Shown here: one piece after another, positions 1 through 64,000 of the stretch
How the letters are laid out: each line of letters begins with the position of its first letter
Position numbering within the stretch: position 1 is the first letter of the stretch
Origin: Sedimentibacter sp. zth1
GTDB lineage: Bacteria > Bacillota > Clostridia > Tissierellales > Sedimentibacteraceae
Direction: 5' to 3'
NCBI RefSeq assembly: GCF_017352195.1
Contig: NZ_CP071445.1
Span: forward strand, 2,790,001 to 2,854,000
DNA: 64,000 nt
Made by a program: the position numbers and the translations under genes
Notes under the pieces: model-generated
Seen by the model: only the letters and a program-made list of their open reading frames with translations
Database searches by the model: none
What the model was told of the DNA's origin: nothing

Positions 1-3000
1 CTATATAAAAAGAAGTCTATAAGATCAGGCATTACAGCTTCTCCGCCCTCTTTTTCAATAATTTTTACAATCTGATTATTAGAATAAGGATTGAATTTAA
101 CAAATATTTCACCGATCAATCCTATTTTGGGCTTTCTACTATGTTTTAAAGGTAAATTATCAAAGTCTTTCACAATACCACTTATGATTTCTTTAGATTT
201 AAATAACTTTCCAGTAGTTATATCTTCAATACAAGCCTGCTTCCATTTAGCATGTAATTCTTCTGCAGAACCTTTCACTATCTCATAAGGTCGAGTTCTA
301 TAAATTAATCTCATAAAAAGATCACCATATAATATTGACATAATCATTTTGTTTAGCATAGGAAGGGTAATTTTAAAGCCTGGATTTTTTTCTAATCCTA
401 CAGCATTTAGTGATATTACTGGAATATGCCCCATACCAGCATCCTGCAACGCTTTCCTGATAATTGCTATATAGTTTGTAGCTCTACATACACCACCGGT
501 TTGAGAAATAATTACTGAGGTATTATTGGGATCATAGTCTCCATATTTCAAAGCAGTGATAATCTGTCCTACTACTATTATTGATGGGTAACAGGTATCA
601 TTATTAACATATTTTAAACCTTCTTCTATAACTCTATCATCTACTTTAGGAAGCACCTTGAAATTATATCCACAACTTTTAATTGCTTCCTCAAGTAATT
701 CAAAATGGATAGGAGACAACTGAGGAGAGAGAATAGTATGCTTTTTCTTCATCTCATTCGTAAACAAAACTCTTTTCCAATGTTCATTCATAGGTTTAGG
801 TTTAATGTGATTTTTTTCTCGTTCTTCAATAGCTGCTTTTAGTGATCGAAGCCTTATTCTAGCAGCACCCAGATTATTCACTTCATCAATTTTTATTAGT
901 GTATATAATTTATTGTTGTTTTCTAAAATTTCGGCAACCATGTCTGTTGCAATTGCATCTAAACCACATCCAAATGAGTTTAGCTGAACTACCTCAAGAT
1001 AATCAAGCTTACTTACAAAAGAGGCTGCTGCATAGGCCCTTGAATGATAAGTCCACTGGTCAACTACTCTTAATGGACTTTGAATATTTCCTAGATGAGC
1101 AACTGAATCTTCTGTGAGAACAGCCATGCCTAAATTATTAATAAGTTCAGGAATGCCATGATTTATTTCAGGATCGATATGATATGGTCTTCCACAGAGG
1201 ACAATTCCTTTTTTGTTACTTCTTCTTAAATATTGAAGAGTTTCTTCTCCTTTTTTCCTTATATCTTCTTTAAACCTCTCATTTTCGTTCCATGCTAAGG
1301 AAAGGGCTTTGTCTATTTCATTTTTTCTAAAACCATGTTCCTTAAAAGTATCGTAAAGGACTTTTGCCAATGCATTTTTATTATCTAAAGTAACAAAAGG
1401 ATTTATGAATTTAATGTTTTTCTCTTTTAAAACTTCCATATTGCTTCTTATTACTTCCGGGTATGATATTACTAATGCACAATTCAAACTATTATCACTG
1501 TGATTAAATTCTTTTTTTTCATAAAAAACACAAGGATAAAAAATCATATCTACTTTACTCTCAACAAGACTCATTATATGGCCGTGAACAAGTTTTGCTG
1601 GGTAGCAGGCTGATTCAGATGGTATAGTTTCCAGCCCTTTTTCATATATCTTCTTATTACTTCTTGGAGATATTTCGACTCTGTAACCAAGCTCCGTAAG
1701 GAAAGTGAACCACAGTGGATAATTTTGATATATATTCATTACTCTTGGAATACCTATAACTGCCTTAGATTTCTCTTTTGGTAATGGCAGATATTTGAAC
1801 AATCTTTCATACTTATATGCGTACAGATTAGGAATATCCTTTACTTCTTCTAACTTTCCGCTTCCTCTCTCGCACCTATTACCACTTACAAAACTACTTC
1901 CATCATCAAACCTATTGATAGTAAGTAAGCAATTATTCACACATCCATTGCATCTTTTATGATGAACTTCACTTTGAAATTTATCTAACTTTTCTCTAGT
2001 TAAAAGACCGCTTTTTTCACCCTCCACAGACCTCTCTTTTGCAATTAAAGCACACCCATAAGCTCCCATCAAACCTGCAATGTTAGGTCTTACTACTTCT
2101 CTTCCAGATATGAGTTCAAAACTTCTCAGTACCGCATCATTAAGAAAAGTGCCTCCTTGAACAATAATTTTTTTACCCATCTTTTCTGGATTCTTAATTT
2201 TTATAACTTTTTGCAGAGCGTTATTTATAAGAGAATATGATAGTCCAGCAGATATATCCCCAACTGTGGCTCCTTCTTTCTGCGCCTGCTTAACTCTTGA
2301 GTTCATAAACACAGTGCATCTAGAACCAAGATCAACAGGTTCCTTTGCAAGAAGAGCCTTTCTACTAAACTCGTCAATTGTTAAATTCAATGATTCAGCA
2401 AATGTCTCAACAAATGATCCACAACCAGAAGAACAAGCTTCATTGAGCATTATATTCTCTATTACTCCATTTTTAACCTTCAGGCATTTCATATCCTGAC
2501 CACCGATATCTAATATAAACTCCACACCAGGCAAAAATCTTTCAGCAGCCTTATAATGAGCAATAGTTTCAATCTCCCCAATATCAATTTTTAAAGCAGT
2601 TTTTATTAATCCTTCTCCATAACCGGTTACTACAGACTTAACTATTTCTGCTTCCTTTGGAAGATTATTATACAAATCACTAATTATGTATACAACTCTT
2701 TTAAGAGGGTTTCCTTCATTACTACCATAATATGTATACAATATTTCATGATTTTCTCCTATAAGAACAACTTTTGTGGTGGTTGAGCCCGCGTCGATGC
2801 CTAAAAAACACTTACCTTTATACTCTGACAGTTCAACTTTTCTTATTTTTTCCTTTGAATGTCTCTTTCTGAATTGGTTTAATTCTTCTTCATCAATAAA
2901 CAATGGTCTTAATCTTTTTACTTCATTTTTATTACTCTTCCCTAGATTATCTAACCTATCGTATAGTTCTTTAAATGTTAAAGGGTTACTTTTTTCTGAA

Positions 3001-3767
3001 GAAATAGCTGCGCCTAATGCAACAAAGTAATGTGAATTTGAAGGAAATAGAACATTTTCATCTGTTAAATTCAAAGTTTCAATAAATCTCTTTCTTAATT
3101 CTGAAAGAAAGTATAGTGGGCCACCAAGAAATGCAACTTTACCTTTAATTGGCCGTCCACATGCAAGACCACTGATTGTTTGAGTCACTATACTTTGAAA
3201 TACTGATGCTGCAATATCTTCCTTAGCAGCACCTTCGTTTAAAAGGGGTTGAATATCACTTTTAGCAAAAACTCCACATCTTGCTGCTATAGGGTAAATA
3301 TTTCTATGGTTCTTTGCTAATTCATTTAAGCCACTTGGATCTGTTTTAAGCAAAGATGCCATCTGATCTATAAATGCTCCAGTGCCTCCTGCACAAGATC
3401 CATTCATTCTCTGTTCTACTCCATTTTTAAAATATGTAATTTTGGCATCTTCTCCACCTAGTTCTATGGCTACATCTGCACTATTAATAAACTTTTCAAC
3501 TGCTAAACTACAGGCAATTACTTCTTGAATAAATGGTACATCTAGCCATTCAGAAACTGCTAAACCGCTAGATCCAGTTACCTTAAATGTTATACATTCT
3601 TGATTAAATATATTATAAACTTCCTCAATGAGTTCTTTTACACTATTTTTAATATCAGAAAAATGTCTCTTATATTTACTGTAAAGTGTCTTTTCATTTT
3701 TATCTAGCACTACAATTTTTATTGTTGTTGATCCAACATCAAAACCTACATGCAACATATCCTTCAT
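1..3767 (-). CDS. 2-hydroxyacyl-CoA dehydratase activase, large fused form (3' end beyond window)
   Basis: ATP-driven electron activator of the BadF/BadG/HgdC family fused to a DUF2229-type domain; about 1255 residues are visible and the frame is still open at base 1. Two ASKHA ATPase units are seen: residues 5-17 ([10 protein letters not shown]) and near 316 ([10 protein letters not shown]). The first has Cys125 (NGSCAGGTG) and Cys164 ([11 protein letters not shown]), matching the two cysteines that bind the [4Fe-4S] cluster in HgdC. A cysteine motif RCNGCVNNC lies near residue 608, followed by the DUF2229-like part. Family members feed low-potential electrons to 2-hydroxyacyl-CoA dehydratase-like or double-cubane-cluster proteins. 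No dehydratase subunit lies in the window, so the partner is unknown. The start at 3767 has GAGGTAGAGAT just upstream; a second in-frame ATG three codons in is possible. Confidence 0.85.
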
Positions 3768-3917
3768 ATCTCTACCTCTTTCTAACTAATTTGATATAGT
3801 TTAAGCACCGATAGATATTCTTACCATTTTTTTGAATCTTATTACTAAATGTTGAAATAAAAAAAAGCGTTAGCATATGCATTTTGCAATCTGATAGCAC
3901 CTATCTATATTATTAGC

Positions 3918-4484
3918 TTACTTATTAGTAAAAGATATTTTCCTAAATGCAGCCAAAATGCCTGCTAAAGTTGCTCCAAATATATTAAACATTAAATCTA
4001 AATTAGTATCTACTTGACCGTGTTGGTTTTTAGTTTTAAATATAATATCTAAAATAAATTCTAAATTTTCAAGAAAAACTCCAACAGTAATTCCAATAGA
4101 TGTTATAAGAATAAAAATAAATATCTTAGATCGTGAAAAGAAACTAGCAGTTGAATCCATGATTGAATAACAGAAAAGCGAAAGTGAAAAAGTTCCAAAT
4201 ACATGTAAAGCTTTATCAAACCAATTTGTAGTTATGTAAAGGTTAAGGTATTGCCCAAATGAGTTATGTAATATTGCTGTTATAATAACTAATGCCTTAA
4301 TATAATTTTTTACCTTAAATTTCTTTTTATTTTCAAAATAAATAAAAAGTAAATAACTAAGATATATTGGTATTAAATTATAAATAAAATGATGTTCCTT
4401 TTTCAGTATAAAGCCGATTGCAGTTAGAAACATAATTATTGAGAAGTAAATAGTCAAAAGTTTTGAAATGTTGTTTTTTTTCAT
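3918..4484 (-). CDS. Multi-pass membrane protein, YjdF/DUF2238-like
   Basis: A 188-residue protein with about five hydrophobic segments (roughly residues 8-27, 35-50, 62-80, 90-110, 122-142 and a C-terminal stretch). The motif pattern WFDKALHVFGT, then GVFLENLEFI, then DTNLDLMFNIFGA resembles YjdF/DUF2238 membrane proteins, in which Asp, His, Glu and Asn sit inside or next to helices. The biochemical role of that family is not established. An AAAGG ribosome site lies about 9 bases before the ATG. It is transcribed in the same direction as the activase downstream of it, with a 150-base gap, so it may or may not be cotranscribed. The family assignment is tentative; that it is an intact membrane protein is clear. 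Confidence 0.55.
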   Translation of the reverse strand: MKKNNISKLLTIYFSIIMFLTAIGFILKKEHHFIYNLIPIYLSYLLFIYFENKKKFKVKNYIKALVIITAILHNSFGQYLNLYITTNWFDKALHVFGTFSLSLFCYSIMDSTASFFSRSKIFIFILITSIGITVGVFLENLEFILDIIFKTKNQHGQVDTNLDLMFNIFGATLAGILAAFRKISFTNK

Positions 4485-4785
4485 GAAAAATACCTTTCAT
4501 ATTTTATTTTCTTTATTTTCTTTGAATATTGAAACAATAATAACAAAAAAGTTAATGATATGAAGTGAAATTTAAATCATCATTGTTATCACAAAAATAT
4601 TAACAAAAAATTGTTTATATATATTATTCCCAAAATTTAATTTTAAATTATGAATAATTGATCAAATTAATAACATTATTAGTCAAGTTTATTGCCTCTG
4701 GAGTGTTCTTAAAATAAGTTTTAATAAAAATATTAAAAATAGGAAAATATATGGGTTGAAGATAAAACATGAAAGGATGAAACCT
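4485..4785. other. Intergenic region, no gene seen
   Basis: Very AT-rich spacer between the divergent membrane-protein gene and the radical SAM remnant. I see no open frame, RNA gene or convincing promoter pair; only a ribosome site (AAAGGATG) before the remnant at 4786. Confidence 0.5.
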
Positions 4786-4887
4786 ATGTATAAACCTGGA
4801 TACTTAAAATTACTTGAAAGCGGTGAATTAGAGGAAAGAGTTAATCTTCTATATTTAAAGGAACGGTTCTTTTTGTTTGACGGGTAA
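4786..4887 (+). pseudogene. Radical SAM (PflA-like) protein, 5' fragment
   Basis: The first ~25 codons (MYKPGYLKLLESGELEERV) match the typical N-terminus of COG1313-type radical SAM proteins related to pyruvate formate-lyase activase. The frame then runs into the AGGAACGGTT element at about 4858 and stops at 4887, before the CxxxCxxC cluster motif those proteins need. It is therefore a truncated remnant, apparently cut off by the mobile element. Family call from the N-terminus only. Confidence 0.5.
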
Positions 4888-5096
4888 ACAAAAGGAATAA
4901 ATAAAGAGAAAATATTTCAGAAAGAAGTACATAAAAATAAAGTAATAGAAATAATCAAATATACAAAAGAAGATAAGCAAGATAATATTGAAAATATAGT
5001 AAATAATACAATTGAAAATTTTGCAAATGAAAACCAAATTACAGATCAAGTTCAATTTTACAGATAAAAAAAGAAGAATTAGCAGCGAGACTTTTA
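4858..5096 (+). mobile_element. RAYT-derived short element, copy A (right end lost)
   Basis: The left tip AGGAACGGTTCTTTTTGTTT and about 235 bases of internal sequence match the other seven copies in this window. The shared sequence ends at the start of a GNAT remnant at about 5096, so the right inverted end AACCGTCCCT is missing. It carries only degenerate pieces of a Y1-type transposase frame. It sits between a beheaded radical SAM gene and a GNAT tail, so a deletion may have started from this copy. Confidence 0.75.
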
Positions 5097-5207
5097 GAAA
5101 AGTATTGTTTTAAATTGGATGGGAGATTAAGAGAACATTATTGGATTAATAAAAATAAATATGACCAGCTTATTTATTCTATTCTTAGAAATGAATGGAT
5201 TAAGTAA
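5094..5207 (+). pseudogene. GNAT N-acetyltransferase, 3' fragment
   Basis: About 37 codons (LEKYCFKLDGRLREHYWI, then DQLIYSILRNEWIK and stop) match the C-terminal end of RimJ/RimL-like GNAT acetyltransferases, where REHYW and YSIL.xEW are typical. The N-terminal acetyl-CoA-binding part is absent; the fragment abuts mobile element copy A directly. Non-functional remnant. Confidence 0.6.
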
Positions 5208-5277
5208 TGAGTATTTAAATTATTCAAAACATTCCTACATTATGAACTATAGAGTAAATTAAAAGGAGGACAAATGT

Positions 5278-5936
5278 ATGAATAATATTGTTAATAGTGA
5301 ATCCTTTGAAAAAGTTGAAGCGATCAATAAAGGTTGGTTAAATGATAAGAAATATTACGTAGAAACCTCAGAATATAAGAAACTACTTCTGCGAGTAGCG
5401 GAAAGAGTGTATATTCCCTTCTTTCATGGTGTATTGGTGAAGATGCTGAAGTTGTCCTACCGCGTCTTTCAGAAACCGAGCAATATGTGCTTGGAATAAA
5501 GTCTGGTGAAATGCTTAGAAAAATTCATTCTATCCCTGCATCCAAAGAACAGGAAGAATTTAACCGTATTGTATGGAGTGCAACGGTCAGTCCTCATTTT
5601 GCAACAGGGCAAATCAATGGTTATTTTGACGGTAGACCCCCTATTGAGTTTTTCAAGCTGTTAGCATTTTACATTTCGGGTAATACACTTTCGTCAATTT
5701 ATTGGGCAATACAGTTTGGTGAAAAAGAAATTTCAACAATGAAAAATCAAGCAAAGAATGTACTGTCATGGTTTGACAATATGAACAATCCTGTGCCAAC
5801 TTGGTATTTGCAGGAATTTTATATTCAGTACATAGACAATGTCCCGTATAAACTGAAAGCTGTTAGCAATGATCGAAGCCAACGGCAACAATCCATACGA
5901 CAGTTTATAGTAGAATGGAATATAGCCAGAATGTAA
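5278..5936 (+). pseudogene. Aminoglycoside phosphotransferase-like gene, decayed
   Basis: The start (MNNIVNSESFEKVEAINKG, with KYYVETSEYKKLLLRVAE) matches the N-lobe of small-molecule kinases of the aminoglycoside/homoserine phosphotransferase fold. The frame then jumps: from about 5421 the reading continues in another frame as LSWCIGEDAEVVLPRLSE and KSGEMLRKIHSIPA. It then passes straight to a C-terminal part (SPHFATGQINGYFDG, FGEKEISTMKNQAK). The stretch that should hold the catalytic HGDxxxxN and DxD motifs is missing. At least one frameshift and one internal deletion are needed. The last ~40 codons after WYLQ do not look like this family and are unassigned. A good ribosome site (AAGGAGG, about 5263-5269) precedes the start. 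Confidence 0.6.
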
Positions 5937-6058
5937 AATATGAAATGTTTTACACAGCCTAACTCTGTATTTTTATCATACCACAAACAACAATTTTCTT
6001 ATTTTACGTCGCAACAGTAAAATCATACGGTTTAAATGTAGTTAAGGAGAATGTCAAT

Positions 6059-6591
6059 ATGAGTGAAAAAATTCCATATATTTTAAAACCTTTGTTATAT
6101 GAATATGAATCAAATTTAAAAAAGTATTTTGGAAATAAGATATTTGGCGTATACCTTTATAATTCTGTGACTTGGTGGACATTAAAATATAATGGAATAC
6201 CTATAAATAGTCCGAATGTTAAGTGGGATAATATTGTAGAAACAATGAATTATAATTTAAATAGTTATTGGAAAAAGAAATTGTATGAAAAAGACATATT
6301 CTTATCAGATGAATGGATTGAGTTTGCTGTATTGACATTATGTAGGATATTATACACACTTGATAATAAAAGCATAACTACGAAAATTCAATCTGCATAA
6401 TATACAGTAGAGATAATCCTAAAGAATATAAATTAATTGTTGAAGAGGCTATAAAAATTAGAAAAAACTCTTGTGATAAATCTTTATATGAGACAGAATT
6501 TGAAAGGGAAAATGAATTAAAATGTTTTATGAATTATTTAATAGATTATTGTAATAAAGAATATAATTTGGTAGCAGAGAATTTACTTTGA
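6059..6591 (+). pseudogene. Aminoglycoside nucleotidyltransferase (ANT/AadA-like), decayed
   Basis: The N-terminal 33 residues (ILKPLLYEYESNLKKYFG, FGVYLYNSV) fit the start of AadA/ANT(9)-type adenylyltransferases. The next residues (TWWTLKYNGIPINSPN, then VETMNYNLNSYW) belong to the C-terminal helical domain. The segment with the GSxxxG and DxD nucleotidyl-transfer motifs is deleted. A stop follows at 6400, but the tail continues in another frame (EEAIKIRKNS to a TGA at 6591), as expected for the end of this family. Two lesions are therefore visible. The 113-codon open frame cannot make an active enzyme. Confidence 0.6.
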
Positions 6592-6911
6592 ATATTTGAA
6601 TGAAGTTGTTACTTTCAGGGAAAAAAACATTTAAGGTTCCAAAGTGGCTGAAGGATTTAATTAACGAGTAAAGGAAAAGGTGAAAGGGTTAAATTTTTAA
6701 GAGCAGGGGTAGAATTTCAGGATTAGGCTATATAACGTGTGTTTTATATAGAGATATTATTTTTTTGATATTTTAGTTTACCCCCCTGTTAGAATAAGTA
6801 TAAACTTTTTGGCAAAAGTATAAACAAATCGGCGATACTAATACAATTTAGCGTAAGTAAGTCATTTAAATATTTGTGGTGCATCCAATATTACCATAGC
6901 TGAATTTGTTA
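6592..6911. other. Intergenic region, no intact gene
   Basis: Contains a short unassigned peptide-like stretch (FKVPKWLKDLINE, ending near 6670) and AT-rich sequence. No RNA gene or promoter that I can support. Confidence 0.4.
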
Positions 6912-6937
6912 ACAGCCTCCTATTAAAAGAAGGCTGT
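6912..6937 (-). terminator. Hairpin downstream of sspH
   Basis: Seven-base stem ACAGCCT/AGGCTGT with a 12-base loop, 24 bases past the sspH stop codon. There is no clear T-run on the minus side, so it may be a weak terminator or simply a stabilising 3' hairpin. Confidence 0.4.
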
Positions 6938-6960
6938 GAAAGCTTTTATTCCATTATATT

Positions 6961-7140
6961 TTATTTCTCTACTAAATTATTTAATGATACTTCTTGTTTG
7001 TTATCTGGTTGGTTGATGAAGTGGACTTGTGCTGTATTATTATTTTCGTTAATAGTTTCAATATAAACTTGCATACCATTATAGCTTACGTTAATCATAT
7101 TTGGACTAGAAATAATATCCTTTATACGTTGTTTATTCAA
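6961..7140 (-). CDS. sspH: Small acid-soluble spore protein, H type
   Basis: A 59-residue protein: NKQRIKDIISSPNMINVSYN, then GMQVYIETINENNNTAQVHF and a short acidic tail. This follows the SspH pattern (QRAQEIVxSPxxxNVTYNGxPVYIE). SspH-type proteins are minor spore-core proteins; expression by a forespore sigma factor is known for Bacillus and is only presumed here. I choose the TTG at 7140 because AAGGAGG sits 8 bases upstream of it and the family's N-terminus begins there. An upstream in-frame ATG at 7188 would add 16 residues, lacks such a site and is less likely. Confidence 0.8.
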   Translation of the reverse strand: MNKQRIKDIISSPNMINVSYNGMQVYIETINENNNTAQVHFINQPDNKQEVSLNNLVEK

Positions 7141-7244
7141 TATAGATACCTCCTTATTAATGTGAACAATTATATTATTCGCATTCAAATCAAGATTTAT
7201 TATTTATTAGAAAATGATAGTTTATGGAAAAAATCTTTTATAGG

Positions 7245-7454
7245 CTATGATTTCTGAATATTTGTTGTCATAGGTCCCTTTTCAGTTTCTTGAATATCAA
7301 AAGTAACACTTTCACCTTCATTCAAATCTTATTCAGGACCTTGTTCTTTAATTTGCAAATGATGAAAGAATACATCATTTCCTCCATTACAAGATATAAA
7401 GCTATATCCTTTTTCAGTATCAAACCATTTAACTGCACCAGTTACTTCAGCCAT
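7245..7454 (-). pseudogene. Cold-shock protein (CspA family) with an in-frame stop
   Basis: The frame reads MAEVTGAVKWFDTEKGYSFI, then DVFFHHLQIKEQG, then ESVTFDIQETEKGP. These are the RNA-binding KWF, YSFI (normally YGFI) and VFFHH motifs of a ~66-70-residue CspA-type single-strand nucleic-acid chaperone. Codon 42 is TAA (7329-7331), in the middle of the expected sequence between GPE and DLNEGE, where no other disruption is seen. The product would be a 41-residue N-terminal half. The ribosome site (GAGAGG) is intact, so decay looks recent. A sequencing error at this base is the main alternative. Confidence 0.8.
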
Positions 7455-7846
7455 AAGTTATTTCCTCTCTATTTTAATTATTACTAGATAGTATTTATTA
7501 AATTCAAGATTTTAATACCTTGAAAAATAAGGAAATTATATTTTTTTTAGAGGATAATTTTAATTTGCGTATAACTGTATCTCGATTTTTTTATGTAGCT
7601 TATTTGAAAATTATGGTATAATTTGATATGAAGAAATAAATGGTATGATTTTATTAGTTAGATAAAGAAATGTAACAAATATATTTTCAATATCTTTAAT
7701 AATTATAGCTAATGCAAAGAAAAATTTTTATGATTGCTAAGGTTTACCTATCAATTATATGTGCAAAGACGTTGTAATTAAAATAATATCAGTAAACAAT
7801 TGAAGATAAAGTTCAATCTATGAATTCAAATTAACATGGAATTTTA
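7455..7846. other. Intergenic region, no gene seen
   Basis: AT-rich spacer between the minus-strand cold-shock remnant and mobile element copy B. No open frame above 30 codons with a credible start, no hairpin terminator and no RNA gene that I can support. Confidence 0.45.
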
Positions 7847-8178
7847 GGGGACGGTTCTTTTTATTTGACAGATAAACAAGAGGAATAAATAAAGAGAAAA
7901 TATTTCAGAAAGAAGTACATAAAAACAAAGTTATAGAGATAATCAAATATATAAAAGAAGAAATTAAATGTTAAATATGCAATGTATTATAATAAATATG
8001 AAGACAGAAATGGACGTATGTTTCAAGATAGATTTAAAAGTGAAGCAGTGGAGGACGATAATTATTTAATAGGTGTGTTGATATATATATATATAATAAT
8101 ACCATAAAATCAAAATATTTGAAACAAAGAAACAAAAATATGAATAAAGTCAAATTTCAGACAAAAAGAACCGTCCCT
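7847..8178 (+). mobile_element. RAYT-derived short element, copy B
   Basis: Bounded by AGGGACGGTTCTTTTTATTT and its partner ACAAAAAGAACCGTCCCT. The inside holds broken transposase frames, including the stretch GRMFQDRFKSEAVEDDNYLI shared with copy E. It ends directly before the truncated TetR gene, so the 5' end of that gene was lost on this side. Confidence 0.8.
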
Positions 8179-8393
8179 AAAAACAAATTGAGAATTTAAT
8201 TGAGGCTGTAGTTCAACGTGTTTTTGCTATCTCGAACGAACTAATGACAAAGCAAACGGGACTATCAGCAATGGTTGCCAATGGTCATGTACCGTCTTGG
8301 CTCAATGAAAAGGACGTTGAAGAGTTACTTATGGAAATTGGTGAGGAGCTTTTGCTTGTCCATAAAATAAAACGGGGGGAGAACAAAAAATGA
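8179..8393 (+). pseudogene. TetR/AcrR-type regulator, 3' fragment (copy 1)
   Basis: An open frame without a start codon (ENLIEAVVQRVFAISNELM, then LSAMVANGHVPSWLNEKDVE) resembles the ligand-binding half of a TetR-family repressor. The DNA-binding helix-turn-helix is gone. Its TGA overlaps the ATG of the next gene (ATGA at 8390), the usual coupling of a regulator to its target operon. Compared with copy 2 (26387-26730) this copy keeps an earlier helix but has lost the middle, so the two copies decayed differently. Confidence 0.5.
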
Positions 8394-9786
8394 AAAAAAT
8401 AGTTATAATTGGTGGAGGAATTGCTGGGTTGAGTGCTGGTATCTTTGCCCAGAAAAATGGCTTTAATAGTATTATAGTGGAAAAGCACCATACTTTAGGT
8501 GGGGAGTGTACGGGCTGGGAGCGTCAAGGCTACCATATAGATGGTTGTATTCACTGGCTAGTGGGAACGAAAGAGGGAACCCAAATTCATGATCTTTGGA
8601 GCACCGTGGGTGCTCTAGACGGGGTTGAGATATACCACCCTGAGAGCTTTATGGCTGTTGAACACGACGGCGTAACAGTTAATTTCTATCGTGATCTTGA
8701 TCGGTTTAAGTCAAGCTGGCTAGAAATATCACCAGAAGACAAAGAAGAAATAGAAGAGTTTTACAGTGACATAAAGCGGCTACATTCATTTTCAATACCA
8801 TCAGGAAAGCCTGTAGATATGATGAGTCTAATTGAAAAAATAAAGTACATTTTCTCCATGAAAGATATTGGCACACTTATGCAGAAGTACGGAAAGATCA
8901 GTGTGAAGGAATTGGCCAAGAAGTTCAAGCACCCGGCGTTGAGGGAAGCAATAGCTTCCTTTATGCCAGAAGGAGATTACAGTGCAATATCCGTTCTTTT
9001 TCCTCTCGGTACTTTTACTAGTGGGCAGTCGTCTATTCCCGACGGGGGTTCTAAGGCACTAGCTAATCGCATGGTAGAGCGATACCTATCTTTAGGCGGA
9101 ACAGTGGAGGCTTCGTGTGAGGTGGTGGAAGCGGATATTGAAGGAGATACAGTAAAGGGTATTAAATGCAAAAACGGAAAATCGTTCGAAGCAGATTGCT
9201 TTATTGCCGCTTGTGACGCCAAGGTTTTATATGAAAAGCTACTAAAGGGACGTTACCCTGATCAAGAGTTTGAGAAAAGGTACAATAATCCAGATAGATA
9301 TCCTTTGGCATCAAACATTTATATCGGAATAGGCTATGAAGATGAAATGAACGACATTCCCCGGACACTTAAGTTTCCTGTAGAATCGGTAGATATTAAC
9401 CAAAATCAGAAACCAATAGAACATTTACAAATGACCCACTATGGCTACGAGCCTAACTTTGCTCCAAAGGGCATACTGTAATGACCTTTGCTATTAATCA
9501 ATTTAAGCCAGAACTAGATGCGTGGGAAGATTTGGTAAAAGATAAGGAAGCTTACGCTAAGGAAAAGACTCGGATTGGCGAAGCAGTAATCGATGCAATG
9601 GAAACTCGCTTTCCACACATGAAAGGAAAGCTGAAACTGCTGGATGTGGCCACTCCGCAAACCTACGTACGGTACTGCAATGCTTATCGTGGAGCCTTTA
9701 TGGGTTTTTGGCCGACTATTAGTGGAAGGTCTTTGGCTCATACAGACCAGCTAGTAAAAGTCAACAAGAAAAATAAAAAAGTTTAG
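8390..9786 (+). pseudogene. Phytoene-desaturase-like FAD oxidoreductase, copy 1 (frameshifted and IS-interrupted)
   Basis: A CrtI/phytoene-dehydrogenase-like flavoprotein: dinucleotide motif IIGGGIAGLSAGIFAQ at residues 5-20, then EKHHTLGGECTGW. Such enzymes use FAD to dehydrogenate or isomerise hydrophobic substrates; the substrate here is unknown. Compared with copy 2, one G is missing near 9470 (CCAAAGGGC versus CCAAAGGGGC), which stops the frame at 9481. The reading continues in another frame to 9750, where the IS110-family element begins. The last 11 codons to 9786 are element sequence. The missing C-terminus lies at 11537-11686. Non-functional in this copy. Confidence 0.8.
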
Positions 9787-9878
9787 TAATATTGTTTAGC
9801 TAAAAAAGTGTAACCTTAATAAACCCAAACAATGAATTGCTTGAAAAACAATTAAAACTTTATGTAAGGACTTAATAA

Positions 9879-11183
9879 TTATGCAGCAAGTAGCTGTAAT
9901 GATTGTTTGTAGTTACTAATATGAGTTTCTGGAGAACGGAGTTCAAAAGATTTTTCATCACGTAGCACTGCAAAAATGATATTACAGATTTTGTGCATAA
10001 CAGCACCAATAGCAACCTTTTTAGGTTTAGATTCAGTTTTCTTTCGGTAATAAGCTTGTAAATAGGGATTAATAGCTTTACCATTACTTGTAGAACGTAT
10101 ATTAGACAAAGCGATAGCAAAAACAACACGTCTAGCGATACGTGAACCACGCTTAGACATATGCATTTCAGTAGCATTGAATTTGCCTGATTGGTTAACT
10201 TCAGGATCCATACCAAAATAAGCAAACAGCTGTTTAGGGTTCTTAAAAGCACTAAAATCACCAATTTCACACATTATGGTAACAGCAGATAAAAAACCAA
10301 CACCAGAAATTGAATCTAGCAAATGAATTTGATTAATAAACTTTTCGGATTTATGCTTATCAACAAGCAAATTTATTTGATTTAAAATAGATTCAATAAC
10401 AGTATCTAAATATTCGATTAAGTCAATAGTTAAAGAAATATTGAAATACACACTATCAATATTACAACCAAAGGTTTTGGCTGCATTTGCTGCGTTAGAA
10501 AGTTTTTCGTAGCATTGAGTAGCTTTTGAAATACCTTTTCTAGAAGATTTAGATATTTTTTCAATCAAAGATGATTTATGCGCTCTTAATATTTTATCAG
10601 GAGTACAATAATTCTTTAAAATCATGCGAGATGTAACACCACAAACATCTGAGAAAATATTAAGGTATTGAGGAAAAACAGTATGTAAATCCGCTTTTAG
10701 TTTATTAATATGAGCTGAGCGTTGATCCATAATGTCATAATGTTTACGAACTAAGCTACGAAGCTCTAAAACAAGCTTAACAGGCATAACAGAGGTTTTT
10801 AAATTGTTAGATAAACCAAGTCTAGCGATGCCAATAGAATCTAATTTATCATTTTTTACTTTCCTTATTCCTGAATTTTTGATAGAATGAGTGATGAGAG
10901 GGTTAATAATATGGGCCTCAAATCCTGATTCATTCAGGAAGCAGAAGAGCGGAAAGTGATAGATTCCGGTAGATTCCAGGAAAATGTGTGATTTCATGGA
11001 ATGTGACTCTTCTGCTTTTTTTATTGCAGAAATAGCACGTTCAAGAGAATCTATACTGTTATGTAGTATTTTAAAAGGTTTCAAAATAATGTTTCCGTTG
11101 TTATCAACAATAGACATAAAACTAAAAGTTGAACCAACATCAATACCAACGGAGATATAGTTACGATTATTAAAATTAAACAT
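9879..11183 (-). CDS. IS110-family transposase (copy 1)
   Basis: A 434-residue DEDD-type recombinase. The N-terminal RuvC-like domain begins SVGIDVGSTFSFMSIVDNNG and includes FLESTGIYHFPL and RKVKNDKLDSIGIARLGL, which carry the acidic residues. The C-terminal transposase-20 domain has LLDSISGVGFLSAVTIMCE, then FGMDPEVNQSGK and the serine region KRGSRIARRVV. Family members cut and rejoin circular intermediates under guidance of an element-encoded bridge RNA. The start at 11183 follows AAGGAGC by 5 bases; an ATG upstream at 11231 would add 16 residues without a ribosome site. The protein is identical to that at 28217-29521. Confidence 0.9.
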   Translation of the reverse strand: MFNFNNRNYISVGIDVGSTFSFMSIVDNNGNIILKPFKILHNSIDSLERAISAIKKAEESHSMKSHIFLESTGIYHFPLFCFLNESGFEAHIINPLITHSIKNSGIRKVKNDKLDSIGIARLGLSNNLKTSVMPVKLVLELRSLVRKHYDIMDQRSAHINKLKADLHTVFPQYLNIFSDVCGVTSRMILKNYCTPDKILRAHKSSLIEKISKSSRKGISKATQCYEKLSNAANAAKTFGCNIDSVYFNISLTIDLIEYLDTVIESILNQINLLVDKHKSEKFINQIHLLDSISGVGFLSAVTIMCEIGDFSAFKNPKQLFAYFGMDPEVNQSGKFNATEMHMSKRGSRIARRVVFAIALSNIRSTSNGKAINPYLQAYYRKKTESKPKKVAIGAVMHKICNIIFAVLRDEKSFELRSPETHISNYKQSLQLLAA

Positions 11184-11536
11184 AGAAAGCTCCTTTCGAA
11201 TAGGTATCCATAAATAGCAATGAGTACACAACCTGGCACGTTATTCGGGTATAGCTTATCAGCTCCCAACCAGCTAAAATCATAAATCCTCATTGAATGG
11301 ATTGATTGTCTGTAGTTACAGGTATTGCCTTATAAAAGGCTCCCAAGGACGTTAACATTTACCATCCTATTCAATAAATATAATACCTTATGACTTAGAC
11401 AAAGTCGAGAGTTGAATTTCTATGCAATAACTTATGAGTTTATTCATGACTCAATGGTTGAATGATTGTATACAAGAATGATTTTCTTTATTCAGCCAGA
11501 ACATGAATTAGCATAGCTTTTTGCTATGACTTTATT
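11184..11536 (-). ncRNA. Candidate bridge-RNA region of the IS110 element (copy 1)
   Basis: A 353-base non-coding stretch upstream of the transposase. In IS110-group elements the bridge RNA comes from this position. Near its outer end is a hairpin, CATAGC/GCTATG around a TTTTT loop (11513-11530). An 8-base match to the left junction (ACCAGCTA at 11269-11276, also at 9746-9753) is seen, which could be chance. No fold was computed. Extent and guide loops are unproven. Confidence 0.35.
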
Positions 11537-11686
11537 ATACCAGGACGTATCAAAGGCATCGATAACATGTTATTAAGTGGTCAGTGGCTACAACCACCTG
11601 GGGGATTACCTGTAGCAGTGATTACTGGAAAAGACACAATTATGCGGATTTGCAAGAAAGAAAAACAGCAATTTGTAACTCTTTAA
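11537..11686 (+). pseudogene. C-terminal remnant of the phytoene-desaturase-like gene (copy 1)
   Basis: Forty-nine codons, IPGRIKGIDNMLLSGQWLQP then PGGLPVAVITGK and RICKKEK, followed by TAA. This is the classic C-terminal FAD-binding end of CrtI-like enzymes (GQWxxPPGGLPxA). It lacks a start and lies directly beyond the IS110 element. Confidence 0.85.
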
Positions 11687-11718
11687 AGTCGATACCAGAC
11701 AAGATTTGGATAGTAATT

Positions 11719-12170
11719 AGGGACGGTTATTTTTGATTGACAAAGTATAAAAATGAGAAAGTATAAAAATGATAATATAGAGATGGAACATGCCAAGACA
11801 AGCTCGAGTAAAAAGTGCTACAGGAATATACCATATAATGATTAGAGGAATAAATAAAGAAAAAATATTTATGAGTTCTATAGTCAAAATGACAATAACT
11901 TGTATATTGATACAAAAGAAGAAAAGTAAGATAATATTGAAAATATAGTAAATAATACAATTGAAAATTTTGCAAATGAAAATCAAATTACAGATCAAGT
12001 TTAATTTTCACAGATAAAAAGAGAAGAATTAGCAGCGAGACTTTTAGAATTAAATGCTATAACATACAGTGATATAGCAGGCTTATGTAATTTAAGTATA
12101 TATAGGTATCTGAAATAAAGAAATAAAAATATGAACAAAGTCGAATTTCAAACAAAAAGAACCGTCCCTA
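11719..12170 (+). mobile_element. RAYT-derived short element, copy C
   Basis: Tips AGGGACGGTTATTTTTGATT and CAAACAAAAAGAACCGTCCCT(last base at 12170). It contains the start of the transposase (MPRQARVKSATGIYHIMIRG, with NKEKIFMSS) joined by deletion to the C-terminal helix-turn-helix part (EELAARLLELNAITYSDIAG). The HUH catalytic motif is absent, so it cannot move alone. It bounds the right side of duplicated segment copy 1. Confidence 0.85.
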
Positions 12171-12244
12171 AAAACATAAGTAAGCTACTGAAGAGATGTT
12201 TAGGATATGATGGAGAAAAAACATATAAGATTGTAGGGGTAATT

Positions 12245-13105
12245 ATGAGCATTTATAAATCGCAAGTAGGAAAAACTGTATCATTAAAATTATATGATGA
12301 ACAAATGATAAAAGTAGGATCTCCGTTTAAAGATATATACGTTGATACTAGCTTTGGTAAGACTCATTTGATAGAGAGCGGAAATTTGAATGGAAAAGCA
12401 TTGTTAGTATTTCATGGCGGAAATAGTACAACAGCATATAACTTGTTAATGTGTAAATTCCTACTTAATGATTTTCATGTATATGCAGTAGATATTATAG
12501 GGCATCCGGGAAAAAGTGATGAGGTTAAGCTTTCTTCTAACAATTATGATTATGGGAAATGGGCTGATGAAGTTATAACAAAACTTGGATTTAGCAAAAT
12601 AAAATGTTTTGGAGGGTCTTTTGGCGGGGGAGTGTTGGCAAAACTCATGTGCGTTGCTCCCGAAAAAGTTGACAGGGCGGTATTGATTGTACCAGCAGGA
12701 ATTAATAATGCTTTTCCAATAAGTTCAGCTAAGATGATGTTGCCATTAATAAAGTATTGTATGACAAAGAAGGAGAAGTATTTAATAGAAACAGCTTTAT
12801 TTATGGCAATAAAAGAAGATGTGTTGGATGCAGATACCTTGGCAATAATAAAGGATAGTTTTGATAATGTTAAAACAAAAGTAGGAATGCCATCTAATGT
12901 AAGTAAAAAATTAATGTTGAAATGTAAGGCTGCGACACTTGTTATGGCCAGCGAAATGGATTGCCTTTTTCCAGCCAGAAAGGTATTATCAAGAGCGAAA
13001 AAAATAATAATAAATTGCAAGGTACATAAGCTAGAGGGTTGTGGTCATATGCATATCATGCCAGAACGAGAGAGGAAAATGATTATTGATTTTCTGAATT
13101 CATAG
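12245..13105 (+). CDS. Alpha/beta-hydrolase
   Basis: A 286-residue alpha/beta-fold hydrolase. The oxyanion region reads LLVFHGGNSTTAYN, the nucleophile elbow is CFGGSFGGGVL (Ser in GGSFGG), the acid is probably Asp in MASEMDCLFP and the histidine lies in EGCGHMHIMPER. The substrate cannot be told from sequence; relatives hydrolyse esters, lactones or peptides. I start at 12245 because AGGGG lies 5 bases before it. A longer frame from 12131 begins inside mobile element copy C and its first residues (NKVEFQTKRTVP) are element sequence, so it is not natural coding. No signal peptide is seen, so it is probably cytoplasmic. It stands alone between two mobile elements. Confidence 0.75.
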   Translation: MSIYKSQVGKTVSLKLYDEQMIKVGSPFKDIYVDTSFGKTHLIESGNLNGKALLVFHGGNSTTAYNLLMCKFLLNDFHVYAVDIIGHPGKSDEVKLSSNNYDYGKWADEVITKLGFSKIKCFGGSFGGGVLAKLMCVAPEKVDRAVLIVPAGINNAFPISSAKMMLPLIKYCMTKKEKYLIETALFMAIKEDVLDADTLAIIKDSFDNVKTKVGMPSNVSKKLMLKCKAATLVMASEMDCLFPARKVLSRAKKIIINCKVHKLEGCGHMHIMPERERKMIIDFLNS

Positions 13106-13255
13106 AATTGAAAATATAACGATCGTAAATAAAAAAATCAAGAGGTTAAGTTTTAGGTCAACCAAACGACCATAGACCGAAAATGAGATATTGACACTGG
13201 AGGCATTGCAAGTGTAGTAGATTCTTATCTTGAGCCAGGAGAATCTGGAGTCTTA

Positions 13256-13615
13256 AGGTACGGTTCTTTTTGTTTGACAGATAAACAAAAGGAATAAATA
13301 AAGAGAAAATATTTCAGAAAGAAGTACATAAAAACAAAGTAATAGAAATAATCAAATATATAAAAGAAGAAAAGCAAGATAATATTGAAAATATAGTAAA
13401 TAATACATTTGAAAATATAGTAAATGAAAATCAAATTACAGATCAAGCTCAATTCTCACAGATAAAAAGAAGAATTAGCAGCGAGACTTTTAGAATTAAA
13501 TGCTATAACATACAGCAATATAGCAGGCTTATGTAATTTAAGTATATATAGGTATCTGAAATAAAGAAACAAAAATATGAACAAAATCGAATTTCAAACA
13601 AAAAGAACCGTCCCT
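13256..13615 (+). mobile_element. RAYT-derived short element, copy D
   Basis: Tips AGGTACGGTTCTTTTTGTTT and CAAAAAGAACCGTCCCT, forming long matching inverted ends with one mismatch at the left. The inside is a degenerate C-terminal transposase part shared with copies A, C, F and G. The 150 bases before it hold an unassigned peptide-like piece (TGGIASVVDSYLEPGESGVL) that runs into the element. Confidence 0.85.
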
Positions 13616-13772
13616 AAAAGCATTCTATATTTTATCACTATCCTTTTAAAATATTTTAAGGAATTTCTCTAGTGTAACAACAAGAGAAAGCTCCTATTAT
13701 ATCAGTATTTTTTTCAATTAAAATTTTAAAATTAGTTTCTTTTTTGAAATTATCTCACTAAAAAGTGTTTTT

Positions 13773-13801
13773 TTCACATACATATATTATTTTTGTATAA
13801 T
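13773..13801 (+). promoter_or_regulatory. Vegetative-type promoter for the alcohol dehydrogenase gene
   Basis: TTCACA, a 17-base spacer, then TATAAT (13796-13801), about 107 bases before the start codon. Five of six -35 bases and all -10 bases fit the sigma-A consensus. Confidence 0.55.
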
Positions 13802-13907
13802 AACTACGTATTAAGTTAAAATAAATACAGTACTAATGTACAGACAAAAAATTATATTAAACAAAAAAGGAACAATATAATTAAATCAAAAATTAGGAGG
13901 AATAAAA

Positions 13908-15086
13908 GTGGCGAGATTTACGATACCAAGGGATATCTATTTTGGAAAAGGAGCGATCGAAGAATTAAAGAATTTAAAGGGTAAAAGAGCCATGGTGGTA
14001 ATTGGAGGTGGTTCAATCAAGAGAAGTGGAGCACTAGATAGAATAGAAGGATATTTAAAAGAAGCTGGGATGGAAACAAAACTTTTGGAGGGTGTAGAAA
14101 TAGACCCAACAGTTGGTACAGTAATGAATGGTGCAAAAGTAATGCAGGAATTTCAACCAGATTGGATTATTGGAATAGGTGGAGGATCACCGATAGATGG
14201 AGCAAAGGCTATGTGGATATTTTATGAATACCCAGAGCTTACATTTGAAGAAGCTGCAAAACCATTTAACTTACCAGAGTTAAGAAAAAAAGCAAAATTT
14301 GTAGCAATATCCACAACCAGTGGAACAGGGACAGAAGTTACATCTTTCGCAGTTGTAACAGATGAAAAAACTGGAATTAAATATCCAATAGCTGACTTTA
14401 ATGTCACTCCAGATATAGCAATAGTGGATAATGATTTAGTACAAACAATGCCAGCAAAATTAAAAGCATTCACAGGAATGGATGCATTAACCCATGCTGT
14501 TGAAGCATATGTTTCAACAGTAAGAAATGATTTTACTGATGCACAAGCAATGAAAGCTATTGAAATGGTGAAAGAAAACTTAATACAATCTTATAATGGA
14601 GAAGAAGAAGCTGGAAATAAACTGCATATAGCTCAATGTTTAGCAGGAATGGCATTCTCAAATGCAATCTTGGGTATTGTTCATAGTATGGCTCACAAAA
14701 CAGGTAGAATATTCAATCTTGAAAATGGAATTCCTCATGGATGTGCAAATGCAATATATTTACCATATGTAATAGACTTCAACAAAAAAACTGCTCTTAA
14801 AACTTATGCTGATATAGCAAGAAGACTAGGGTTAGCAGGGAATAGTGAAGAGGAATTAACAAATTCATTTACAGAAATGGTAATAGACTTTAATAAGAAA
14901 ATGAATATTCCACTTACATTAAAAGAATTTGGATTAAACGAACAAGAATTTAATGATAAGCTGGATGAAATTGCTGCAGCTGCAGTAGGAGATCCATGTA
15001 CAGGTACAAATCCAAGAGAAATATCAGTAGAAGAAATGAAAAAACTATTTACTTGTGTTTATTATGGTAAAAAAGTAGACTTTTAA
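13908..15086 (+). CDS. Iron-containing alcohol dehydrogenase
   Basis: A 392-residue group III alcohol dehydrogenase that interconverts aldehydes and alcohols with NAD(P)H in the cytoplasm; relatives in clostridia make butanol or ethanol. The cofactor-binding motif is IGGGSPIDGAKAMW near residues 93-107, and TTSGTGTEVTSFAV follows. The metal ligands are an Asp and three His, visible in FTGMDALTHAVEAY, GIVHSMAHKTG and NGIPHGCANA; the C-terminal GDPCTGTNPR is typical. Length is normal. The start codon is GTG, set by a perfect AGGAGG seven bases upstream. It has its own promoter and terminator, so it is monocistronic. Which alcohol it favours cannot be read from sequence. Confidence 0.93.
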   Translation: MARFTIPRDIYFGKGAIEELKNLKGKRAMVVIGGGSIKRSGALDRIEGYLKEAGMETKLLEGVEIDPTVGTVMNGAKVMQEFQPDWIIGIGGGSPIDGAKAMWIFYEYPELTFEEAAKPFNLPELRKKAKFVAISTTSGTGTEVTSFAVVTDEKTGIKYPIADFNVTPDIAIVDNDLVQTMPAKLKAFTGMDALTHAVEAYVSTVRNDFTDAQAMKAIEMVKENLIQSYNGEEEAGNKLHIAQCLAGMAFSNAILGIVHSMAHKTGRIFNLENGIPHGCANAIYLPYVIDFNKKTALKTYADIARRLGLAGNSEEELTNSFTEMVIDFNKKMNIPLTLKEFGLNEQEFNDKLDEIAAAAVGDPCTGTNPREISVEEMKKLFTCVYYGKKVDF

Positions 15087-15102
15087 TAATAGATTATGAA
15101 GA

Positions 15103-15136
15103 AAAGACTAAGAGCTCTGATCGGTTCTTAGTCTTT
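15103..15136 (+). terminator. Terminator after the alcohol dehydrogenase gene
   Basis: Ten-base stem AAGACTAAGA/TCTTAGTCTT with a 12-base loop, 18 bases after the stop codon. The trailing T-run is short. Confidence 0.7.
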
Positions 15137-15526
15137 CTTAAGAAAATACTATATAATTTAATGAATCTATAATAATTTCCTTATCTTGAATATGTTTTAG
15201 AATAATAATTGTCCTTGGGAAAACAATTGTGGAAGCAATGAAACGAGAGGCTTAAATATAGAGCATTGCCTAAAGTCAAAACATAAAAGATAATGAAAGA
15301 GTTATTCAAAAAGACTTATTATGGAGTTAATATATAAATTATCCATACCCATACCATGAAAATGTTGTTAATTATAGAATCATTAGGCTATGTTCGAATA
15401 AGTGTTGATATTTTAGGTTATTCTATAAACATCGCATAATTTTTTAAAAAGAGAGTTTCTTTAACATTGTTGCGGATCTGATGAAACCTTGAAAAGGTAA
15501 CTATCATATGAAGAGGTGATTATAAA
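15137..15526. other. Intergenic region before the formate/nitrite-type channel gene
   Basis: About 390 bases with no open frame. It must hold the promoter of the next gene but I found no -35/-10 pair with acceptable spacing, nor a riboswitch pattern I recognise. Confidence 0.4.
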
Positions 15527-16399
15527 GTGGATACGAAAAATTATTTAACACCTGCAGAAATTGCGGCTACAACTGTACAAACAGGAATCAAAAAGGTAAA
15601 ATTATCATTTTCACAGCGACTAACTCTAGGGATTTTAGCAGGAGTTTTCGTTGCCTTTGCTTCAGAAGGATCTAATATGGCAGCTTTTAATTTATTTGTA
15701 AAACCTGAAACTTATGGGTTGGGAAAAGTTTTGGCAGGTTCAATTTTTAGTACAGCACTGATGCTGGTTCTGTTAGCAGGAGGAGAACTATTTACAGGAA
15801 ATACACTCATCATTATAAGTGTTTTAGAAGGTAAAGTGAAAGTAAGTGAGATGCTGAAAAATTGGGGGACTGTATATATAGGAAATTTAATAGGATCTGT
15901 ATTGATAGCTTTTATGATGGTACAGTCAGGGTTATTTAACAGCGGATCGAACGTCCTTGGGGCAGTAACCATTAAAATTGCTGTCTATAAAGTGAATCTA
16001 CCTTTTATGTCCGCATTATATTTAGGCATTATGGCAAACTGGCTTGTTTGTTTGGCAGTATGGCTGGCTTATGGAGCTAAAAACATGGCTGGAAAAATAC
16101 TTGGTATGTTCTTTCCAATATGGCTTTTTGTTACATCAGGATTTGAACACAGTATTGCGAATATGTATTACATTCCAGCAGGAATATGGGCAAAATCCAA
16201 CGTTGATTGGGTTGCTGCATCCCATCTTTCGCCAGAAAAATTAGCAAATTTAAATTGGAATACGTTTATCATCAATAATCTAGTACCTGTGACACTTGGA
16301 AATATAATTGGTGGTGGGATATTTGTAGGATTTATTTACTGGTTTATTTATTTGAAAGAAGATAAAAACAGAAGGAACGTTGAAAAAGTAGAAAAATAG
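15527..16399 (+). CDS. Formate/nitrite transporter family channel
   Basis: A 290-residue FNT-family membrane channel with six predicted helices, probably a pentamer passing formate, nitrite or a similar small anion. Diagnostic motifs: AGGELFTGNTLI (the loop with the gating Thr/Asn) and SGFEHSIANMYYIPAG, whose His corresponds to the conserved pore histidine of FocA. In a fermentative anaerobe formate is the likeliest substrate, but family members also carry hydrosulfide or lactate. The start is GTG with AGAGGTGAT upstream. The aquaporin gene follows after 69 bases with no terminator seen between them, so the two may be cotranscribed. Confidence 0.88.
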   Translation: MDTKNYLTPAEIAATTVQTGIKKVKLSFSQRLTLGILAGVFVAFASEGSNMAAFNLFVKPETYGLGKVLAGSIFSTALMLVLLAGGELFTGNTLIIISVLEGKVKVSEMLKNWGTVYIGNLIGSVLIAFMMVQSGLFNSGSNVLGAVTIKIAVYKVNLPFMSALYLGIMANWLVCLAVWLAYGAKNMAGKILGMFFPIWLFVTSGFEHSIANMYYIPAGIWAKSNVDWVAASHLSPEKLANLNWNTFIINNLVPVTLGNIIGGGIFVGFIYWFIYLKEDKNRRNVEKVEK

Positions 16400-16468
16400 A
16401 AGTTACTTTTGCACGCGAAAAGGGTATGTTAATTATATGGAAATATTATACAAGAGAGGAATTGCTAA

Positions 16469-17137
16469 ATGAAAAAATATGAATTCAAAAAATATATTGC
16501 TGAGTTTATAGGAACGTTTATATTAGTATTTAATGGTACAGGTGCAATAATAATTAATGATTTATCAAATGAAGCTGTTACTCATTTAGGAATATCATTA
16601 GCATTTGGATTTACAGTAGCATTTCTAATATATACATTTGGTAATGTTTCAGGTGCCCATTTTAATCCTGCAGTATCAATTGCACTTTGGAAAGGAAAAG
16701 AAATAAATACTAAACATTTGCTGTTTTATATAGTTTCTCAGTTAGGTGGAGCAATTACTGCAAGTTTAATTCTAATAGGTATTTTTGGTAATATTGCAAA
16801 ATTAGGGACAACTCAACCATTACAAAGCTTAGGTAATAATGCTGTATTAATTTCACTTATAGTAGAAATAATATATACTTTTATTTTAATGATTGTAATT
16901 TTGGGATCAGCTGTAGATAAAAGAGCACATCAAAAATTTGCAGGAATAGCAATAGGCTTTACTATAGCTATAGGAGTCTTAATTATTGGACCTATTTCGG
17001 GTGGTTCATTTAATCCAGCAAGGTCTATAGGACCTGCAATTATTTCAGGAAATTTAAATTATTTATGGGTTTATATAGTTGGACCTATAATAGGAACGTT
17101 ATTAGCAACATACACTTATAAGTTAATCAAGGAATAA
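16469..17137 (+). CDS. Aquaporin / glycerol facilitator family (MIP) channel
   Basis: A 222-residue MIP channel with six helices and both half-helix signatures: SGAHFNPAVS near residue 63 and GGSFNPARSIGP near residue 180. The short loops and size favour a water-selective AqpZ-like channel over a glycerol facilitator, but the selectivity filter was not modelled. It has a ribosome site (AGAGGAATTG) before the ATG, lies downstream of the FNT gene and is closed by a hairpin terminator. Confidence 0.9.
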   Translation: MKKYEFKKYIAEFIGTFILVFNGTGAIIINDLSNEAVTHLGISLAFGFTVAFLIYTFGNVSGAHFNPAVSIALWKGKEINTKHLLFYIVSQLGGAITASLILIGIFGNIAKLGTTQPLQSLGNNAVLISLIVEIIYTFILMIVILGSAVDKRAHQKFAGIAIGFTIAIGVLIIGPISGGSFNPARSIGPAIISGNLNYLWVYIVGPIIGTLLATYTYKLIKE

Positions 17138-17145
17138 TATAATAA

Positions 17146-17177
17146 TTAAAACTCAGGAATAAAATCTTGAGTTTTAA
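17146..17177 (+). terminator. Terminator after the aquaporin gene
   Basis: Ten-base stem TTAAAACTCA/TGAGTTTTAA with a 12-base loop, starting 9 bases after the stop codon. The A/T arms could work in either direction. Confidence 0.7.
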
Positions 17178-17250
17178 ATATAAAATTCATAAATAAAACC
17201 TCTAAAAAAGGAAATACTAATATTGATTAAAAAAAGAGGAGGTTTTAATA

Positions 17251-17679
17251 TTGAACGTTAGAGATATAATGACAAGAGATGTATCATATGTAACAGTAAA
17301 ATCCAATATAACAGAAGCAGCAGATATTATGAAATCTTTAGATGTTGGAATAGTTCCTGTTTGTGATGAAAATAAAAATCCTGTTGGAGTAATAACAGAC
17401 AGAGATATAGTTTTAAGAAGTGTTGCTGAGACTAATAATGCTACTCAGCATATAGGAAATATAATGAGTAAAAATATTGTAAGCACAAGTCCTGATACAA
17501 ATGCTCATGAAGCAGCTACATTGATGGCGCAAAATCAGATAAGAAGGTTACCAGTAGTTGAAAATAACAAGATTGTTGGAATCCTTTCACTAGGGGATTT
17601 AGCAAATGTAAATATACATGTGAATGAAGCAGGTGAAGCTTTAAGTTCGATTTCAAAACCAGGCAATGAAATAAAATAA
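17251..17679 (+). CDS. Tandem CBS-domain protein
   Basis: A 142-residue protein made of two CBS motifs (MTRDVSYVTVKSNITEAADI and MSKNIVSTSPDTNAHEAATL), each ending in a PVV/PVC beta-strand and a GVITDRDIV- or GILSLGDLA-like segment. Such stand-alone pairs bind adenosine nucleotides and act as energy or stress sensors; no partner enzyme is encoded next to it. It starts at TTG, fixed by GAGGAGG eight bases upstream. It has a terminator on each side, so it is probably transcribed alone. Confidence 0.88.
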   Translation: MNVRDIMTRDVSYVTVKSNITEAADIMKSLDVGIVPVCDENKNPVGVITDRDIVLRSVAETNNATQHIGNIMSKNIVSTSPDTNAHEAATLMAQNQIRRLPVVENNKIVGILSLGDLANVNIHVNEAGEALSSISKPGNEIK

Positions 17680-17739
17680 AAAAATGTGGAAATTAAAAAA
17701 GGGAGCATGAAAGTATTCCCTTAAAATGGACTTAGTAAG

Positions 17740-17774
17740 AAAGATGTTAATTTAATAATTAGCATCTTTTTTTG
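17740..17774 (+). terminator. Terminator after the CBS-protein gene
   Basis: Stem AAGATGTTAATT/AATTAGCATCTT with one internal mismatch, followed by seven T residues; a good intrinsic terminator. Confidence 0.8.
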
Positions 17775-17800
17775 TATAATTATTTTAAGGAGGAATACTC

Positions 17801-18059
17801 ATGTACATATTTTATTCACAGAAAGTGTAAGTGGCAAGAAAACACCATGGAAAAATCTTATATTCATTACAAAAGATTAAGAAAGAGCTGTCAAAAGCTG
17901 TTATTAGATGCAATAGAGAAGAAGGTGCCTAAGAGAAAGTTTAGAAACTTAAAGAATAAACTATATGCTAAATACCCAGAAGAATTTTATGTTTATGGAA
18001 AAGATGAAGTAAAGAATAAAAAATCAGCTGTGGGAAAATTAGGGGACGGTTCTTCTTGA
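17801..18059 (+). pseudogene. Unrecognised small gene, broken at both ends
   Basis: A strong ribosome site (AAGGAGG at 17787-17793) precedes an ATG at 17801, but that frame stops after nine codons. A different frame is open from an ATG at 17847 (KSYIHYKRLRKSCQKLLLDA, a lysine-rich helical stretch) and runs into mobile element copy E at 18041. I do not recognise the family. The pattern suggests a small basic protein with a frameshift near its start and its end replaced by the element. Confidence 0.35.
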
Positions 18060-18600
18060 TTGACAAAGTATAAAAATGGTAGTACTATAGTAAAAATGGT
18101 AATATAGAGGTGGAACATGCCAAGACAAGCTCGAATAAAAAGCGCTACAGGAATATACCATATAATGATTAGAGGAATAAATAAAGAAAAAATATTTATG
18201 AGTTCTATACACAAAAATAAAATATTAGAAATAGTGAAAAAAATTAATGTAAAGTATGCTATGTATTATAATAAAGTTGAAAAAAGATATGGACATGTAT
18301 TTCAAGATAGATTTAAAAGTGAAGCAGTGGAGGACGATAATTATTTAATAGGTGTGTTGAGATGTATACATAATAACCCTGTTAAAGCAGGCATAGTAAA
18401 AAATATAGAAGAATATAAGTGAAACAGTGTAAGTGAGTATATAAAAAAAGAATACAAATATAATAAATGAAAAATATTTAAATGAGATATAATTTCTTAC
18501 AGAGATATAGCAGATATATGTAATTTATCTTATTATAAAGTTGCTGCCATAGGGAAAGGAATAAAAAGCGATTGTATCAATTAGAAAGAATCGTTCCTTA
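18041..18600 (+). mobile_element. RAYT-derived short element, copy E (best transposase remnant)
   Basis: Left tip AGGGGACGGTTCTTCTTGAT; the right tip is degenerate (AAGAATCGTTCCTTA). It carries the longest transposase frame of the eight copies (18117-18422). The frame stops early, and the following C-terminal part is present only as broken pieces. Confidence 0.8.
18117..18422 (+). pseudogene. Y1 (RAYT/IS200-like) transposase, internally deleted
   Basis: 101 codons: MPRQARIKSATGIYHIMIRG at the N-terminus, then HKNKILEIVKKINVKYAMYY, then GHVFQDRFKSEAVEDDNYLI and RCIHNNPVKAGIV. These motifs are typical of REP-associated tyrosine transposases, which nick single-stranded DNA. The segment that should carry the HUH metal-binding motif (usually DNHVHLL) is deleted between INVKYAMYY and KVEKRYGHVF. 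The protein cannot be catalytically active. It gives the family identity for all eight elements. Confidence 0.8.
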
Positions 18601-18644
18601 AGAAAAAGATAATTTTTATAAATATAAAAATAAGGTAGGTAATT

Positions 18645-19210
18645 ATGTTGAAAGTATTTAATCCTTTTTATAATGATTTGCAAGATTTAGAAAATTGGTT
18701 AAATTCTTATGCTCAAAAAGGATATAGGATTGTGAATGTCCATCAGCTGAATATAGATACTATGTAGGACTGGTAAAGAGTAGTGAATTTGATAACCTAA
18801 AAGAAAAATATGAATCTGAGTTAATAAAAGCCTTTAAAACAAATTTATTTATTAAAAGTACAACTTCTAAGAAAAAAATTTCATTAGATTTTAGAGGTCA
18901 GCTATGGACGTCGCCTGAAGTACTAAATAATTGGGAAATTTTAATTTTAGAGACTAAAAACAATACGCAAATCAACAATGAAAATTTAATAAAAAATTTA
19001 AAAGAATATAAAAGTTTGGTAAGTAAAGCTATAATCAAATTTAAAATATTATTATCAATTATTTTATTTTCAAGTATTGTGTTATTTACGATTTGTTCGT
19101 TTATTTTACAACAAAAGATAATATTAATATTAATTGATATTATTATGATAATATTAACAATATATGTATTTGTTTATTGTAATAGGATTAAAGCAAATGT
19201 AGAACTTTAG
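18645..19210 (+). pseudogene. DUF2812-like membrane protein, frameshifted
   Basis: The first part reads MLKVFNPFYNDLQDLENWLN, then SYAQKGYRIVNVHQ, as in DUF2812 proteins (FxxFYD..EExWLNxxAxKGxxL). The frame stops at 18767, but another frame continues with AEYRYYVGLVKSSEFDNL and ends in two hydrophobic helices (about 19016-19190, SKAIIKFKILLSIILFSSIV). One small deletion explains the break. Mobile element copy F begins exactly at the stop codon. DUF2812 genes often follow PadR-type regulators, but none is seen here. Function unknown. Confidence 0.5.
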
Positions 19211-19661
19211 GGGACGGTTTTTTTATTTGACAGATAAACAAAAGTAATAAATAAAGAGAAAATATTTCAGAAAGAAGTACATAAAAACAAAGTAATAGAA
19301 ATAAGCAAATATATAAAAGACAGAAATGGACATGTGTTTCAAGACAGATGTAGAAGCGAAATAGTAGAAAATGATACTTATATGTCGGTGTATTGAGATA
19401 TATACATAATAATCCCGTTAAAGCAAAAAGTGAAATATTGTATTTATTTAAAAATAAAAAAATTTATAAAATTTTATAATAATAGTGACGAATATATATA
19501 TATTGATATAAAAGAAGAATTAGCAACAAGACTTTTATAATTAAATGCTATAACATACAGCGATATAGCAGGCTTATGTAATTTAAGTATATATAGAGTA
19601 TCTAAAATAAAGAAACAAAAATATGAATAAAGTCGAATTTTAGACAAAAAGAACCGTCTCG
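19209..19661 (+). mobile_element. RAYT-derived short element, copy F
   Basis: Tips AGGGGACGGTTTTTTTATTT and CAAAAAGAACCGTCTC. Internal sequence includes broken transposase pieces (RNGHVFQDRCRSEIVENDTY) and the C-terminal helix-turn-helix remnant. Confidence 0.8.
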
Positions 19662-19664
19662 AAA

Positions 19665-19856
19665 AACAGAGGATATAGATGTATGTGAATATAAAGTATC
19701 AAAATCACCTGTATCAGATATTGAGAATAAAATTAATAATAAAAGTATTGAAGAAATAATAAATGAAGTAATTAAAGAAGAAAAAATTACAGCACAAGAG
19801 TTAATTTCAAAAGCAAGAGCAAGACAAATATCAAGAGCAAGGAAAAAATAATAATT
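19665..19856 (+). pseudogene. Possible transposase C-terminal fragment
   Basis: An open frame without a start (NNKSIEEIINEVIKEEKITA, then SKARARQISRARKK and stop). The SKxRxRxxSxAR pattern resembles the DnaA-C-like tail of some RAYT transposases, so it may be another remnant of this family next to copy F. Weak evidence. Confidence 0.3.
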
Positions 19857-19904
19857 AAAGCAGAAAAGGAATGTGATATAAGAAATATATATTTAGCAGA
19901 AAGG

Positions 19905-19948
19905 TCAAAAAAAGGTCCCCAAAATTCATTATCATTTTGTATACTATA
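19905..19948 (+). promoter_or_regulatory. SigI-type promoter candidate upstream of the repeat-protein gene
   Basis: A 38-base block (19911-19948) containing GGTCCCCAAAA, then TTCATTATCATTTTGTATA. It matches the block upstream of sigI (23311-23348) at all but two positions, in otherwise unrelated DNA. The CCCCAAAA part resembles the -35 element of known SigI promoters (CCCC- or ACCCCC-like). It lies 84-127 bases before the start codon. Confidence 0.65.
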
Positions 19949-20031
19949 AGAAAAGAAAAAGAATTAAGATTTTAAACATATTGATTAATTTGGCAGTTTA
20001 AATAATATTAAGTTAATAGGAGGTAGAAAGA

Positions 20032-22905
20032 ATGAAATTAAGAAAAACAATATCTATTGTTTTAGTAATAGCTATTTTAGCTCTTACAGGAGCACCAGAG
20101 GTATACGCAATGCCAGAGAGAGGAAATGGACAAGATAAAGGAGGAATAGCACCAGGATTATTGAAAAATATGATATTAAATTCAGATTTATCAGAGGAAG
20201 AAGCAGTAGAACTAATTATAGAAAATGCAGGAAGTTTGTCACCAGGAGTTTTAAAAGAAATAATTCTAGGACTAGACTTATCAAGTGATTCATTAGAAAA
20301 ATTAGAAGAAGAAGGAATATTAGATGGTCTACCAGGAGGAATATTAAAAGAAATATTATCAGGTGACGATGAAGATGACGAAGAAGAAGAAATTGAAGTA
20401 AAAGGAAATATAACAGATATAGACGTAGAAGATAAAATCATAGAAATAGATGGTAAAGAATATGAATTACCAGAAGAAGTAGAAATTGAAATAGATGGAG
20501 AAAAAGCTGATTTAGGGGATTTAGAAGTTGGAATGGAAGTAGAACTTGAAATTGAAGATGAAGAAGCTAAAATAAAAGCTGAAAGTGTAGAAGGAATAGC
20601 AACAATAGAAGGGAATATAGAAGGTTTAGACTTAATAGGAACTTACCATATAACAATAGATAAAGAAGAATATAAAATAGCAGAAGAAGTAGAAGTTATT
20701 TTAGATGCAGAAGAGGCAACATTAGAAGATTTAGAAGTTGGAATGGAAGCTAAAATTGAAATAATTGATGAAGAAGTAGCTCGAATTTATGCTCAAAGCA
20801 TAGGATATGAAGAAGTAGAAGGGAATATAGAAGATTTAGATTTAATAGGAACTTACCATATAACAATAGATGAAGTAGAATATAAAATAGCAGAAGAAGT
20901 AGAAGTTATTTTAGATGCAGAAGAGGCAACATTAGAAGATTTAGAAGTTGGAATGGAAGCTAAAATTGAAATAATTGATGAAGAAGTAACTCGAATTTAT
21001 GCTCAAAGCATAGGATATGAAACAATAGAAGGGAATATAGAAGATTTAGATTTAATAGGAACTTACCATATAACAATAGATGAAGTAGAATATAAAATAG
21101 CAGAAGAAGTAGAAGTTATTTTAGATGCAGAAGAGGCAACATTAGAAGATTTAGAAGTTGGAATGGAAGCTAAAATTGAAATAATTGATGAAGAAGTAAC
21201 TCGAATTTATGCTCAAAGCATAGGATATGAAACAATAGAAGGGAATATAGAAGATTTAGATTTAATAGGAACTTACCATATAACAATAGATGAAGAAGAA
21301 TATAAATTATCTAGAGATGCACAAGTTGTTATCAATGGCTTTGCGAGTGCTTTAGAAGATTTAGAAACAGGTATGAGTGTTGTTGTAAAATTACAGGAAG
21401 AGATAGTTGTTAAAGTAAATGTAGAATTTGAGATTGAAGAAATAGAAGGAAATATAACAGGTATAGATCTTGAAGATAGATATATAACAATAGATGAAGT
21501 AGAATATAAGTTAGCTAATGAAGTGGAAATAAGATTAAACAACAAAGAAGCAATATTAGAAGACTTAGAATTAGAAATGGAAATTAATGCTGTAGAATTA
21601 TATGGCGAAATAGTAGAAATAAATGCATTTAAAGAAGAAATTTTAGAGGCACAAGGAATGATATCAGCTATAAACTTGGAATACGGGTATGTTGAAATTG
21701 GGGGAATAGAATACCAGTTAGCAACAGAGACAATAGTAAAAGTTGACGGAGAAGTAGCAACATTAGAAGACTTAATAGTTGGTATGTCAGTAGAAGTGGA
21801 GTTATGTAACGGAGAAATAGTTAAAATATATGCAGAAATAATAGAAACAAGCAAGATTGAAGGAAAAATAACAGATTTAGATTTAATAGGTATATATCAT
21901 TTATCTGTTGATGATCAAGAGTATAATCTTTTAAGTAAAGCTATTGTAACTTTAAATGAGGAAGAAGCACAATTAGAAGATTTACAGTTAGGAATGTCAG
22001 CGATAATTTATTTAGTAGATAACAATATAATTAAGATAGAAGCTACAATGATTAATAGCGAAAGAGTATTAGGAGAAATAAAAGATATTGACCTAATAGG
22101 AGTTTATCATGTAAGAGTAGGGGCTAAAGAATATGTATTATCAAAAGAAGCACAAGTTACAATAGATGAAAAAGAAGCAACTTTAGAAGATTTAGAGATA
22201 GGTATGGAAGCTAATGTACTTGTTGAAGATGAGTTAGTAACAAAAATAGATGCAAAGACTTCAGAAGTTGTAAAGGTTCAAGGATTATTAACAAGTATAA
22301 ACATAGAAGAAAGAAATATAGAAGTGAATGAAGCAGTATATAACTTATCTGATGAAGTAGAAGTATTCATCGATGAAGCGGGAGCAGTATTAACAGATTT
22401 AGAAGTTGAGATGGACGTTGAAATAGAGATAGATAATGGATTAGTAGAAATAATAAATGCTAATAGCATAGAACAAAGTGAAGTATTAGAAGCCCAAGGA
22501 ATATTAATGGGAATAGACCTTGAAGAAAGAACTATAACAATAGACGAAGAACAATATGATCTAGCTGACAATATGGAAACAATAACAGTAAATGGAGTAA
22601 ATTCTTTTTTAGAAGATATAGTTGTAAATATGAATGTAGAGGTTGAGATACAAAATAATGTAGTTACAAAAATTGCTGCAGAAGACAATGTAGAGCAAAT
22701 TACTGGTGAAATCATTGAGGTATCATTCACAACTGAAGGAATGAAATTAACAATAGATATTGTAGATGGTGAAACAGCACAACATCTAGTAAGTAAAGAT
22801 TTAGAAAATAATAATTCAGAAATATTAAGCTTAGGGTACTATGCTCAGTTTAAAGTAGTGAACAGTATTATTGTAGAAGTTATTGAAGTTGTTGTTGAAA
22901 ACTAA
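20032..22905 (+). CDS. Secreted acidic protein of ~70-residue repeats (DUF5666-like)
   Basis: A 957-residue exported protein. The signal peptide is residues 1-26 (basic start, hydrophobic core, cleavage after VYA). Residues ~27-120 are a helical acidic linker with LLKNMILNSDLSEEEAVELI-type motifs. From about residue 125 to the end run ~12 repeats of about 70 residues, each with the pattern GNI-x-DLDLIGTYHITIDE, EYKIAEEVEVILD, ATLEDLEVGMEAKIEI. This resembles DUF5666 small beta-barrel units. Units at residues ~194-403 are almost identical; later ones diverge. No LPXTG, transmembrane or S-layer anchor is seen, so it is secreted or held non-covalently. The ribosome site is AGGAGG. The promoter block shared with sigI suggests SigI control. 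Function unknown; a wall- or ion-binding role is conjecture. Confidence 0.8.
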   Translation: MKLRKTISIVLVIAILALTGAPEVYAMPERGNGQDKGGIAPGLLKNMILNSDLSEEEAVELIIENAGSLSPGVLKEIILGLDLSSDSLEKLEEEGILDGLPGGILKEILSGDDEDDEEEEIEVKGNITDIDVEDKIIEIDGKEYELPEEVEIEIDGEKADLGDLEVGMEVELEIEDEEAKIKAESVEGIATIEGNIEGLDLIGTYHITIDKEEYKIAEEVEVILDAEEATLEDLEVGMEAKIEIIDEEVARIYAQSIGYEEVEGNIEDLDLIGTYHITIDEVEYKIAEEVEVILDAEEATLEDLEVGMEAKIEIIDEEVTRIYAQSIGYETIEGNIEDLDLIGTYHITIDEVEYKIAEEVEVILDAEEATLEDLEVGMEAKIEIIDEEVTRIYAQSIGYETIEGNIEDLDLIGTYHITIDEEEYKLSRDAQVVINGFASALEDLETGMSVVVKLQEEIVVKVNVEFEIEEIEGNITGIDLEDRYITIDEVEYKLANEVEIRLNNKEAILEDLELEMEINAVELYGEIVEINAFKEEILEAQGMISAINLEYGYVEIGGIEYQLATETIVKVDGEVATLEDLIVGMSVEVELCNGEIVKIYAEIIETSKIEGKITDLDLIGIYHLSVDDQEYNLLSKAIVTLNEEEAQLEDLQLGMSAIIYLVDNNIIKIEATMINSERVLGEIKDIDLIGVYHVRVGAKEYVLSKEAQVTIDEKEATLEDLEIGMEANVLVEDELVTKIDAKTSEVVKVQGLLTSINIEERNIEVNEAVYNLSDEVEVFIDEAGAVLTDLEVEMDVEIEIDNGLVEIINANSIEQSEVLEAQGILMGIDLEERTITIDEEQYDLADNMETITVNGVNSFLEDIVVNMNVEVEIQNNVVTKIAAEDNVEQITGEIIEVSFTTEGMKLTIDIVDGETAQHLVSKDLENNNSEILSLGYYAQFKVVNSIIVEVIEVVVEN
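20611..21240 (+). repeat. Tandem 210-bp repeat inside the secreted-protein gene
   Basis: Three head-to-tail units start at 20611, 20821 and 21031, with a partial fourth from 21241 to about 21300. Each begins GGGAATATAGAAG. The second and third differ by very few bases; the first differs a little more. The period is a multiple of three, so unit gain or loss keeps the frame. Confidence 0.92.
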
Positions 22906-22912
22906 AACATTA

Positions 22913-22952
22913 AACATCCCGTAAGAACTAAGTCCTTACGAGATGTTTTTTT
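22913..22952 (+). terminator. Terminator after the repeat-protein gene
   Basis: Stem AACATCCCGTAAG/CTTACGAGATGTT with one mismatch, followed by a T-run (to 22952), 8 bases past the stop codon. A strong intrinsic terminator. Confidence 0.9.
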
Positions 22953-23305
22953 ATTACAAAGAAATTTTATATTTAAATTTAGAATGTTTTTATAAAATAG
23001 TATTTCAATAAATATGTTTCCTATTTAACATACACTAATAAAACTCATCAAATTATTATACCATTGGTTAAATAAGAGAATTGTCTATATAATTATTTAT
23101 GTTTTATGTGTATAATTAGAGTATGAAATAGATGGTAGTCATTAAATATTTTAGAAAATAAGTTTTTATTTCAATCCTAAAAATGAAAGAGGAAAAGAAC
23201 TTTCAACTCAATTTGTTGTAAAGGTGTAAGGGACTCAAAGGATGAATAAAGAGCTGATTTCATAAATATGGGGTTTAAAGATTCTAGTTATGAAAGATTT
23301 TGCCA
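22953..23305. other. Intergenic region upstream of sigI
   Basis: About 350 AT-rich bases with no credible open frame. The SigI-type block follows at 23306. A second, sigma-A promoter could exist here but none is convincing. Confidence 0.4.
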
Positions 23306-23349
23306 TCAAAAAAGGTACCCAAAATTCATTATCATTTTGTATATTATAT
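23306..23349 (+). promoter_or_regulatory. SigI-type promoter candidate upstream of sigI-rsgI (autoregulation)
   Basis: Contains GGTACCCAAAA followed by TTCATTATCATTTTGTATA, identical except for two bases to the block at 19911-19948. It lies about 180 bases before sigI. SigI operons are autoregulated in Bacillus and Clostridium thermocellum, which fits this position. Confidence 0.65.
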
Positions 23350-23525
23350 GAAAGAAAATAGGTGATGAGGTTCAAGGTTTTGTGATACAAGTAAAAAAAG
23401 AACTATATCATCGTGTTCTTTGATGATAATGGGTAGAAGAGCATGTATATAGACAATATTATTTGGACAAGAGTTACTGTAGATGTTAACTCGAGTAAAG
23501 TATTTGTTAATAGGAGCTAGTGAAT

Positions 23526-24224
23526 ATGAAGAATGAAATAGATTCCATTATATCTAATTTGGATTTGAAAAAAGATAAAGCAAAAATTAATCAATTGATA
23601 CAAGATTATCAGCCCTTTATATTGAATACTATATCGAATTTAAAAAATGAATATATTCAAGTTGAGAATGATGAAGAGTTTTCAATTGGACTTTTAGCAT
23701 TTACTGAAGCAATCCAACGTTTTGATGAAAATAAAGGAAGCTTTCTTCATTATGCCAAATTGGTTATCACTAGTAGAGTCAAGACTTTTTGGCAGAAGGA
23801 ACAAAAACATGAACATAATTCTATTGATGCAATGGTGAATAATGAGCAAAATAACAGTTATAGTTATCAAGACAGCGATTTAAGACAAGAAGTTCTGCTA
23901 TTTGAAGAGGAATTGAAGAGATTTGGTATTGATTTTGATGATTTAATAGATGCATCGCCAAAGCACAAAGATACAAGAGAAAAAGCAGTAGATATTGCTG
24001 TAAAAACTAGTGGTGAAGAAGACTTAGTAAATCATATTTATGAAAAAAAAAGATTACCTATTACAAAAATTTCTGAACGCTTTCTAGTGAGTCTTAAAAT
24101 AATTAAGAAAAGTAAACTATTTATTACAGCAATTATTATTGTTATAGTCAATAACTATTCGAGTATTCTTACTTGGATAAAAGATTCAAAAAAAGGTACT
24201 AAAAGTGATTGTCATTATGTTTAG
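23526..24224 (+). CDS. sigI: RNA polymerase sigma factor, SigI family
   Basis: A 232-residue SigI-type sigma factor that would direct RNA polymerase to a small envelope or heat-stress regulon. Region 2 is seen in FILNTISNLKNEYIQVENDE, FSIGLLAFTEAIQRFDENKG and FLHYAKLVITSRVKTFWQKE; the SigI-C domain includes the LLFEEELKRFGIDFDDLIDA segment and an HTH-like LPITKISERFLVSLKIIKKS. The ATG at 23526 is nine bases after AGGAG; a GTG two codons upstream is too close to it. The next gene begins 28 bases after the stop and encodes its anti-sigma factor, the standard sigI-rsgI arrangement. The tail beyond residue ~205 is hydrophobic (LFITAIIIVIVNNYSSI), in the place where SigI proteins normally have helix-turn-helix residues. 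Confidence 0.88.
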   Translation: MKNEIDSIISNLDLKKDKAKINQLIQDYQPFILNTISNLKNEYIQVENDEEFSIGLLAFTEAIQRFDENKGSFLHYAKLVITSRVKTFWQKEQKHEHNSIDAMVNNEQNNSYSYQDSDLRQEVLLFEEELKRFGIDFDDLIDASPKHKDTREKAVDIAVKTSGEEDLVNHIYEKKRLPITKISERFLVSLKIIKKSKLFITAIIIVIVNNYSSILTWIKDSKKGTKSDCHYV

Positions 24225-24252
24225 TTGTCAAAAGAAAAAGAGGTGATTTAGC

Positions 24253-25755
24253 ATGTGCTACAAAGGCATTGTCGTGAAAATAAAAAAGAACTATGCTATC
24301 GTATTGTCAGAAGACAATGAGTACAAGAGAATAAGGTTAAAAAATAATCTTGTTGTTGGACAGAAAATTATGTACACAAACGACGATATTGTGCATAATC
24401 AACAAAAATTGAGGATGATGACGATAATTAACAAAAAGTCAATTGCTGTTGCAGCGGTTTTATTACTAATTGTAAGTGGGAGTTTAATTGGTATCAATAA
24501 TTTCATGAGTCAAAGAGCGTTTAAAAATGTTATAGCGTTAATTACTGTAGATATTAACCCGAGTGTTAAAGTATCTGTTAATGAAGATGATAAAGTTGTA
24601 AAAGTAGAAAGTTTGAATGATGATGGAGAAACTCTGAACCTATCTGGTGTTATTGGAATTGATGTGGATGAAGTTATTGAGACAATTGTTAGTAAAGCTA
24701 GAGTTGCTGGATTTATTAATAATGAAGACTTAGAGGATGATTATGTTCTTATCACTATGATACCTGTAGAAGAAGAGGAAAAGGAAAAAGTAGAAGAAAT
24801 TGAAGATTTAATCAAAGAAAAGATAGTTGAAAGTGATGAGCTACAAAACGTTAATGTGGCGATGATTAAAGCAACGATGAATCAGTTATCAGAGGCGCAA
24901 GATAAGAGTATACCTGCAGGATTGTTGGCTGCTAACGGAGGAGCCAGTGATGATGAATTAATGTCTGTTAAAGACTTCTTTGCAAGTGAAGAGAGAATTG
25001 CTGTGTTTGAAAATACTGGTGAAATAATAGAAAAAGATTTAGAAAAAGAAATCGAATTAATAGGAAAATATCTGAATGAATTAGAGGTAGAAGATGTAAA
25101 TATTAAAAATTTGCAGGCTACATTTGATCTTTCAAAAGAAGACTTTTTTGAAGCAAAGAAACTTTATGAATTAGCAAAAAAAGAATATAAGCATGCACTT
25201 GCATCTGGCGATGAGGAGAAAATCGCATCCGCAAAGCTCTTGATGGAAGAGGCTGAGAAATATAAAGATTCAATGGAGCAAAATAAAGATGATGTTGAAT
25301 TGATAAAAGAACAAATAAAGCGTCAATTGGAAGCTTTAGAAACTGACGTGGATACAGAAGAACAGAAACAAGAAGAAAAAAAACATGAGGAAGAAGAAAA
25401 TCGTTTAGAAGAGAAACAGAAACGAGAAGAAGAAAAACATGAGGAAGAAGAAAATCGTTTAGAAGAGAAACAGAAACGAGAAGAAGAAAAACATGAGGAA
25501 GAAGAAAATCGTTTAGAAGAGAAAGAAAAACGAGAAGAAGAGCAACACGAGAAAGAAGAAAAGCGTTTAGAAGAGAAAGAGAAACGAGATGAAGAAGAAC
25601 GTGAAAAAGAAGAAAAGCGCTTAGAAGAGAAAGAGAAACGAAAGGAAGAACAACACGAGAAAGAAGAAAAGCGTTTAGAAGAGAAAGAGAAACGAGAAGA
25701 AGAACAACAAAGGAAGAAGAAAAGCGCTAATATAGTAATAAAATGGAACCTATAA
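24253..25755 (+). CDS. rsgI: RsgI-type transmembrane anti-sigma factor with charged repeat ectodomain
   Basis: A 500-residue single-pass membrane protein. Residues 1-55 form the cytoplasmic RsgI N-terminal domain (CYKGIVVKIKKNYAIVLSED) that binds SigI. A transmembrane helix spans about 63-82. The external part begins with the conserved ITVDINPSVKVSVN. Asn102-Pro103 matches the Asn-Pro bond where RsgI proteins are known to self-cleave. Next come an alpha/beta region to ~residue 230, helices to ~370, and then from about 373 to 490 a run of ~18-residue Glu/Lys/Arg repeats (EEENRLEEKQKREEEK). Clostridial RsgI proteins often end in carbohydrate-binding or enzyme modules; none is seen here. The repeats should form a long charged helix or coiled coil. 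The gene follows sigI closely and ends in a terminator overlapping its stop codon. Confidence 0.87.
   Translation: MCYKGIVVKIKKNYAIVLSEDNEYKRIRLKNNLVVGQKIMYTNDDIVHNQQKLRMMTIINKKSIAVAAVLLLIVSGSLIGINNFMSQRAFKNVIALITVDINPSVKVSVNEDDKVVKVESLNDDGETLNLSGVIGIDVDEVIETIVSKARVAGFINNEDLEDDYVLITMIPVEEEEKEKVEEIEDLIKEKIVESDELQNVNVAMIKATMNQLSEAQDKSIPAGLLAANGGASDDELMSVKDFFASEERIAVFENTGEIIEKDLEKEIELIGKYLNELEVEDVNIKNLQATFDLSKEDFFEAKKLYELAKKEYKHALASGDEEKIASAKLLMEEAEKYKDSMEQNKDDVELIKEQIKRQLEALETDVDTEEQKQEEKKHEEEENRLEEKQKREEEKHEEEENRLEEKQKREEEKHEEEENRLEEKEKREEEQHEKEEKRLEEKEKRDEEEREKEEKRLEEKEKRKEEQHEKEEKRLEEKEKREEEQQRKKKSANIVIKWNL
25369..25716 (+). repeat. Tandem ~54-bp repeats at the 3' end of rsgI
   Basis: Six to seven units coding for variants of HEEEENRLEEKQKREEEK (18 residues). 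The first two or three units are nearly identical; later ones change to HEKEEKRLEEKEKREEEQ. Unit number could vary between strains. Confidence 0.85.
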
Positions 25756-25796
25756 GATAGACACTAAAAAAGCCTTTCTTAATAGGTTCCTTTTTT
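25745..25796 (+). terminator. Terminator overlapping the rsgI stop codon
   Basis: Stem GGAACCTAT (25745-25753) pairs with ATAGGTTCC (25782-25790), followed by TTTTTT. The left arm lies in the last codons and the first base of the TAA. Confidence 0.75.
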
Positions 25797-25820
25797 GTAC
25801 AATATGTAATCAGTGTAATA

Positions 25821-26386
25821 AGGGACGGTTATTTTTGATTGACAGATAAGCAAAAGGAATAAATAAAGAGAAATACTTCAGAAAGAAGCACATAAAAACA
25901 AAGTTATAGAAATAATCAAATATATAAAAGAATTAATGGACATGTGTTTCAAGACAGATATAGAAGCGAAGCAGTAGAAGATGATACTTATATGTTAGGT
26001 GTGCCGAGATATATACATAATAATTCCGTATTCCGTCAAAGCAAAAAGTGAAATATTGGATTTATTTAAAAATAAAAAAGATTTTTAAAAATTTCATAAT
26101 AATAGTGACGATAATATATATATTGATACAAAAGAAGAAAAGCAAGATAATATTGAAAATATAGTAAATAATACAATTGAAAATTTTGCAAATTAAAATT
26201 AAATTACAGATCAAATTCAATTTTCACAGATAAAAAAAGAAGAATTAGCAGCAAGACTTTTAAAATTAAATGCTATAACATACAGTGATATAGCAGGTTT
26301 ATGTAATTTAAGTCTATATAGAGTATCTGAAATAAAGAAACAAAAAGATGAAGAAAGTCAAATTACAGACAAAAAGAACCGTCCCT
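25821..26386 (+). mobile_element. RAYT-derived short element, copy G
   Basis: Tips AGGGACGGTTATTTTTGATT and CAAAAAGAACCGTCCCT. The 566-base copy includes degenerate GHVFQDRYRSEAVEDDTYML and C-terminal helix-turn-helix pieces (AARLLKLNAITYSDIAGLCN). It directly precedes the truncated TetR gene of the second duplicated segment, as copy B does for the first. Confidence 0.85.
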
Positions 26387-26730
26387 AAAAACATATCGGA
26401 AAGGCGAGCCTAGAGTTTGCAAGAGATTATCCAGTTCTTTTTCGCGAACTAACGATGCAACCAAATCAATACATGGCATCTTATGAAACAGTGGAGAAAA
26501 CAATGCTTGAAGCCATGGCTGAGGACGAAGAAATGCGTGACTGGACAATGGATGAACGAAAAAGGCTATTTTTTAAAATGAGAGTCTTTCAAACGGGACT
26601 ATCAGCAATGGTTGCCAATGGTCATGTACCGTCTTGGCTCAATGAAAAGGACGTTGAAGAGCTACTTATGGAAATTGGTGAGTAGCTTTTGCTTGTCCAT
26701 AAAATAAAACGGGGGGAGAACAAAAAATGA
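26387..26730 (+). pseudogene. TetR/AcrR-type regulator, 3' fragment (copy 2)
   Basis: An open frame without an N-terminus: IGKASLEFARDYPVLFREL, MAEDEEMRDWTMDERK, LSAMVANGHVPSWLNEKDVE. This is the ligand-binding half of a TetR-like repressor. A TAG at 26683 replaces the GAG of copy 1; beyond it the old frame continues to the ATGA overlap with the next gene. The helix-turn-helix half is missing up to mobile element copy G. Confidence 0.5.
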
Positions 26731-28124
26731 AAAAAATAGTTATAATTGGTGGAGGAATTGCTGGGTTGAGTGCTGGTATCTTTGCCCAGAAAAATGGCTT
26801 TGATAGTATTATAATGGAAAAGCACCATGCTTTAGGTGGGGAGTGTACGGGCTGGGAGCGTCAAGGCTACCATATAGATGGTTGTATTCACTGGCTAGTG
26901 GGAACGAAAGAGGGAACCCAAATTCATGATCTTTGGAGCACCGTGGGTGCTCTAGACGGGGTTGAGATATATCACCCTGAGAGCTTTATGGCTGTTGAAC
27001 ATGACGGCGTAACAGTTAATTTCTATCGTGATCTTGATCGGTTTAAGTCAAGCTGGCTAGAAATATCACCAGAAGACAAAGAAGAAATAGAAGAGTTTTA
27101 CAGTGACATAAAGCGGCTACATTCATTTTCAATACCATCAGGAAAACCTGTAGATATGATGAGTCTAATTGAAAAAATAAAGTACATTTTCTCCATGAAA
27201 GATATTGGCCCACTTATGCAGAAATACGGAAAGATCAGTGTGAAGGAATTGGCCAAGAAGTTCAAGCACCCGGCGTTGAGGGAAGCAATAGCTTCCTTTA
27301 TGCCAGAAGGAGATTACAGTGCAATATCCGTTCTTTTTCCTCTCGGTACTTTTACTAGTGGGCAGTCGTCTATTCCCAACGGGGGCTCTAAGGCACTAGC
27401 TAATCGCATGGTAGAGCGATACCTATCTTTAGGCGGAACAGTGGAGGCTTCGTGTGAGGTGGTGGAAGCGGATATTGAAGGAGATACAGTAAAGGGTATT
27501 AAATGCAAAAACGGAAAATCGTTCGAAGCAGATTACTTTATTGCCGCTTGTGACGCCAAGGTTTTATATGAAAAGCTACTAAAGGGACGTTACCCTGATC
27601 AAGAGTTTGAGGAAAGGTACAATAATCCAGATAGATATCCTTTGGCATCAAACATTTATATTGGAATAGGCTATGAAGATGAAATGAACGACATTCCCCG
27701 GACACTTAAGTTTCCTGTAGAATCGGTAGATATTAACCAAAATCAGAAACTAATAGAGCATTTACAAATGACCCACTATGGCTACGAGCCTAACTTTGCT
27801 CCAAAGGGGCATACTGTAATGACCTTTGCTATTAATCAATTTAAGCCAGAACTAGATGCGTGGGAAGATTTGGTAAAAGATAAGGAAGCTTACGCTAAGG
27901 AAAAGACTCGGATTGGCGAAGCAGTAATCGATGCAATGGAAACTCGCTTTCCACACATGAAAGGAAAGCTGAAACTGCTGGATGTGGCCACTCCGCAAAC
28001 CTACGTACGGTACTGCAATGCTTATCGTGGAGCCTTTATGGGTTTTTGGCCGACTATTAGTGGAAGGTCTTTGGCTCATACAGACCAGCTAGTAAAAGTC
28101 AACAAGAAAAATAAAAAAGTTTAG
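26727..28124 (+). pseudogene. Phytoene-desaturase-like FAD oxidoreductase, copy 2 (IS-interrupted)
   Basis: The same CrtI-like flavoprotein as copy 1, but without the single-base deletion: the frame is open for 465 codons. Motifs: IIGGGIAGLSAGIFAQ at residues 5-20, LGGECTGWERQGYHIDG, and ATPQTYVRYCNAYRGAFMG near residue 430. At 28089 the IS110 element begins; the last 11 codons come from the element. The true C-terminal 49 residues lie at 29886-30035. Loss of the GQWLQPPGGLP segment removes part of the FAD site, so activity is unlikely. It differs from copy 1 at roughly ten residues, so it is a recent duplicate. The ribosome site GGGGGAG precedes the ATG. Confidence 0.82.
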
Positions 28125-28216
28125 TAATATTGTTTAGCTAAAAAAGTGTAACCTTAATAAACCCAAACAATGAATTGCTTGAAAAACAATTAAAACTTTA
28201 TGTAAGGACTTAATAA

Positions 28217-29521
28217 TTATGCAGCAAGTAGCTGTAATGATTGTTTGTAGTTACTAATATGAGTTTCTGGAGAACGGAGTTCAAAAGATTTTTCATCACG
28301 TAGCACTGCAAAAATGATATTACAGATTTTGTGCATAACAGCACCAATAGCAACCTTTTTAGGTTTAGATTCAGTTTTCTTTCGGTAATAAGCTTGTAAA
28401 TAGGGATTAATAGCTTTACCATTACTTGTAGAACGTATATTAGACAAAGCGATAGCAAAAACAACACGTCTAGCGATACGTGAACCACGCTTAGACATAT
28501 GCATTTCAGTAGCATTGAATTTGCCTGATTGGTTAACTTCAGGATCCATACCAAAATAAGCAAACAGCTGTTTAGGGTTCTTAAAAGCACTAAAATCACC
28601 AATTTCACACATTATGGTAACAGCAGATAAAAAACCAACACCAGAAATTGAATCTAGCAAATGAATTTGATTAATAAACTTTTCGGATTTATGCTTATCA
28701 ACAAGCAAATTTATTTGATTTAAAATAGATTCAATAACAGTATCTAAATATTCGATTAAGTCAATAGTTAAAGAAATATTGAAATACACACTATCAATAT
28801 TACAACCAAAGGTTTTGGCTGCATTTGCTGCGTTAGAAAGTTTTTCGTAGCATTGAGTAGCTTTTGAAATACCTTTTCTAGAAGATTTAGATATTTTTTC
28901 AATCAAAGATGATTTATGCGCTCTTAATATTTTATCAGGAGTACAATAATTCTTTAAAATCATGCGAGATGTAACACCACAAACATCTGAGAAAATATTA
29001 AGGTATTGAGGAAAAACAGTATGTAAATCCGCTTTTAGTTTATTAATATGAGCTGAGCGTTGATCCATAATGTCATAATGTTTACGAACTAAGCTACGAA
29101 GCTCTAAAACAAGCTTAACAGGCATAACAGAGGTTTTTAAATTGTTAGATAAACCAAGTCTAGCGATGCCAATAGAATCTAATTTATCATTTTTTACTTT
29201 CCTTATTCCTGAATTTTTGATAGAATGAGTGATGAGAGGGTTAATAATATGGGCCTCAAATCCTGATTCATTCAGGAAGCAGAAGAGCGGAAAGTGATAG
29301 ATTCCGGTAGATTCCAGGAAAATGTGTGATTTCATGGAATGTGACTCTTCTGCTTTTTTTATTGCAGAAATAGCACGTTCAAGAGAATCTATACTGTTAT
29401 GTAGTATTTTAAAAGGTTTCAAAATAATGTTTCCGTTGTTATCAACAATAGACATAAAACTAAAAGTTGAACCAACATCAATACCAACGGAGATATAGTT
29501 ACGATTATTAAAATTAAACAT
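28217..29521 (-). CDS. IS110-family transposase (copy 2)
   Basis: A 434-residue DEDD transposase, identical in protein sequence to that at 9879-11183. The RuvC-like N-terminus SVGIDVGSTFSFMSIVDNNG and the C-terminal serine region KRGSRIARRVV are intact. The same ribosome site (AAGGAGC) sets the start at 29521. Since both copies are intact, either could be active. Confidence 0.9.
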   Translation of the reverse strand: MFNFNNRNYISVGIDVGSTFSFMSIVDNNGNIILKPFKILHNSIDSLERAISAIKKAEESHSMKSHIFLESTGIYHFPLFCFLNESGFEAHIINPLITHSIKNSGIRKVKNDKLDSIGIARLGLSNNLKTSVMPVKLVLELRSLVRKHYDIMDQRSAHINKLKADLHTVFPQYLNIFSDVCGVTSRMILKNYCTPDKILRAHKSSLIEKISKSSRKGISKATQCYEKLSNAANAAKTFGCNIDSVYFNISLTIDLIEYLDTVIESILNQINLLVDKHKSEKFINQIHLLDSISGVGFLSAVTIMCEIGDFSAFKNPKQLFAYFGMDPEVNQSGKFNATEMHMSKRGSRIARRVVFAIALSNIRSTSNGKAINPYLQAYYRKKTESKPKKVAIGAVMHKICNIIFAVLRDEKSFELRSPETHISNYKQSLQLLAA

Positions 29522-29885
29522 AGAAAGCTCCTTTCGAATAGGTATCCATAAATAGCAATGAGTACACAACCTGGCACGTTATTCGGGTATAGCTTATCAG
29601 CTCCCAACCAGCTAAAATCATAAATCCTCATTGAATGGATTGATTGTCTGTAGTTACAGGTATTGCCTTATAAAAGGCTCCCAAGGACGTTAACATCTAC
29701 CATCCTATTCAATAAATATAATACCTTATGACTTAGACAAAGTCGAGAGTTGAATTTCTATACAATAACTTATGAGTTTATTCATGACTCAATGGTTGAA
29801 TGATTGTATACAAGAATGATTTTCTTTATTCAGCTAGAACATGAATTAGATATGAATTAGCATAGCTTTTTGCTATGACTTTATT
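29522..29885 (-). ncRNA. Candidate bridge-RNA region of the IS110 element (copy 2)
   Basis: Non-coding stretch upstream of the transposase, as in copy 1, with three single-base changes and the 11-base insertion close to the outer end. The CATAGC/GCTATG hairpin is kept. Assignment rests on position only. Confidence 0.33.
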
Positions 29886-30035
29886 ATACCAGGACGTATC
29901 AAAGGCCTCGATAACATGTTATTAAGTGGTCAGTGGCTACAACCACCTGGGGGATTACCTGTAGCAGTGATTACTGGAAAAGACACAATTATGCGGATTT
30001 GCAAGAAAGAAAAACAGCAATTTGTAACTCTTTGA
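29886..30035 (+). pseudogene. C-terminal remnant of the phytoene-desaturase-like gene (copy 2)
   Basis: The same 49 codons as at 11537-11686 (IPGRIKGLDNMLLSGQWLQP, PGGLPVAVITGK), ending in TGA rather than TAA and with Ile changed to Leu once. Similarity between the segments ends at 30057, 22 bases after the stop. Confidence 0.85.
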
Positions 30036-30284
30036 AGTCGATATCAGACAAGATTTGTATTTATCCTAATGCAATGGGAAATGAGGGGGAATTCCCTATT
30101 GAAACTTTGAGTGATGGTTAACTAGAAAACACTAAAAAGGGGATAACTTTGAGTTCTTTAGTCTGCAATTTAGAAAACAGTTGTAGATATAAATGGTTAT
30201 ATTATGGGACAGACATTATGATATAATTGTTCGAGGGGTGGTGGTCTAAATGCAAACAGTAAGAGCTACAGCAATATAGTAAAC

Positions 30285-30521
30285 AGGGACGGTTTGGAGT
30301 GACCCCTTAAAGGCGTACAATTTAGGTACACATAATATAGAGGTGGAACATGCCAATACAAGCTCGAATAAAAAGTGCTACTGACAATAACTTGTATATA
30401 GATACAAAAGAAGAGGAATTGGAACATATTCAAAATGTAATAAAGCAAACGATCGAAAATTTTGCAAATGAAAACCAAATTACAGATCAAGCTCAATTTT
30501 CACACAAAAATAACCGTCCCT
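30285..30521 (+). mobile_element. RAYT-derived short element, copy H (shortest)
   Basis: Tips AGGGACGGTTTGGAGT and AAAATAACCGTCCCT, 237 bases. It keeps the transposase start (MPIQARIKSAT) fused to C-terminal pieces by a large deletion. It lies to the right of duplicated segment copy 2, as copy C does for copy 1. Confidence 0.8.
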
Positions 30522-30731
30522 AAAAACATATACTAGGCACATCCATATAGTTCATGGGAAACAAATGAAAACATCAATAAAATGATAAGACGTTTTATTT
30601 CAAAAGGTACAGGCATAGGGAAATACTCAGTTAAAGAAATAAAAAGGATTGAAACGTGGATAAATAATTATTCACGCAAGATATTAGGGTATTATTTTGC
30701 AAATAAAATTTATGAAAATAGGTTTGATTAA
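30522..30731 (+). pseudogene. IS30-family transposase, 3' fragment
   Basis: About 65 codons, HPYSSWETNENINKMIRRFI, SKGTGIGKYSVKEIKRIETW and NNYSRKILGYYFAN, ending at TAA. This is the C-terminal end of IS30-type DDE transposases (SWERGTNENxNGLIRxxxPKG). It abuts mobile element copy H. It is a different IS30 lineage from the intact element at 32033-33686. Confidence 0.7.
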
Positions 30732-31293
30732 TTAAATTTAAATATGTGGGTATTACATATTGCAATTTTCACAGCTGTTATTCTTGAGACCTTAGTGTAA
30801 AATTACTGTAGGAAAAAATCAGCAATGAATATTATGGAATTTTAAAAAAGGGATTAAAAGAAAATTTAAACATTTAAGATTTAATAAAAGAGATAAAAGA
30901 AACATTAGATGATGTGGGAATAATGCTTGTAAAAGAAATGTTAGAATAACATAAACAGCTGTTATAAATTTCGGCAAAAAATCATATGAATTTGAGCAAA
31001 TGAAAGCTGTCAGGGGGTTATAATAGCTAAGTTTGTTATTATAAAAATATTAGATTATTATTAATTTTTAACAATGTGCAATTTAATGTTAATAAATCAA
31101 TGTGTTGGAATTTTAATTTGGAAAAAATACTTTTTATTTTCCGAAAGTAACTTGACACTATCTATCTATGCTATAAACTCGAAAAATAATGAAAAAAATA
31201 GTATAATTACCAAAATAACTATATTAATTTTTGTGCTAAATTATATGAATATTTTAAAATTTTTATTATTACTTGTGAAAGGACGATTTATTT
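30732..31293. other. Region before the phosphopantetheinyl transferase gene, no intact gene
   Basis: Holds a broken peptide-like stretch around 30840-30950 (IKETLDDVGIMLVKEMLE) that resembles the N-terminus of ISLre2/UPF0236 transposases, with low confidence. The rest is AT-rich. TTGACA at 31152 has no properly spaced -10 box, so the promoter of the next gene is not identified. Confidence 0.35.
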
Positions 31294-32022
31294 ATGAAAA
31301 ATGAAAATATAACTTGTTATATTTATGATGTTAGCCAATTAAACAATGAAATGGTATATGAAATGATATATAAAAAACTTAGTGATATAGAACAATGGAA
31401 AGATAGAATTGATATGATAAAGAGATATAAATTTGACGAAGATAAAAAACGTAGTATGGCTGCTGGAATTCTTATTTTAAGTTTAATGAAACAGTATGGA
31501 ATAACTAACTATGAACTCGTAAGAAATGATTATGGTAAGCCTTATTTCAAAGAATCTAACGGATTATTTTTTAATATATCACATAGCGGAAATTATGCAG
31601 TTTGTTCAGTAGGAACAGAAGAAAATGGAGCAGATATAGAGAAAATATCTTCATATGATTTAGATATTGCAAAAAAGTTTTTTCATAACAATGAATACAA
31701 ATCAATAATTAATTCAGTAAATTACCCTAATGAAATGTTTACAAGGATTTGGACTTTGAAGGAAAGTTATATAAAGGCAAAGGGAAAAGGATTAGCAATT
31801 CCATTAAATTCTTTTGAGATTGTGCCAGGAGATATAGTATCAAGAAAAGAAAATAGTTTTGAGGCAATGCAATTACTAAATTCAACATATATTATTGAAA
31901 AATTATCTAATGAGAAATTATTTTTTAAAGAATATTATCTGAGTGGTTATTATATATCAGTTTGTAGCACACAGCCTATACATAACAAATTAAATATTAT
32001 TAATGAAACCATAGAATTTTAA
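31294..32022 (+). CDS. Sfp-type 4'-phosphopantetheinyl transferase
   Basis: A 242-residue enzyme that moves the phosphopantetheine arm of CoA onto the serine of carrier proteins, needed for all ACP and PCP domains encoded downstream. Motifs: NDYGKPYFKESNGLFFNISH near residue 75-95, ENGADIEKI (Mg-binding Asp and Glu) and IWTLKESYIKAKGKGL near 150-165. The length fits Sfp rather than the short AcpS type, so broad carrier-protein specificity is expected. The ribosome site is AAAGGACG before the ATG. An IS30-family element now lies between this gene and the rest of the cluster and probably blocks readthrough. It lies in the same direction. Confidence 0.92.
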   Translation: MKNENITCYIYDVSQLNNEMVYEMIYKKLSDIEQWKDRIDMIKRYKFDEDKKRSMAAGILILSLMKQYGITNYELVRNDYGKPYFKESNGLFFNISHSGNYAVCSVGTEENGADIEKISSYDLDIAKKFFHNNEYKSIINSVNYPNEMFTRIWTLKESYIKAKGKGLAIPLNSFEIVPGDIVSRKENSFEAMQLLNSTYIIEKLSNEKLFFKEYYLSGYYISVCSTQPIHNKLNIINETIEF

Positions 32023-32032
32023 AATTTCGTTG

Positions 32033-33686
32033 AATGAAAAAGTAAATTCCGCCTTTGCAGGAATGTGTATTTTGCACAACTAAATTCCGCTTTTTCACTT
32101 CACAAATGATAAAGACAAGCGTATAATCATAGATAACACATGGTAACAATATACTTTTTTGCATAGCAAACAAGCACCTGGATAATTTAGTGCACGACTA
32201 AATTCCACCTGCTGTAATGTTTTTTATGCATGGTTATTTAGCCTGTGCTATGTATTTTATTTTAGTAATGTAGGCTTTAAGACTACATTATCAGGAGCAA
32301 TTTCCTGAAGTGATAATTTTTTATGTAAGGAATTATCAAGTAGCATTTGGGACAGTTGAAATGGAGTGCTTCCATTTAGACTGTCCCTTGCTGTACTATT
32401 GATATTATTAATCATTAGAGTAATATCATTCTTATTATACATGTCAAATGATCTACCTTTTGGTACAATAAAACGAATATACTCATGATTTTTTTCTATC
32501 ATTCCTTTTTGCCATGAACAGTTGGAATCACAATAAAATACATTAGTTAGTTTATCTTTATTCTGTCCGTATTCTATAGATTTTGGATCTTGAAACTCAC
32601 TTCCGTTATCAGTTAATATCACAGGAAAAAGCCTTTTGAAGACCTTGACTCCAAGTCTTTGAACTAACATACTAAACACATTATTAACGCACTGCTGCGT
32701 TTTATTATCCATTAAAAAGGCAAGCATAAATGTTGATTTCCTAAAGAGTAAGGTAAGAAGTACCTTGCCACCTTTTTGACCTTCTACAGTATCCATTTCA
32801 ACAACAGAAATCTCAGGACTATTTTCTAAAAATTTATTGAAATCATCATACGTTCTACCAATTCTGTAGTTTCTGCTAATATTTCTTGAATTTGTACCTG
32901 ATTTTCGTGGTTTGTATTTAACTTTCCTTGGAAGATCAATATTTTTAGCAGAAAATAGCTGCCTATCAATATATTTATATAATGTTCTTCTTGAACAGCA
33001 TATATCTGTTTTATGATTAGCGTAAATATGCGAAAGAGACTGTCCCTTCTTAATTAAAGGAGATATTAAGGTATCAAGCTTTTGTATATCTTCAGGCATT
33101 TGATTAATACCTTCCCTTGAAGAACTAAGCAACTCATGATAGCAGTCATCAGAATATTTAGCTACATAAATCCATCTTTCATATGTGCAGCTACCTAAGC
33201 TTTTGCAGTTGTTGCAGACATAAGGAGCTTTATTAAGCTTTCCACATGTCTTTGGTTTGTAATCTTTACAAATCATCCTACAATTAATATATTTACTACA
33301 GTTTTTACATAAATCATTACAATTAGCTTTGCTACATAAATGTTTAATGTTACACTCCTTAGAATTATCACACTTTATGATTCTTGAAGTGTCTTTTCTT
33401 AACTTAATTGTTCTATGTTTTCTTACTTCTTTTGAGATAGTTGTTGGGTCTTTATGTAGCTGATTTGCAATAGATTTTAAGGATTTACCTTCGTTTAATG
33501 ATTGTTCAATAATTATACGTTCACTTAAAGTTAGATGTTTTTGATTGTTTTTCATGATTAACCTCTTTATTTGCACAGGTAAACAACCAATTACATTATA
33601 CTTCTATTTTTCTTTGTGCACTACTAAATTCCACTTATATTTTTGGGTGGAATTTAGTAGTGCATTGTGGAATTTACTATTTCATT
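32033..33686 (-). mobile_element. IS30-family insertion sequence
   Basis: Terminal inverted repeats AATGAAAAAGTAAATTCC (left, 32033) and AATGAAATAGTAAATTCC (right, read inward from 33686). Further copies of the ACTAAATTCCRC motif lie inside both ends. One transposase gene on the minus strand fills it. Just outside both ends is the palindrome AATTTTAAAATT, on the left overlapping the stop codon of the transferase gene. It may be the target or a long duplication. Confidence 0.8.
32257..33555 (-). CDS. IS30-family transposase
   Basis: A 432-residue DDE transposase. The N-terminal helix-turn-helix is LTLSERIIIEQSLNEGKSLK and ANQLHKDPTTISKEVRKHR. A cysteine-rich zinc-binding insert follows at residues ~60-130 (several CxxxC pairs). 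The catalytic triad is in VVEMDTVEG, VILTDNGSEF and KGMIEKNHEYIR. The frame is intact, so it may be active. I start at 33555, where AGAGGT lies six bases upstream; an ATG at 33576 would add seven residues. Confidence 0.92.
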   Translation of the reverse strand: MKNNQKHLTLSERIIIEQSLNEGKSLKSIANQLHKDPTTISKEVRKHRTIKLRKDTSRIIKCDNSKECNIKHLCSKANCNDLCKNCSKYINCRMICKDYKPKTCGKLNKAPYVCNNCKSLGSCTYERWIYVAKYSDDCYHELLSSSREGINQMPEDIQKLDTLISPLIKKGQSLSHIYANHKTDICCSRRTLYKYIDRQLFSAKNIDLPRKVKYKPRKSGTNSRNISRNYRIGRTYDDFNKFLENSPEISVVEMDTVEGQKGGKVLLTLLFRKSTFMLAFLMDNKTQQCVNNVFSMLVQRLGVKVFKRLFPVILTDNGSEFQDPKSIEYGQNKDKLTNVFYCDSNCSWQKGMIEKNHEYIRFIVPKGRSFDMYNKNDITLMINNINSTARDSLNGSTPFQLSQMLLDNSLHKKLSLQEIAPDNVVLKPTLLK

Positions 33687-33798
33687 TTACTAATTTTAAA
33701 ATTGTGGTAATTATTAACAAAAATGAATTTAGTATTTAGTATATTATTCATCAAATAAATACTTTTATAGTATAATTTAACATATTAAATAATAACAA

Positions 33799-33827
33799 TT
33801 GACAATAACGTTAAATAATGGTATTAT
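33799..33827 (+). promoter_or_regulatory. Strong sigma-A promoter for the biosynthetic operon
   Basis: TTGACA, a 17-base spacer and TATTAT (33822-33827): a perfect -35 and a near-perfect -10. It lies 112 bases downstream of the IS30 element and about 140 bases before the first gene, which leaves a leader of roughly 130 bases. A short dyad GTTGGTTGTAATCAAC lies in the leader near 33910. Confidence 0.7.
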
Positions 33828-33966
33828 TATAAAAAATTAATTTTTACATTTTATAAAAAATAGGTATATTTTTAAAAATGCAGTACTGGTATTTCAGTCA
33901 TGAAAAGTGTTGGTTGTAATCAACTGATTTATAGTGAATTATATAAGTTTAAATAGGAGGAAGTTT

Positions 33967-35106
33967 ATGAATTTAGAAATAACCAAGGAACAAAAGGATT
34001 TGCGTAAGGAAGTAATTAATATGGCAAGACACAATCTTAATAATGACGAATACCTTGAAAAATACTCCTCAGAAATGTTTGATAAAATAGCTGAATTCGG
34101 ACTTTTAGGAATTACTATTGGTGAAGAATATGGGGGACTAAATGAAAGCTATTTGACAGCGGCAATTGTATTTGAAGCTTTGGGATATGCTTGTAAGAAT
34201 AATGGATTAATCTTTGTAGTTAATAATCACATATGGGTTTCGCAGAATTTAATTTATTTATATGGAAGTAAAGAATTAAAGGATAAATACTTGCTTGAAA
34301 TGGTTGAGGGTAAAAAAATAGGTGCGATTGCAATTACAGAAGCAGAATCAGGAACAGATGCTTTAAGTATGAGAACTGTTGCTAAATATGAGGGCGACTA
34401 TTATGTTCTCAATGGAAGTAAAATGTTTATTTCTAATGGACCAATTGCTGATGTATTTGTGGTATATGCAGTTACAGAGGATGGGCCAAAGAAGAAATAT
34501 ACAGCCTTTATTGTAGAGAAAAGTTTTGAGGGATTCAAGGCTGGTCCAGATATTGAAAAAATGGGACTTGGGGCATGTCCAACCTGTGAAATTATATTTA
34601 ATAATTGTAAAGTGCCAAAGGAAAACGTTTTGGGAAGTTATAATAAGGCAGGATTAATTATGACACAAGCTTTAGAGTGGGAAAGATGTTATGAGTTTGT
34701 GCCGCATATTGGGGTGATGCAGAGAATAATGGAGCAGTGCATTGAGCATGCAAATACAAGAAAACAATTTGGGAAAAATATAGGAGAGTATCAGTCTATA
34801 TCTCATAGAATTGCTGAAATGAAAACAGCGATAGAAATGTCAAGGCTAATGATGTATAAAATTGCATGCATAAAAGATGCAAAGAAGAGTGCATATTTAG
34901 AAACATCAATATTCAAATTGTTTGTCAGTGAGAATTATATAAAAACATGTAGAGATGCGATGCAGATATTTGGTGGATATGGTTATTCAAAGGAATATGA
35001 CTTTGAAAGAGAATTAAGAGATGCACTTGCGTGTAGTATTTATTCTGGAACTAATGAAATGCAAAAGAATACTATTTATTCTATTGCTTCAATGTCTGTT
35101 TTTTAA
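33967..35106 (+). CDS. Acyl-CoA dehydrogenase family protein (acts on CoA or carrier-bound acyl group)
   Basis: A 379-residue FAD enzyme that would introduce an alpha,beta double bond in an acyl thioester and pass electrons to ETF. Motifs: ITEAESGTDALSMRT and FISNGPIADVFVVY (flavin contacts), RKQFGKNIGEYQSISHRIAE, and MQIFGGYGYSKEYDFERE. The usual catalytic Glu of medium-chain enzymes (YEGT) is replaced: here SIYSGTNE, Ser360. Glu239 in ALEWERCYEF lines up with the alternative catalytic Glu of isovaleryl- and long-chain enzymes. AGGAGG six bases before the ATG at 33967 fixes the start; a frame from 33934 is weaker. It is the first gene of the biosynthetic operon, directly upstream of etfB and etfA. 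Confidence 0.9.
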   Translation: MNLEITKEQKDLRKEVINMARHNLNNDEYLEKYSSEMFDKIAEFGLLGITIGEEYGGLNESYLTAAIVFEALGYACKNNGLIFVVNNHIWVSQNLIYLYGSKELKDKYLLEMVEGKKIGAIAITEAESGTDALSMRTVAKYEGDYYVLNGSKMFISNGPIADVFVVYAVTEDGPKKKYTAFIVEKSFEGFKAGPDIEKMGLGACPTCEIIFNNCKVPKENVLGSYNKAGLIMTQALEWERCYEFVPHIGVMQRIMEQCIEHANTRKQFGKNIGEYQSISHRIAEMKTAIEMSRLMMYKIACIKDAKKSAYLETSIFKLFVSENYIKTCRDAMQIFGGYGYSKEYDFERELRDALACSIYSGTNEMQKNTIYSIASMSVF

Positions 35107-35130
35107 AGTAGTTTAATGTTGGAGGATGTT

Positions 35131-35916
35131 ATGAATATAGCGGTTTGTGTTAAATCAGTTAAGTCAAGCATGGTATATCAAAATGAAAGTATGGATGAAA
35201 CACTAACAATTAATCCTTATGATACATTTGCTATAAATGACATCTTAAGGATAAAAAAGGAAATTATGGAATCTGGACAAGAATGTAATGTTTCATGTTT
35301 AAGCATGGGAGTTCAAAGCGTTAAAGAAATCCTTGTTAGATGTATTGCTATGGGAGCAGATAAAGGGGTGTTATTGTCAGATATAAAATTTAGTGGGGCA
35401 GATACTGTTGCAACAACATATACATTGACTGAGGGAATCAAAAAATTAGATAATCCTTCAATAATTGTTTGTGGAAACAAATCAATAGATGGAGAAACTG
35501 GTCAAGTTGTTTATGGAATTGCACGGCGTTTAAACATTCACTGCGTAGCTGGTGTGAACAAAATTATTGAGATTGATGATGAGTTTGTTGTGTTGGAAAC
35601 CGTATTTGAGGATAGCATTAATATTCTAAAAGTAAAGCTTCCAGTTGTAATATCGTACAATGATTTTACAACTACACATGAAAATATCAGTTTAATTAAG
35701 TTGAAAAAAGCACGCAGAAAAAATATTGATGTTTTTAATGCTGAGGATATTGGCGTGTCTTGTGACAAATGCGGTATCACAGGTTCAAAAACCAAGGTAG
35801 TGAATGTTGCTTCGAATTTAACGAGGAAAGTTGAAAAGAAGATTATTGAGAGTAATCCTCAAGATATGGCAAAAACAATATTACAGCTTATAGAAAATAA
35901 TAGAGCTGGGGGATAA
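35131..35916 (+). CDS. etfB: Electron transfer flavoprotein, beta subunit
   Basis: A 261-residue EtfB. It begins MNIAVCVKSVKSS, then NPYDTFAINDILRIK, VSCLSMGVQSVKEIL, and CGNKSIDGETGQVVYGIARR (nucleotide-binding region). With EtfA it accepts electrons from the acyl-CoA dehydrogenase encoded just before. GGAGG precedes the ATG at 35131; an in-frame ATG at 35116 overlaps that site and is unlikely. The next gene starts two bases after the stop, so translation is coupled. Whether this ETF is of the simple or the bifurcating type cannot be decided by eye. Confidence 0.92.
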   Translation: MNIAVCVKSVKSSMVYQNESMDETLTINPYDTFAINDILRIKKEIMESGQECNVSCLSMGVQSVKEILVRCIAMGADKGVLLSDIKFSGADTVATTYTLTEGIKKLDNPSIIVCGNKSIDGETGQVVYGIARRLNIHCVAGVNKIIEIDDEFVVLETVFEDSINILKVKLPVVISYNDFTTTHENISLIKLKKARRKNIDVFNAEDIGVSCDKCGITGSKTKVVNVASNLTRKVEKKIIESNPQDMAKTILQLIENNRAGG

Positions 35917-35918
35917 AA

Positions 35919-36899
35919 ATGAAGAAAGAAATATGGGCAATTTGTGATGATATGCACACTTGTAACAATGGTTATTTTAAAGGACTTGTAAGCAAAACAG
36001 CTTCTTTAGCACATGAGGGTGGATATATAGCTACAGCTGTTTGTATTGGCAAGTTTGATAAGAATGAAATGGGTGAGCTATTTCATTATGGATTGGATAA
36101 AATTGTTTATTGTAAAAATACAAATGAAATTTTAGATGATTCATATTTAAAAATTCTTGAGTATGCTATTAAGCAGAAAAAACCAAAAATGATAATGTTT
36201 CCAGCTTCAGAGATTGGAAGAAAATCAGCTGCTTATATGTCTATAACATTTGAGGCAGGGTTAACAGCTGAATGTATAGAAATTAGTTTAGATGAGTTAA
36301 ATGAATTTGTTTATAAGCGTGCAGCTGTAAATTCCTCAGCAATAGCAAAGATAAAGTGTGTTAATTGTGATATTGAAATGTGCACCGTTAAAAATAACGT
36401 TTTTGATGAAATTTTCAATGAAAATATGAACGAGATAAACATTGAAATTTTAAAATACGATATTGATATAAGCAAAATGGACGAATTGGTAAAAAAGCTA
36501 TCGAGTGAGTCTATCACAATTGAAAAAAAGGTTGATATATCTTCTGCAAGGATTGTTCTTGCAATAGGAAGAGGAATAAAAGACAAAGAAACTATTGACT
36601 TAATATTTAGCCTTGCGAAAAAGTTAGGGGCAGAAGTAGTTGGAACAAGGGCAGCGATGGAAGAAAATACTATTGAAAAATTTAGACAGGTTGGACAATC
36701 AGGTATTAGTATATGTCCAGATATTTATGTAGGATTTGGAATAACAGGAGCAAGTCAGCATATGGTTGGTATAAAGAACTCTAAAATAATAGTTGCAGTA
36801 AATACTGATGAAAATGCTCCGATTTTTAATTATGCAGATTATGTAATAGTTGAAGATGCGACAGTAGTTTTAAAGGAAATTGAAAAATCTTTAATTTAA
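35919..36899 (+). CDS. etfA: Electron transfer flavoprotein, alpha subunit
   Basis: A 326-residue EtfA. The C-terminal FAD-binding domain is clear: VLAIGRGIKDKETIDLIFSL, VVGTRAAMEENTIEK, FRQVGQSGISICPDIYVGFG, ITGASQHMVGIKNSK and AVNTDENAPIFNYADYVIVE. The N-terminal domain is less conserved. It pairs with EtfB, two bases upstream. Its likely job in this operon is to carry electrons away from the acyl-CoA dehydrogenase during tailoring or starter-unit formation, instead of in general beta-oxidation, since no thiolase, hydratase or hydroxyacyl-CoA dehydrogenase gene is nearby. Confidence 0.92.
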   Translation: MKKEIWAICDDMHTCNNGYFKGLVSKTASLAHEGGYIATAVCIGKFDKNEMGELFHYGLDKIVYCKNTNEILDDSYLKILEYAIKQKKPKMIMFPASEIGRKSAAYMSITFEAGLTAECIEISLDELNEFVYKRAAVNSSAIAKIKCVNCDIEMCTVKNNVFDEIFNENMNEINIEILKYDIDISKMDELVKKLSSESITIEKKVDISSARIVLAIGRGIKDKETIDLIFSLAKKLGAEVVGTRAAMEENTIEKFRQVGQSGISICPDIYVGFGITGASQHMVGIKNSKIIVAVNTDENAPIFNYADYVIVEDATVVLKEIEKSLI

Positions 36900-36912
36900 A
36901 GGAGGCATATGA

Positions 36913-39387
36913 GTGATATATAAGATTATACTGAGAAATGCTGTTAAAAAGAAGATTAGAACATGTCTGATAGTGTTAACATTGATGTTTGTTATGTGTA
37001 TAACATTTGTTACAATTGGAGCAAGCAATATTACAGAAAAGGTTGTACTTGAAACAAGCAAGAAATATTCGGGAAATTCTGATTATAAAATAACTGCAAA
37101 AGAAAAAAGTGATTATTTATCGTTTAATATAAATCAGAACAACAATTACGAATATATTATAGGATTTGTTGATATTAAATGTACCTATGAAAAAAATAAT
37201 GTATTAATGTTGCGTGGAGCAGAGCTTTTAGATGTTGAAAGAGTTTGGGAAATTAATAATTTGAATAAACAGATAGGTGATAGCTTTAATGGTAATGTAG
37301 CTATTGTTAGTGATTATTTTTTGGATAAATATAATATTACTGTTGGCAGTGAAATAACTGTAACAGTTAATGGAATTAATTCTAAACTAAAAATTATAGG
37401 AGCAATGAAACCAAAGGGGTTATTTATAAATGATGGTGAACTTGAATATGTGCTTGTTCCAAGAGATTATCTTCAAACAAGATTAGGTTATGATAATAGA
37501 GTAAATATAGCATTTGTTAAGGTGTATAATAATAATGAAAATTCATTAGCAGATTTAACAAATGAATATCCAGACTGTGAAGTTGAATATTCAATTATTC
37601 AAAGTAACATTGACACTGCAGTAAATATTCAGACGAGTACATACAAAATATTAAGTTTAATTGTTATAATTTTAAGCATAGTTATTATAATGTCAATATT
37701 TAAGGTCATTTCGTATGAAAGAATGGCTGACATAGCTATTATTAGAAGTCTTGGAGGTAATAAGAAAAGATGTAATAGGATTTTGATTTTTGAAGGTGTT
37801 TTTTATAGTCTGGTTGCAAGTGTTTTAGGAAGTATAGTTGAAATTGCTTCAATGTATGCCATTGTAAATGTAACAATGCCTGAAAGCCTTTCGAATTTAG
37901 ATATTACAATAAAATTTTTACCAATCCAATTTATTTTACCATGTATTATAACAATTGGGGTTGCGGTGATTTCGTGTATTATTCCTACTCTTCAAATAAC
38001 AAAAAGGTCTATTAAAAATCTTTTGTTTAAAATAGAGGAAAAAAAGAAAAGAAAGTTATCAAAAATAAAATTAATTATTAGTTTAATTTTTGTATTAATA
38101 CCACTAACATTTGATAGAAATCTAATTTCATCTAATAAAATGCTGTTTGAAATATTATTCATATCAATGCTTGTTATAGGATTTATTTTAGTAACAGAGT
38201 TTGTTGTTTATTTTTGTTGTGAGGCATTAAGATATATTTTTGGTAAGCTTTCTAAGGATATAGCTTATATTTCAATTCAAAATATAAAAAATAATGTTAA
38301 TTTTGTGACAGATATTAAGCTTTTAGTTGTCAGTCTTGCATGCTTTTTACTTACATTTTCAGTAGTAAATAATGTTGAGGATAACGTATCTGACTTATAT
38401 AGAGACAATGCCAAATTTGATGCTTTTGTATGGTATGAATCAAGTGAATCACAGTCAGATATTGAAAATTTAATTAACTCATCTGGTTATTCTTATAGAA
38501 TGTATACCTCGGATTTTAGTTATGGTCATGATATTTGCAATACAGAGTTTTCTTTTGAAAAGATACAAAGTGTTGATAGCACAATATATTATGAGTTTTG
38601 GAATGTAAATCTTTCTGAAAATATAGATGTTAATGAGTTATTAAGTAAGCTTAATAAAGGACGCAATATTATTATTACAAAAGTTATGCTTGAAAGATTA
38701 AATATTAATGTTGGTGATAGCATTGATGTTATGTTTGGAGATAAATGTATTTCGTATAAAGTAATTGGAGCGGTCGATTCTCTTAATAGTAATGGGAATA
38801 ATGGTTATATTTCAGATAAATATTTTTTTCAAGATGTTAATAGTGTTTATTATAAAGATACATCTTTATATAGTGAAGGAGATTCAAGTGAGTCGTTAAA
38901 AATGCTTAAAAATATTTTAAGCGAAAAAAAAGTTAAAATAATGTCCGTCGATGAAATGCAAAGTGAAAATTATGAATCTTACAGTGGAATTTATTTTATG
39001 CTTAAGGTTTTAACGGTAATGATTTTAGTTTTATGTTTAATAGGAATGACAAATAACAGAATAGTTAATTTTATTCAACGAAAAAAGCTATTTTGTATTG
39101 AACGCTCTATTGGAATGAGTAAGAAGCAATTAGCATTGATGCTTGTACTGGAAGCAATATCAAGCGGTTTTGTGGGTGGTATAATCGCAATGATTTTAGG
39201 AAATATGCTTATTTTAGTTGTTCCATATTTTATAAAATCCATTGGCCAAATTATGTCTATTAATATTTCCTTTATGCTATCCTGTATATGTGTAGGTTTG
39301 GGAGTGATATTATCAACGATTACTTCAATATTACTTGTACAAAAGAGCTTTAAGATAAGCATTATTGAGGAAATAAAACAAGAATAG
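36913..39387 (+). CDS. ABC transporter permease, FtsX/MacB-like (two fused units)
   Basis: An 824-residue membrane protein with the layout of two FtsX-type permease units: a helix near residues 15-33, an external MacB-like domain to ~240, three helices to ~370, then a second set from ~390 with another external domain (~500-680) and three C-terminal helices. Motifs such as YERMADIAIIRSLGGNKKR and FCIERSIGMSKKQLALML are the cytoplasmic coupling turns. It starts at GTG, eight bases after AAAGGAGG; the ATG nearby at 36909 is out of frame. With the ATPase and lipoprotein that follow it forms a likely mechanotransmission-type exporter or self-protection system for the cluster product. Confidence 0.87.
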   Translation: MIYKIILRNAVKKKIRTCLIVLTLMFVMCITFVTIGASNITEKVVLETSKKYSGNSDYKITAKEKSDYLSFNINQNNNYEYIIGFVDIKCTYEKNNVLMLRGAELLDVERVWEINNLNKQIGDSFNGNVAIVSDYFLDKYNITVGSEITVTVNGINSKLKIIGAMKPKGLFINDGELEYVLVPRDYLQTRLGYDNRVNIAFVKVYNNNENSLADLTNEYPDCEVEYSIIQSNIDTAVNIQTSTYKILSLIVIILSIVIIMSIFKVISYERMADIAIIRSLGGNKKRCNRILIFEGVFYSLVASVLGSIVEIASMYAIVNVTMPESLSNLDITIKFLPIQFILPCIITIGVAVISCIIPTLQITKRSIKNLLFKIEEKKKRKLSKIKLIISLIFVLIPLTFDRNLISSNKMLFEILFISMLVIGFILVTEFVVYFCCEALRYIFGKLSKDIAYISIQNIKNNVNFVTDIKLLVVSLACFLLTFSVVNNVEDNVSDLYRDNAKFDAFVWYESSESQSDIENLINSSGYSYRMYTSDFSYGHDICNTEFSFEKIQSVDSTIYYEFWNVNLSENIDVNELLSKLNKGRNIIITKVMLERLNINVGDSIDVMFGDKCISYKVIGAVDSLNSNGNNGYISDKYFFQDVNSVYYKDTSLYSEGDSSESLKMLKNILSEKKVKIMSVDEMQSENYESYSGIYFMLKVLTVMILVLCLIGMTNNRIVNFIQRKKLFCIERSIGMSKKQLALMLVLEAISSGFVGGIIAMILGNMLILVVPYFIKSIGQIMSINISFMLSCICVGLGVILSTITSILLVQKSFKISIIEEIKQE

Positions 39388-39397
39388 GAGGTTAGTT

Positions 39398-40069
39398 ATG
39401 AGTTTTGCAGTAGAAACCGTAAATTTGTGCAAGGAATATGGAAATGGTAATAATGTTTCTAAAATATTAAGAGGAATAAATCTAACTATTGAGGAAGCAA
39501 AATTTGTGTCAATCATGGGGCCCTCAGGTTCTGGGAAAAGCACATTGCTATATTTGATTGGAGGAATTGATACTATTACATCTGGTCAGGTAAAAATATT
39601 CGGTGAAGATATAAAAAATATGAACGATGATAAGAAAAGTATTTTAAGAAGGCGTGAAATAAGTTTTATTTTTCAATTTTATAATTTAATTCCAACCTTA
39701 TCTGTTATAGAAAATGTTATGCTTCCACTTGCTTTAGATAATAAAAAGTTAAAAGACTATAAGGAAAAAGCTGAAGAGCTTCTTGAGATTGTTGGATTAG
39801 AGGATAGAATTAAGTATATGCCTGCTGAGCTTTCTGGAGGGCAACAACAGCGAGTGGCAATAGCAAGAGCACTAATAAATGACCCTAAAATAATATTAGC
39901 TGATGAGCCAATAGGAAATCTTGATTCTAAAAGTGGTATAGATGTTTTGGAACTTCTAAAAAAAATAAATGAAGAAAAGAAAAAAACAATTGTGATGGTA
40001 ACACACTCAACTGAATCCAGTGAATATGCGAATATGAGAATTAACTTAAAGGATGGGAAAATTAGTTGA
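39398..40069 (+). CDS. ABC transporter ATP-binding protein, LolD/MacB type
   Basis: A 223-residue ATPase with Walker A GPSGSGKST near residue 44, Q-loop FIFQFYNLIPTLSVIENVML, signature LSGGQQQRVAIARAL, Walker B IILADEPIGNLDS and H-loop MVTHS. This is the LolD/MacB subfamily that pairs with FtsX-like permeases, here the gene ten bases upstream. Ribosome site GGAGG. No other partner permease of this type is in the window. Confidence 0.95.
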   Translation: MSFAVETVNLCKEYGNGNNVSKILRGINLTIEEAKFVSIMGPSGSGKSTLLYLIGGIDTITSGQVKIFGEDIKNMNDDKKSILRRREISFIFQFYNLIPTLSVIENVMLPLALDNKKLKDYKEKAEELLEIVGLEDRIKYMPAELSGGQQQRVAIARALINDPKIILADEPIGNLDSKSGIDVLELLKKINEEKKKTIVMVTHSTESSEYANMRINLKDGKIS

Positions 40070-40122
40070 TTTGAAGAGCAAATATTTGAAATAAATAAAA
40101 GTTTATGGGGAAGGAGTATTTT

Positions 40123-40746
40123 ATGAAAAAAACAAAGGTTATTGTATTAATTGCTTTAAGTTTGGCAATGTTAGTCGTAACTGCTTGTGATAATGGTAAA
40201 GAAGTAGAGCAGGAGGTAATAACTGCGAAAGAGGTGGATACTATAACATTTGATGGTACTGTTAAATCTAAAGAAGAAAAAACATATTTTTCATTAGATG
40301 TTGGTAAGGTATCAGCTATTAACTATAAGGTAGGAGAAATTGTTAAAAAAGGTGATGTGCTTATTGAATATACATGTTTGGACGATTCATCAAAATCAGA
40401 ACAGATTATTAGTGATATTGATGAGGGAGTAGTTACGAGTATAAATGTGGTCGAGGGTCAAGCTATTAACAATCAAGCTGCAATAATAACTGTTTCAGAT
40501 AAAAATCAGTATTGTATTATTTCAAATGTATTAGAAAATTTTGTAGTTGATATTTCAGTAGGGGGAAAAGTTAAAATAATTCCTAATGCAGATAAGTCAA
40601 AAGAGTACATTGGAACAATAAACAGTATTTCTGACACGGCGTATTTAAAAAATAATGGTGATACAGTTGTCGATGTAGAAATTTTAGTAGACAATATTGA
40701 TAGCTCACTGAAATTGGGTTATACAGTTAAAGTAAGTGTGGAATAG
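40123..40746 (+). CDS. Lipoprotein with HlyD/MacA-like (biotinyl-lipoyl) domain
   Basis: A 207-residue lipoprotein. The signal is KKTKVIVLIALSLAMLVVTA followed by Cys; lipidation at that Cys should hold it to the outer face of the membrane. The rest resembles a short periplasmic-adaptor-type protein: a hybrid motif AINYKVGEIVKKGDVLIEY and a second half VVTSINVVEGQAINNQAAII, as in MacA/HlyD lipoyl domains, but the coiled-coil hairpin is absent or very short. It completes a MacAB-like set with the two genes before it. The start at 40123 follows AAGGAG; an ATG at 40105 overlaps that site. Confidence 0.8.
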   Translation: MKKTKVIVLIALSLAMLVVTACDNGKEVEQEVITAKEVDTITFDGTVKSKEEKTYFSLDVGKVSAINYKVGEIVKKGDVLIEYTCLDDSSKSEQIISDIDEGVVTSINVVEGQAINNQAAIITVSDKNQYCIISNVLENFVVDISVGGKVKIIPNADKSKEYIGTINSISDTAYLKNNGDTVVDVEILVDNIDSSLKLGYTVKVSVE

Positions 40747-40747
40747 T

Positions 40748-42643
40748 ATGGAAAAATATTTTGGTATTGGTGTAGTTGCTTTATGTATAATTATTGGAGC
40801 AATATTTACTTTTCAAATAATGGTAGCTTTAATTGATATTTTTAAAAGGGAGAGGAAGTTCAAGCGAGGGATACTATCAAAACTTAAGACATTTGCTTGT
40901 GTTGGTTTATATACGCTTGTTGGATTAGCTACATTTTATAATATAAAACAGAGTGACCTTAATTTGTATTCAAAGATTAAGGAATACATTTTAGTAGTAT
41001 TTATTATTTATTGTATCTTTATTGTATATTATTTAATTACAAGCTGGTTTACTAAAAAAGAGCTTAGACTATTTTCTGTCATTTTAGTCGGATTATTAGG
41101 GTCTTTAGGTTATGCATTCATTATGTTTATAATAGATTTGGTTATACAAGGTAATACGAAAAATTATTACATATGGTATTTTATATTCGCTATGGTTACA
41201 TATATTTACGCACAAAAAATAACCAGAAGCAGTATAATTACATTTACAAATAATAAGGTATGCGATTTTAGAAAAAAGCTTTTTGATCTTGTTCTTAACA
41301 CTTCTCACGAAAAGCTTGAAAATACTGATGTTGGAAGAGTATATACTTGTATTAACAATGATATGGAAATATTAAGCAGCTCGATGAGGGATGTTGTTAC
41401 TGTAATTACTAATATATTAACAATTGTAGTTTGTTTTATATACCTTGCGATATTAAGCTTGAAGTGTTTTATTTTTGCAATAATATTTGTTATTGTATCA
41501 TTTTTACTACAGCTAATTTATGTTAGATTTCAGGAAAAAATTTTTTCATTACTTATGAAAATACAGCATAAAGTATATAATTTTTTAGATTCATTAATTA
41601 AGGGGCACAAGGAATTGGCTATTAATAGTTTGAAAAAGAAAGAATTTATTGGTGATGTGTACGAAGTTAACGGACAGTATATGAAGACAAGGATTTCAGC
41701 TGAAAATAAAATGACAAATATATTTGTTTTAGGACAAAGTCTTTTGTATGTAGTTATTGGGTTAGTAATATTTATATTTCCGATAATATTTAATGATGTT
41801 GATAGTCAAGTTCTTCAGTCGTATGCTTTAATTTTCCTATTTATAATTAGTCCAGTAAGTTACCTTGTGGATTTAGCTCCAAGAGCTATGCAAGCCAAAG
41901 TAAGCTATTTTAGAATTAAAGAAATTATTTCAGAGCTTCAGATTAATGCTAACTCAATTAATCAAATTGATATAGAGTATCAACATAATGTTAATAAAAT
42001 AGAACTTAAAAATGTTACTTATGCATACAAAAACAATTCTGATGAAAGTAGCTTTAAAATAGGGCCAATTAATTGTGATATTGAAAGCAATAAAATTAAT
42101 TTTATAATTGGTAGTAATGGTAGTGGTAAATCTACGCTCGTAAAAGTGATTACAGGTCTTTATGAAGAGAACGAGGGCGAAATACTAATAAATGGGAAAA
42201 AAGCTTTAGCAACTGAAAGATGTGAATTATTCTCTGCAATATATAGTGATTATTATTTATTTAAAAAGCTGTATGGAATGAATATTGAGGGTAAAGAAGC
42301 AGAGATTGATTATTATTTAAAGCAACTTAGAATTGATGATAAGATAAAAATAAACAATAAAGAGTTGTCTACAATTGAATTATCAAGTGGTCAGAGGAAG
42401 AGAATAGCATTACTGCTTTGTTATCTTGACAATAAGGATATATATGTATTTGATGAATGGGCTGCTGACCAAGATATTATTTTTAGAGATTTCTTTTACA
42501 AGAAATTGCTGCCTCAGATGAAAGAAGAAGGGAAAACTATTATAGCTATTACACATGATGATAGATATTTTGATATTGCTGATAATATTATTTGTATGGA
42601 CATGGGCAAATTGACTGAGGAGAAAAGTATATGGAAAAAGTAA
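40748..42643 (+). CDS. Cyclic-peptide-type ABC exporter (PvdE/SyrD family)
   Basis: A 631-residue protein with an enlarged membrane region: about four helices in the first 150 residues, then six more typical of exporter half-transporters, and a C-terminal ATPase. Walker A is IGSNGSGKSTLVKVI near residue 455, the signature is IELSSGQRKRIALLLCYL and Walker B is IYVFDEWAADQD. The EWAADQD ending is characteristic of PvdE/SyrD-type exporters of lipopeptides and peptide siderophores. It probably exports the product of the NRPS/PKS line encoded downstream. The ATG follows the previous stop by one base, and its end overlaps the thioesterase gene by 13 bases, so translation is coupled at both ends. 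Confidence 0.9.
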   Translation: MEKYFGIGVVALCIIIGAIFTFQIMVALIDIFKRERKFKRGILSKLKTFACVGLYTLVGLATFYNIKQSDLNLYSKIKEYILVVFIIYCIFIVYYLITSWFTKKELRLFSVILVGLLGSLGYAFIMFIIDLVIQGNTKNYYIWYFIFAMVTYIYAQKITRSSIITFTNNKVCDFRKKLFDLVLNTSHEKLENTDVGRVYTCINNDMEILSSSMRDVVTVITNILTIVVCFIYLAILSLKCFIFAIIFVIVSFLLQLIYVRFQEKIFSLLMKIQHKVYNFLDSLIKGHKELAINSLKKKEFIGDVYEVNGQYMKTRISAENKMTNIFVLGQSLLYVVIGLVIFIFPIIFNDVDSQVLQSYALIFLFIISPVSYLVDLAPRAMQAKVSYFRIKEIISELQINANSINQIDIEYQHNVNKIELKNVTYAYKNNSDESSFKIGPINCDIESNKINFIIGSNGSGKSTLVKVITGLYEENEGEILINGKKALATERCELFSAIYSDYYLFKKLYGMNIEGKEAEIDYYLKQLRIDDKIKINNKELSTIELSSGQRKRIALLLCYLDNKDIYVFDEWAADQDIIFRDFFYKKLLPQMKEEGKTIIAITHDDRYFDIADNIICMDMGKLTEEKSIWKK

Positions 42644-43338
42644 AGCTTTTTTGTCTTCCTCATGCAGGAGCTTCTTCATATTATTATCTTCCTTTTAAAA
42701 AGTATTTTCAAAATGTTGATGTAGTACTTATTGAACTTAAGGGTAGAGGGAAAAGATTTAATGAACCCTTTTATACATCGTTTGAAGATGCTGTTAATGA
42801 TATTTATTCACAGATTAAGAGCGAATGTATTGGTGATTATGGAATATTTGGACATAGTATGGGAAGCTGGCTTGCTTACGAATTGTATTATAAATTATTA
42901 GAGAATAATCATGTTCTTCCTAAATGCATGTTTTTTTCTGGTCGTGAGGCACCAAATGATAATATAGATAAAATTGATTTTACCAATTTTTCAAATGAAG
43001 ATTTTGAAAAATATTTAAAAGGAATGGGCGGAATAGAGGAATTATCTAATATGAATGAAAATCTCACAAAAGTTTTTTATGAAATAATTCGGGCAGATTT
43101 TAATATTATTAGTAATTATGATTATCAAGAGTACAGTGAAAAGATTAAATCACCAGCTGTAATTATGTCTGGAACAGAAGATGAGGGAATTAATTTTAGA
43201 AAGCTTACAAAGTGGAGTAGTCTTATTGAAGATAAAGTTTCATATACCAGTTTTAATGGAAGCCATTTTTATATGACAAATTCGTGGGACAAACTGTCTA
43301 AAACAATTGAAGATAATCTTGTTAAAATTGATGAATAA
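42631..43338 (+). CDS. Type II thioesterase
   Basis: A 235-residue alpha/beta-hydrolase thioesterase that clears wrong or stalled acyl groups from carrier proteins. Motifs: KLFCLPHAGASSYYYLPFKK at the start, ELKGRGKRFNEP, nucleophile GIFGHSMGSWLAYEL near residue 77, acid in MSGTEDEGINFR and histidine in FNGSHFYM. This matches GrsT/SrfAD-type enzymes. Its ATG lies inside the end of the exporter gene. It is separated from the giant synthase by 79 bases with no clear terminator. No C-terminal thioesterase domain is seen in the synthases within the window, so product release must occur further downstream. Confidence 0.93.
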   Translation: MEKVKLFCLPHAGASSYYYLPFKKYFQNVDVVLIELKGRGKRFNEPFYTSFEDAVNDIYSQIKSECIGDYGIFGHSMGSWLAYELYYKLLENNHVLPKCMFFSGREAPNDNIDKIDFTNFSNEDFEKYLKGMGGIEELSNMNENLTKVFYEIIRADFNIISNYDYQEYSEKIKSPAVIMSGTEDEGINFRKLTKWSSLIEDKVSYTSFNGSHFYMTNSWDKLSKTIEDNLVKIDE

Positions 43339-43417
43339 TTATCATATGCGAGTAGATATTTTCGAATTTTATAAAATAATTTGTAGTTGATAGCCGCTTT
43401 TAAAAAAGGAGGATAAA

Positions 43418-46400
43418 ATGTTAGATAATTTAGTTGAATATTTTAAGAAAGCATGCAGTACTGATAAAGGGGTATATTTCATAAAAGATATTGAGAATAA
43501 TTATGAATTTATATCATATAAAGAATTGTATTTGGAAAGTATTAAAAGCTTGAATTTATTATATACAAAGGGAATTAATAGCGGCGATACATTAGTATTT
43601 TTGACTGATGATAATAAAATTTTTATGAAATATTTCTGGGCTGCATTCATGGGGAAAGTATTAGTTGTTCCATTAAAACTTGGGGATAAATCTGAAGATT
43701 TTGAAAGATTAGAAAATGTTATTAAAAAATTTGAAAATGTTCATATTCTAATTGATGAAAATATGTATGGAAAGGTGAAAAATTATTTTAGTGATAACAA
43801 TAGAAATGATATTGTATTAGATAATGAACCCTTAATTGTTGAACAAATAATAAATAAAGAAAAGCTTTGCTATGAAAAATTACAAAAAGGTGAAATGAAT
43901 TCATTGTTTTCATGTGATGAAGAATATGGTTATGTTAGTAAAGCTAAAATTGATGGTAGTGATGTTGCTATTATACAGTTTTCATCGGGTTCAACTGGAA
44001 CTCCAAAAGGAGTTATTTTGACACATAAGAACTTGGTATGTGGAGTCGATGCTATTATTTGCGGTTCTGATGGTCGACAGGATGATACATATATGAGTTG
44101 GTTACCGTTAACCCATAATATGGGGTTAATTGGTATGCATTTTACCCCAATTATGAGTAAAACTAATCAGATATTTATGCCTACTAATCTATTTTTTAAA
44201 AATCCATTATCGTGGTTTTTTATCATTAACAAATTTAGAGTGTCAAGAATTGCTGGCCCAAATTTCGTTTATCGGATATTAATAAAGCTTCTGCGACAAC
44301 ATAAAATCACAGGGGTCGATTTGTCATGTATAAAAGAGATTTATAATGGTTCAGAGCCTGTTTCAATGGAATTAATACGTCAATTATATGATGAATTAAA
44401 AATATATAATTTGAAAAAAGAAGCTTTGTATCCGGTTTATGGTATGGCGGAAGCTACTTTAGCAGTAACCTTTCCACATCCTTCAACTGAACCACAAGGT
44501 GTTATAATAAATAGAAAAAGCTTGTCAATTGGTGATAAGGTTGAGATATTATCTTCTATTAATGAGGAAAATGCTGTTGAGTATGCAAAGCTTGGATATC
44601 CATTAAAGTATTGTGAATTAGTTATCCTTGATGAGAACGAAAAAAAATTGGAAGATGGATATGTTGGAATAGTTTATTTAAAAGGCGAAGTAATTACAAG
44701 AGGTTATTATGGCGATGATAATAGTGTTTATAATAAAGATGGATGGTATTGTTCAGGAGATGTTGGATTTATTATAGATGGTCAGCTTGTAATTTCTGGG
44801 AGAAAGAAGGATATAATTTTTTCGTGTGGACAAAATTTTTATCCTGTCGATGTAGAAAAAGTTTGCTGTGGTAATATGAATATAGAGTCGGACAAGCTGG
44901 TAGTTTGTGGATTTTTTAATGAAGTATCAAATAAGGATGAAATGGCAATTTTCATAGTTTCTGATTTGGATGATAAAGATTTCTTAATAATAGAAGAAAA
45001 AATTAAGAATATTACATTTATAAAGTTAGGAGTAGCTGCTGATAGGGTTGTTAAGGTAAAAGAAATTCCCAAATCAGCTGGAGCTAAAACTGCTCGATAT
45101 AAATTGATTGAAAAAATTAAGCAACAAATTTATGAAGAAAAAGTTTTAGAAGATACTAATAAACAAATATCTAATGCCAATAAGAATGATACAATTGTTA
45201 ATAGTTGTAATTATAATAAAACAGAAGAGACAATATTAAAAGTATTAAAAACGATTGTTGGAATAAATGATATTAATATTGAAGACAATTTGTTTGTAAT
45301 GGGTATATCTTCAATTATGGCATTTAATTTATTTGATAAATTAAGTGATTTGTTCCCAGACAAAATAAATTTTGAAGATTTATATACATATTCTTCAATT
45401 AAAGAGTTAGCACAGTTTATTGATAGTAAAGAAGAAAATGTTGCTAAGGTAGATGAGGAGAGTAAAAATAACTTTACTAATGATACAGATATTGCAGTAA
45501 TTGGTATAGCTTTAAATACCCCAGCTGGAAATAGTATTGAAGAATATTGGGATAGTATAAAAAATAATGAAGACTGTATTAAAAAATTATCTAAAACTCG
45601 TTGTAATGATATTGCTGATGTTATAAGACATAAAAATGAAGAATGTGATTTTGATTTTATAGAAGCTGGTTTTCTTGATAATATCGATTTATTTGATAAC
45701 GAATTTTTCAATATTAGTGAAGAGGAAGCTTTATTAATGAGTCCAAGTGTAAGAATGCATCTTGCTGTAATGTGGCATTCTTTAGAGGATGCAGGTTACA
45801 CAGAAGCTTCTGTACATGGGCAAAATATTGCAGTTTATACGGGAATGGTTACTGATGCTCAGGTTTATGAGTATAGAGAATTTCTTAAAGCATATGATAA
45901 ATCAAAGTTGCCTATTGCAATATCAGGTAATTTGTTGCCTATGTTACCTGCAAGATTAGCATATTATTTAAATCTAAAGGGAACGGCAATGCTTATTGAT
46001 ACTGCGTGTTCGTCTTCGAGCTCAGCAATTGTTCAAGCATCAAATGCTCTTAAAGCAGGAGATTGTAAGGCGGCAGTTGTTTCCGGTGGTAGAATAGTTT
46101 ATTCACCTTTTAATGATAGTAATGAATTTATCGGAATTGAATCTATGGATTATAGAACACGTTCGTTTGATGATAAAGCAGAGGGTACAGCTTACGGAGA
46201 AGGTGTATTCTCAATAGTGCTAAAAAAATATAGCGATGCAATAAAAGATAATGATAGAATTTATGGTGTAATAAAAGGATATGCATCTAATCAAAATGGT
46301 TTAACATCTATGGGGATAACTGCACCGAGTGTACATTCACAAGCACAGGTAATTAGCCAAGCTATTAAAAATGCAAATATAATGTGTGAGGATATTCAAT

Positions 46401-49400
46401 ATTGTGAAGTGCATGGAACAGGGACGCCAGTAGGAGATTATTTTGAAATAGCAGGAATACGAAAGGCATTTAGGAAACAATCTAAGAAATATGGATTTTG
46501 TGCAGTTGGTTCTGTTAAATCCAATATGGGGCATTCATATGGAGCAGCAGGCTTAGCTTCTGTAATAAAGTGCCTTTTGTCGATGAAGAATGGATATATT
46601 CCACAAATGGCAAATTTTATAAAGCCTAGTAAGAGAATTAATTTTGTTAAATCTCCTATATATGTTAATACAAAATTGAAAAAGTGGGAATCAAAGGATA
46701 AGAAAATAAGTATTGTTAACTGTTTTGGGATAAGTGGAACAAATTGTAGTATCGTTTTAGAGGGCGCAGATGATTGTAATAAAGTTATAAAAAATCAAAA
46801 TAGAGTAAGAATGTTTGCTTTTTCTGCAAAGAGTGAAAATGCCTTAACAGAGCTTATAAAAAAGTATTTGAATATAATAGATGATTCAAAGTTGAGTATT
46901 GACGATTTGAGTTATTCATTGATGGTAAGAAGAAACCAATTTAAATATAGGATTATTATTTTGGCTGAAAGTCAGGATGAATTAATTCTTAAGCTAAGGC
47001 AAATTTTGAATAAAGGAAAGAAAAGTATATTTGATTTTTGTGATAATCAATCGATTTTTAGTGGAATTGCTAATGCAAAGAAAACTGAAGAAATAACAGA
47101 GCTTATTAGTTTATATCAAAAAAATAAGGACTCTGTGTATTTAAATATTATATGTAAAAAATATTGTGAAGGATATGAGGTTGAATGGCAAAGATTTTTT
47201 GATGCTTCAGTTAATTACATATCATTACCGCTATATACATTTGAAAAAAAGAGGTTATGGATAAATAATAATGAGATTAATAGAGTATTCAACAAAAAAA
47301 CAGAAATAGATTGTAATACCTTTAAAGTTGAAAGTAATTCTAAACAAGAAATTACAGAGCTGGAAAAAAATATTGGAGAATGTATTTGTAAAGTGATAAA
47401 AAAAAGCCATATAAATATTGATGATAACTTGTTTATGATAGGTATTAATTCAATAATGGCAATGAAGTGTATTAATTATATTAACAGTATGTATAATGTT
47501 GATATATCAATAATAACTTTATTTGAGTATGACACAATAAAAAAAATATCAGAGTATATTAAAAATGCGACACAAAATAAAGATGTTATGTTTATTACAA
47601 AAGCAGATGAAAAGTATTATTATGATTTATCAAAGGCTCAATTAAGGATATATTTACAGGAGAAGATTAAAAGAAATAGCAAGGAAAATATATTGCGTGG
47701 AGCATACATTTTATCGGGTAAAATTGATATAAATAAACTTGAAAATGCGATAAATCAGATTTTACTCAGAAATAGTATTCTTAGGACAGCTTTCGTTGAG
47801 GTTAAGGGCATTCCAAAGCAGGTCATTTTAGATAAATGTATATGTCATGTTGAAACAGGACTTATGGAGGGAACGATAGATGATGAATTTGATAGCTTTA
47901 TTGAAACATTTGATTTAGCTAATCCTCCATTTATAAAGGTTAAAATATTAGATATGCTTGATGGAAAACAAATATTTATGTTATATACCCATCATATTAT
48001 TTTTGATGGTATATCTGTTAATCAATTCATTAGTGAGCTTAACAGATTGTATTTAGGAGAAGATGTCGCATATGAAAAGTATTCCTACGTTGATTATTCA
48101 GAGAGCATGGAATTGTTTTATAAAACTGATAAATATCTAAGTCAGGAAAAGTATTGGCTTGAGGAATATTCTTCTGGAATCATAAGGTCAAATCTCTCAA
48201 AAACATACGATAAATGCAGATATACAGTTGATGATAAAGCAGAAAAATACTATTTTAGCTTTGATAGTGAGCTTAGTAATAGAATTAATGAAATTGCAAA
48301 AAAAAATGGTTTTACATCATTTATGCTATTATTTACTGCAATTAACATATTAATTTATAAGTATTCAAATGATCAAGATGTTTGTATTGGTGTTCCATAT
48401 GCATCAAGAAAATCTGCACAAATTGAAGATATGCTTGGTGTATTTATTAATACTCTTGCAATTAAGTGTAAGATTGCAAAAAACATGAGTGTTAAGGAAT
48501 TATTTGAAATTGTTAAGAAAAACTGTATTGGTGCTTTTAATAATGCGGATTATGGATATGAAGAATTAGTTTACAGATTAAATTCAAATAGAGATTTAAG
48601 TGATAATCATCTATTTAATGTAATGTTTATTTTCCAAAATATGAGTAAATGTAATTTAAGATTTAATGACATTGAATGTGAGGAATATAATTTAAACAAA
48701 TCAACTGCAAAAGATGATTTGACCTTCGAGTTATTTTATATTGATGGTATATATAAAGGCAATATTGAATATAAGTCTGAATTAATGAGCGAAAATTACA
48801 TTAAAGATATGTTTAAGCATTTTTCTAATATTTTGACTGAGGTTACTAATGATGAAAATATCTTAATTAAGGATGTTTCAGTAATTAATAATGAGGAAAT
48901 TAAAAATCTTTTGTTGCTTGGAAGTGGTAATAAAACTGATATAAATAAAACTATTATTGATATGTGGTATGAAAATATAAATCATACTGATAATCCTGCT
49001 ATAATATTTCATAATAAGTCTGTATCGTATAATGATTTGGAAATAATGTCAAATATCATTGCAGAGTATTTAAAAAATAAATATTCTGATAAATGTATGG
49101 TTATACCTGTTTTAATGCATCGTAGTGAGTTCTTAATTGCAACGTTATTTGGAATATTAAAAGCTGGTGGAAGTTATATACCATTAGACCCAGAGTATCC
49201 TGAAAGGCGAATAAAATATATAATTGACGCTGTTGATGCAGAGTTGGTATTGACTGATAAAAATGTTAAGTATGAATTTGAAAATGTAAATAGTATATAT
49301 ATTGAAAAGATATTTGAGGAGAAATTATTAGATGAATCAAGTGGGTTAAAAGTTAATAACTCTAATATGTCTGATGTAGGATATACTATTTTCACTTCCG

Positions 49401-52400
49401 GTAGTACAGGGAATCCAAAGGGAGTATTGGTCAGACATAGGGAGCTTGCAAATTTTGTGCAGGCTATGAGTAATATTGTAGATTTTAACAGTGGAAGCAA
49501 AGTATTAGGAGTTACTACTATATCATTTGATATATTTGTGTTAGAGTGCTTTGCAACTCTATGCAATGGAGCTGTTTTAGTGCTTGCTGATGAAAAAGAA
49601 ATTAGGGATGTTGAAATTTTGGCTGATGTAATTTCTGACAATAATGTTAATATAATTCAATTCACACCTACAAGGATGCAAACAATGTTAATGACTCCTA
49701 AAAGCAGAGAGATTCTTAAAGATTTAAAAACAATCTTTATTGGAGGAGAAAGTGTAGGAATTGATTTATTAGAGGAGTTAAAAAAATATACGCAAGCAAG
49801 AATAATTAATATGTATGGGCCAACAGAAACCACAGTATGGTCAACATATAAGGACTTAACAAATGATAGTTTTATTACAATAGGCAGACCAATTGATAAT
49901 ATGGATATATTAATAATATCAGAAGATAATAAGCTTTTACATAAGGGTGCTATTGGTGAGATTGCTATTGGTGGTATAGGGGTTTCAAAGGGCTATTTAA
50001 ATAACAAAAAATTGACAGATGAAAAATTTATTTGTATTGATGAATATGAGGGAAAACTTTATAAGACTGGTGATTTAGGTAAATGGAATCAAAATGGCAA
50101 TTTAGTCTGTTTAGGAAGAAATGATTATCAAGTTAAGATAAGAGGTTACCGTGTTGAATTAGGAGAGATTGAAGAAATCATTAATCAATATGAAGAAATA
50201 GAAAAATGTGTTGTTGTTGATAAAAATATTGATGGTAATAACGAATTGGTTGCATACGTTATGGTAGATGATAACAAGTATTCATTTGATGAGCTAATGA
50301 AAAAATTGACAACGGATTTACCTTATTACATGTTACCATCAGTAATAAATTTAATAAATGAATTTCCAATGACACCTAACGGCAAAATTGACAGAAAAGA
50401 GTTGAAAAATTGGGAAGCGATTATTAACCAAGATAATAGAAGTATAGATTTATTAGCTCCAGCTAACGAAATTGAGAAGAAACTATTTGATATATGGAAG
50501 GATATACTAAACACAGATTATATCGGATGTGACCAACGGTTTTTCTTAATAGGTGGAAATTCTTTATTATTAATAATGATGTTAAATGAAATTAAGCAAT
50601 ATTACAATGTTGAGATAACAGCAGCAGATTTATTTGAGTTTCAAACAATAGTTAAAATTTCGGATTATATTAAGAAATGCATAGAAGAGAAAAAATGCAT
50701 GGATAACATTACTGATAATTGTTTAGCTAATAAAAATTTATTGCTTGATATTCATAATATGCCTATTAAGGATTATTATGAATTGTCTGAATCTCAGCTT
50801 AGAATTTATTTGCTTGAGCAGATAGAAGAGATAAAATGCAAATATAATGTCACTTCAGCTTTTATCGTTGATTGTGGGTTAGATGTAGAGCGTCTTGAAA
50901 AAGCTATTAATACAGTAATATTACGGCACGAAATATTAAGAACTGCATTTGTAATGATAGACAATAATCCAATGCAAAAGATATTTAATGAAGTACATAT
51001 TAAAATTGAAATTAAAGATTTAGTTGATGATATTGATATGGAAATTAAAAAATTCATACATGAATTTAATTTAGAAAAGCCACCACTTATGCGTGCTTAT
51101 GTTGGGAAACTTTCAAATGGAAAAATTTTGTTTATTTTTGATATGCACCATATTATTACAGATGGAAGTACGGCACATATTTTTATTGAAGAGGTTGAGA
51201 AGGTTTACAATGGATTAGATTTAGAAGATGTCAAATTTCAATATAGTTTGTTTAGTGAATATTCAAATAATAGACAGAAAAATGATGATTATTTAAAACA
51301 GGAAAAATATTGGCTTCAAGTTTTTGAAAAAAAATCTGAAAGGCTTGAATTGCCGTTATCATTTGAAAGAAATAAAATGAATGGAACTAAAGGCAAAAAG
51401 TATTATTTTGATATTAATGGAGATTTGTGTAATAAGATTAAGGAATTAGCAACTCAAAATAATAGCACTGAATTTATGGTATCAATAATGGCATTGTATA
51501 TTTTGATAAATAAATATACTGGGGCAAATGACATAAATATAGGAACTTCAACATCGGGTAAATCTATAGCTGAAGCTAAAAAAATGCTGGGAGTATTTAT
51601 TAATACATTAGTGCTTAGATTTGAATTCAGTGAAAATACGTCAGTTCAGCATATGCTACAAGAAATAAAAAAAATGTGCTTAGATGCTTTTAGTAATGCT
51701 GATTATGGTTATGAAAATTTGGTTAGTAAGGTTAATGTTCAAAGAGAGGTAAATAGAAATCCTTTGTTTGATATTATGTTTATTTATCAAATATTTGGAG
51801 AAAGAAATATTGCTTTTAATGGAGCAAAACTAACTAAATATCCAATTAAGGAAGTTGTTCCAAAGTATGATATTACTTTTGAAATGATTCCAAATAAAGA
51901 TAATATTGAATGCAATATAGAATACAATTCTGAGCTTTTTTCAGAGGTATATATAAAAAGATTTGTTAGTAATTATATAAATATTTTGCAAATGATTGTT
52001 GCTGACAATGAGATGATTGTTAAGCAAATACAGATTATCAATAAAGAACAAAGAGATGAATTGGTTGCATTAGGAAAAGGCCCTCAATATACTGTTGATG
52101 AAACGATTATTGATAAATGGTATAGACACTTTAATGAAAATATAATAAATGAAGCTATAATTTGTGATTCTAAAACATATTCATATCAAATGCTTGAAGA
52201 AACATCAAATATAATTGCGAACTATTTATATGAAAAATATAGCAATACAAATATGATTTTTCAGGTATGTATGAGAAGAGAATTTTTACTTATTGCTACT
52301 TTGTTAGGGGTATTAAAGGCTGGCGGTAGCTATGTTCCAATTGACCCAACATATCCAAAGGATAGAATAAGCTATATTCTTAATGATGTAAAAGCTTCAG

Positions 52401-54379
52401 TAGTTTTAACAACAACAGCGACATTAATTGATAACGAGATTATTAATAGCGTTAAGGTAGATGAAATAATTAATCAACATAGAAATAATAGTAAAATAAA
52501 TCATAGTGAGTTAGAAAAGTCAAGTTATATGATATACACCTCAGGCTCTACTGGTAAGCCTAAGGGGGTTATTATTGGACATGAGGCAATGTGCAATTTT
52601 GTTCAATCAATTAATCATATTAAAAGTATTGATAGTACAAGCTGTGTACTTGGAGTAACAACTATTTCCTTTGATATTTTTGCGTTGGAGTGCTTTGTAA
52701 CATTATGTTATGGTGGCAAATTAATATTGGCAAATGAAAATCAGATTCAAAATGTTGAAGAGCTTGCAAAACTTATTGTAGAAACTGGTGTAAATATTGT
52801 GCAGTTTACACCATCAAGACTTTCAATGATGTTAGAATTAAAAGAAAGTGCAAATGCATTAAAACAGGTAAATGTAGCATTTGTTGGTGGAGAAAGCTTA
52901 AATTATGACATTCTAAATAAGTTGCGTAAATATACTGATGCTAAAATCATCAATGTTTATGGACCTACTGAAACAACGGTGTGGTCAACATATAGGGATG
53001 TTACTGATGATGAGCAAATAACAATTGGAAAACCTCTTGATAATACAGATATATTTATTATAGATAAAAATGATGATTTGATATTCAGAGGTGGATTTGG
53101 TGAGCTTGCAATCGGAGGAATGGGAGTTTCTAAGGGATATGTGAATGATTTGCAGTTAACGAATGAGCGATTTATAGAAAAAGGATTTGCAAACGGTATT
53201 ATATATAAGACAGGGGATTTAGTAAAATGGTCTGATGAAGGTAATCTTATTTGTTTAGGTAGAATAGATAATCAAGTTAAAATTAGAGGCTACAGGGTTG
53301 AGCTGGGTGAGATTGAGGAAGTTATTCGTAATTTTAATATTAAAGTAAGTAATAATATTATTAACAAAGCAGCTGTTATTGCGAAAGATATAGATGGTTT
53401 TAATAATATTTATGCATTTGTTGAAGTAGAAAGTGATAATAACGAGCTTAATATTGATAAGTTGACTGAGTTTATAGCAAGCAAGTTACCTTTTTATATG
53501 CTTCCAAAATCAATAATAGTAATAGATAGAATGCCCATTACTCCAAATGGAAAAATTAATAGAAAAGCTTTATATGATTATAAGATAAAAAAACAAAATA
53601 ATGAGTTGTTTGTTTCGCCGACTGATGAAACTGAAAAAAAAGTTTTGAATATTTGGATTGAAATACTTAAAGATAAGAGTATTAGTTGTCAGCAAAATTT
53701 TTTCGAAGTGGGAGGAAATTCCTTATTATTAATTAAGATGCTTAAGAAAATAAAAGAGACATTTCCAGTTAATATAAGTGCTGGTGACTTGTTTAAATTA
53801 CAGTCTGTAAAAAAAATAGCTGGATTTATTAAAAGGCAAAATACAAAACAAGATATATATTTAAATGAAATTGAATTTGTTGATAAATTTTTTAGCACTC
53901 AAAAAAGTGCTGGGATAAACGTTAAGAATTATAAGACGAATATTAACTTATCTAAGCAAGAAGCTTATGCTAAATTTGTATTTACATTTTTAAGAATAAT
54001 TTCCTTATTAAACAATAAAGAGGAAGTTGCAATTAATTTAAGTAATAAGCAAGATTATTATTCGGTTATTAATTTTAAAATTAACAGTGAAGTTCAAGTT
54101 GAGTATATAAAAAAGGAAATATTTAATGCTTTTGATTTTAATTCTATTCATATTTCAGAATATGCTAAGCAAATAAGGAAAAAGAATAATCTAAAGTTAC
54201 TATTTACGTTAGATTATAAGGTTAATTATGAAAAAATCATTAATGATTTTGATGTTATTGTTTCTTTGAGGCAAGTAAACGATTTAATGAGCATTACTTC
54301 AATTTATGATGGCAGGATTGTCAATAAGGCGGCAATAGAATATACATTTGAAAAGATACGTTTATTATATAACAATTGA
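43418..54379 (+). CDS. Hybrid synthase FAAL-ACP-KS-ACP-C-A-PCP-C-A-PCP (PKS/NRPS)
   Basis: A 3653-residue assembly-line protein. Order and rough residues: fatty acyl-AMP ligase-like domain 1-575 (FSSGSTGTPKGV, WLPLTHNMGL, YGMAEATLAV); ACP 600-670 (VMGISSIMA); KS 690-1112 with Cys864 (DTACSS), EVHGTGT and NMGHSYGA, all catalytic residues present; linker to ~1285 with LPLYTFEKKRLWI and no acyltransferase; ACP 1310-1385 (IGINSI); condensation 1400-1825 (THHIIFDGIS); adenylation 1865-2335; PCP 2350-2420 (GGNSLL); condensation 2455-2870 (MHHIITDGS); adenylation 2918-3390; PCP 3403-3475; tail of ~165 residues. Both A-domain pockets read as glycine-like. It should load and extend a fatty acid, then add two amino acids. 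Ribosome site AAGGAGG. Confidence 0.93.
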   Translation: MLDNLVEYFKKACSTDKGVYFIKDIENNYEFISYKELYLESIKSLNLLYTKGINSGDTLVFLTDDNKIFMKYFWAAFMGKVLVVPLKLGDKSEDFERLENVIKKFENVHILIDENMYGKVKNYFSDNNRNDIVLDNEPLIVEQIINKEKLCYEKLQKGEMNSLFSCDEEYGYVSKAKIDGSDVAIIQFSSGSTGTPKGVILTHKNLVCGVDAIICGSDGRQDDTYMSWLPLTHNMGLIGMHFTPIMSKTNQIFMPTNLFFKNPLSWFFIINKFRVSRIAGPNFVYRILIKLLRQHKITGVDLSCIKEIYNGSEPVSMELIRQLYDELKIYNLKKEALYPVYGMAEATLAVTFPHPSTEPQGVIINRKSLSIGDKVEILSSINEENAVEYAKLGYPLKYCELVILDENEKKLEDGYVGIVYLKGEVITRGYYGDDNSVYNKDGWYCSGDVGFIIDGQLVISGRKKDIIFSCGQNFYPVDVEKVCCGNMNIESDKLVVCGFFNEVSNKDEMAIFIVSDLDDKDFLIIEEKIKNITFIKLGVAADRVVKVKEIPKSAGAKTARYKLIEKIKQQIYEEKVLEDTNKQISNANKNDTIVNSCNYNKTEETILKVLKTIVGINDINIEDNLFVMGISSIMAFNLFDKLSDLFPDKINFEDLYTYSSIKELAQFIDSKEENVAKVDEESKNNFTNDTDIAVIGIALNTPAGNSIEEYWDSIKNNEDCIKKLSKTRCNDIADVIRHKNEECDFDFIEAGFLDNIDLFDNEFFNISEEEALLMSPSVRMHLAVMWHSLEDAGYTEASVHGQNIAVYTGMVTDAQVYEYREFLKAYDKSKLPIAISGNLLPMLPARLAYYLNLKGTAMLIDTACSSSSSAIVQASNALKAGDCKAAVVSGGRIVYSPFNDSNEFIGIESMDYRTRSFDDKAEGTAYGEGVFSIVLKKYSDAIKDNDRIYGVIKGYASNQNGLTSMGITAPSVHSQAQVISQAIKNANIMCEDIQYCEVHGTGTPVGDYFEIAGIRKAFRKQSKKYGFCAVGSVKSNMGHSYGAAGLASVIKCLLSMKNGYIPQMANFIKPSKRINFVKSPIYVNTKLKKWESKDKKISIVNCFGISGTNCSIVLEGADDCNKVIKNQNRVRMFAFSAKSENALTELIKKYLNIIDDSKLSIDDLSYSLMVRRNQFKYRIIILAESQDELILKLRQILNKGKKSIFDFCDNQSIFSGIANAKKTEEITELISLYQKNKDSVYLNIICKKYCEGYEVEWQRFFDASVNYISLPLYTFEKKRLWINNNEINRVFNKKTEIDCNTFKVESNSKQEITELEKNIGECICKVIKKSHINIDDNLFMIGINSIMAMKCINYINSMYNVDISIITLFEYDTIKKISEYIKNATQNKDVMFITKADEKYYYDLSKAQLRIYLQEKIKRNSKENILRGAYILSGKIDINKLENAINQILLRNSILRTAFVEVKGIPKQVILDKCICHVETGLMEGTIDDEFDSFIETFDLANPPFIKVKILDMLDGKQIFMLYTHHIIFDGISVNQFISELNRLYLGEDVAYEKYSYVDYSESMELFYKTDKYLSQEKYWLEEYSSGIIRSNLSKTYDKCRYTVDDKAEKYYFSFDSELSNRINEIAKKNGFTSFMLLFTAINILIYKYSNDQDVCIGVPYASRKSAQIEDMLGVFINTLAIKCKIAKNMSVKELFEIVKKNCIGAFNNADYGYEELVYRLNSNRDLSDNHLFNVMFIFQNMSKCNLRFNDIECEEYNLNKSTAKDDLTFELFYIDGIYKGNIEYKSELMSENYIKDMFKHFSNILTEVTNDENILIKDVSVINNEEIKNLLLLGSGNKTDINKTIIDMWYENINHTDNPAIIFHNKSVSYNDLEIMSNIIAEYLKNKYSDKCMVIPVLMHRSEFLIATLFGILKAGGSYIPLDPEYPERRIKYIIDAVDAELVLTDKNVKYEFENVNSIYIEKIFEEKLLDESSGLKVNNSNMSDVGYTIFTSGSTGNPKGVLVRHRELANFVQAMSNIVDFNSGSKVLGVTTISFDIFVLECFATLCNGAVLVLADEKEIRDVEILADVISDNNVNIIQFTPTRMQTMLMTPKSREILKDLKTIFIGGESVGIDLLEELKKYTQARIINMYGPTETTVWSTYKDLTNDSFITIGRPIDNMDILIISEDNKLLHKGAIGEIAIGGIGVSKGYLNNKKLTDEKFICIDEYEGKLYKTGDLGKWNQNGNLVCLGRNDYQVKIRGYRVELGEIEEIINQYEEIEKCVVVDKNIDGNNELVAYVMVDDNKYSFDELMKKLTTDLPYYMLPSVINLINEFPMTPNGKIDRKELKNWEAIINQDNRSIDLLAPANEIEKKLFDIWKDILNTDYIGCDQRFFLIGGNSLLLIMMLNEIKQYYNVEITAADLFEFQTIVKISDYIKKCIEEKKCMDNITDNCLANKNLLLDIHNMPIKDYYELSESQLRIYLLEQIEEIKCKYNVTSAFIVDCGLDVERLEKAINTVILRHEILRTAFVMIDNNPMQKIFNEVHIKIEIKDLVDDIDMEIKKFIHEFNLEKPPLMRAYVGKLSNGKILFIFDMHHIITDGSTAHIFIEEVEKVYNGLDLEDVKFQYSLFSEYSNNRQKNDDYLKQEKYWLQVFEKKSERLELPLSFERNKMNGTKGKKYYFDINGDLCNKIKELATQNNSTEFMVSIMALYILINKYTGANDINIGTSTSGKSIAEAKKMLGVFINTLVLRFEFSENTSVQHMLQEIKKMCLDAFSNADYGYENLVSKVNVQREVNRNPLFDIMFIYQIFGERNIAFNGAKLTKYPIKEVVPKYDITFEMIPNKDNIECNIEYNSELFSEVYIKRFVSNYINILQMIVADNEMIVKQIQIINKEQRDELVALGKGPQYTVDETIIDKWYRHFNENIINEAIICDSKTYSYQMLEETSNIIANYLYEKYSNTNMIFQVCMRREFLLIATLLGVLKAGGSYVPIDPTYPKDRISYILNDVKASVVLTTTATLIDNEIINSVKVDEIINQHRNNSKINHSELEKSSYMIYTSGSTGKPKGVIIGHEAMCNFVQSINHIKSIDSTSCVLGVTTISFDIFALECFVTLCYGGKLILANENQIQNVEELAKLIVETGVNIVQFTPSRLSMMLELKESANALKQVNVAFVGGESLNYDILNKLRKYTDAKIINVYGPTETTVWSTYRDVTDDEQITIGKPLDNTDIFIIDKNDDLIFRGGFGELAIGGMGVSKGYVNDLQLTNERFIEKGFANGIIYKTGDLVKWSDEGNLICLGRIDNQVKIRGYRVELGEIEEVIRNFNIKVSNNIINKAAVIAKDIDGFNNIYAFVEVESDNNELNIDKLTEFIASKLPFYMLPKSIIVIDRMPITPNGKINRKALYDYKIKKQNNELFVSPTDETEKKVLNIWIEILKDKSISCQQNFFEVGGNSLLLIKMLKKIKETFPVNISAGDLFKLQSVKKIAGFIKRQNTKQDIYLNEIEFVDKFFSTQKSAGINVKNYKTNINLSKQEAYAKFVFTFLRIISLLNNKEEVAINLSNKQDYYSVINFKINSEVQVEYIKKEIFNAFDFNSIHISEYAKQIRKKNNLKLLFTLDYKVNYEKIINDFDVIVSLRQVNDLMSITSIYDGRIVNKAAIEYTFEKIRLLYNN

Positions 54380-54423
54380 TAAGTGTTTGTTATTTAGATA
54401 TTATAGGGTGAAAGTGAGAAATT

Positions 54424-57400
54424 ATGGAACATTTGTATGAGAAATCTATTTCTTTAAATGATATAAAAGAAGATATTGTAAATGAAGACAGCGTTTCTAA
54501 GGATGTTGCAGTTATTGGAATTTCCATTAATACAGCTTCTGGTAATTACAAAGAATTTTGGGTAGATATTGTTAATGGTCATAGCATGGTTAATAGGATT
54601 GATGGACAAAGAAAAGCTGACCTTGATTATTATAATATGTGTTGTGGAAAAAAAGTGAGCTATTATGATGGTGCATTTATTAAAGAAATAGACAAATTTG
54701 ACTATAAATTCTTTAATTTAACACCTAAAGAAGCACAATTAATGGATCCTTGTCAGAGATTGTTTTTAGAAAACACAATTAAAGCTATCGAGGATGCTGG
54801 TTATGGAAATGAGCGATTAAGTGAAACCAATACAAGAATATACATTGGGTATGCTGGAAATATAAAAGATAGCTATCTAAATATGTTGTGGAAAGCACAG
54901 CCTGATGCAGTTAATATGGCGATTGTTAATAACATGAATGGTATGATAGGTGGACGAATTGCTTATATGCTTAATACTCATGGCATAGCTGAGGTGATAG
55001 ATACCACTTGTGCGTCATCCCTTGTAGCAGTACATGAAGCATGTGAAAGTATTATTAATGGCAATTGTAGTACGGCTATTGTTGGAAGTATGAGAATCAA
55101 TATGCTACCTAATGATATTGAAATGTCAAGAATAGGGGTTGAGTCAAAGGATTATCAAACAAGAACTCTTGACAATGATTCTGATGGCTTTGGAGAAGGT
55201 GACGGAGTAGTAACTTTAGTGCTAAAGTCGCTCAGCGCAGCTAAAGAGGATAATGATGATATTTATGCAGTATTAAAAGGTAGTGCTGTTAGTCAAGGCG
55301 GTAAATCCATGGGCGTAACAGTTACTAATCCACAGGTTTTAAGCAATACTATTAAAAAAGCTGTTTCATGTGCAAATATTGATGGTGAATCAATAGGAAT
55401 GGTTGAAATGCATGGAACAGCAACAAAGCTTGGTGACCCAATTGAGATTCAGGGATTGTCAGATGAGTTTGAAACACTCACAGATAAAAAAGGAATATGT
55501 GCAATTGGTTCTGTAAAAAGCAATATGGGTCATCTATATGAAGCGTCAGGAATTATGGGGCTTGTAAAAACAATCCTTGCTGTAAAAAATAAAATTATTC
55601 CGCCAACAATTAATTTAGTAACTCCTAATGTTGAAATTGATTTTGTCAATTCACCATTTTATATTAATACAAAAGCAAAAAAGTGGGAAACGAACGGTGA
55701 CAAACGTGTAGCTTTAGTTGATTCTTTAGGTTTAAACGGAACTAATTGTAATGTAATTGTTGAGGAATATCTTGATGAAAATAAAAAAAGCAGTGAAATT
55801 GGCAAAAAATTTCTTGTTATTTCTGCAAGAATTGAAACTTCTCTCAAAAATCTAATTGAGGAATATGTTTTATTTTTAAAGAGTGAAAATATTAATCTTA
55901 ATGATTTATGTTATACAGCTTGTATAGGAAGATGGCATTATGAAAAAAGACTTTTTATTGAATTTTCCACTAAAAATGATTTGATAAAAAAACTTGAGCA
56001 AGCTAATAAATGCCAAATTAATGACGAGGGTATTTTCTTTTCAAATAATATTAATACAGATGAAAAAAATATTGATAGTTACCCACAGGATGAGTATGAA
56101 AAAACAAAATTAAAATACTTAAATGGGGACAAGATTAATTGGGAAAAATATTTCTATAATATTGAGTGCAATATTATTCATATTCCAGTTTATTGTTTTG
56201 ACAGTATTAGATGTTGGGCTGAGTTTAGACCAGTTGTTAATGAAAGTAGACAAGAAGAAAAATCACCTTATTTATTTAGAACAACTTGGAGTGAGGCACA
56301 ATACAGCAAGCCTAATCCAATGAATGATGTATTAGTAATTGGTTTTAGTAATAATAAAGTGCAAAAGTATTATGATAAATATTTAGATATAGGAATTAAA
56401 GCAGAATACATAATTTTAAGTGATAAGATTAATGAATCGATAAGTAATAATTTGATTAATCATAGTGCAAGACAAGTAGTATTTGTATTTGAAGGTGAAG
56501 AATACAAAGATGAAATAGTTTGTTATGAAAAAATTAAAAACACTCTTGTAATTATTTCTAAGATTTTTGATTTAATTAATCCTAAATATTTTGCTTTAAT
56601 AATAGATACATGTACTGATATTTTGGGTAATGAGATTATTTATAAAGATTGTGCAGCGATTGCAACAGCTTTAAAAGCGGTAGAAAAGGAAAATAGAGAG
56701 CTTAATGTAAAAATAGTTGAAAAGGATGAAGAAACATCCCTAGATAGAATTTGTTGCGAAGTATTTAATAATGAAAATAATTACATTGTCTTTAGAAATG
56801 ATAAGAAATATCTCATGAAAATTGTAAAAGAAAGCAAATGTGAAAATACAGAAGAATGTTACTCATCAGGAACATATTTAGTAACGTCTGGAACAAGCAT
56901 TGTAACATTAGCTGTTTGTGAGGCGATTGCAAAAAAATATAATAACTCAAATTTTGTTTTATTAACAAGAAGATTAGATGAGTATGATTCTAATTCTGAT
57001 GATAATAGTGTTCTTAATAATTATGATAAAGATATTTCTGAATATATTTTAAAAATAACGTCACTCGGTAATAGGGTAATTGTTAAGAAAACAGAAATTT
57101 GTAATTTGTCAAGTGTTAAAAACACAATAGATTGGCTTGCTGAAAATGAAATAGAACCAGAGTATGTTATTCATGGTGCTGGAAATGGTGCATCATTTAG
57201 CTTTGAGAATTCTAATATTGAAAATATTTCACAGGTGATAGACCCAAAGGTAAAAGCTTTAATTAACATTAATAGTATACTTGGTGATAATGTAAAAGCG
57301 TATATTTTGTTTTCTTCAGTTGCAACCATATTTTCTGCACCATATCAAAGTGCTTATTTGGCTGCTAATGCATATTTAAATAGTTTTTGTCAAGAGCAAG

Positions 57401-60400
57401 TTAATAAGGGTAAAAAGGTATTATCAATTAATTGGTCAACTTGGAAAGAAATTGGTATGGCTATAAAAAATAATGTAGCATATGATTTGATTTTTAAAGC
57501 TATGCCAACAAAAACAGCTCAGGAGTATATAGATACTATACTTGAACAAAATATTATCGGAAATATTATTGTGGGTGAATTTAATACTTCTAAGGTAGGC
57601 CAAAATTTAATTAAAAGCTCTAAGATTAATATTGAGGACGGTATTGTTGAGTTTAGTGAGAATACTAAAAATTATAAATATAAAAGTGATAATGGTGAGG
57701 TTGAGTTAACTGGTAAAAATGATGATAATTATAGTAAGACAGAAAAACAAGTAGCTCAAGTATGTAAAGAAGTTTTAGGTTATACCTCAATAAACGTGTA
57801 TGATAATTTTTTTGAAATGGGTGCAGATTCACTGCAAATAATGAATATGCATAAGCAGTTGTCTAAGCTTTATCCAAATAAGCTTGAAGTAACTGATATG
57901 TTTGCTTATTCCAGTGCCAATAAGTTGGCAAATTATCTTTGTGATAATATAATCTCTAATAATGAGTCTTCATATTTAAATGATGATGAATTAAATAATG
58001 ATGGAACAGAAATTAATGATAATGATATTGCTATAATTGGTATTGCCTCAAAAATTCCATATGCATCTTCAGTTGATGATTTTTTTGAAACATTATTACA
58101 AGGTGAATGTATGGTTAATGAGCTTCCTAAGTGGAGAAAGAAATATTTGCTTGATTTTATGAGGTTTTCAAAGCAGAATACAAGTGATGTGAAATTTTTA
58201 AAGAGTGCATATCTTGAAGATGTAGATAAATTTGACTATGAGTTTTTCAATATTTCTCCAAGAGAGGCTTGCCTTATGGACCCACATCATAGAATATATT
58301 TAGAGCTTGCTGTTCAAGTTATTGAGGATGCAGGATACAGCATTGAGAATATTAGTGGTACTAATACAGGAGTTTTTTTAGGTTTTGCAACTAACATTAA
58401 AGATATGTATCTAAGAATGATTGCTGATATGAATAAAGAAGATATTGCTGATGCTATTGTTGGTAATACTCAGGCAGTTATGTCAGGTAGAATTTCGCAT
58501 AATTTAAACTTAAAAGGTGTTAGTATGGTAGTTGATACAGCTTGTTCATCTTCTCTAACAGCTTTAGAAACGGCAATGCAATACATAACTAATAATAAGA
58601 TAGAAGCTGCGTTGGTAGGCGGCATTAAGCTAATTTTGATGCCTGTTGAGGATAATGATTTATTCAGAATTGGTATGGAATCTTTGGATGGTTATACAAG
58701 AACATTTAATCAGACAGCGACTGGAACATCGTTTGGCGAAAGTGCTCAAATGATTATGATTAAATCTTTGAAAAATGCAATTCGAGATAGAGACAATATT
58801 TATGGTGTAATAAAATCAGCAGCAATAAATCAAGATGCTAATTCATCTGGAATAACTGCTCCTAATCCAGTTTCACAAAAGGAGGTTATTCTAAAAGCAT
58901 GGCAAGATGCAAATTTAAACCCTGAAGATTTATCTTATGTTGAAGTGCATGGTACAGGAACAAAACTTGGCGATAATATTGAATATAGAAGTTTAAATGA
59001 TGCTTTTAGAAAATATACAAATAAGAAAGCGTTTTGTGCTGTTAACTCAGTAAAGCCAAACTATGGGCATATGTCTGAAGGGTCTGGATTATTTGGAATA
59101 ATTAAAGGCTTAATGGCATTAAAACATGAAAAGATTCCAAAGAATATTTTGTTCCAATATCCAAATATGTCAATTGATATGGCTGATTCAGCTATGTATT
59201 TTAATACCAAGAATATTGAATGGAAAGCTGAAAACAATAAACGAAAATTTGCATTAAGCAATTTCGGAATGAGTGGAACAAATGCTCATATTGTTATTGA
59301 AGAGCATAATAGGAATGTCAATGATATACAAATTGATAGCAAAATGAGAATACTTACAATTTCTAATAAAAAAGAAGATGGTTTTTATGATGCCATTAAT
59401 AAATTATATTGTTATGTTAGAGATAATGAAGTTGATTTTGCAAATTTAAGCTATACATTAAACTTAGGAAGAGGTCATTATAATTATAGAATGGCTATTG
59501 TATGTTCAAATATAAATGAGTTTAAAGATGCATTACAAAGTTATATTAGCACAAAAAAATGTAAAAGTTATGCATATGTTGGACATATAAAAGTTATTCC
59601 AGATGATAGGGAATATATTTATGATTATGAGATTAGCAATAGTAAAAAACTTGAGTTTTCAAAGAAAGCTTTAAATGAAAATGATTATGACGAACTTGCT
59701 AAGCTATACATTAAAGGAGCTGATATTGATTTTAGTAGGTTTTACAGTAATGATAAGCCATATCGAATAAGTGCTCCTACATATTCATTTGAGAAAAAGA
59801 GCTGTTGGATTAAAGTACCTGAGTTATTTGATATAGATGAAAATTTATATTACTCAATAAAATGGATTAAAAAATCACCACAGATAGTTTGTAATAATTT
59901 GAGAAATAGTTATCTTATTTTTGCAAATGAAGAAAATATTAAAAGTATGAAAATAGTCAAAGAAATAAAATTAACTGAGAATGTAATACTTGTAAATAAG
60001 AATGATATTGAAGAAAAGTTAAATTCGGTGGAACTTTTAGCTGACTTTTTAAGAGGGATTATTGACAGTAATATTGACGGAATAATTAATTTGTTGCCAT
60101 TAAACAGTTGTGCTGATGAGCAGGATGCTATGAAATCAACAATGTTATTGTTTAGATTGGTAAAAGCTTTGTTGGATATTAATTATTATAGCAACTTAAA
60201 GCTTATTACAATTTCAACAAATACTTATAAAGTAACAGACAAAGAAAATAAGTATAATCCTTATGGAGCAATCACTCATGGAATAAATAGAGTTATTGGA
60301 CTTGAATTATTAAAAGTATCTAGTTATGCAATTGATATTGATGAATTTACAAGTATTAGTAATATTATAAAAGAAATTAAATTAGATAAAAAGGAATATT

Positions 60401-61704
60401 GTGTAAGTTATAGAAACAATGAACGTTATGTAGAAGAGTTCAGTGTGGAAGATTTAGAGGTAACAAAAGGAAAGCTTAGCATTAATTCAAAAGGTGCTTA
60501 TGTAATTACAGGTGGTGCAGGTGGTATAGGTTTATTTTATGCTGGTTGCTTAGCTGAAATTAATAATAATATTAATATTGCTTTAATTGGTAGAAGTAAT
60601 AATTATTTATGTAATGCTGTAAAGGTTGAAAAAATCAGTAATATTAAGAAATTAGGGGCGGATATTCGTTTTTATCAGGGAGATGTAAGTAATAAAAATC
60701 AGGTAAATCAGATATTTGAACAGATAAAAACTGATTTTGGTCATATTAATGGAGTCATTCATGCTGCCGGAAATGCAAGTGCTGAAATTATTGCTACAAG
60801 GAAAGAATCAGATTTTCTTGATGTAATTAATCCAAAATTTTCTGGAACGATTAATGTGTTCAATGAGATTATTAGAGAAAATGTTGATTTTTTTGTATTA
60901 TGCTCATCAGGGTGTACTCTTACTGGAGAGGCATCTCAAGCAGATTATGTTGCAGCAAATTCATTTTTAGATGCTTTTACATATTATACAAATCAAAATA
61001 ATGTTAAAACACATTGTATCAATTTTAGCTCTTGGAAAAGTGAAGGAATGTCTGTTAGATTTGGAATTAACAATGATTTATTCTTTAAAGCATTAGATAA
61101 CAATGATGCAAGGTCAGCATTAATAGAAGTAATAAATTCAGGAATTCAAAGATGCTTTGTAGGTAAGCTTAATGTAAAATATTTTGTTGAAAATGATATT
61201 GACATATCAAGTCTTCCGTTTGAAATATCTAAAGAAATAAAGGGTAGTATTCCTATTGGGGTTGGGAAAAACAAAATTGAATTTGTTCCGCAAAAGACTA
61301 CTTCTATGAAAAAATCAGTTAACACTGTGTTAGAAGGTAAGAAAAAAGGTAAAAATACATATACGGATACAGAGTGTGAAATAGCGAGGTTATTTAGTGA
61401 GGTTTTAGGTTTTGAAACAGTCAATATTTATGATAATTTCTTTGAAATTGGTGGGGATTCCATCTTGCTCAGTAGATTGCATGGAAAGATAGATGAAATA
61501 TATCCAGGAGAAATTAAGCTTATGGATTTATTTAATTATACATCTGTTAATAAGATTGCAGATTTCATATCTAATAAAGAAAACGATAATAACGATACAC
61601 AAGAAGTATTGCCAGAAGTTGATGATAATATGGATAGTATGATTAACCAGTTTGAAAATGACGAGATATCTATAGATGAAATGCTAAATATGTTGGATAA
61701 TTAG
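54424..61704 (+). CDS. Polyketide synthase, two modules KS-KR-ACP-KS-KR-ACP, no AT
   Basis: A 2426-residue bimodular PKS. KS1 28-450 with Cys196 (DTTCASSL), EMHGTATKLGD and NMGHLYEA; KS linker to ~604; KR1 ~615-1072; ACP ~1104-1178 (MGADSL); KS2 1200-1628 with Cys1374 (DTACSSSL), EVHGTGT and NYGHMSEG; linker to ~1796; KR2 ~1808-2243 with intact TGGAGGIG near 2029, SSG and QADYVAAN; ACP ~2315-2386 (IGGDSI); acidic C-terminal docking-like tail (DEISIDEMLNMLDN). KR1 keeps SS and SAYLAAN but its cofactor motif is altered (VTSGTSIVTLA), so it may be inactive. No AT, DH or ER domain is seen. An AT supplied in trans is expected. It follows the hybrid synthase by 44 bases. Confidence 0.93.
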   Translation: MEHLYEKSISLNDIKEDIVNEDSVSKDVAVIGISINTASGNYKEFWVDIVNGHSMVNRIDGQRKADLDYYNMCCGKKVSYYDGAFIKEIDKFDYKFFNLTPKEAQLMDPCQRLFLENTIKAIEDAGYGNERLSETNTRIYIGYAGNIKDSYLNMLWKAQPDAVNMAIVNNMNGMIGGRIAYMLNTHGIAEVIDTTCASSLVAVHEACESIINGNCSTAIVGSMRINMLPNDIEMSRIGVESKDYQTRTLDNDSDGFGEGDGVVTLVLKSLSAAKEDNDDIYAVLKGSAVSQGGKSMGVTVTNPQVLSNTIKKAVSCANIDGESIGMVEMHGTATKLGDPIEIQGLSDEFETLTDKKGICAIGSVKSNMGHLYEASGIMGLVKTILAVKNKIIPPTINLVTPNVEIDFVNSPFYINTKAKKWETNGDKRVALVDSLGLNGTNCNVIVEEYLDENKKSSEIGKKFLVISARIETSLKNLIEEYVLFLKSENINLNDLCYTACIGRWHYEKRLFIEFSTKNDLIKKLEQANKCQINDEGIFFSNNINTDEKNIDSYPQDEYEKTKLKYLNGDKINWEKYFYNIECNIIHIPVYCFDSIRCWAEFRPVVNESRQEEKSPYLFRTTWSEAQYSKPNPMNDVLVIGFSNNKVQKYYDKYLDIGIKAEYIILSDKINESISNNLINHSARQVVFVFEGEEYKDEIVCYEKIKNTLVIISKIFDLINPKYFALIIDTCTDILGNEIIYKDCAAIATALKAVEKENRELNVKIVEKDEETSLDRICCEVFNNENNYIVFRNDKKYLMKIVKESKCENTEECYSSGTYLVTSGTSIVTLAVCEAIAKKYNNSNFVLLTRRLDEYDSNSDDNSVLNNYDKDISEYILKITSLGNRVIVKKTEICNLSSVKNTIDWLAENEIEPEYVIHGAGNGASFSFENSNIENISQVIDPKVKALININSILGDNVKAYILFSSVATIFSAPYQSAYLAANAYLNSFCQEQVNKGKKVLSINWSTWKEIGMAIKNNVAYDLIFKAMPTKTAQEYIDTILEQNIIGNIIVGEFNTSKVGQNLIKSSKINIEDGIVEFSENTKNYKYKSDNGEVELTGKNDDNYSKTEKQVAQVCKEVLGYTSINVYDNFFEMGADSLQIMNMHKQLSKLYPNKLEVTDMFAYSSANKLANYLCDNIISNNESSYLNDDELNNDGTEINDNDIAIIGIASKIPYASSVDDFFETLLQGECMVNELPKWRKKYLLDFMRFSKQNTSDVKFLKSAYLEDVDKFDYEFFNISPREACLMDPHHRIYLELAVQVIEDAGYSIENISGTNTGVFLGFATNIKDMYLRMIADMNKEDIADAIVGNTQAVMSGRISHNLNLKGVSMVVDTACSSSLTALETAMQYITNNKIEAALVGGIKLILMPVEDNDLFRIGMESLDGYTRTFNQTATGTSFGESAQMIMIKSLKNAIRDRDNIYGVIKSAAINQDANSSGITAPNPVSQKEVILKAWQDANLNPEDLSYVEVHGTGTKLGDNIEYRSLNDAFRKYTNKKAFCAVNSVKPNYGHMSEGSGLFGIIKGLMALKHEKIPKNILFQYPNMSIDMADSAMYFNTKNIEWKAENNKRKFALSNFGMSGTNAHIVIEEHNRNVNDIQIDSKMRILTISNKKEDGFYDAINKLYCYVRDNEVDFANLSYTLNLGRGHYNYRMAIVCSNINEFKDALQSYISTKKCKSYAYVGHIKVIPDDREYIYDYEISNSKKLEFSKKALNENDYDELAKLYIKGADIDFSRFYSNDKPYRISAPTYSFEKKSCWIKVPELFDIDENLYYSIKWIKKSPQIVCNNLRNSYLIFANEENIKSMKIVKEIKLTENVILVNKNDIEEKLNSVELLADFLRGIIDSNIDGIINLLPLNSCADEQDAMKSTMLLFRLVKALLDINYYSNLKLITISTNTYKVTDKENKYNPYGAITHGINRVIGLELLKVSSYAIDIDEFTSISNIIKEIKLDKKEYCVSYRNNERYVEEFSVEDLEVTKGKLSINSKGAYVITGGAGGIGLFYAGCLAEINNNINIALIGRSNNYLCNAVKVEKISNIKKLGADIRFYQGDVSNKNQVNQIFEQIKTDFGHINGVIHAAGNASAEIIATRKESDFLDVINPKFSGTINVFNEIIRENVDFFVLCSSGCTLTGEASQADYVAANSFLDAFTYYTNQNNVKTHCINFSSWKSEGMSVRFGINNDLFFKALDNNDARSALIEVINSGIQRCFVGKLNVKYFVENDIDISSLPFEISKEIKGSIPIGVGKNKIEFVPQKTTSMKKSVNTVLEGKKKGKNTYTDTECEIARLFSEVLGFETVNIYDNFFEIGGDSILLSRLHGKIDEIYPGEIKLMDLFNYTSVNKIADFISNKENDNNDTQEVLPEVDDNMDSMINQFENDEISIDEMLNMLDN

Positions 61705-61717
61705 GAGGTGAGTAGCT

Positions 61718-64000
61718 ATGAAAGATTTTAACAAATATGTTTTATCTGGAGTTAAGGACGGTAAAATTGATAAGGAATTATCTAAAGATTTAATAAACAT
61801 GTATAATGATAAAAACAAAAATGATGATGTCGCAGTTATTGGTATGGCGTATATTCTTCCTAATACTGATAGATACAATTTTTTAAGAAATTTATCAGAC
61901 AAGGTTGATTTTTCAAAGGAGTTGGATGATAAAAGAAAAGAACAGGTTAGGGATTATTATAACAGTACTAATAATGATGAGAAAATTGTTTTTTCAGAGG
62001 GTGCATTTTTACAAGATATAGATACTTTTGATTATAGGTTTTTTAAAATAACTCCAAGAGAAGCGATGATGATGGACCCAGCACAACGGAAATTTTTGGA
62101 GACTGCTTATCATGCATTGGAGGATGCCGGCTATTCTACACAAAGTGTTAAAGGAAGTAAAACAGGTGTTTATGTAGGGTATGCAACTTTTGTGCAAAGC
62201 AATTATGGACTAATGGCATATTCAGTGGATAAGTCTTTAATGTCAGATGGAATGGTTGGGAATATATCAGCATTAATGCCATCAAGGATATCATATTTTT
62301 TAGATTTGAAAGGGCCTAATATTTTAATTGACACTGCATGCTCATCTTCATTAACTGCTCTTAATCAAGCTTGTGAAGGGTTGAAAAATGACGATTGTGA
62401 TATGGCATTAGTTGGAGGTGTAAGATTAAATCTTTTGCCTGTTGAAAATGATTATATAAGTATTGGAGTACAATCCTCTGATAATATAACAAGAGCTTTT
62501 GATGAAACTTCTGACGGCACGGGTTTAGGTGAGGGAATTGGTGTTTTGGTAATAAAGCGTCTGTCAAAGGCAATAAAGGATAAAAATAGAATTCATGCTG
62601 TGATAAAATCAATAGCAATAAATCATGATGGAAATTCAATTGGAATTACTGCACCTAATGCAAATGCACAAACTGATGTTTTAGTTAATGCTTGGGAAAA
62701 GGCTGGGATAAATCCTGAAACGTTAGGGTTTATTCAGACACATGGTACTGGCACAAAACTTGGAGATACGTTAGAATTGCAAGGTATTTATAATGCTTTT
62801 AAAAAGTATACTGATAAAAAGCAAATTTGTGCTATTAGTAATGTTAAATCTAATATGGGACATTTATTTGAGGCGTCAGGTATGGTAAGTATTATTTCAA
62901 GCATTTTGTCATTGAAATACGGATGTTTGCTTCCAACAATTAATGTCAATAAACCAAGTAAGCAAATTGATTTTATAAATTCGCCGGTATATATAAATAC
63001 AAAGCTACGCAAATGGGAAACCAAGTTAGAAAGAAGATGTGGAGTAAGCTCATTTGGACTTGGTGGAACTAACTGTCATATTGTGTTAGAAGAACAGCCT
63101 AAAATAGTTGATGAAAATATATTAAGTGAAGATTTATATATGTTAGTTATATCAGCAAAATCTAAGGCTTCATTGGAGCGGCTTGTAAAACAATACATAG
63201 TTCGATTTTTTGAATTAAGTGAAGATGTGGCAAGATTATGTTATTCATCTCAAGTTGGGAGAACCCACTATAATTATAGATTAGCAGTTTTAGGTTCAAA
63301 TAAAAAGGATATTTATAATCAGCTGATAAAATATTCTAAGGGCGAAAAATCTGATAATATATTATACGGGGAACACAAAATTGTACCTGCTAATAAATCT
63401 GTAAGACAAGATAGTGAAATTACTCGTGAAGACATTATAAAAATGAATGAATTAGCTTTAAAATATATTCTTATTTATAAAAAATTATCTTCTGAAAAGA
63501 AAATACAAATATTCTATGAAATTGCAAAATCATATTCTAAAGGTGCTGATATTAGATTTGAAGATATGTATAACAGTAAATATGTAAAAACTTATTTACC
63601 ATTATATGAATTTGAGAACGAACATCTTTGGTTCCCAATGAAGGCTTCTAATTGTTACTCGCTAAAATGGGAAAAAGTTGATGGAATTATTTTTGCAAAC
63701 GATAGTTATTTATCTAATTATGTATATTTATATGTTGATAATAGTAAATGTAAAGAAGCAGTTGTGTCAGAAATTCTAAAAACTAAAGCAAATGTAATTG
63801 AGCAAAAAATATTAAATAAAAGTATAGATATTTTAAATGAAGATGTTAATGAGCTTGGATTTATTATTGATATAACGGGTATGAATAGCATAATTGATTG
63901 CAATACAGATAATATAAATAATTTCTATAATCAAATTAATAGTGTTTATTCTGTATTACAAAAGCTATGTAAAGAAACTTTTAATGGTAAAAAAATACAT
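61718..64000 (+). CDS. Polyketide synthase, KS and start of next domain (cut by window end)
   Basis: 761 residues are visible. Residues 1-33 form a docking-like helical start (DFNKYVLSGVKDGKIDKELS), as expected to meet the acidic tail of the previous PKS. The KS domain spans ~38-462 with Cys208 (DTACSSSL), QTHGTGTKLGD and NMGHLFEA. The linker ends near residue 648 with LPLYEFENEHLWF, again with no acyltransferase. The remaining ~110 residues resemble the structural half of a KR (YSLKWEKVDGIIFANDSY), still without the cofactor motif. AGGAGGTG seven bases before the ATG fixes the start. The cluster clearly continues to the right. Confidence 0.92.
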   Translation, partial: MKDFNKYVLSGVKDGKIDKELSKDLINMYNDKNKNDDVAVIGMAYILPNTDRYNFLRNLSDKVDFSKELDDKRKEQVRDYYNSTNNDEKIVFSEGAFLQDIDTFDYRFFKITPREAMMMDPAQRKFLETAYHALEDAGYSTQSVKGSKTGVYVGYATFVQSNYGLMAYSVDKSLMSDGMVGNISALMPSRISYFLDLKGPNILIDTACSSSLTALNQACEGLKNDDCDMALVGGVRLNLLPVENDYISIGVQSSDNITRAFDETSDGTGLGEGIGVLVIKRLSKAIKDKNRIHAVIKSIAINHDGNSIGITAPNANAQTDVLVNAWEKAGINPETLGFIQTHGTGTKLGDTLELQGIYNAFKKYTDKKQICAISNVKSNMGHLFEASGMVSIISSILSLKYGCLLPTINVNKPSKQIDFINSPVYINTKLRKWETKLERRCGVSSFGLGGTNCHIVLEEQPKIVDENILSEDLYMLVISAKSKASLERLVKQYIVRFFELSEDVARLCYSSQVGRTHYNYRLAVLGSNKKDIYNQLIKYSKGEKSDNILYGEHKIVPANKSVRQDSEITREDIIKMNELALKYILIYKKLSSEKKIQIFYEIAKSYSKGADIRFEDMYNSKYVKTYLPLYEFENEHLWFPMKASNCYSLKWEKVDGIIFANDSYLSNYVYLYVDNSKCKEAVVSEILKTKANVIEQKILNKSIDILNEDVNELGFIIDITGMNSIIDCNTDNINNFYNQINSVYSVLQKLCKETFNGKKIH

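Follow-up and report, generated by a model that had tools for sequence, protein, structure and literature searches.

The zwittermicin A pathways to hydroxymalonyl-ACP and aminomalonyl-ACP are encoded by ZmaD, E, G, N and ZmaH, I, J, and such extender units, which are sought after in polyketide engineering, are known mainly from aerobes. These pathways share with the locus described here the FkbH-like, ACP and 3-hydroxyacyl dehydrogenase genes lying together. With the iturin family (BamA/BamD; mycosubtilin, iturin) the locus shares the FAAL-ACP-KS-ACP loader, an AT-less KS grouping with BamA and an AT of the BamD lineage, and with AnaB (the prolyl-ACP dehydrogenase 4irn) the features of an acyl-CoA dehydrogenase (ACD) subfamily, that is, the WER Glu in helix G and YSGT. 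An earlier note on this DNA had held FAAL together with trans-AT modules to be unusual in an anaerobe. This view is not supported, given the iturin-loader architecture (BamA), the strong matches of a FAAL-to-C query in 27 of 391 Clostridia-class genomes, the catalogue of trans-AT PKS/NRPS clusters of Clostridium from 2012 (PMC3250452) and the remarks on such clusters in gut anaerobes from 2021 (PMC7930024).

The locus is a single and intact trans-AT NRPS-PKS cluster of ~42 kb, from position 31294 of the window (the whole stretch of 64,000 nucleotides that was analysed) to window-style position 73318 (genome C1:2821294-2863318; Table 1). All functions assigned to it here are predicted from sequence. 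Everything right of the window edge, and the extender genes at 33934-36896, were missed in the earlier note. As that note had supposed, a clostridial host is plausible: Spo0A, a Bcd-EtfBA-like operon and 26-35% GC suggest a spore-former of the Clostridia type. The 42-kb cluster is complete and, apparently, so far undescribed. We found no near-identical cluster, and literature searches that paired FkbH with ETF, or trans-AT with hydroxymalonyl, returned nothing matching; no report in the literature searchable here combines an FkbH extender set and a trans AT with a loader of the iturin type and reductive release. As a whole, the cluster is best explained as a trans-AT NRPS-PKS system with its own hydroxymalonyl-ACP supply, a Lys-like end and reductive release, a reading to which we give a probability of roughly 0.6.

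Table 1. Features of the cluster, in window positions unless marked L008 (L008 coordinates + 60000 = window-style coordinates).
Feature	Position	Strand	Basis
Sfp/AusB-type 4'-phosphopantetheinyl transferase	31294..32022	+	PF01648 54 bits; AusB model 80 bits, under cut-off
Carrier-protein ACD of the ETF-linked type; candidate for the final oxidation step to hydroxymalonyl-ACP	33934..35106	+	PF00441
EtfB, proposed ACD electron acceptor	35116..35916	+	PF01012
EtfA	35919..36899	+	PF00766, PF01012
FtsX/MacB-like permease	36913..39387	+	PF02687
ABC transporter ATPase	39398..40069	+	PF00005
HlyD-like adaptor	40105..40746	+	PF13437
Cyclic-peptide-type ABC exporter	40736..42643	+	TIGR01194 325.8 bits, over cut-off
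Type II thioesterase	42631..43338	+	PF00975
Megasynthase 1, FAAL-ACP-KS1-ACP-C-A(Gly)-PCP-C-A(Gly)-PCP + 173-aa tail	43418..54379	+	Pfam, A codes
KS1 and linker, no AT after it	45485..47137	+	PF00109/PF02801; AT-less group with BamA
Megasynthase 1 C-terminal tail, 173 aa	53858..54376	+	No detected relative
Megasynthase 2, KS2-KR2-ACP-KS3-KR3-ACP	54424..61704	+	Pfam
KR2, degenerate NADPH motif (TSGTSIVT)	56881..57423	+	KR comparison, n=66
Megasynthase 3, KS4-KR4-ACP-C-A(Lys-like)-PCP-TD	61718..64000, cut by window end; complete L008:1718-9814 (window-style 61718-69814)	+	Pfam
3-Hydroxyacyl dehydrogenase (HBDH)	L008:9833-10678, outside window		Profile matches
Free-standing ACP	L008:10747-11001, outside window		Profile matches
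FkbH	L008:11020-12069, outside window		TIGR01686 283.7 bits (cut-off 146.65); DLDNT and SCR motifs in translation
Free-standing AT	L008:12062-13318 (genome C1:2862062-2863315), outside window		PF00698 92 bits, L008:12062-13315

The first two megasynthase reading frames are intact (3653 and 2426 aa) and the third, open at the window end, has 2698 aa when completed from the genome. HMM searches returned the domain order read in the earlier note, FAAL-ACP-KS-ACP-C-A-PCP-C-A-PCP and then KS-KR-ACP-KS-KR-ACP: Pfam finds three AMP-binding domains (the first being the FAAL), one KS, two Condensation and four PP-binding domains in protein 1, and two KS, two KR and two PP-binding domains in protein 2. 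The Pfam scan found neither Acyl_transf_1 nor an aminotransferase in megasynthases 1 and 2 and no AT in megasynthase 3, in agreement with the claim that cis AT domains are absent, and a query with the BamA AMT domain had no match in this cluster. By its predicted domains the FAAL with its AT-less KS is an iturin/bacillomycin-type loader minus the aminotransferase. Since the aminotransferase domain (beta-amino fatty acid) is missing, we did not file the cluster as a member of the iturin family.

The first adenylating domain is of the FAAL type, with McyG, the Legionella and E. coli FAALs and FadD32 as its PDB matches. Its substrate is a carboxylic acid and probably a fatty one, an assignment weakened by the fact that McyG, the top match, loads aryl-type acids. 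The codes of A1 and A2, read by eye as DILQFGMVW and DILQFGVVW, presumably specify Gly by the established Stachelhaus codes and so support the Gly-Gly unit proposed before. In A3 the code DGESIGSCC is identical to BacB-M1-Lys (DAESIGSV) at six of eight positions, and the predicted substrate is a Lys-like residue; the TD, a NAD_binding_4 domain, is predicted to release the product reductively. KR2 is the only one of the 66 KRs compared in which a single motif glycine is kept, and it is probably inactive; note that its Ser, Tyr and Asn are still present. For the C-terminal tail of megasynthase 1, phmmer against 5761 ORFs gave a self-match only, and a single-sequence fold prediction was uninformative (pLDDT 37).

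Cys-His-His is present in all four KS domains, and their linkers match RhiE-/CurL-like linker models. In the KS tree all four fall into a group of 32 KSs without a single cis-AT member (SH-aLRT 100), which bears out the earlier view that they are not of the cis-AT type. A 540-610 bit match had suggested close kinship with the Brevibacillus PKS 7zma; it proved to be two KS domains summed, and this kinship was discarded. AT-less modules with a free-standing AT speak for a rival reading, in which this is a standard trans-AT lipopeptide cluster like those of bacillaene/Burkholderia and the extender genes are accidental neighbours. We regard this as very improbable: the KSs lie on the BamA side of the tree, apart from the bacillaene KSs (SH-aLRT 100), the order HBDH-ACP-FkbH-AT is kept in the bin83 MAG, and in Paenibacillus and Tumebacillus the same set occurs next to related ATs.

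The free-standing AT, a nearby gene that the earlier note had named as support for its reading, lies 8 kb beyond the window, and it and FabD are the only two Acyl_transf_1 matches in the whole genome. In the AT tree it groups with most FkbH-adjacent ATs of its size; the BamD-type AT is a neighbour, while FabD and BaeC/E stand apart. To tell whether an AT takes ACP-bound units, its hydrophobic RXR site is examined (PMC4207774). At this position the cluster AT has QLT; the malonyl-type BamD (AYT) likewise lacks the Arg, and the motif was dropped as proof of specificity. Among structures the AT is nearest to the FabD type (up to 163 bits, compared with 57 bits for ZmaA-AT). This, the sister position to BamD, a malonyl-CoA transacylase, and the FabD in the genome, which may supply malonyl to some modules, speak for mixed extenders: the AT, or perhaps FabD, would bring malonyl to most modules, and only one or two positions would receive hydroxymalonyl, the situation in zwittermicin. 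On the other hand, the cluster has a single AT, directly after FkbH, whereas an Alkalihalophilus cluster has a second AT besides the FkbH-linked one. In G452, a genome of the same class, one KS and one AT are all that was detected in 60 kb, beside FkbH, so that the FAAL-loaded KS is the one apparent destination of the FkbH-derived unit. We take mixed extenders seriously as a possibility while leaning somewhat against them. They differ from the explanation that we prefer only in the number of hydroxymalonyl modules and are otherwise compatible with it.

The supply set in the cluster consists of FkbH, an ACP, a 3-hydroxyacyl dehydrogenase and an ACD, from which we infer a hydroxymalonyl-ACP supply that works like the known pathway but in a variant form, without an FkbI/ZmaE-type ACD. 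No O-methyltransferase (FkbG) was found among the cluster genes scanned, and a methoxymalonyl-ACP pathway was rejected on this ground. Glyceryl-ACP is unlikely as a starter, the loader being the FAAL.

The ACD has as its best PDB match the prolyl-ACP dehydrogenase 4irn (288 bits), falls into a clade of ETF-linked ACDs (SH-aLRT 100) and carries a Ser at the MCAD-type Glu site, with a Glu in helix G instead. The gene order ACD-ETFb-ETFa is repeated in L018, L021, L030, L031, L034, L049, L061, L189 and L190, and an ACD-ETF unit stands beside FkbH in the first seven of these and in L024 and L028. The pairing with FkbH is a recurrent one in anaerobic Clostridia. A point against the proposed role is G441, where HBDH accompanies the unit and FkbH sits on different contigs. 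G307 has no FkbH match; its unit is accompanied by an ACP, HBDH and a free-standing A domain. The code of this domain, DVWHVSLI by eye, is a listed serine code (PMC3207962). This composition would be that of an aminomalonyl-ACP set, for which the same two oxidations are needed, and the ACD-ETF unit appears to provide an anaerobic way of making hydroxy-/aminomalonyl-ACP.

The ACD could possibly act on another substrate, as its nearest solved relative works on prolyl-ACP. Instead of substituting for FkbI, the unit might then have a tailoring role akin to that of AnaB/PigA, for instance by desaturating an amino acid or acyl chain bound to a carrier. This would fit the nearest PDB entry, the best NCBIfam matches (PigA, prolyl-PCP dehydrogenase, all under cut-off) and the ~36 kb between ACD and FkbH in this cluster. 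We consider it unlikely: the A codes are Gly, Gly and Lys-like with no proline-activating domain, other ETF-type loci have the ACD contiguous with FkbH or HBDH, and where FkbH is absent the unit is contiguous with HBDH, ACP and an A domain that carries the Ser code. Furthermore, the genome yielded no ACD of the FkbI type: the one further match, at C1:1684415, is Bcd/AcrC-like with its own EtfBA and was rejected as an FkbI-like candidate.

With a hydroxymalonyl supply, biosynthesis would proceed as follows. The FAAL, found next to an ACP, would adenylate a carboxylic acid, probably a fatty one, and pass it to that ACP. On the free ACP, FkbH would build glyceryl-ACP, whose CH2OH would be oxidised to the aldehyde by the 3-hydroxyacyl dehydrogenase and then to the acid by the ACD, giving hydroxymalonyl-ACP; the last oxidation would need no O2, because the electrons would pass to the dedicated ETF pair. 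The AT adjoining FkbH would move the unit to the AT-less modules. Judging from the domain order, KS1 would elongate the acyl group, and the alpha-hydroxy-beta-oxo-acyl chain, its beta-oxo group kept because the KS1 module has neither KR nor aminotransferase, would go to the condensation domain for the addition of two Gly. Three KS-KR modules (KR2 being probably inactive) would extend the chain, a Lys-like residue would follow, the terminal reductase would free an aldehyde or alcohol, and the cluster ABC systems would export the product. The predicted product is alpha-hydroxy-beta-oxo-acyl-Gly-Gly-(oxidised polyol)-lysinal or lysinol. The beta-oxo-acyl-Gly-Gly polyketide suggested earlier is compatible with it but incomplete: hydroxymalonyl as extender, a Lys-type residue at the end and reductive release are missing from it. 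One may speculate that a C-terminal aminoaldehyde inhibits proteases; in any case, the predicted peptide-polyol aldehyde is a direct search target.

The most novel point of the cluster would be the last oxidation step, where FkbI/ZmaE gives way to an ACD from another subfamily, one that has a dedicated ETF pair and its catalytic-type Glu at a different site. At just short of even odds, we propose that anaerobic Clostridia make hydroxy-/aminomalonyl-ACP by an ETF-coupled route, in which a second lineage of carrier-protein ACDs, its base moved to helix G, takes the place of FkbI/ZmaI and hands its electrons to an EtfAB of its own, with no need of O2, here feeding an all-hydroxymalonyl trans-AT line that ends in a lysine aldehyde. 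If true, a separate ETF-coupled enzyme would explain such units in anaerobes and offer an O2-independent tool.

Among related loci, the MAG Bacillota bin83(7d) (JAUZPN010000009.1) is a partial relative: KR4, C3, A3, TD, HBDH, ACP, FkbH and AT are 50-70% identical with their order kept, and the ACD is 71% identical, whereas the upstream modules differ and no FAAL is among its best matches. The G452 cluster shares FAAL-CP-KS with AT, HBDH, ACP, ACD and FkbH; it differs in its iturin-like CP-aminotransferase-C-A modules, an FkbI-type ACD without ETF and an NRPS of ~6000 aa. In contrast to AnaB, the ACD described here is adjoined by ETF genes, and its genomic context suggests glyceryl- or seryl-derived ACP substrates. 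Compared with the iturin family, the cluster has no aminotransferase but has extra KS-KR modules, a hydroxymalonyl supply and a Lys-like end, with reductive release in place of thioesterase cyclisation. Compared with zwittermicin A, finally, the last oxidation would be carried out by a non-orthologous ACD with a dedicated ETF, and the AT is free-standing rather than ZmaA-like.

As the earlier note had claimed for its modules, the assembly line lacks acyltransferases of its own: the three megasynthases contain no cis AT, and a free-standing AT is encoded at the end of the cluster. The genome has two Acyl_transf_1 matches, namely this AT and a FabD. The phylogeny of the ketosynthases agrees with the claim. 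For a tree of 93 KS domains (a quick search with no bootstrap, the root serving for drawing only), we noted for every domain whether its protein carries an AT after it; the four KSs of the cluster sit there in a group of 32 entries with no cis-AT members (SH-aLRT 100), which takes in BamA of bacillomycin D and leaves out the bacillaene KSs. In the AT tree, the cluster AT shares a group with most of the other similar-sized ATs encoded next to FkbH; it adjoins the lineage of BamD, which is annotated as a malonyl-CoA transacylase, and lies apart from FabD and BaeC/E. By its sequences, the assembly line therefore has a trans-AT architecture and, since the KSs group with BamA and the AT stands beside BamD, an iturin-like descent. 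On the other hand, the view that an acyl loader (FAAL) with trans-AT modules is unusual in a strict anaerobe fails, because 27 of 391 sampled genomes of the class match a FAAL-to-C query (E <= 1e-60; some by the C or FAAL part only) and clostridial trans-AT PKS/NRPS clusters were catalogued already in 2012 (PMC3250452).

The window (C1:2790001-2854000) belongs to a single-contig genome of 3.13 Mb, which we covered to 36 kb past the right window edge. The gene order on the + strand is PPTase, acyl-CoA dehydrogenase (ACD), EtfB, EtfA, FtsX permease, ABC ATPase, HlyD adaptor, cyclic-peptide-type ABC exporter, type II thioesterase, megasynthases 1, 2 and 3, 3-hydroxyacyl dehydrogenase (HBDH), ACP, FkbH and the free-standing AT, with all functions being putative assignments by homology. 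All reading frames are intact; KS, C and KR domains (the last with Ser/Tyr/Asn) and carrier proteins keep their active-site motifs, and the YxxxK motif of the terminal reductase (TD) is readable in the translation of megasynthase 3. The C-terminal 173 aa of megasynthase 1 gave no match to any other protein in a search of 5761 ORFs; on visual inspection they resemble the C-terminal lobe of a condensation domain, and they are perhaps a docking element.

An IS30-type transposase gene (helix-turn-helix and a weak integrase core match) lies between the PPTase and ACD genes, a position that suggests mobility of the cluster or insertion into it. An IS110 element is found left of the cluster. In the left flank, a 3.47-kb block of an FAD oxidoreductase and an IS110 transposase occurs twice with 99% identity, the oxidoreductase ORF differing in length between the copies (363 and 465 aa). 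The same flank encodes a 957-aa protein containing long internal repeats and, after it, a sigma factor and an RsgI-like anti-sigma factor; short dispersed repeats (about 100-330 bp, mostly 72-94% identical) occur there as well.

Positions of features in the window, in L008 (the stretch continuing past the right window edge; L008 position + 60000 gives window-style coordinates above 64000) and in a compared genome
Feature	Position	Strand
Short dispersed repeats	window 4858, 7837, 11846, 13255, 18037, 19208, 25819, 30380	
Duplicated 3.47-kb block	window 8253-11711 and 26590-30060	
957-aa protein, sigma factor, RsgI-like anti-sigma factor	window 20032-22905 and 23520-25755	
IS30-type transposase gene	window 32257-33576	opposite
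Megasynthase 1: FAAL-ACP-KS-ACP-C-A-PCP-C-A-PCP		+
Megasynthase 1, last 173 aa	window 53858-54376	
Megasynthase 2: KS-KR-ACP-KS-KR-ACP		+
KR2	window 56881-57423	
Megasynthase 3: KS-KR-ACP-C-A-PCP-TD	L008:1718-9814	+
Free-standing AT	L008:12062-13318	+
Locus with Ser-coded A domain (L190)	G307:C27, 3896-14817	reverse complement

The established parts of hydroxymalonyl-ACP synthesis, as in the zwittermicin pathway, are FkbH, an ACP and a 3-hydroxyacyl dehydrogenase (PMC4207774). Since no O-methyltransferase was seen among the cluster genes, the extender is expected to be hydroxymalonyl rather than methoxymalonyl. A clostridial genome, G452, carries FAAL-CP-KS, AT, HBDH, ACP, ACD and FkbH together, with one KS and one AT detected in a 60-kb stretch, and there the FkbH-derived unit should go via the single AT to the FAAL-loaded KS. 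The cluster AT is related to that of G452 (41% identity). The RXR site, a direct sequence test for ATs taking ACP-bound units, reads QLT in the cluster AT and AYT in BamD. A plasmid locus of Alkalihalophilus pseudofirmus (NZ_CP117836.1) combines KS-KR modules with HBDH, ACP, an FkbI-type ACD, FkbH and two different ATs.

Where an ACD lies near FkbH, in 60 loci with redundant copies counted, it is of one of two kinds, which a tree separates with full support. In the FkbI/ZmaE-like kind, the usual C-terminal site carries Glu (IIEG), and no ETF gene was nearby in these loci. The ETF-type kind has Ser at this site and Glu in helix G (WER), with EtfB and EtfA adjacent; its members are the source cluster and loci L018, L021, L030, L031, L032, L034, L049 and L061, mostly in the order HBDH-ACP-FkbH-ACD-EtfB-EtfA. 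The source genome's own Bcd/AcrC-like enzyme places beside them in the tree, and the solved structure nearest to the cluster ACD is prolyl-ACP dehydrogenase, with WER and YSGT motifs in both. In a further locus (L189), HBDH-ACD-EtfB-EtfA precede a FAAL protein, and an ACP is readable between HBDH and ACD.

In genome G307, an ETF-type ACD (54% identity to that of the cluster) is accompanied by ACP, HBDH and an A domain that stands alone and reads DVWHVSLI, a listed serine code; no FkbH match was found in this genome. Its locus comprises AT, carrier, KS, ETF-type ACD, EtfB, EtfA, ACP, HBDH and the A domain, a gene content that corresponds to an aminomalonyl-ACP set lacking FkbH. The conversion of serine-ACP to aminomalonyl-ACP takes the same two oxidations as that of glyceryl-ACP to hydroxymalonyl-ACP. 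As HBDH and ACP chemistry is common to the FkbH and Ser-A loci, it supports a role of ACD-ETF in the last oxidation, where we infer that ETF takes the place of oxygen or another acceptor. The ETF-type ACD has not replaced the FkbI type in all anaerobes, because FkbI-type ACDs occur in Clostridia as well (G452, G333 and G381).

The Gly-Gly unit predicted earlier is supported by the A1 and A2 codes, both of which fit Gly; the A3 code (DGESIGSCC) is nearest a Lys code, at 6 of 8 positions. Module 1 has neither KR nor aminotransferase, so that an alpha-hydroxy-beta-oxo-acyl group would be handed to the first Gly. Only one of the five glycines of the NADPH motif is left in KR2 (TSGTSIVT), the sole such case among 66 KRs; KR2 retains Ser, Tyr and Asn and is probably inactive. 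The terminal reductase would free the product as an aldehyde or alcohol, and the predicted chain is acyl-(alpha-hydroxy-beta-oxo)-Gly-Gly-(polyol or keto-polyol)-lysinal/lysinol.

No other occurrence of the exact gene set was found; the comparison with named genomes was a single scan with FkbH as query, which may leave out the source genome's own records. Among 249 genomes of the order, a close FkbH was seen only in the source genome. The nearest cluster, in the MAG bin83(7d), differs in its upstream modules and has no FAAL among its best matches, whereas the last module and the extender set are common to both clusters, at 50-70% identity.
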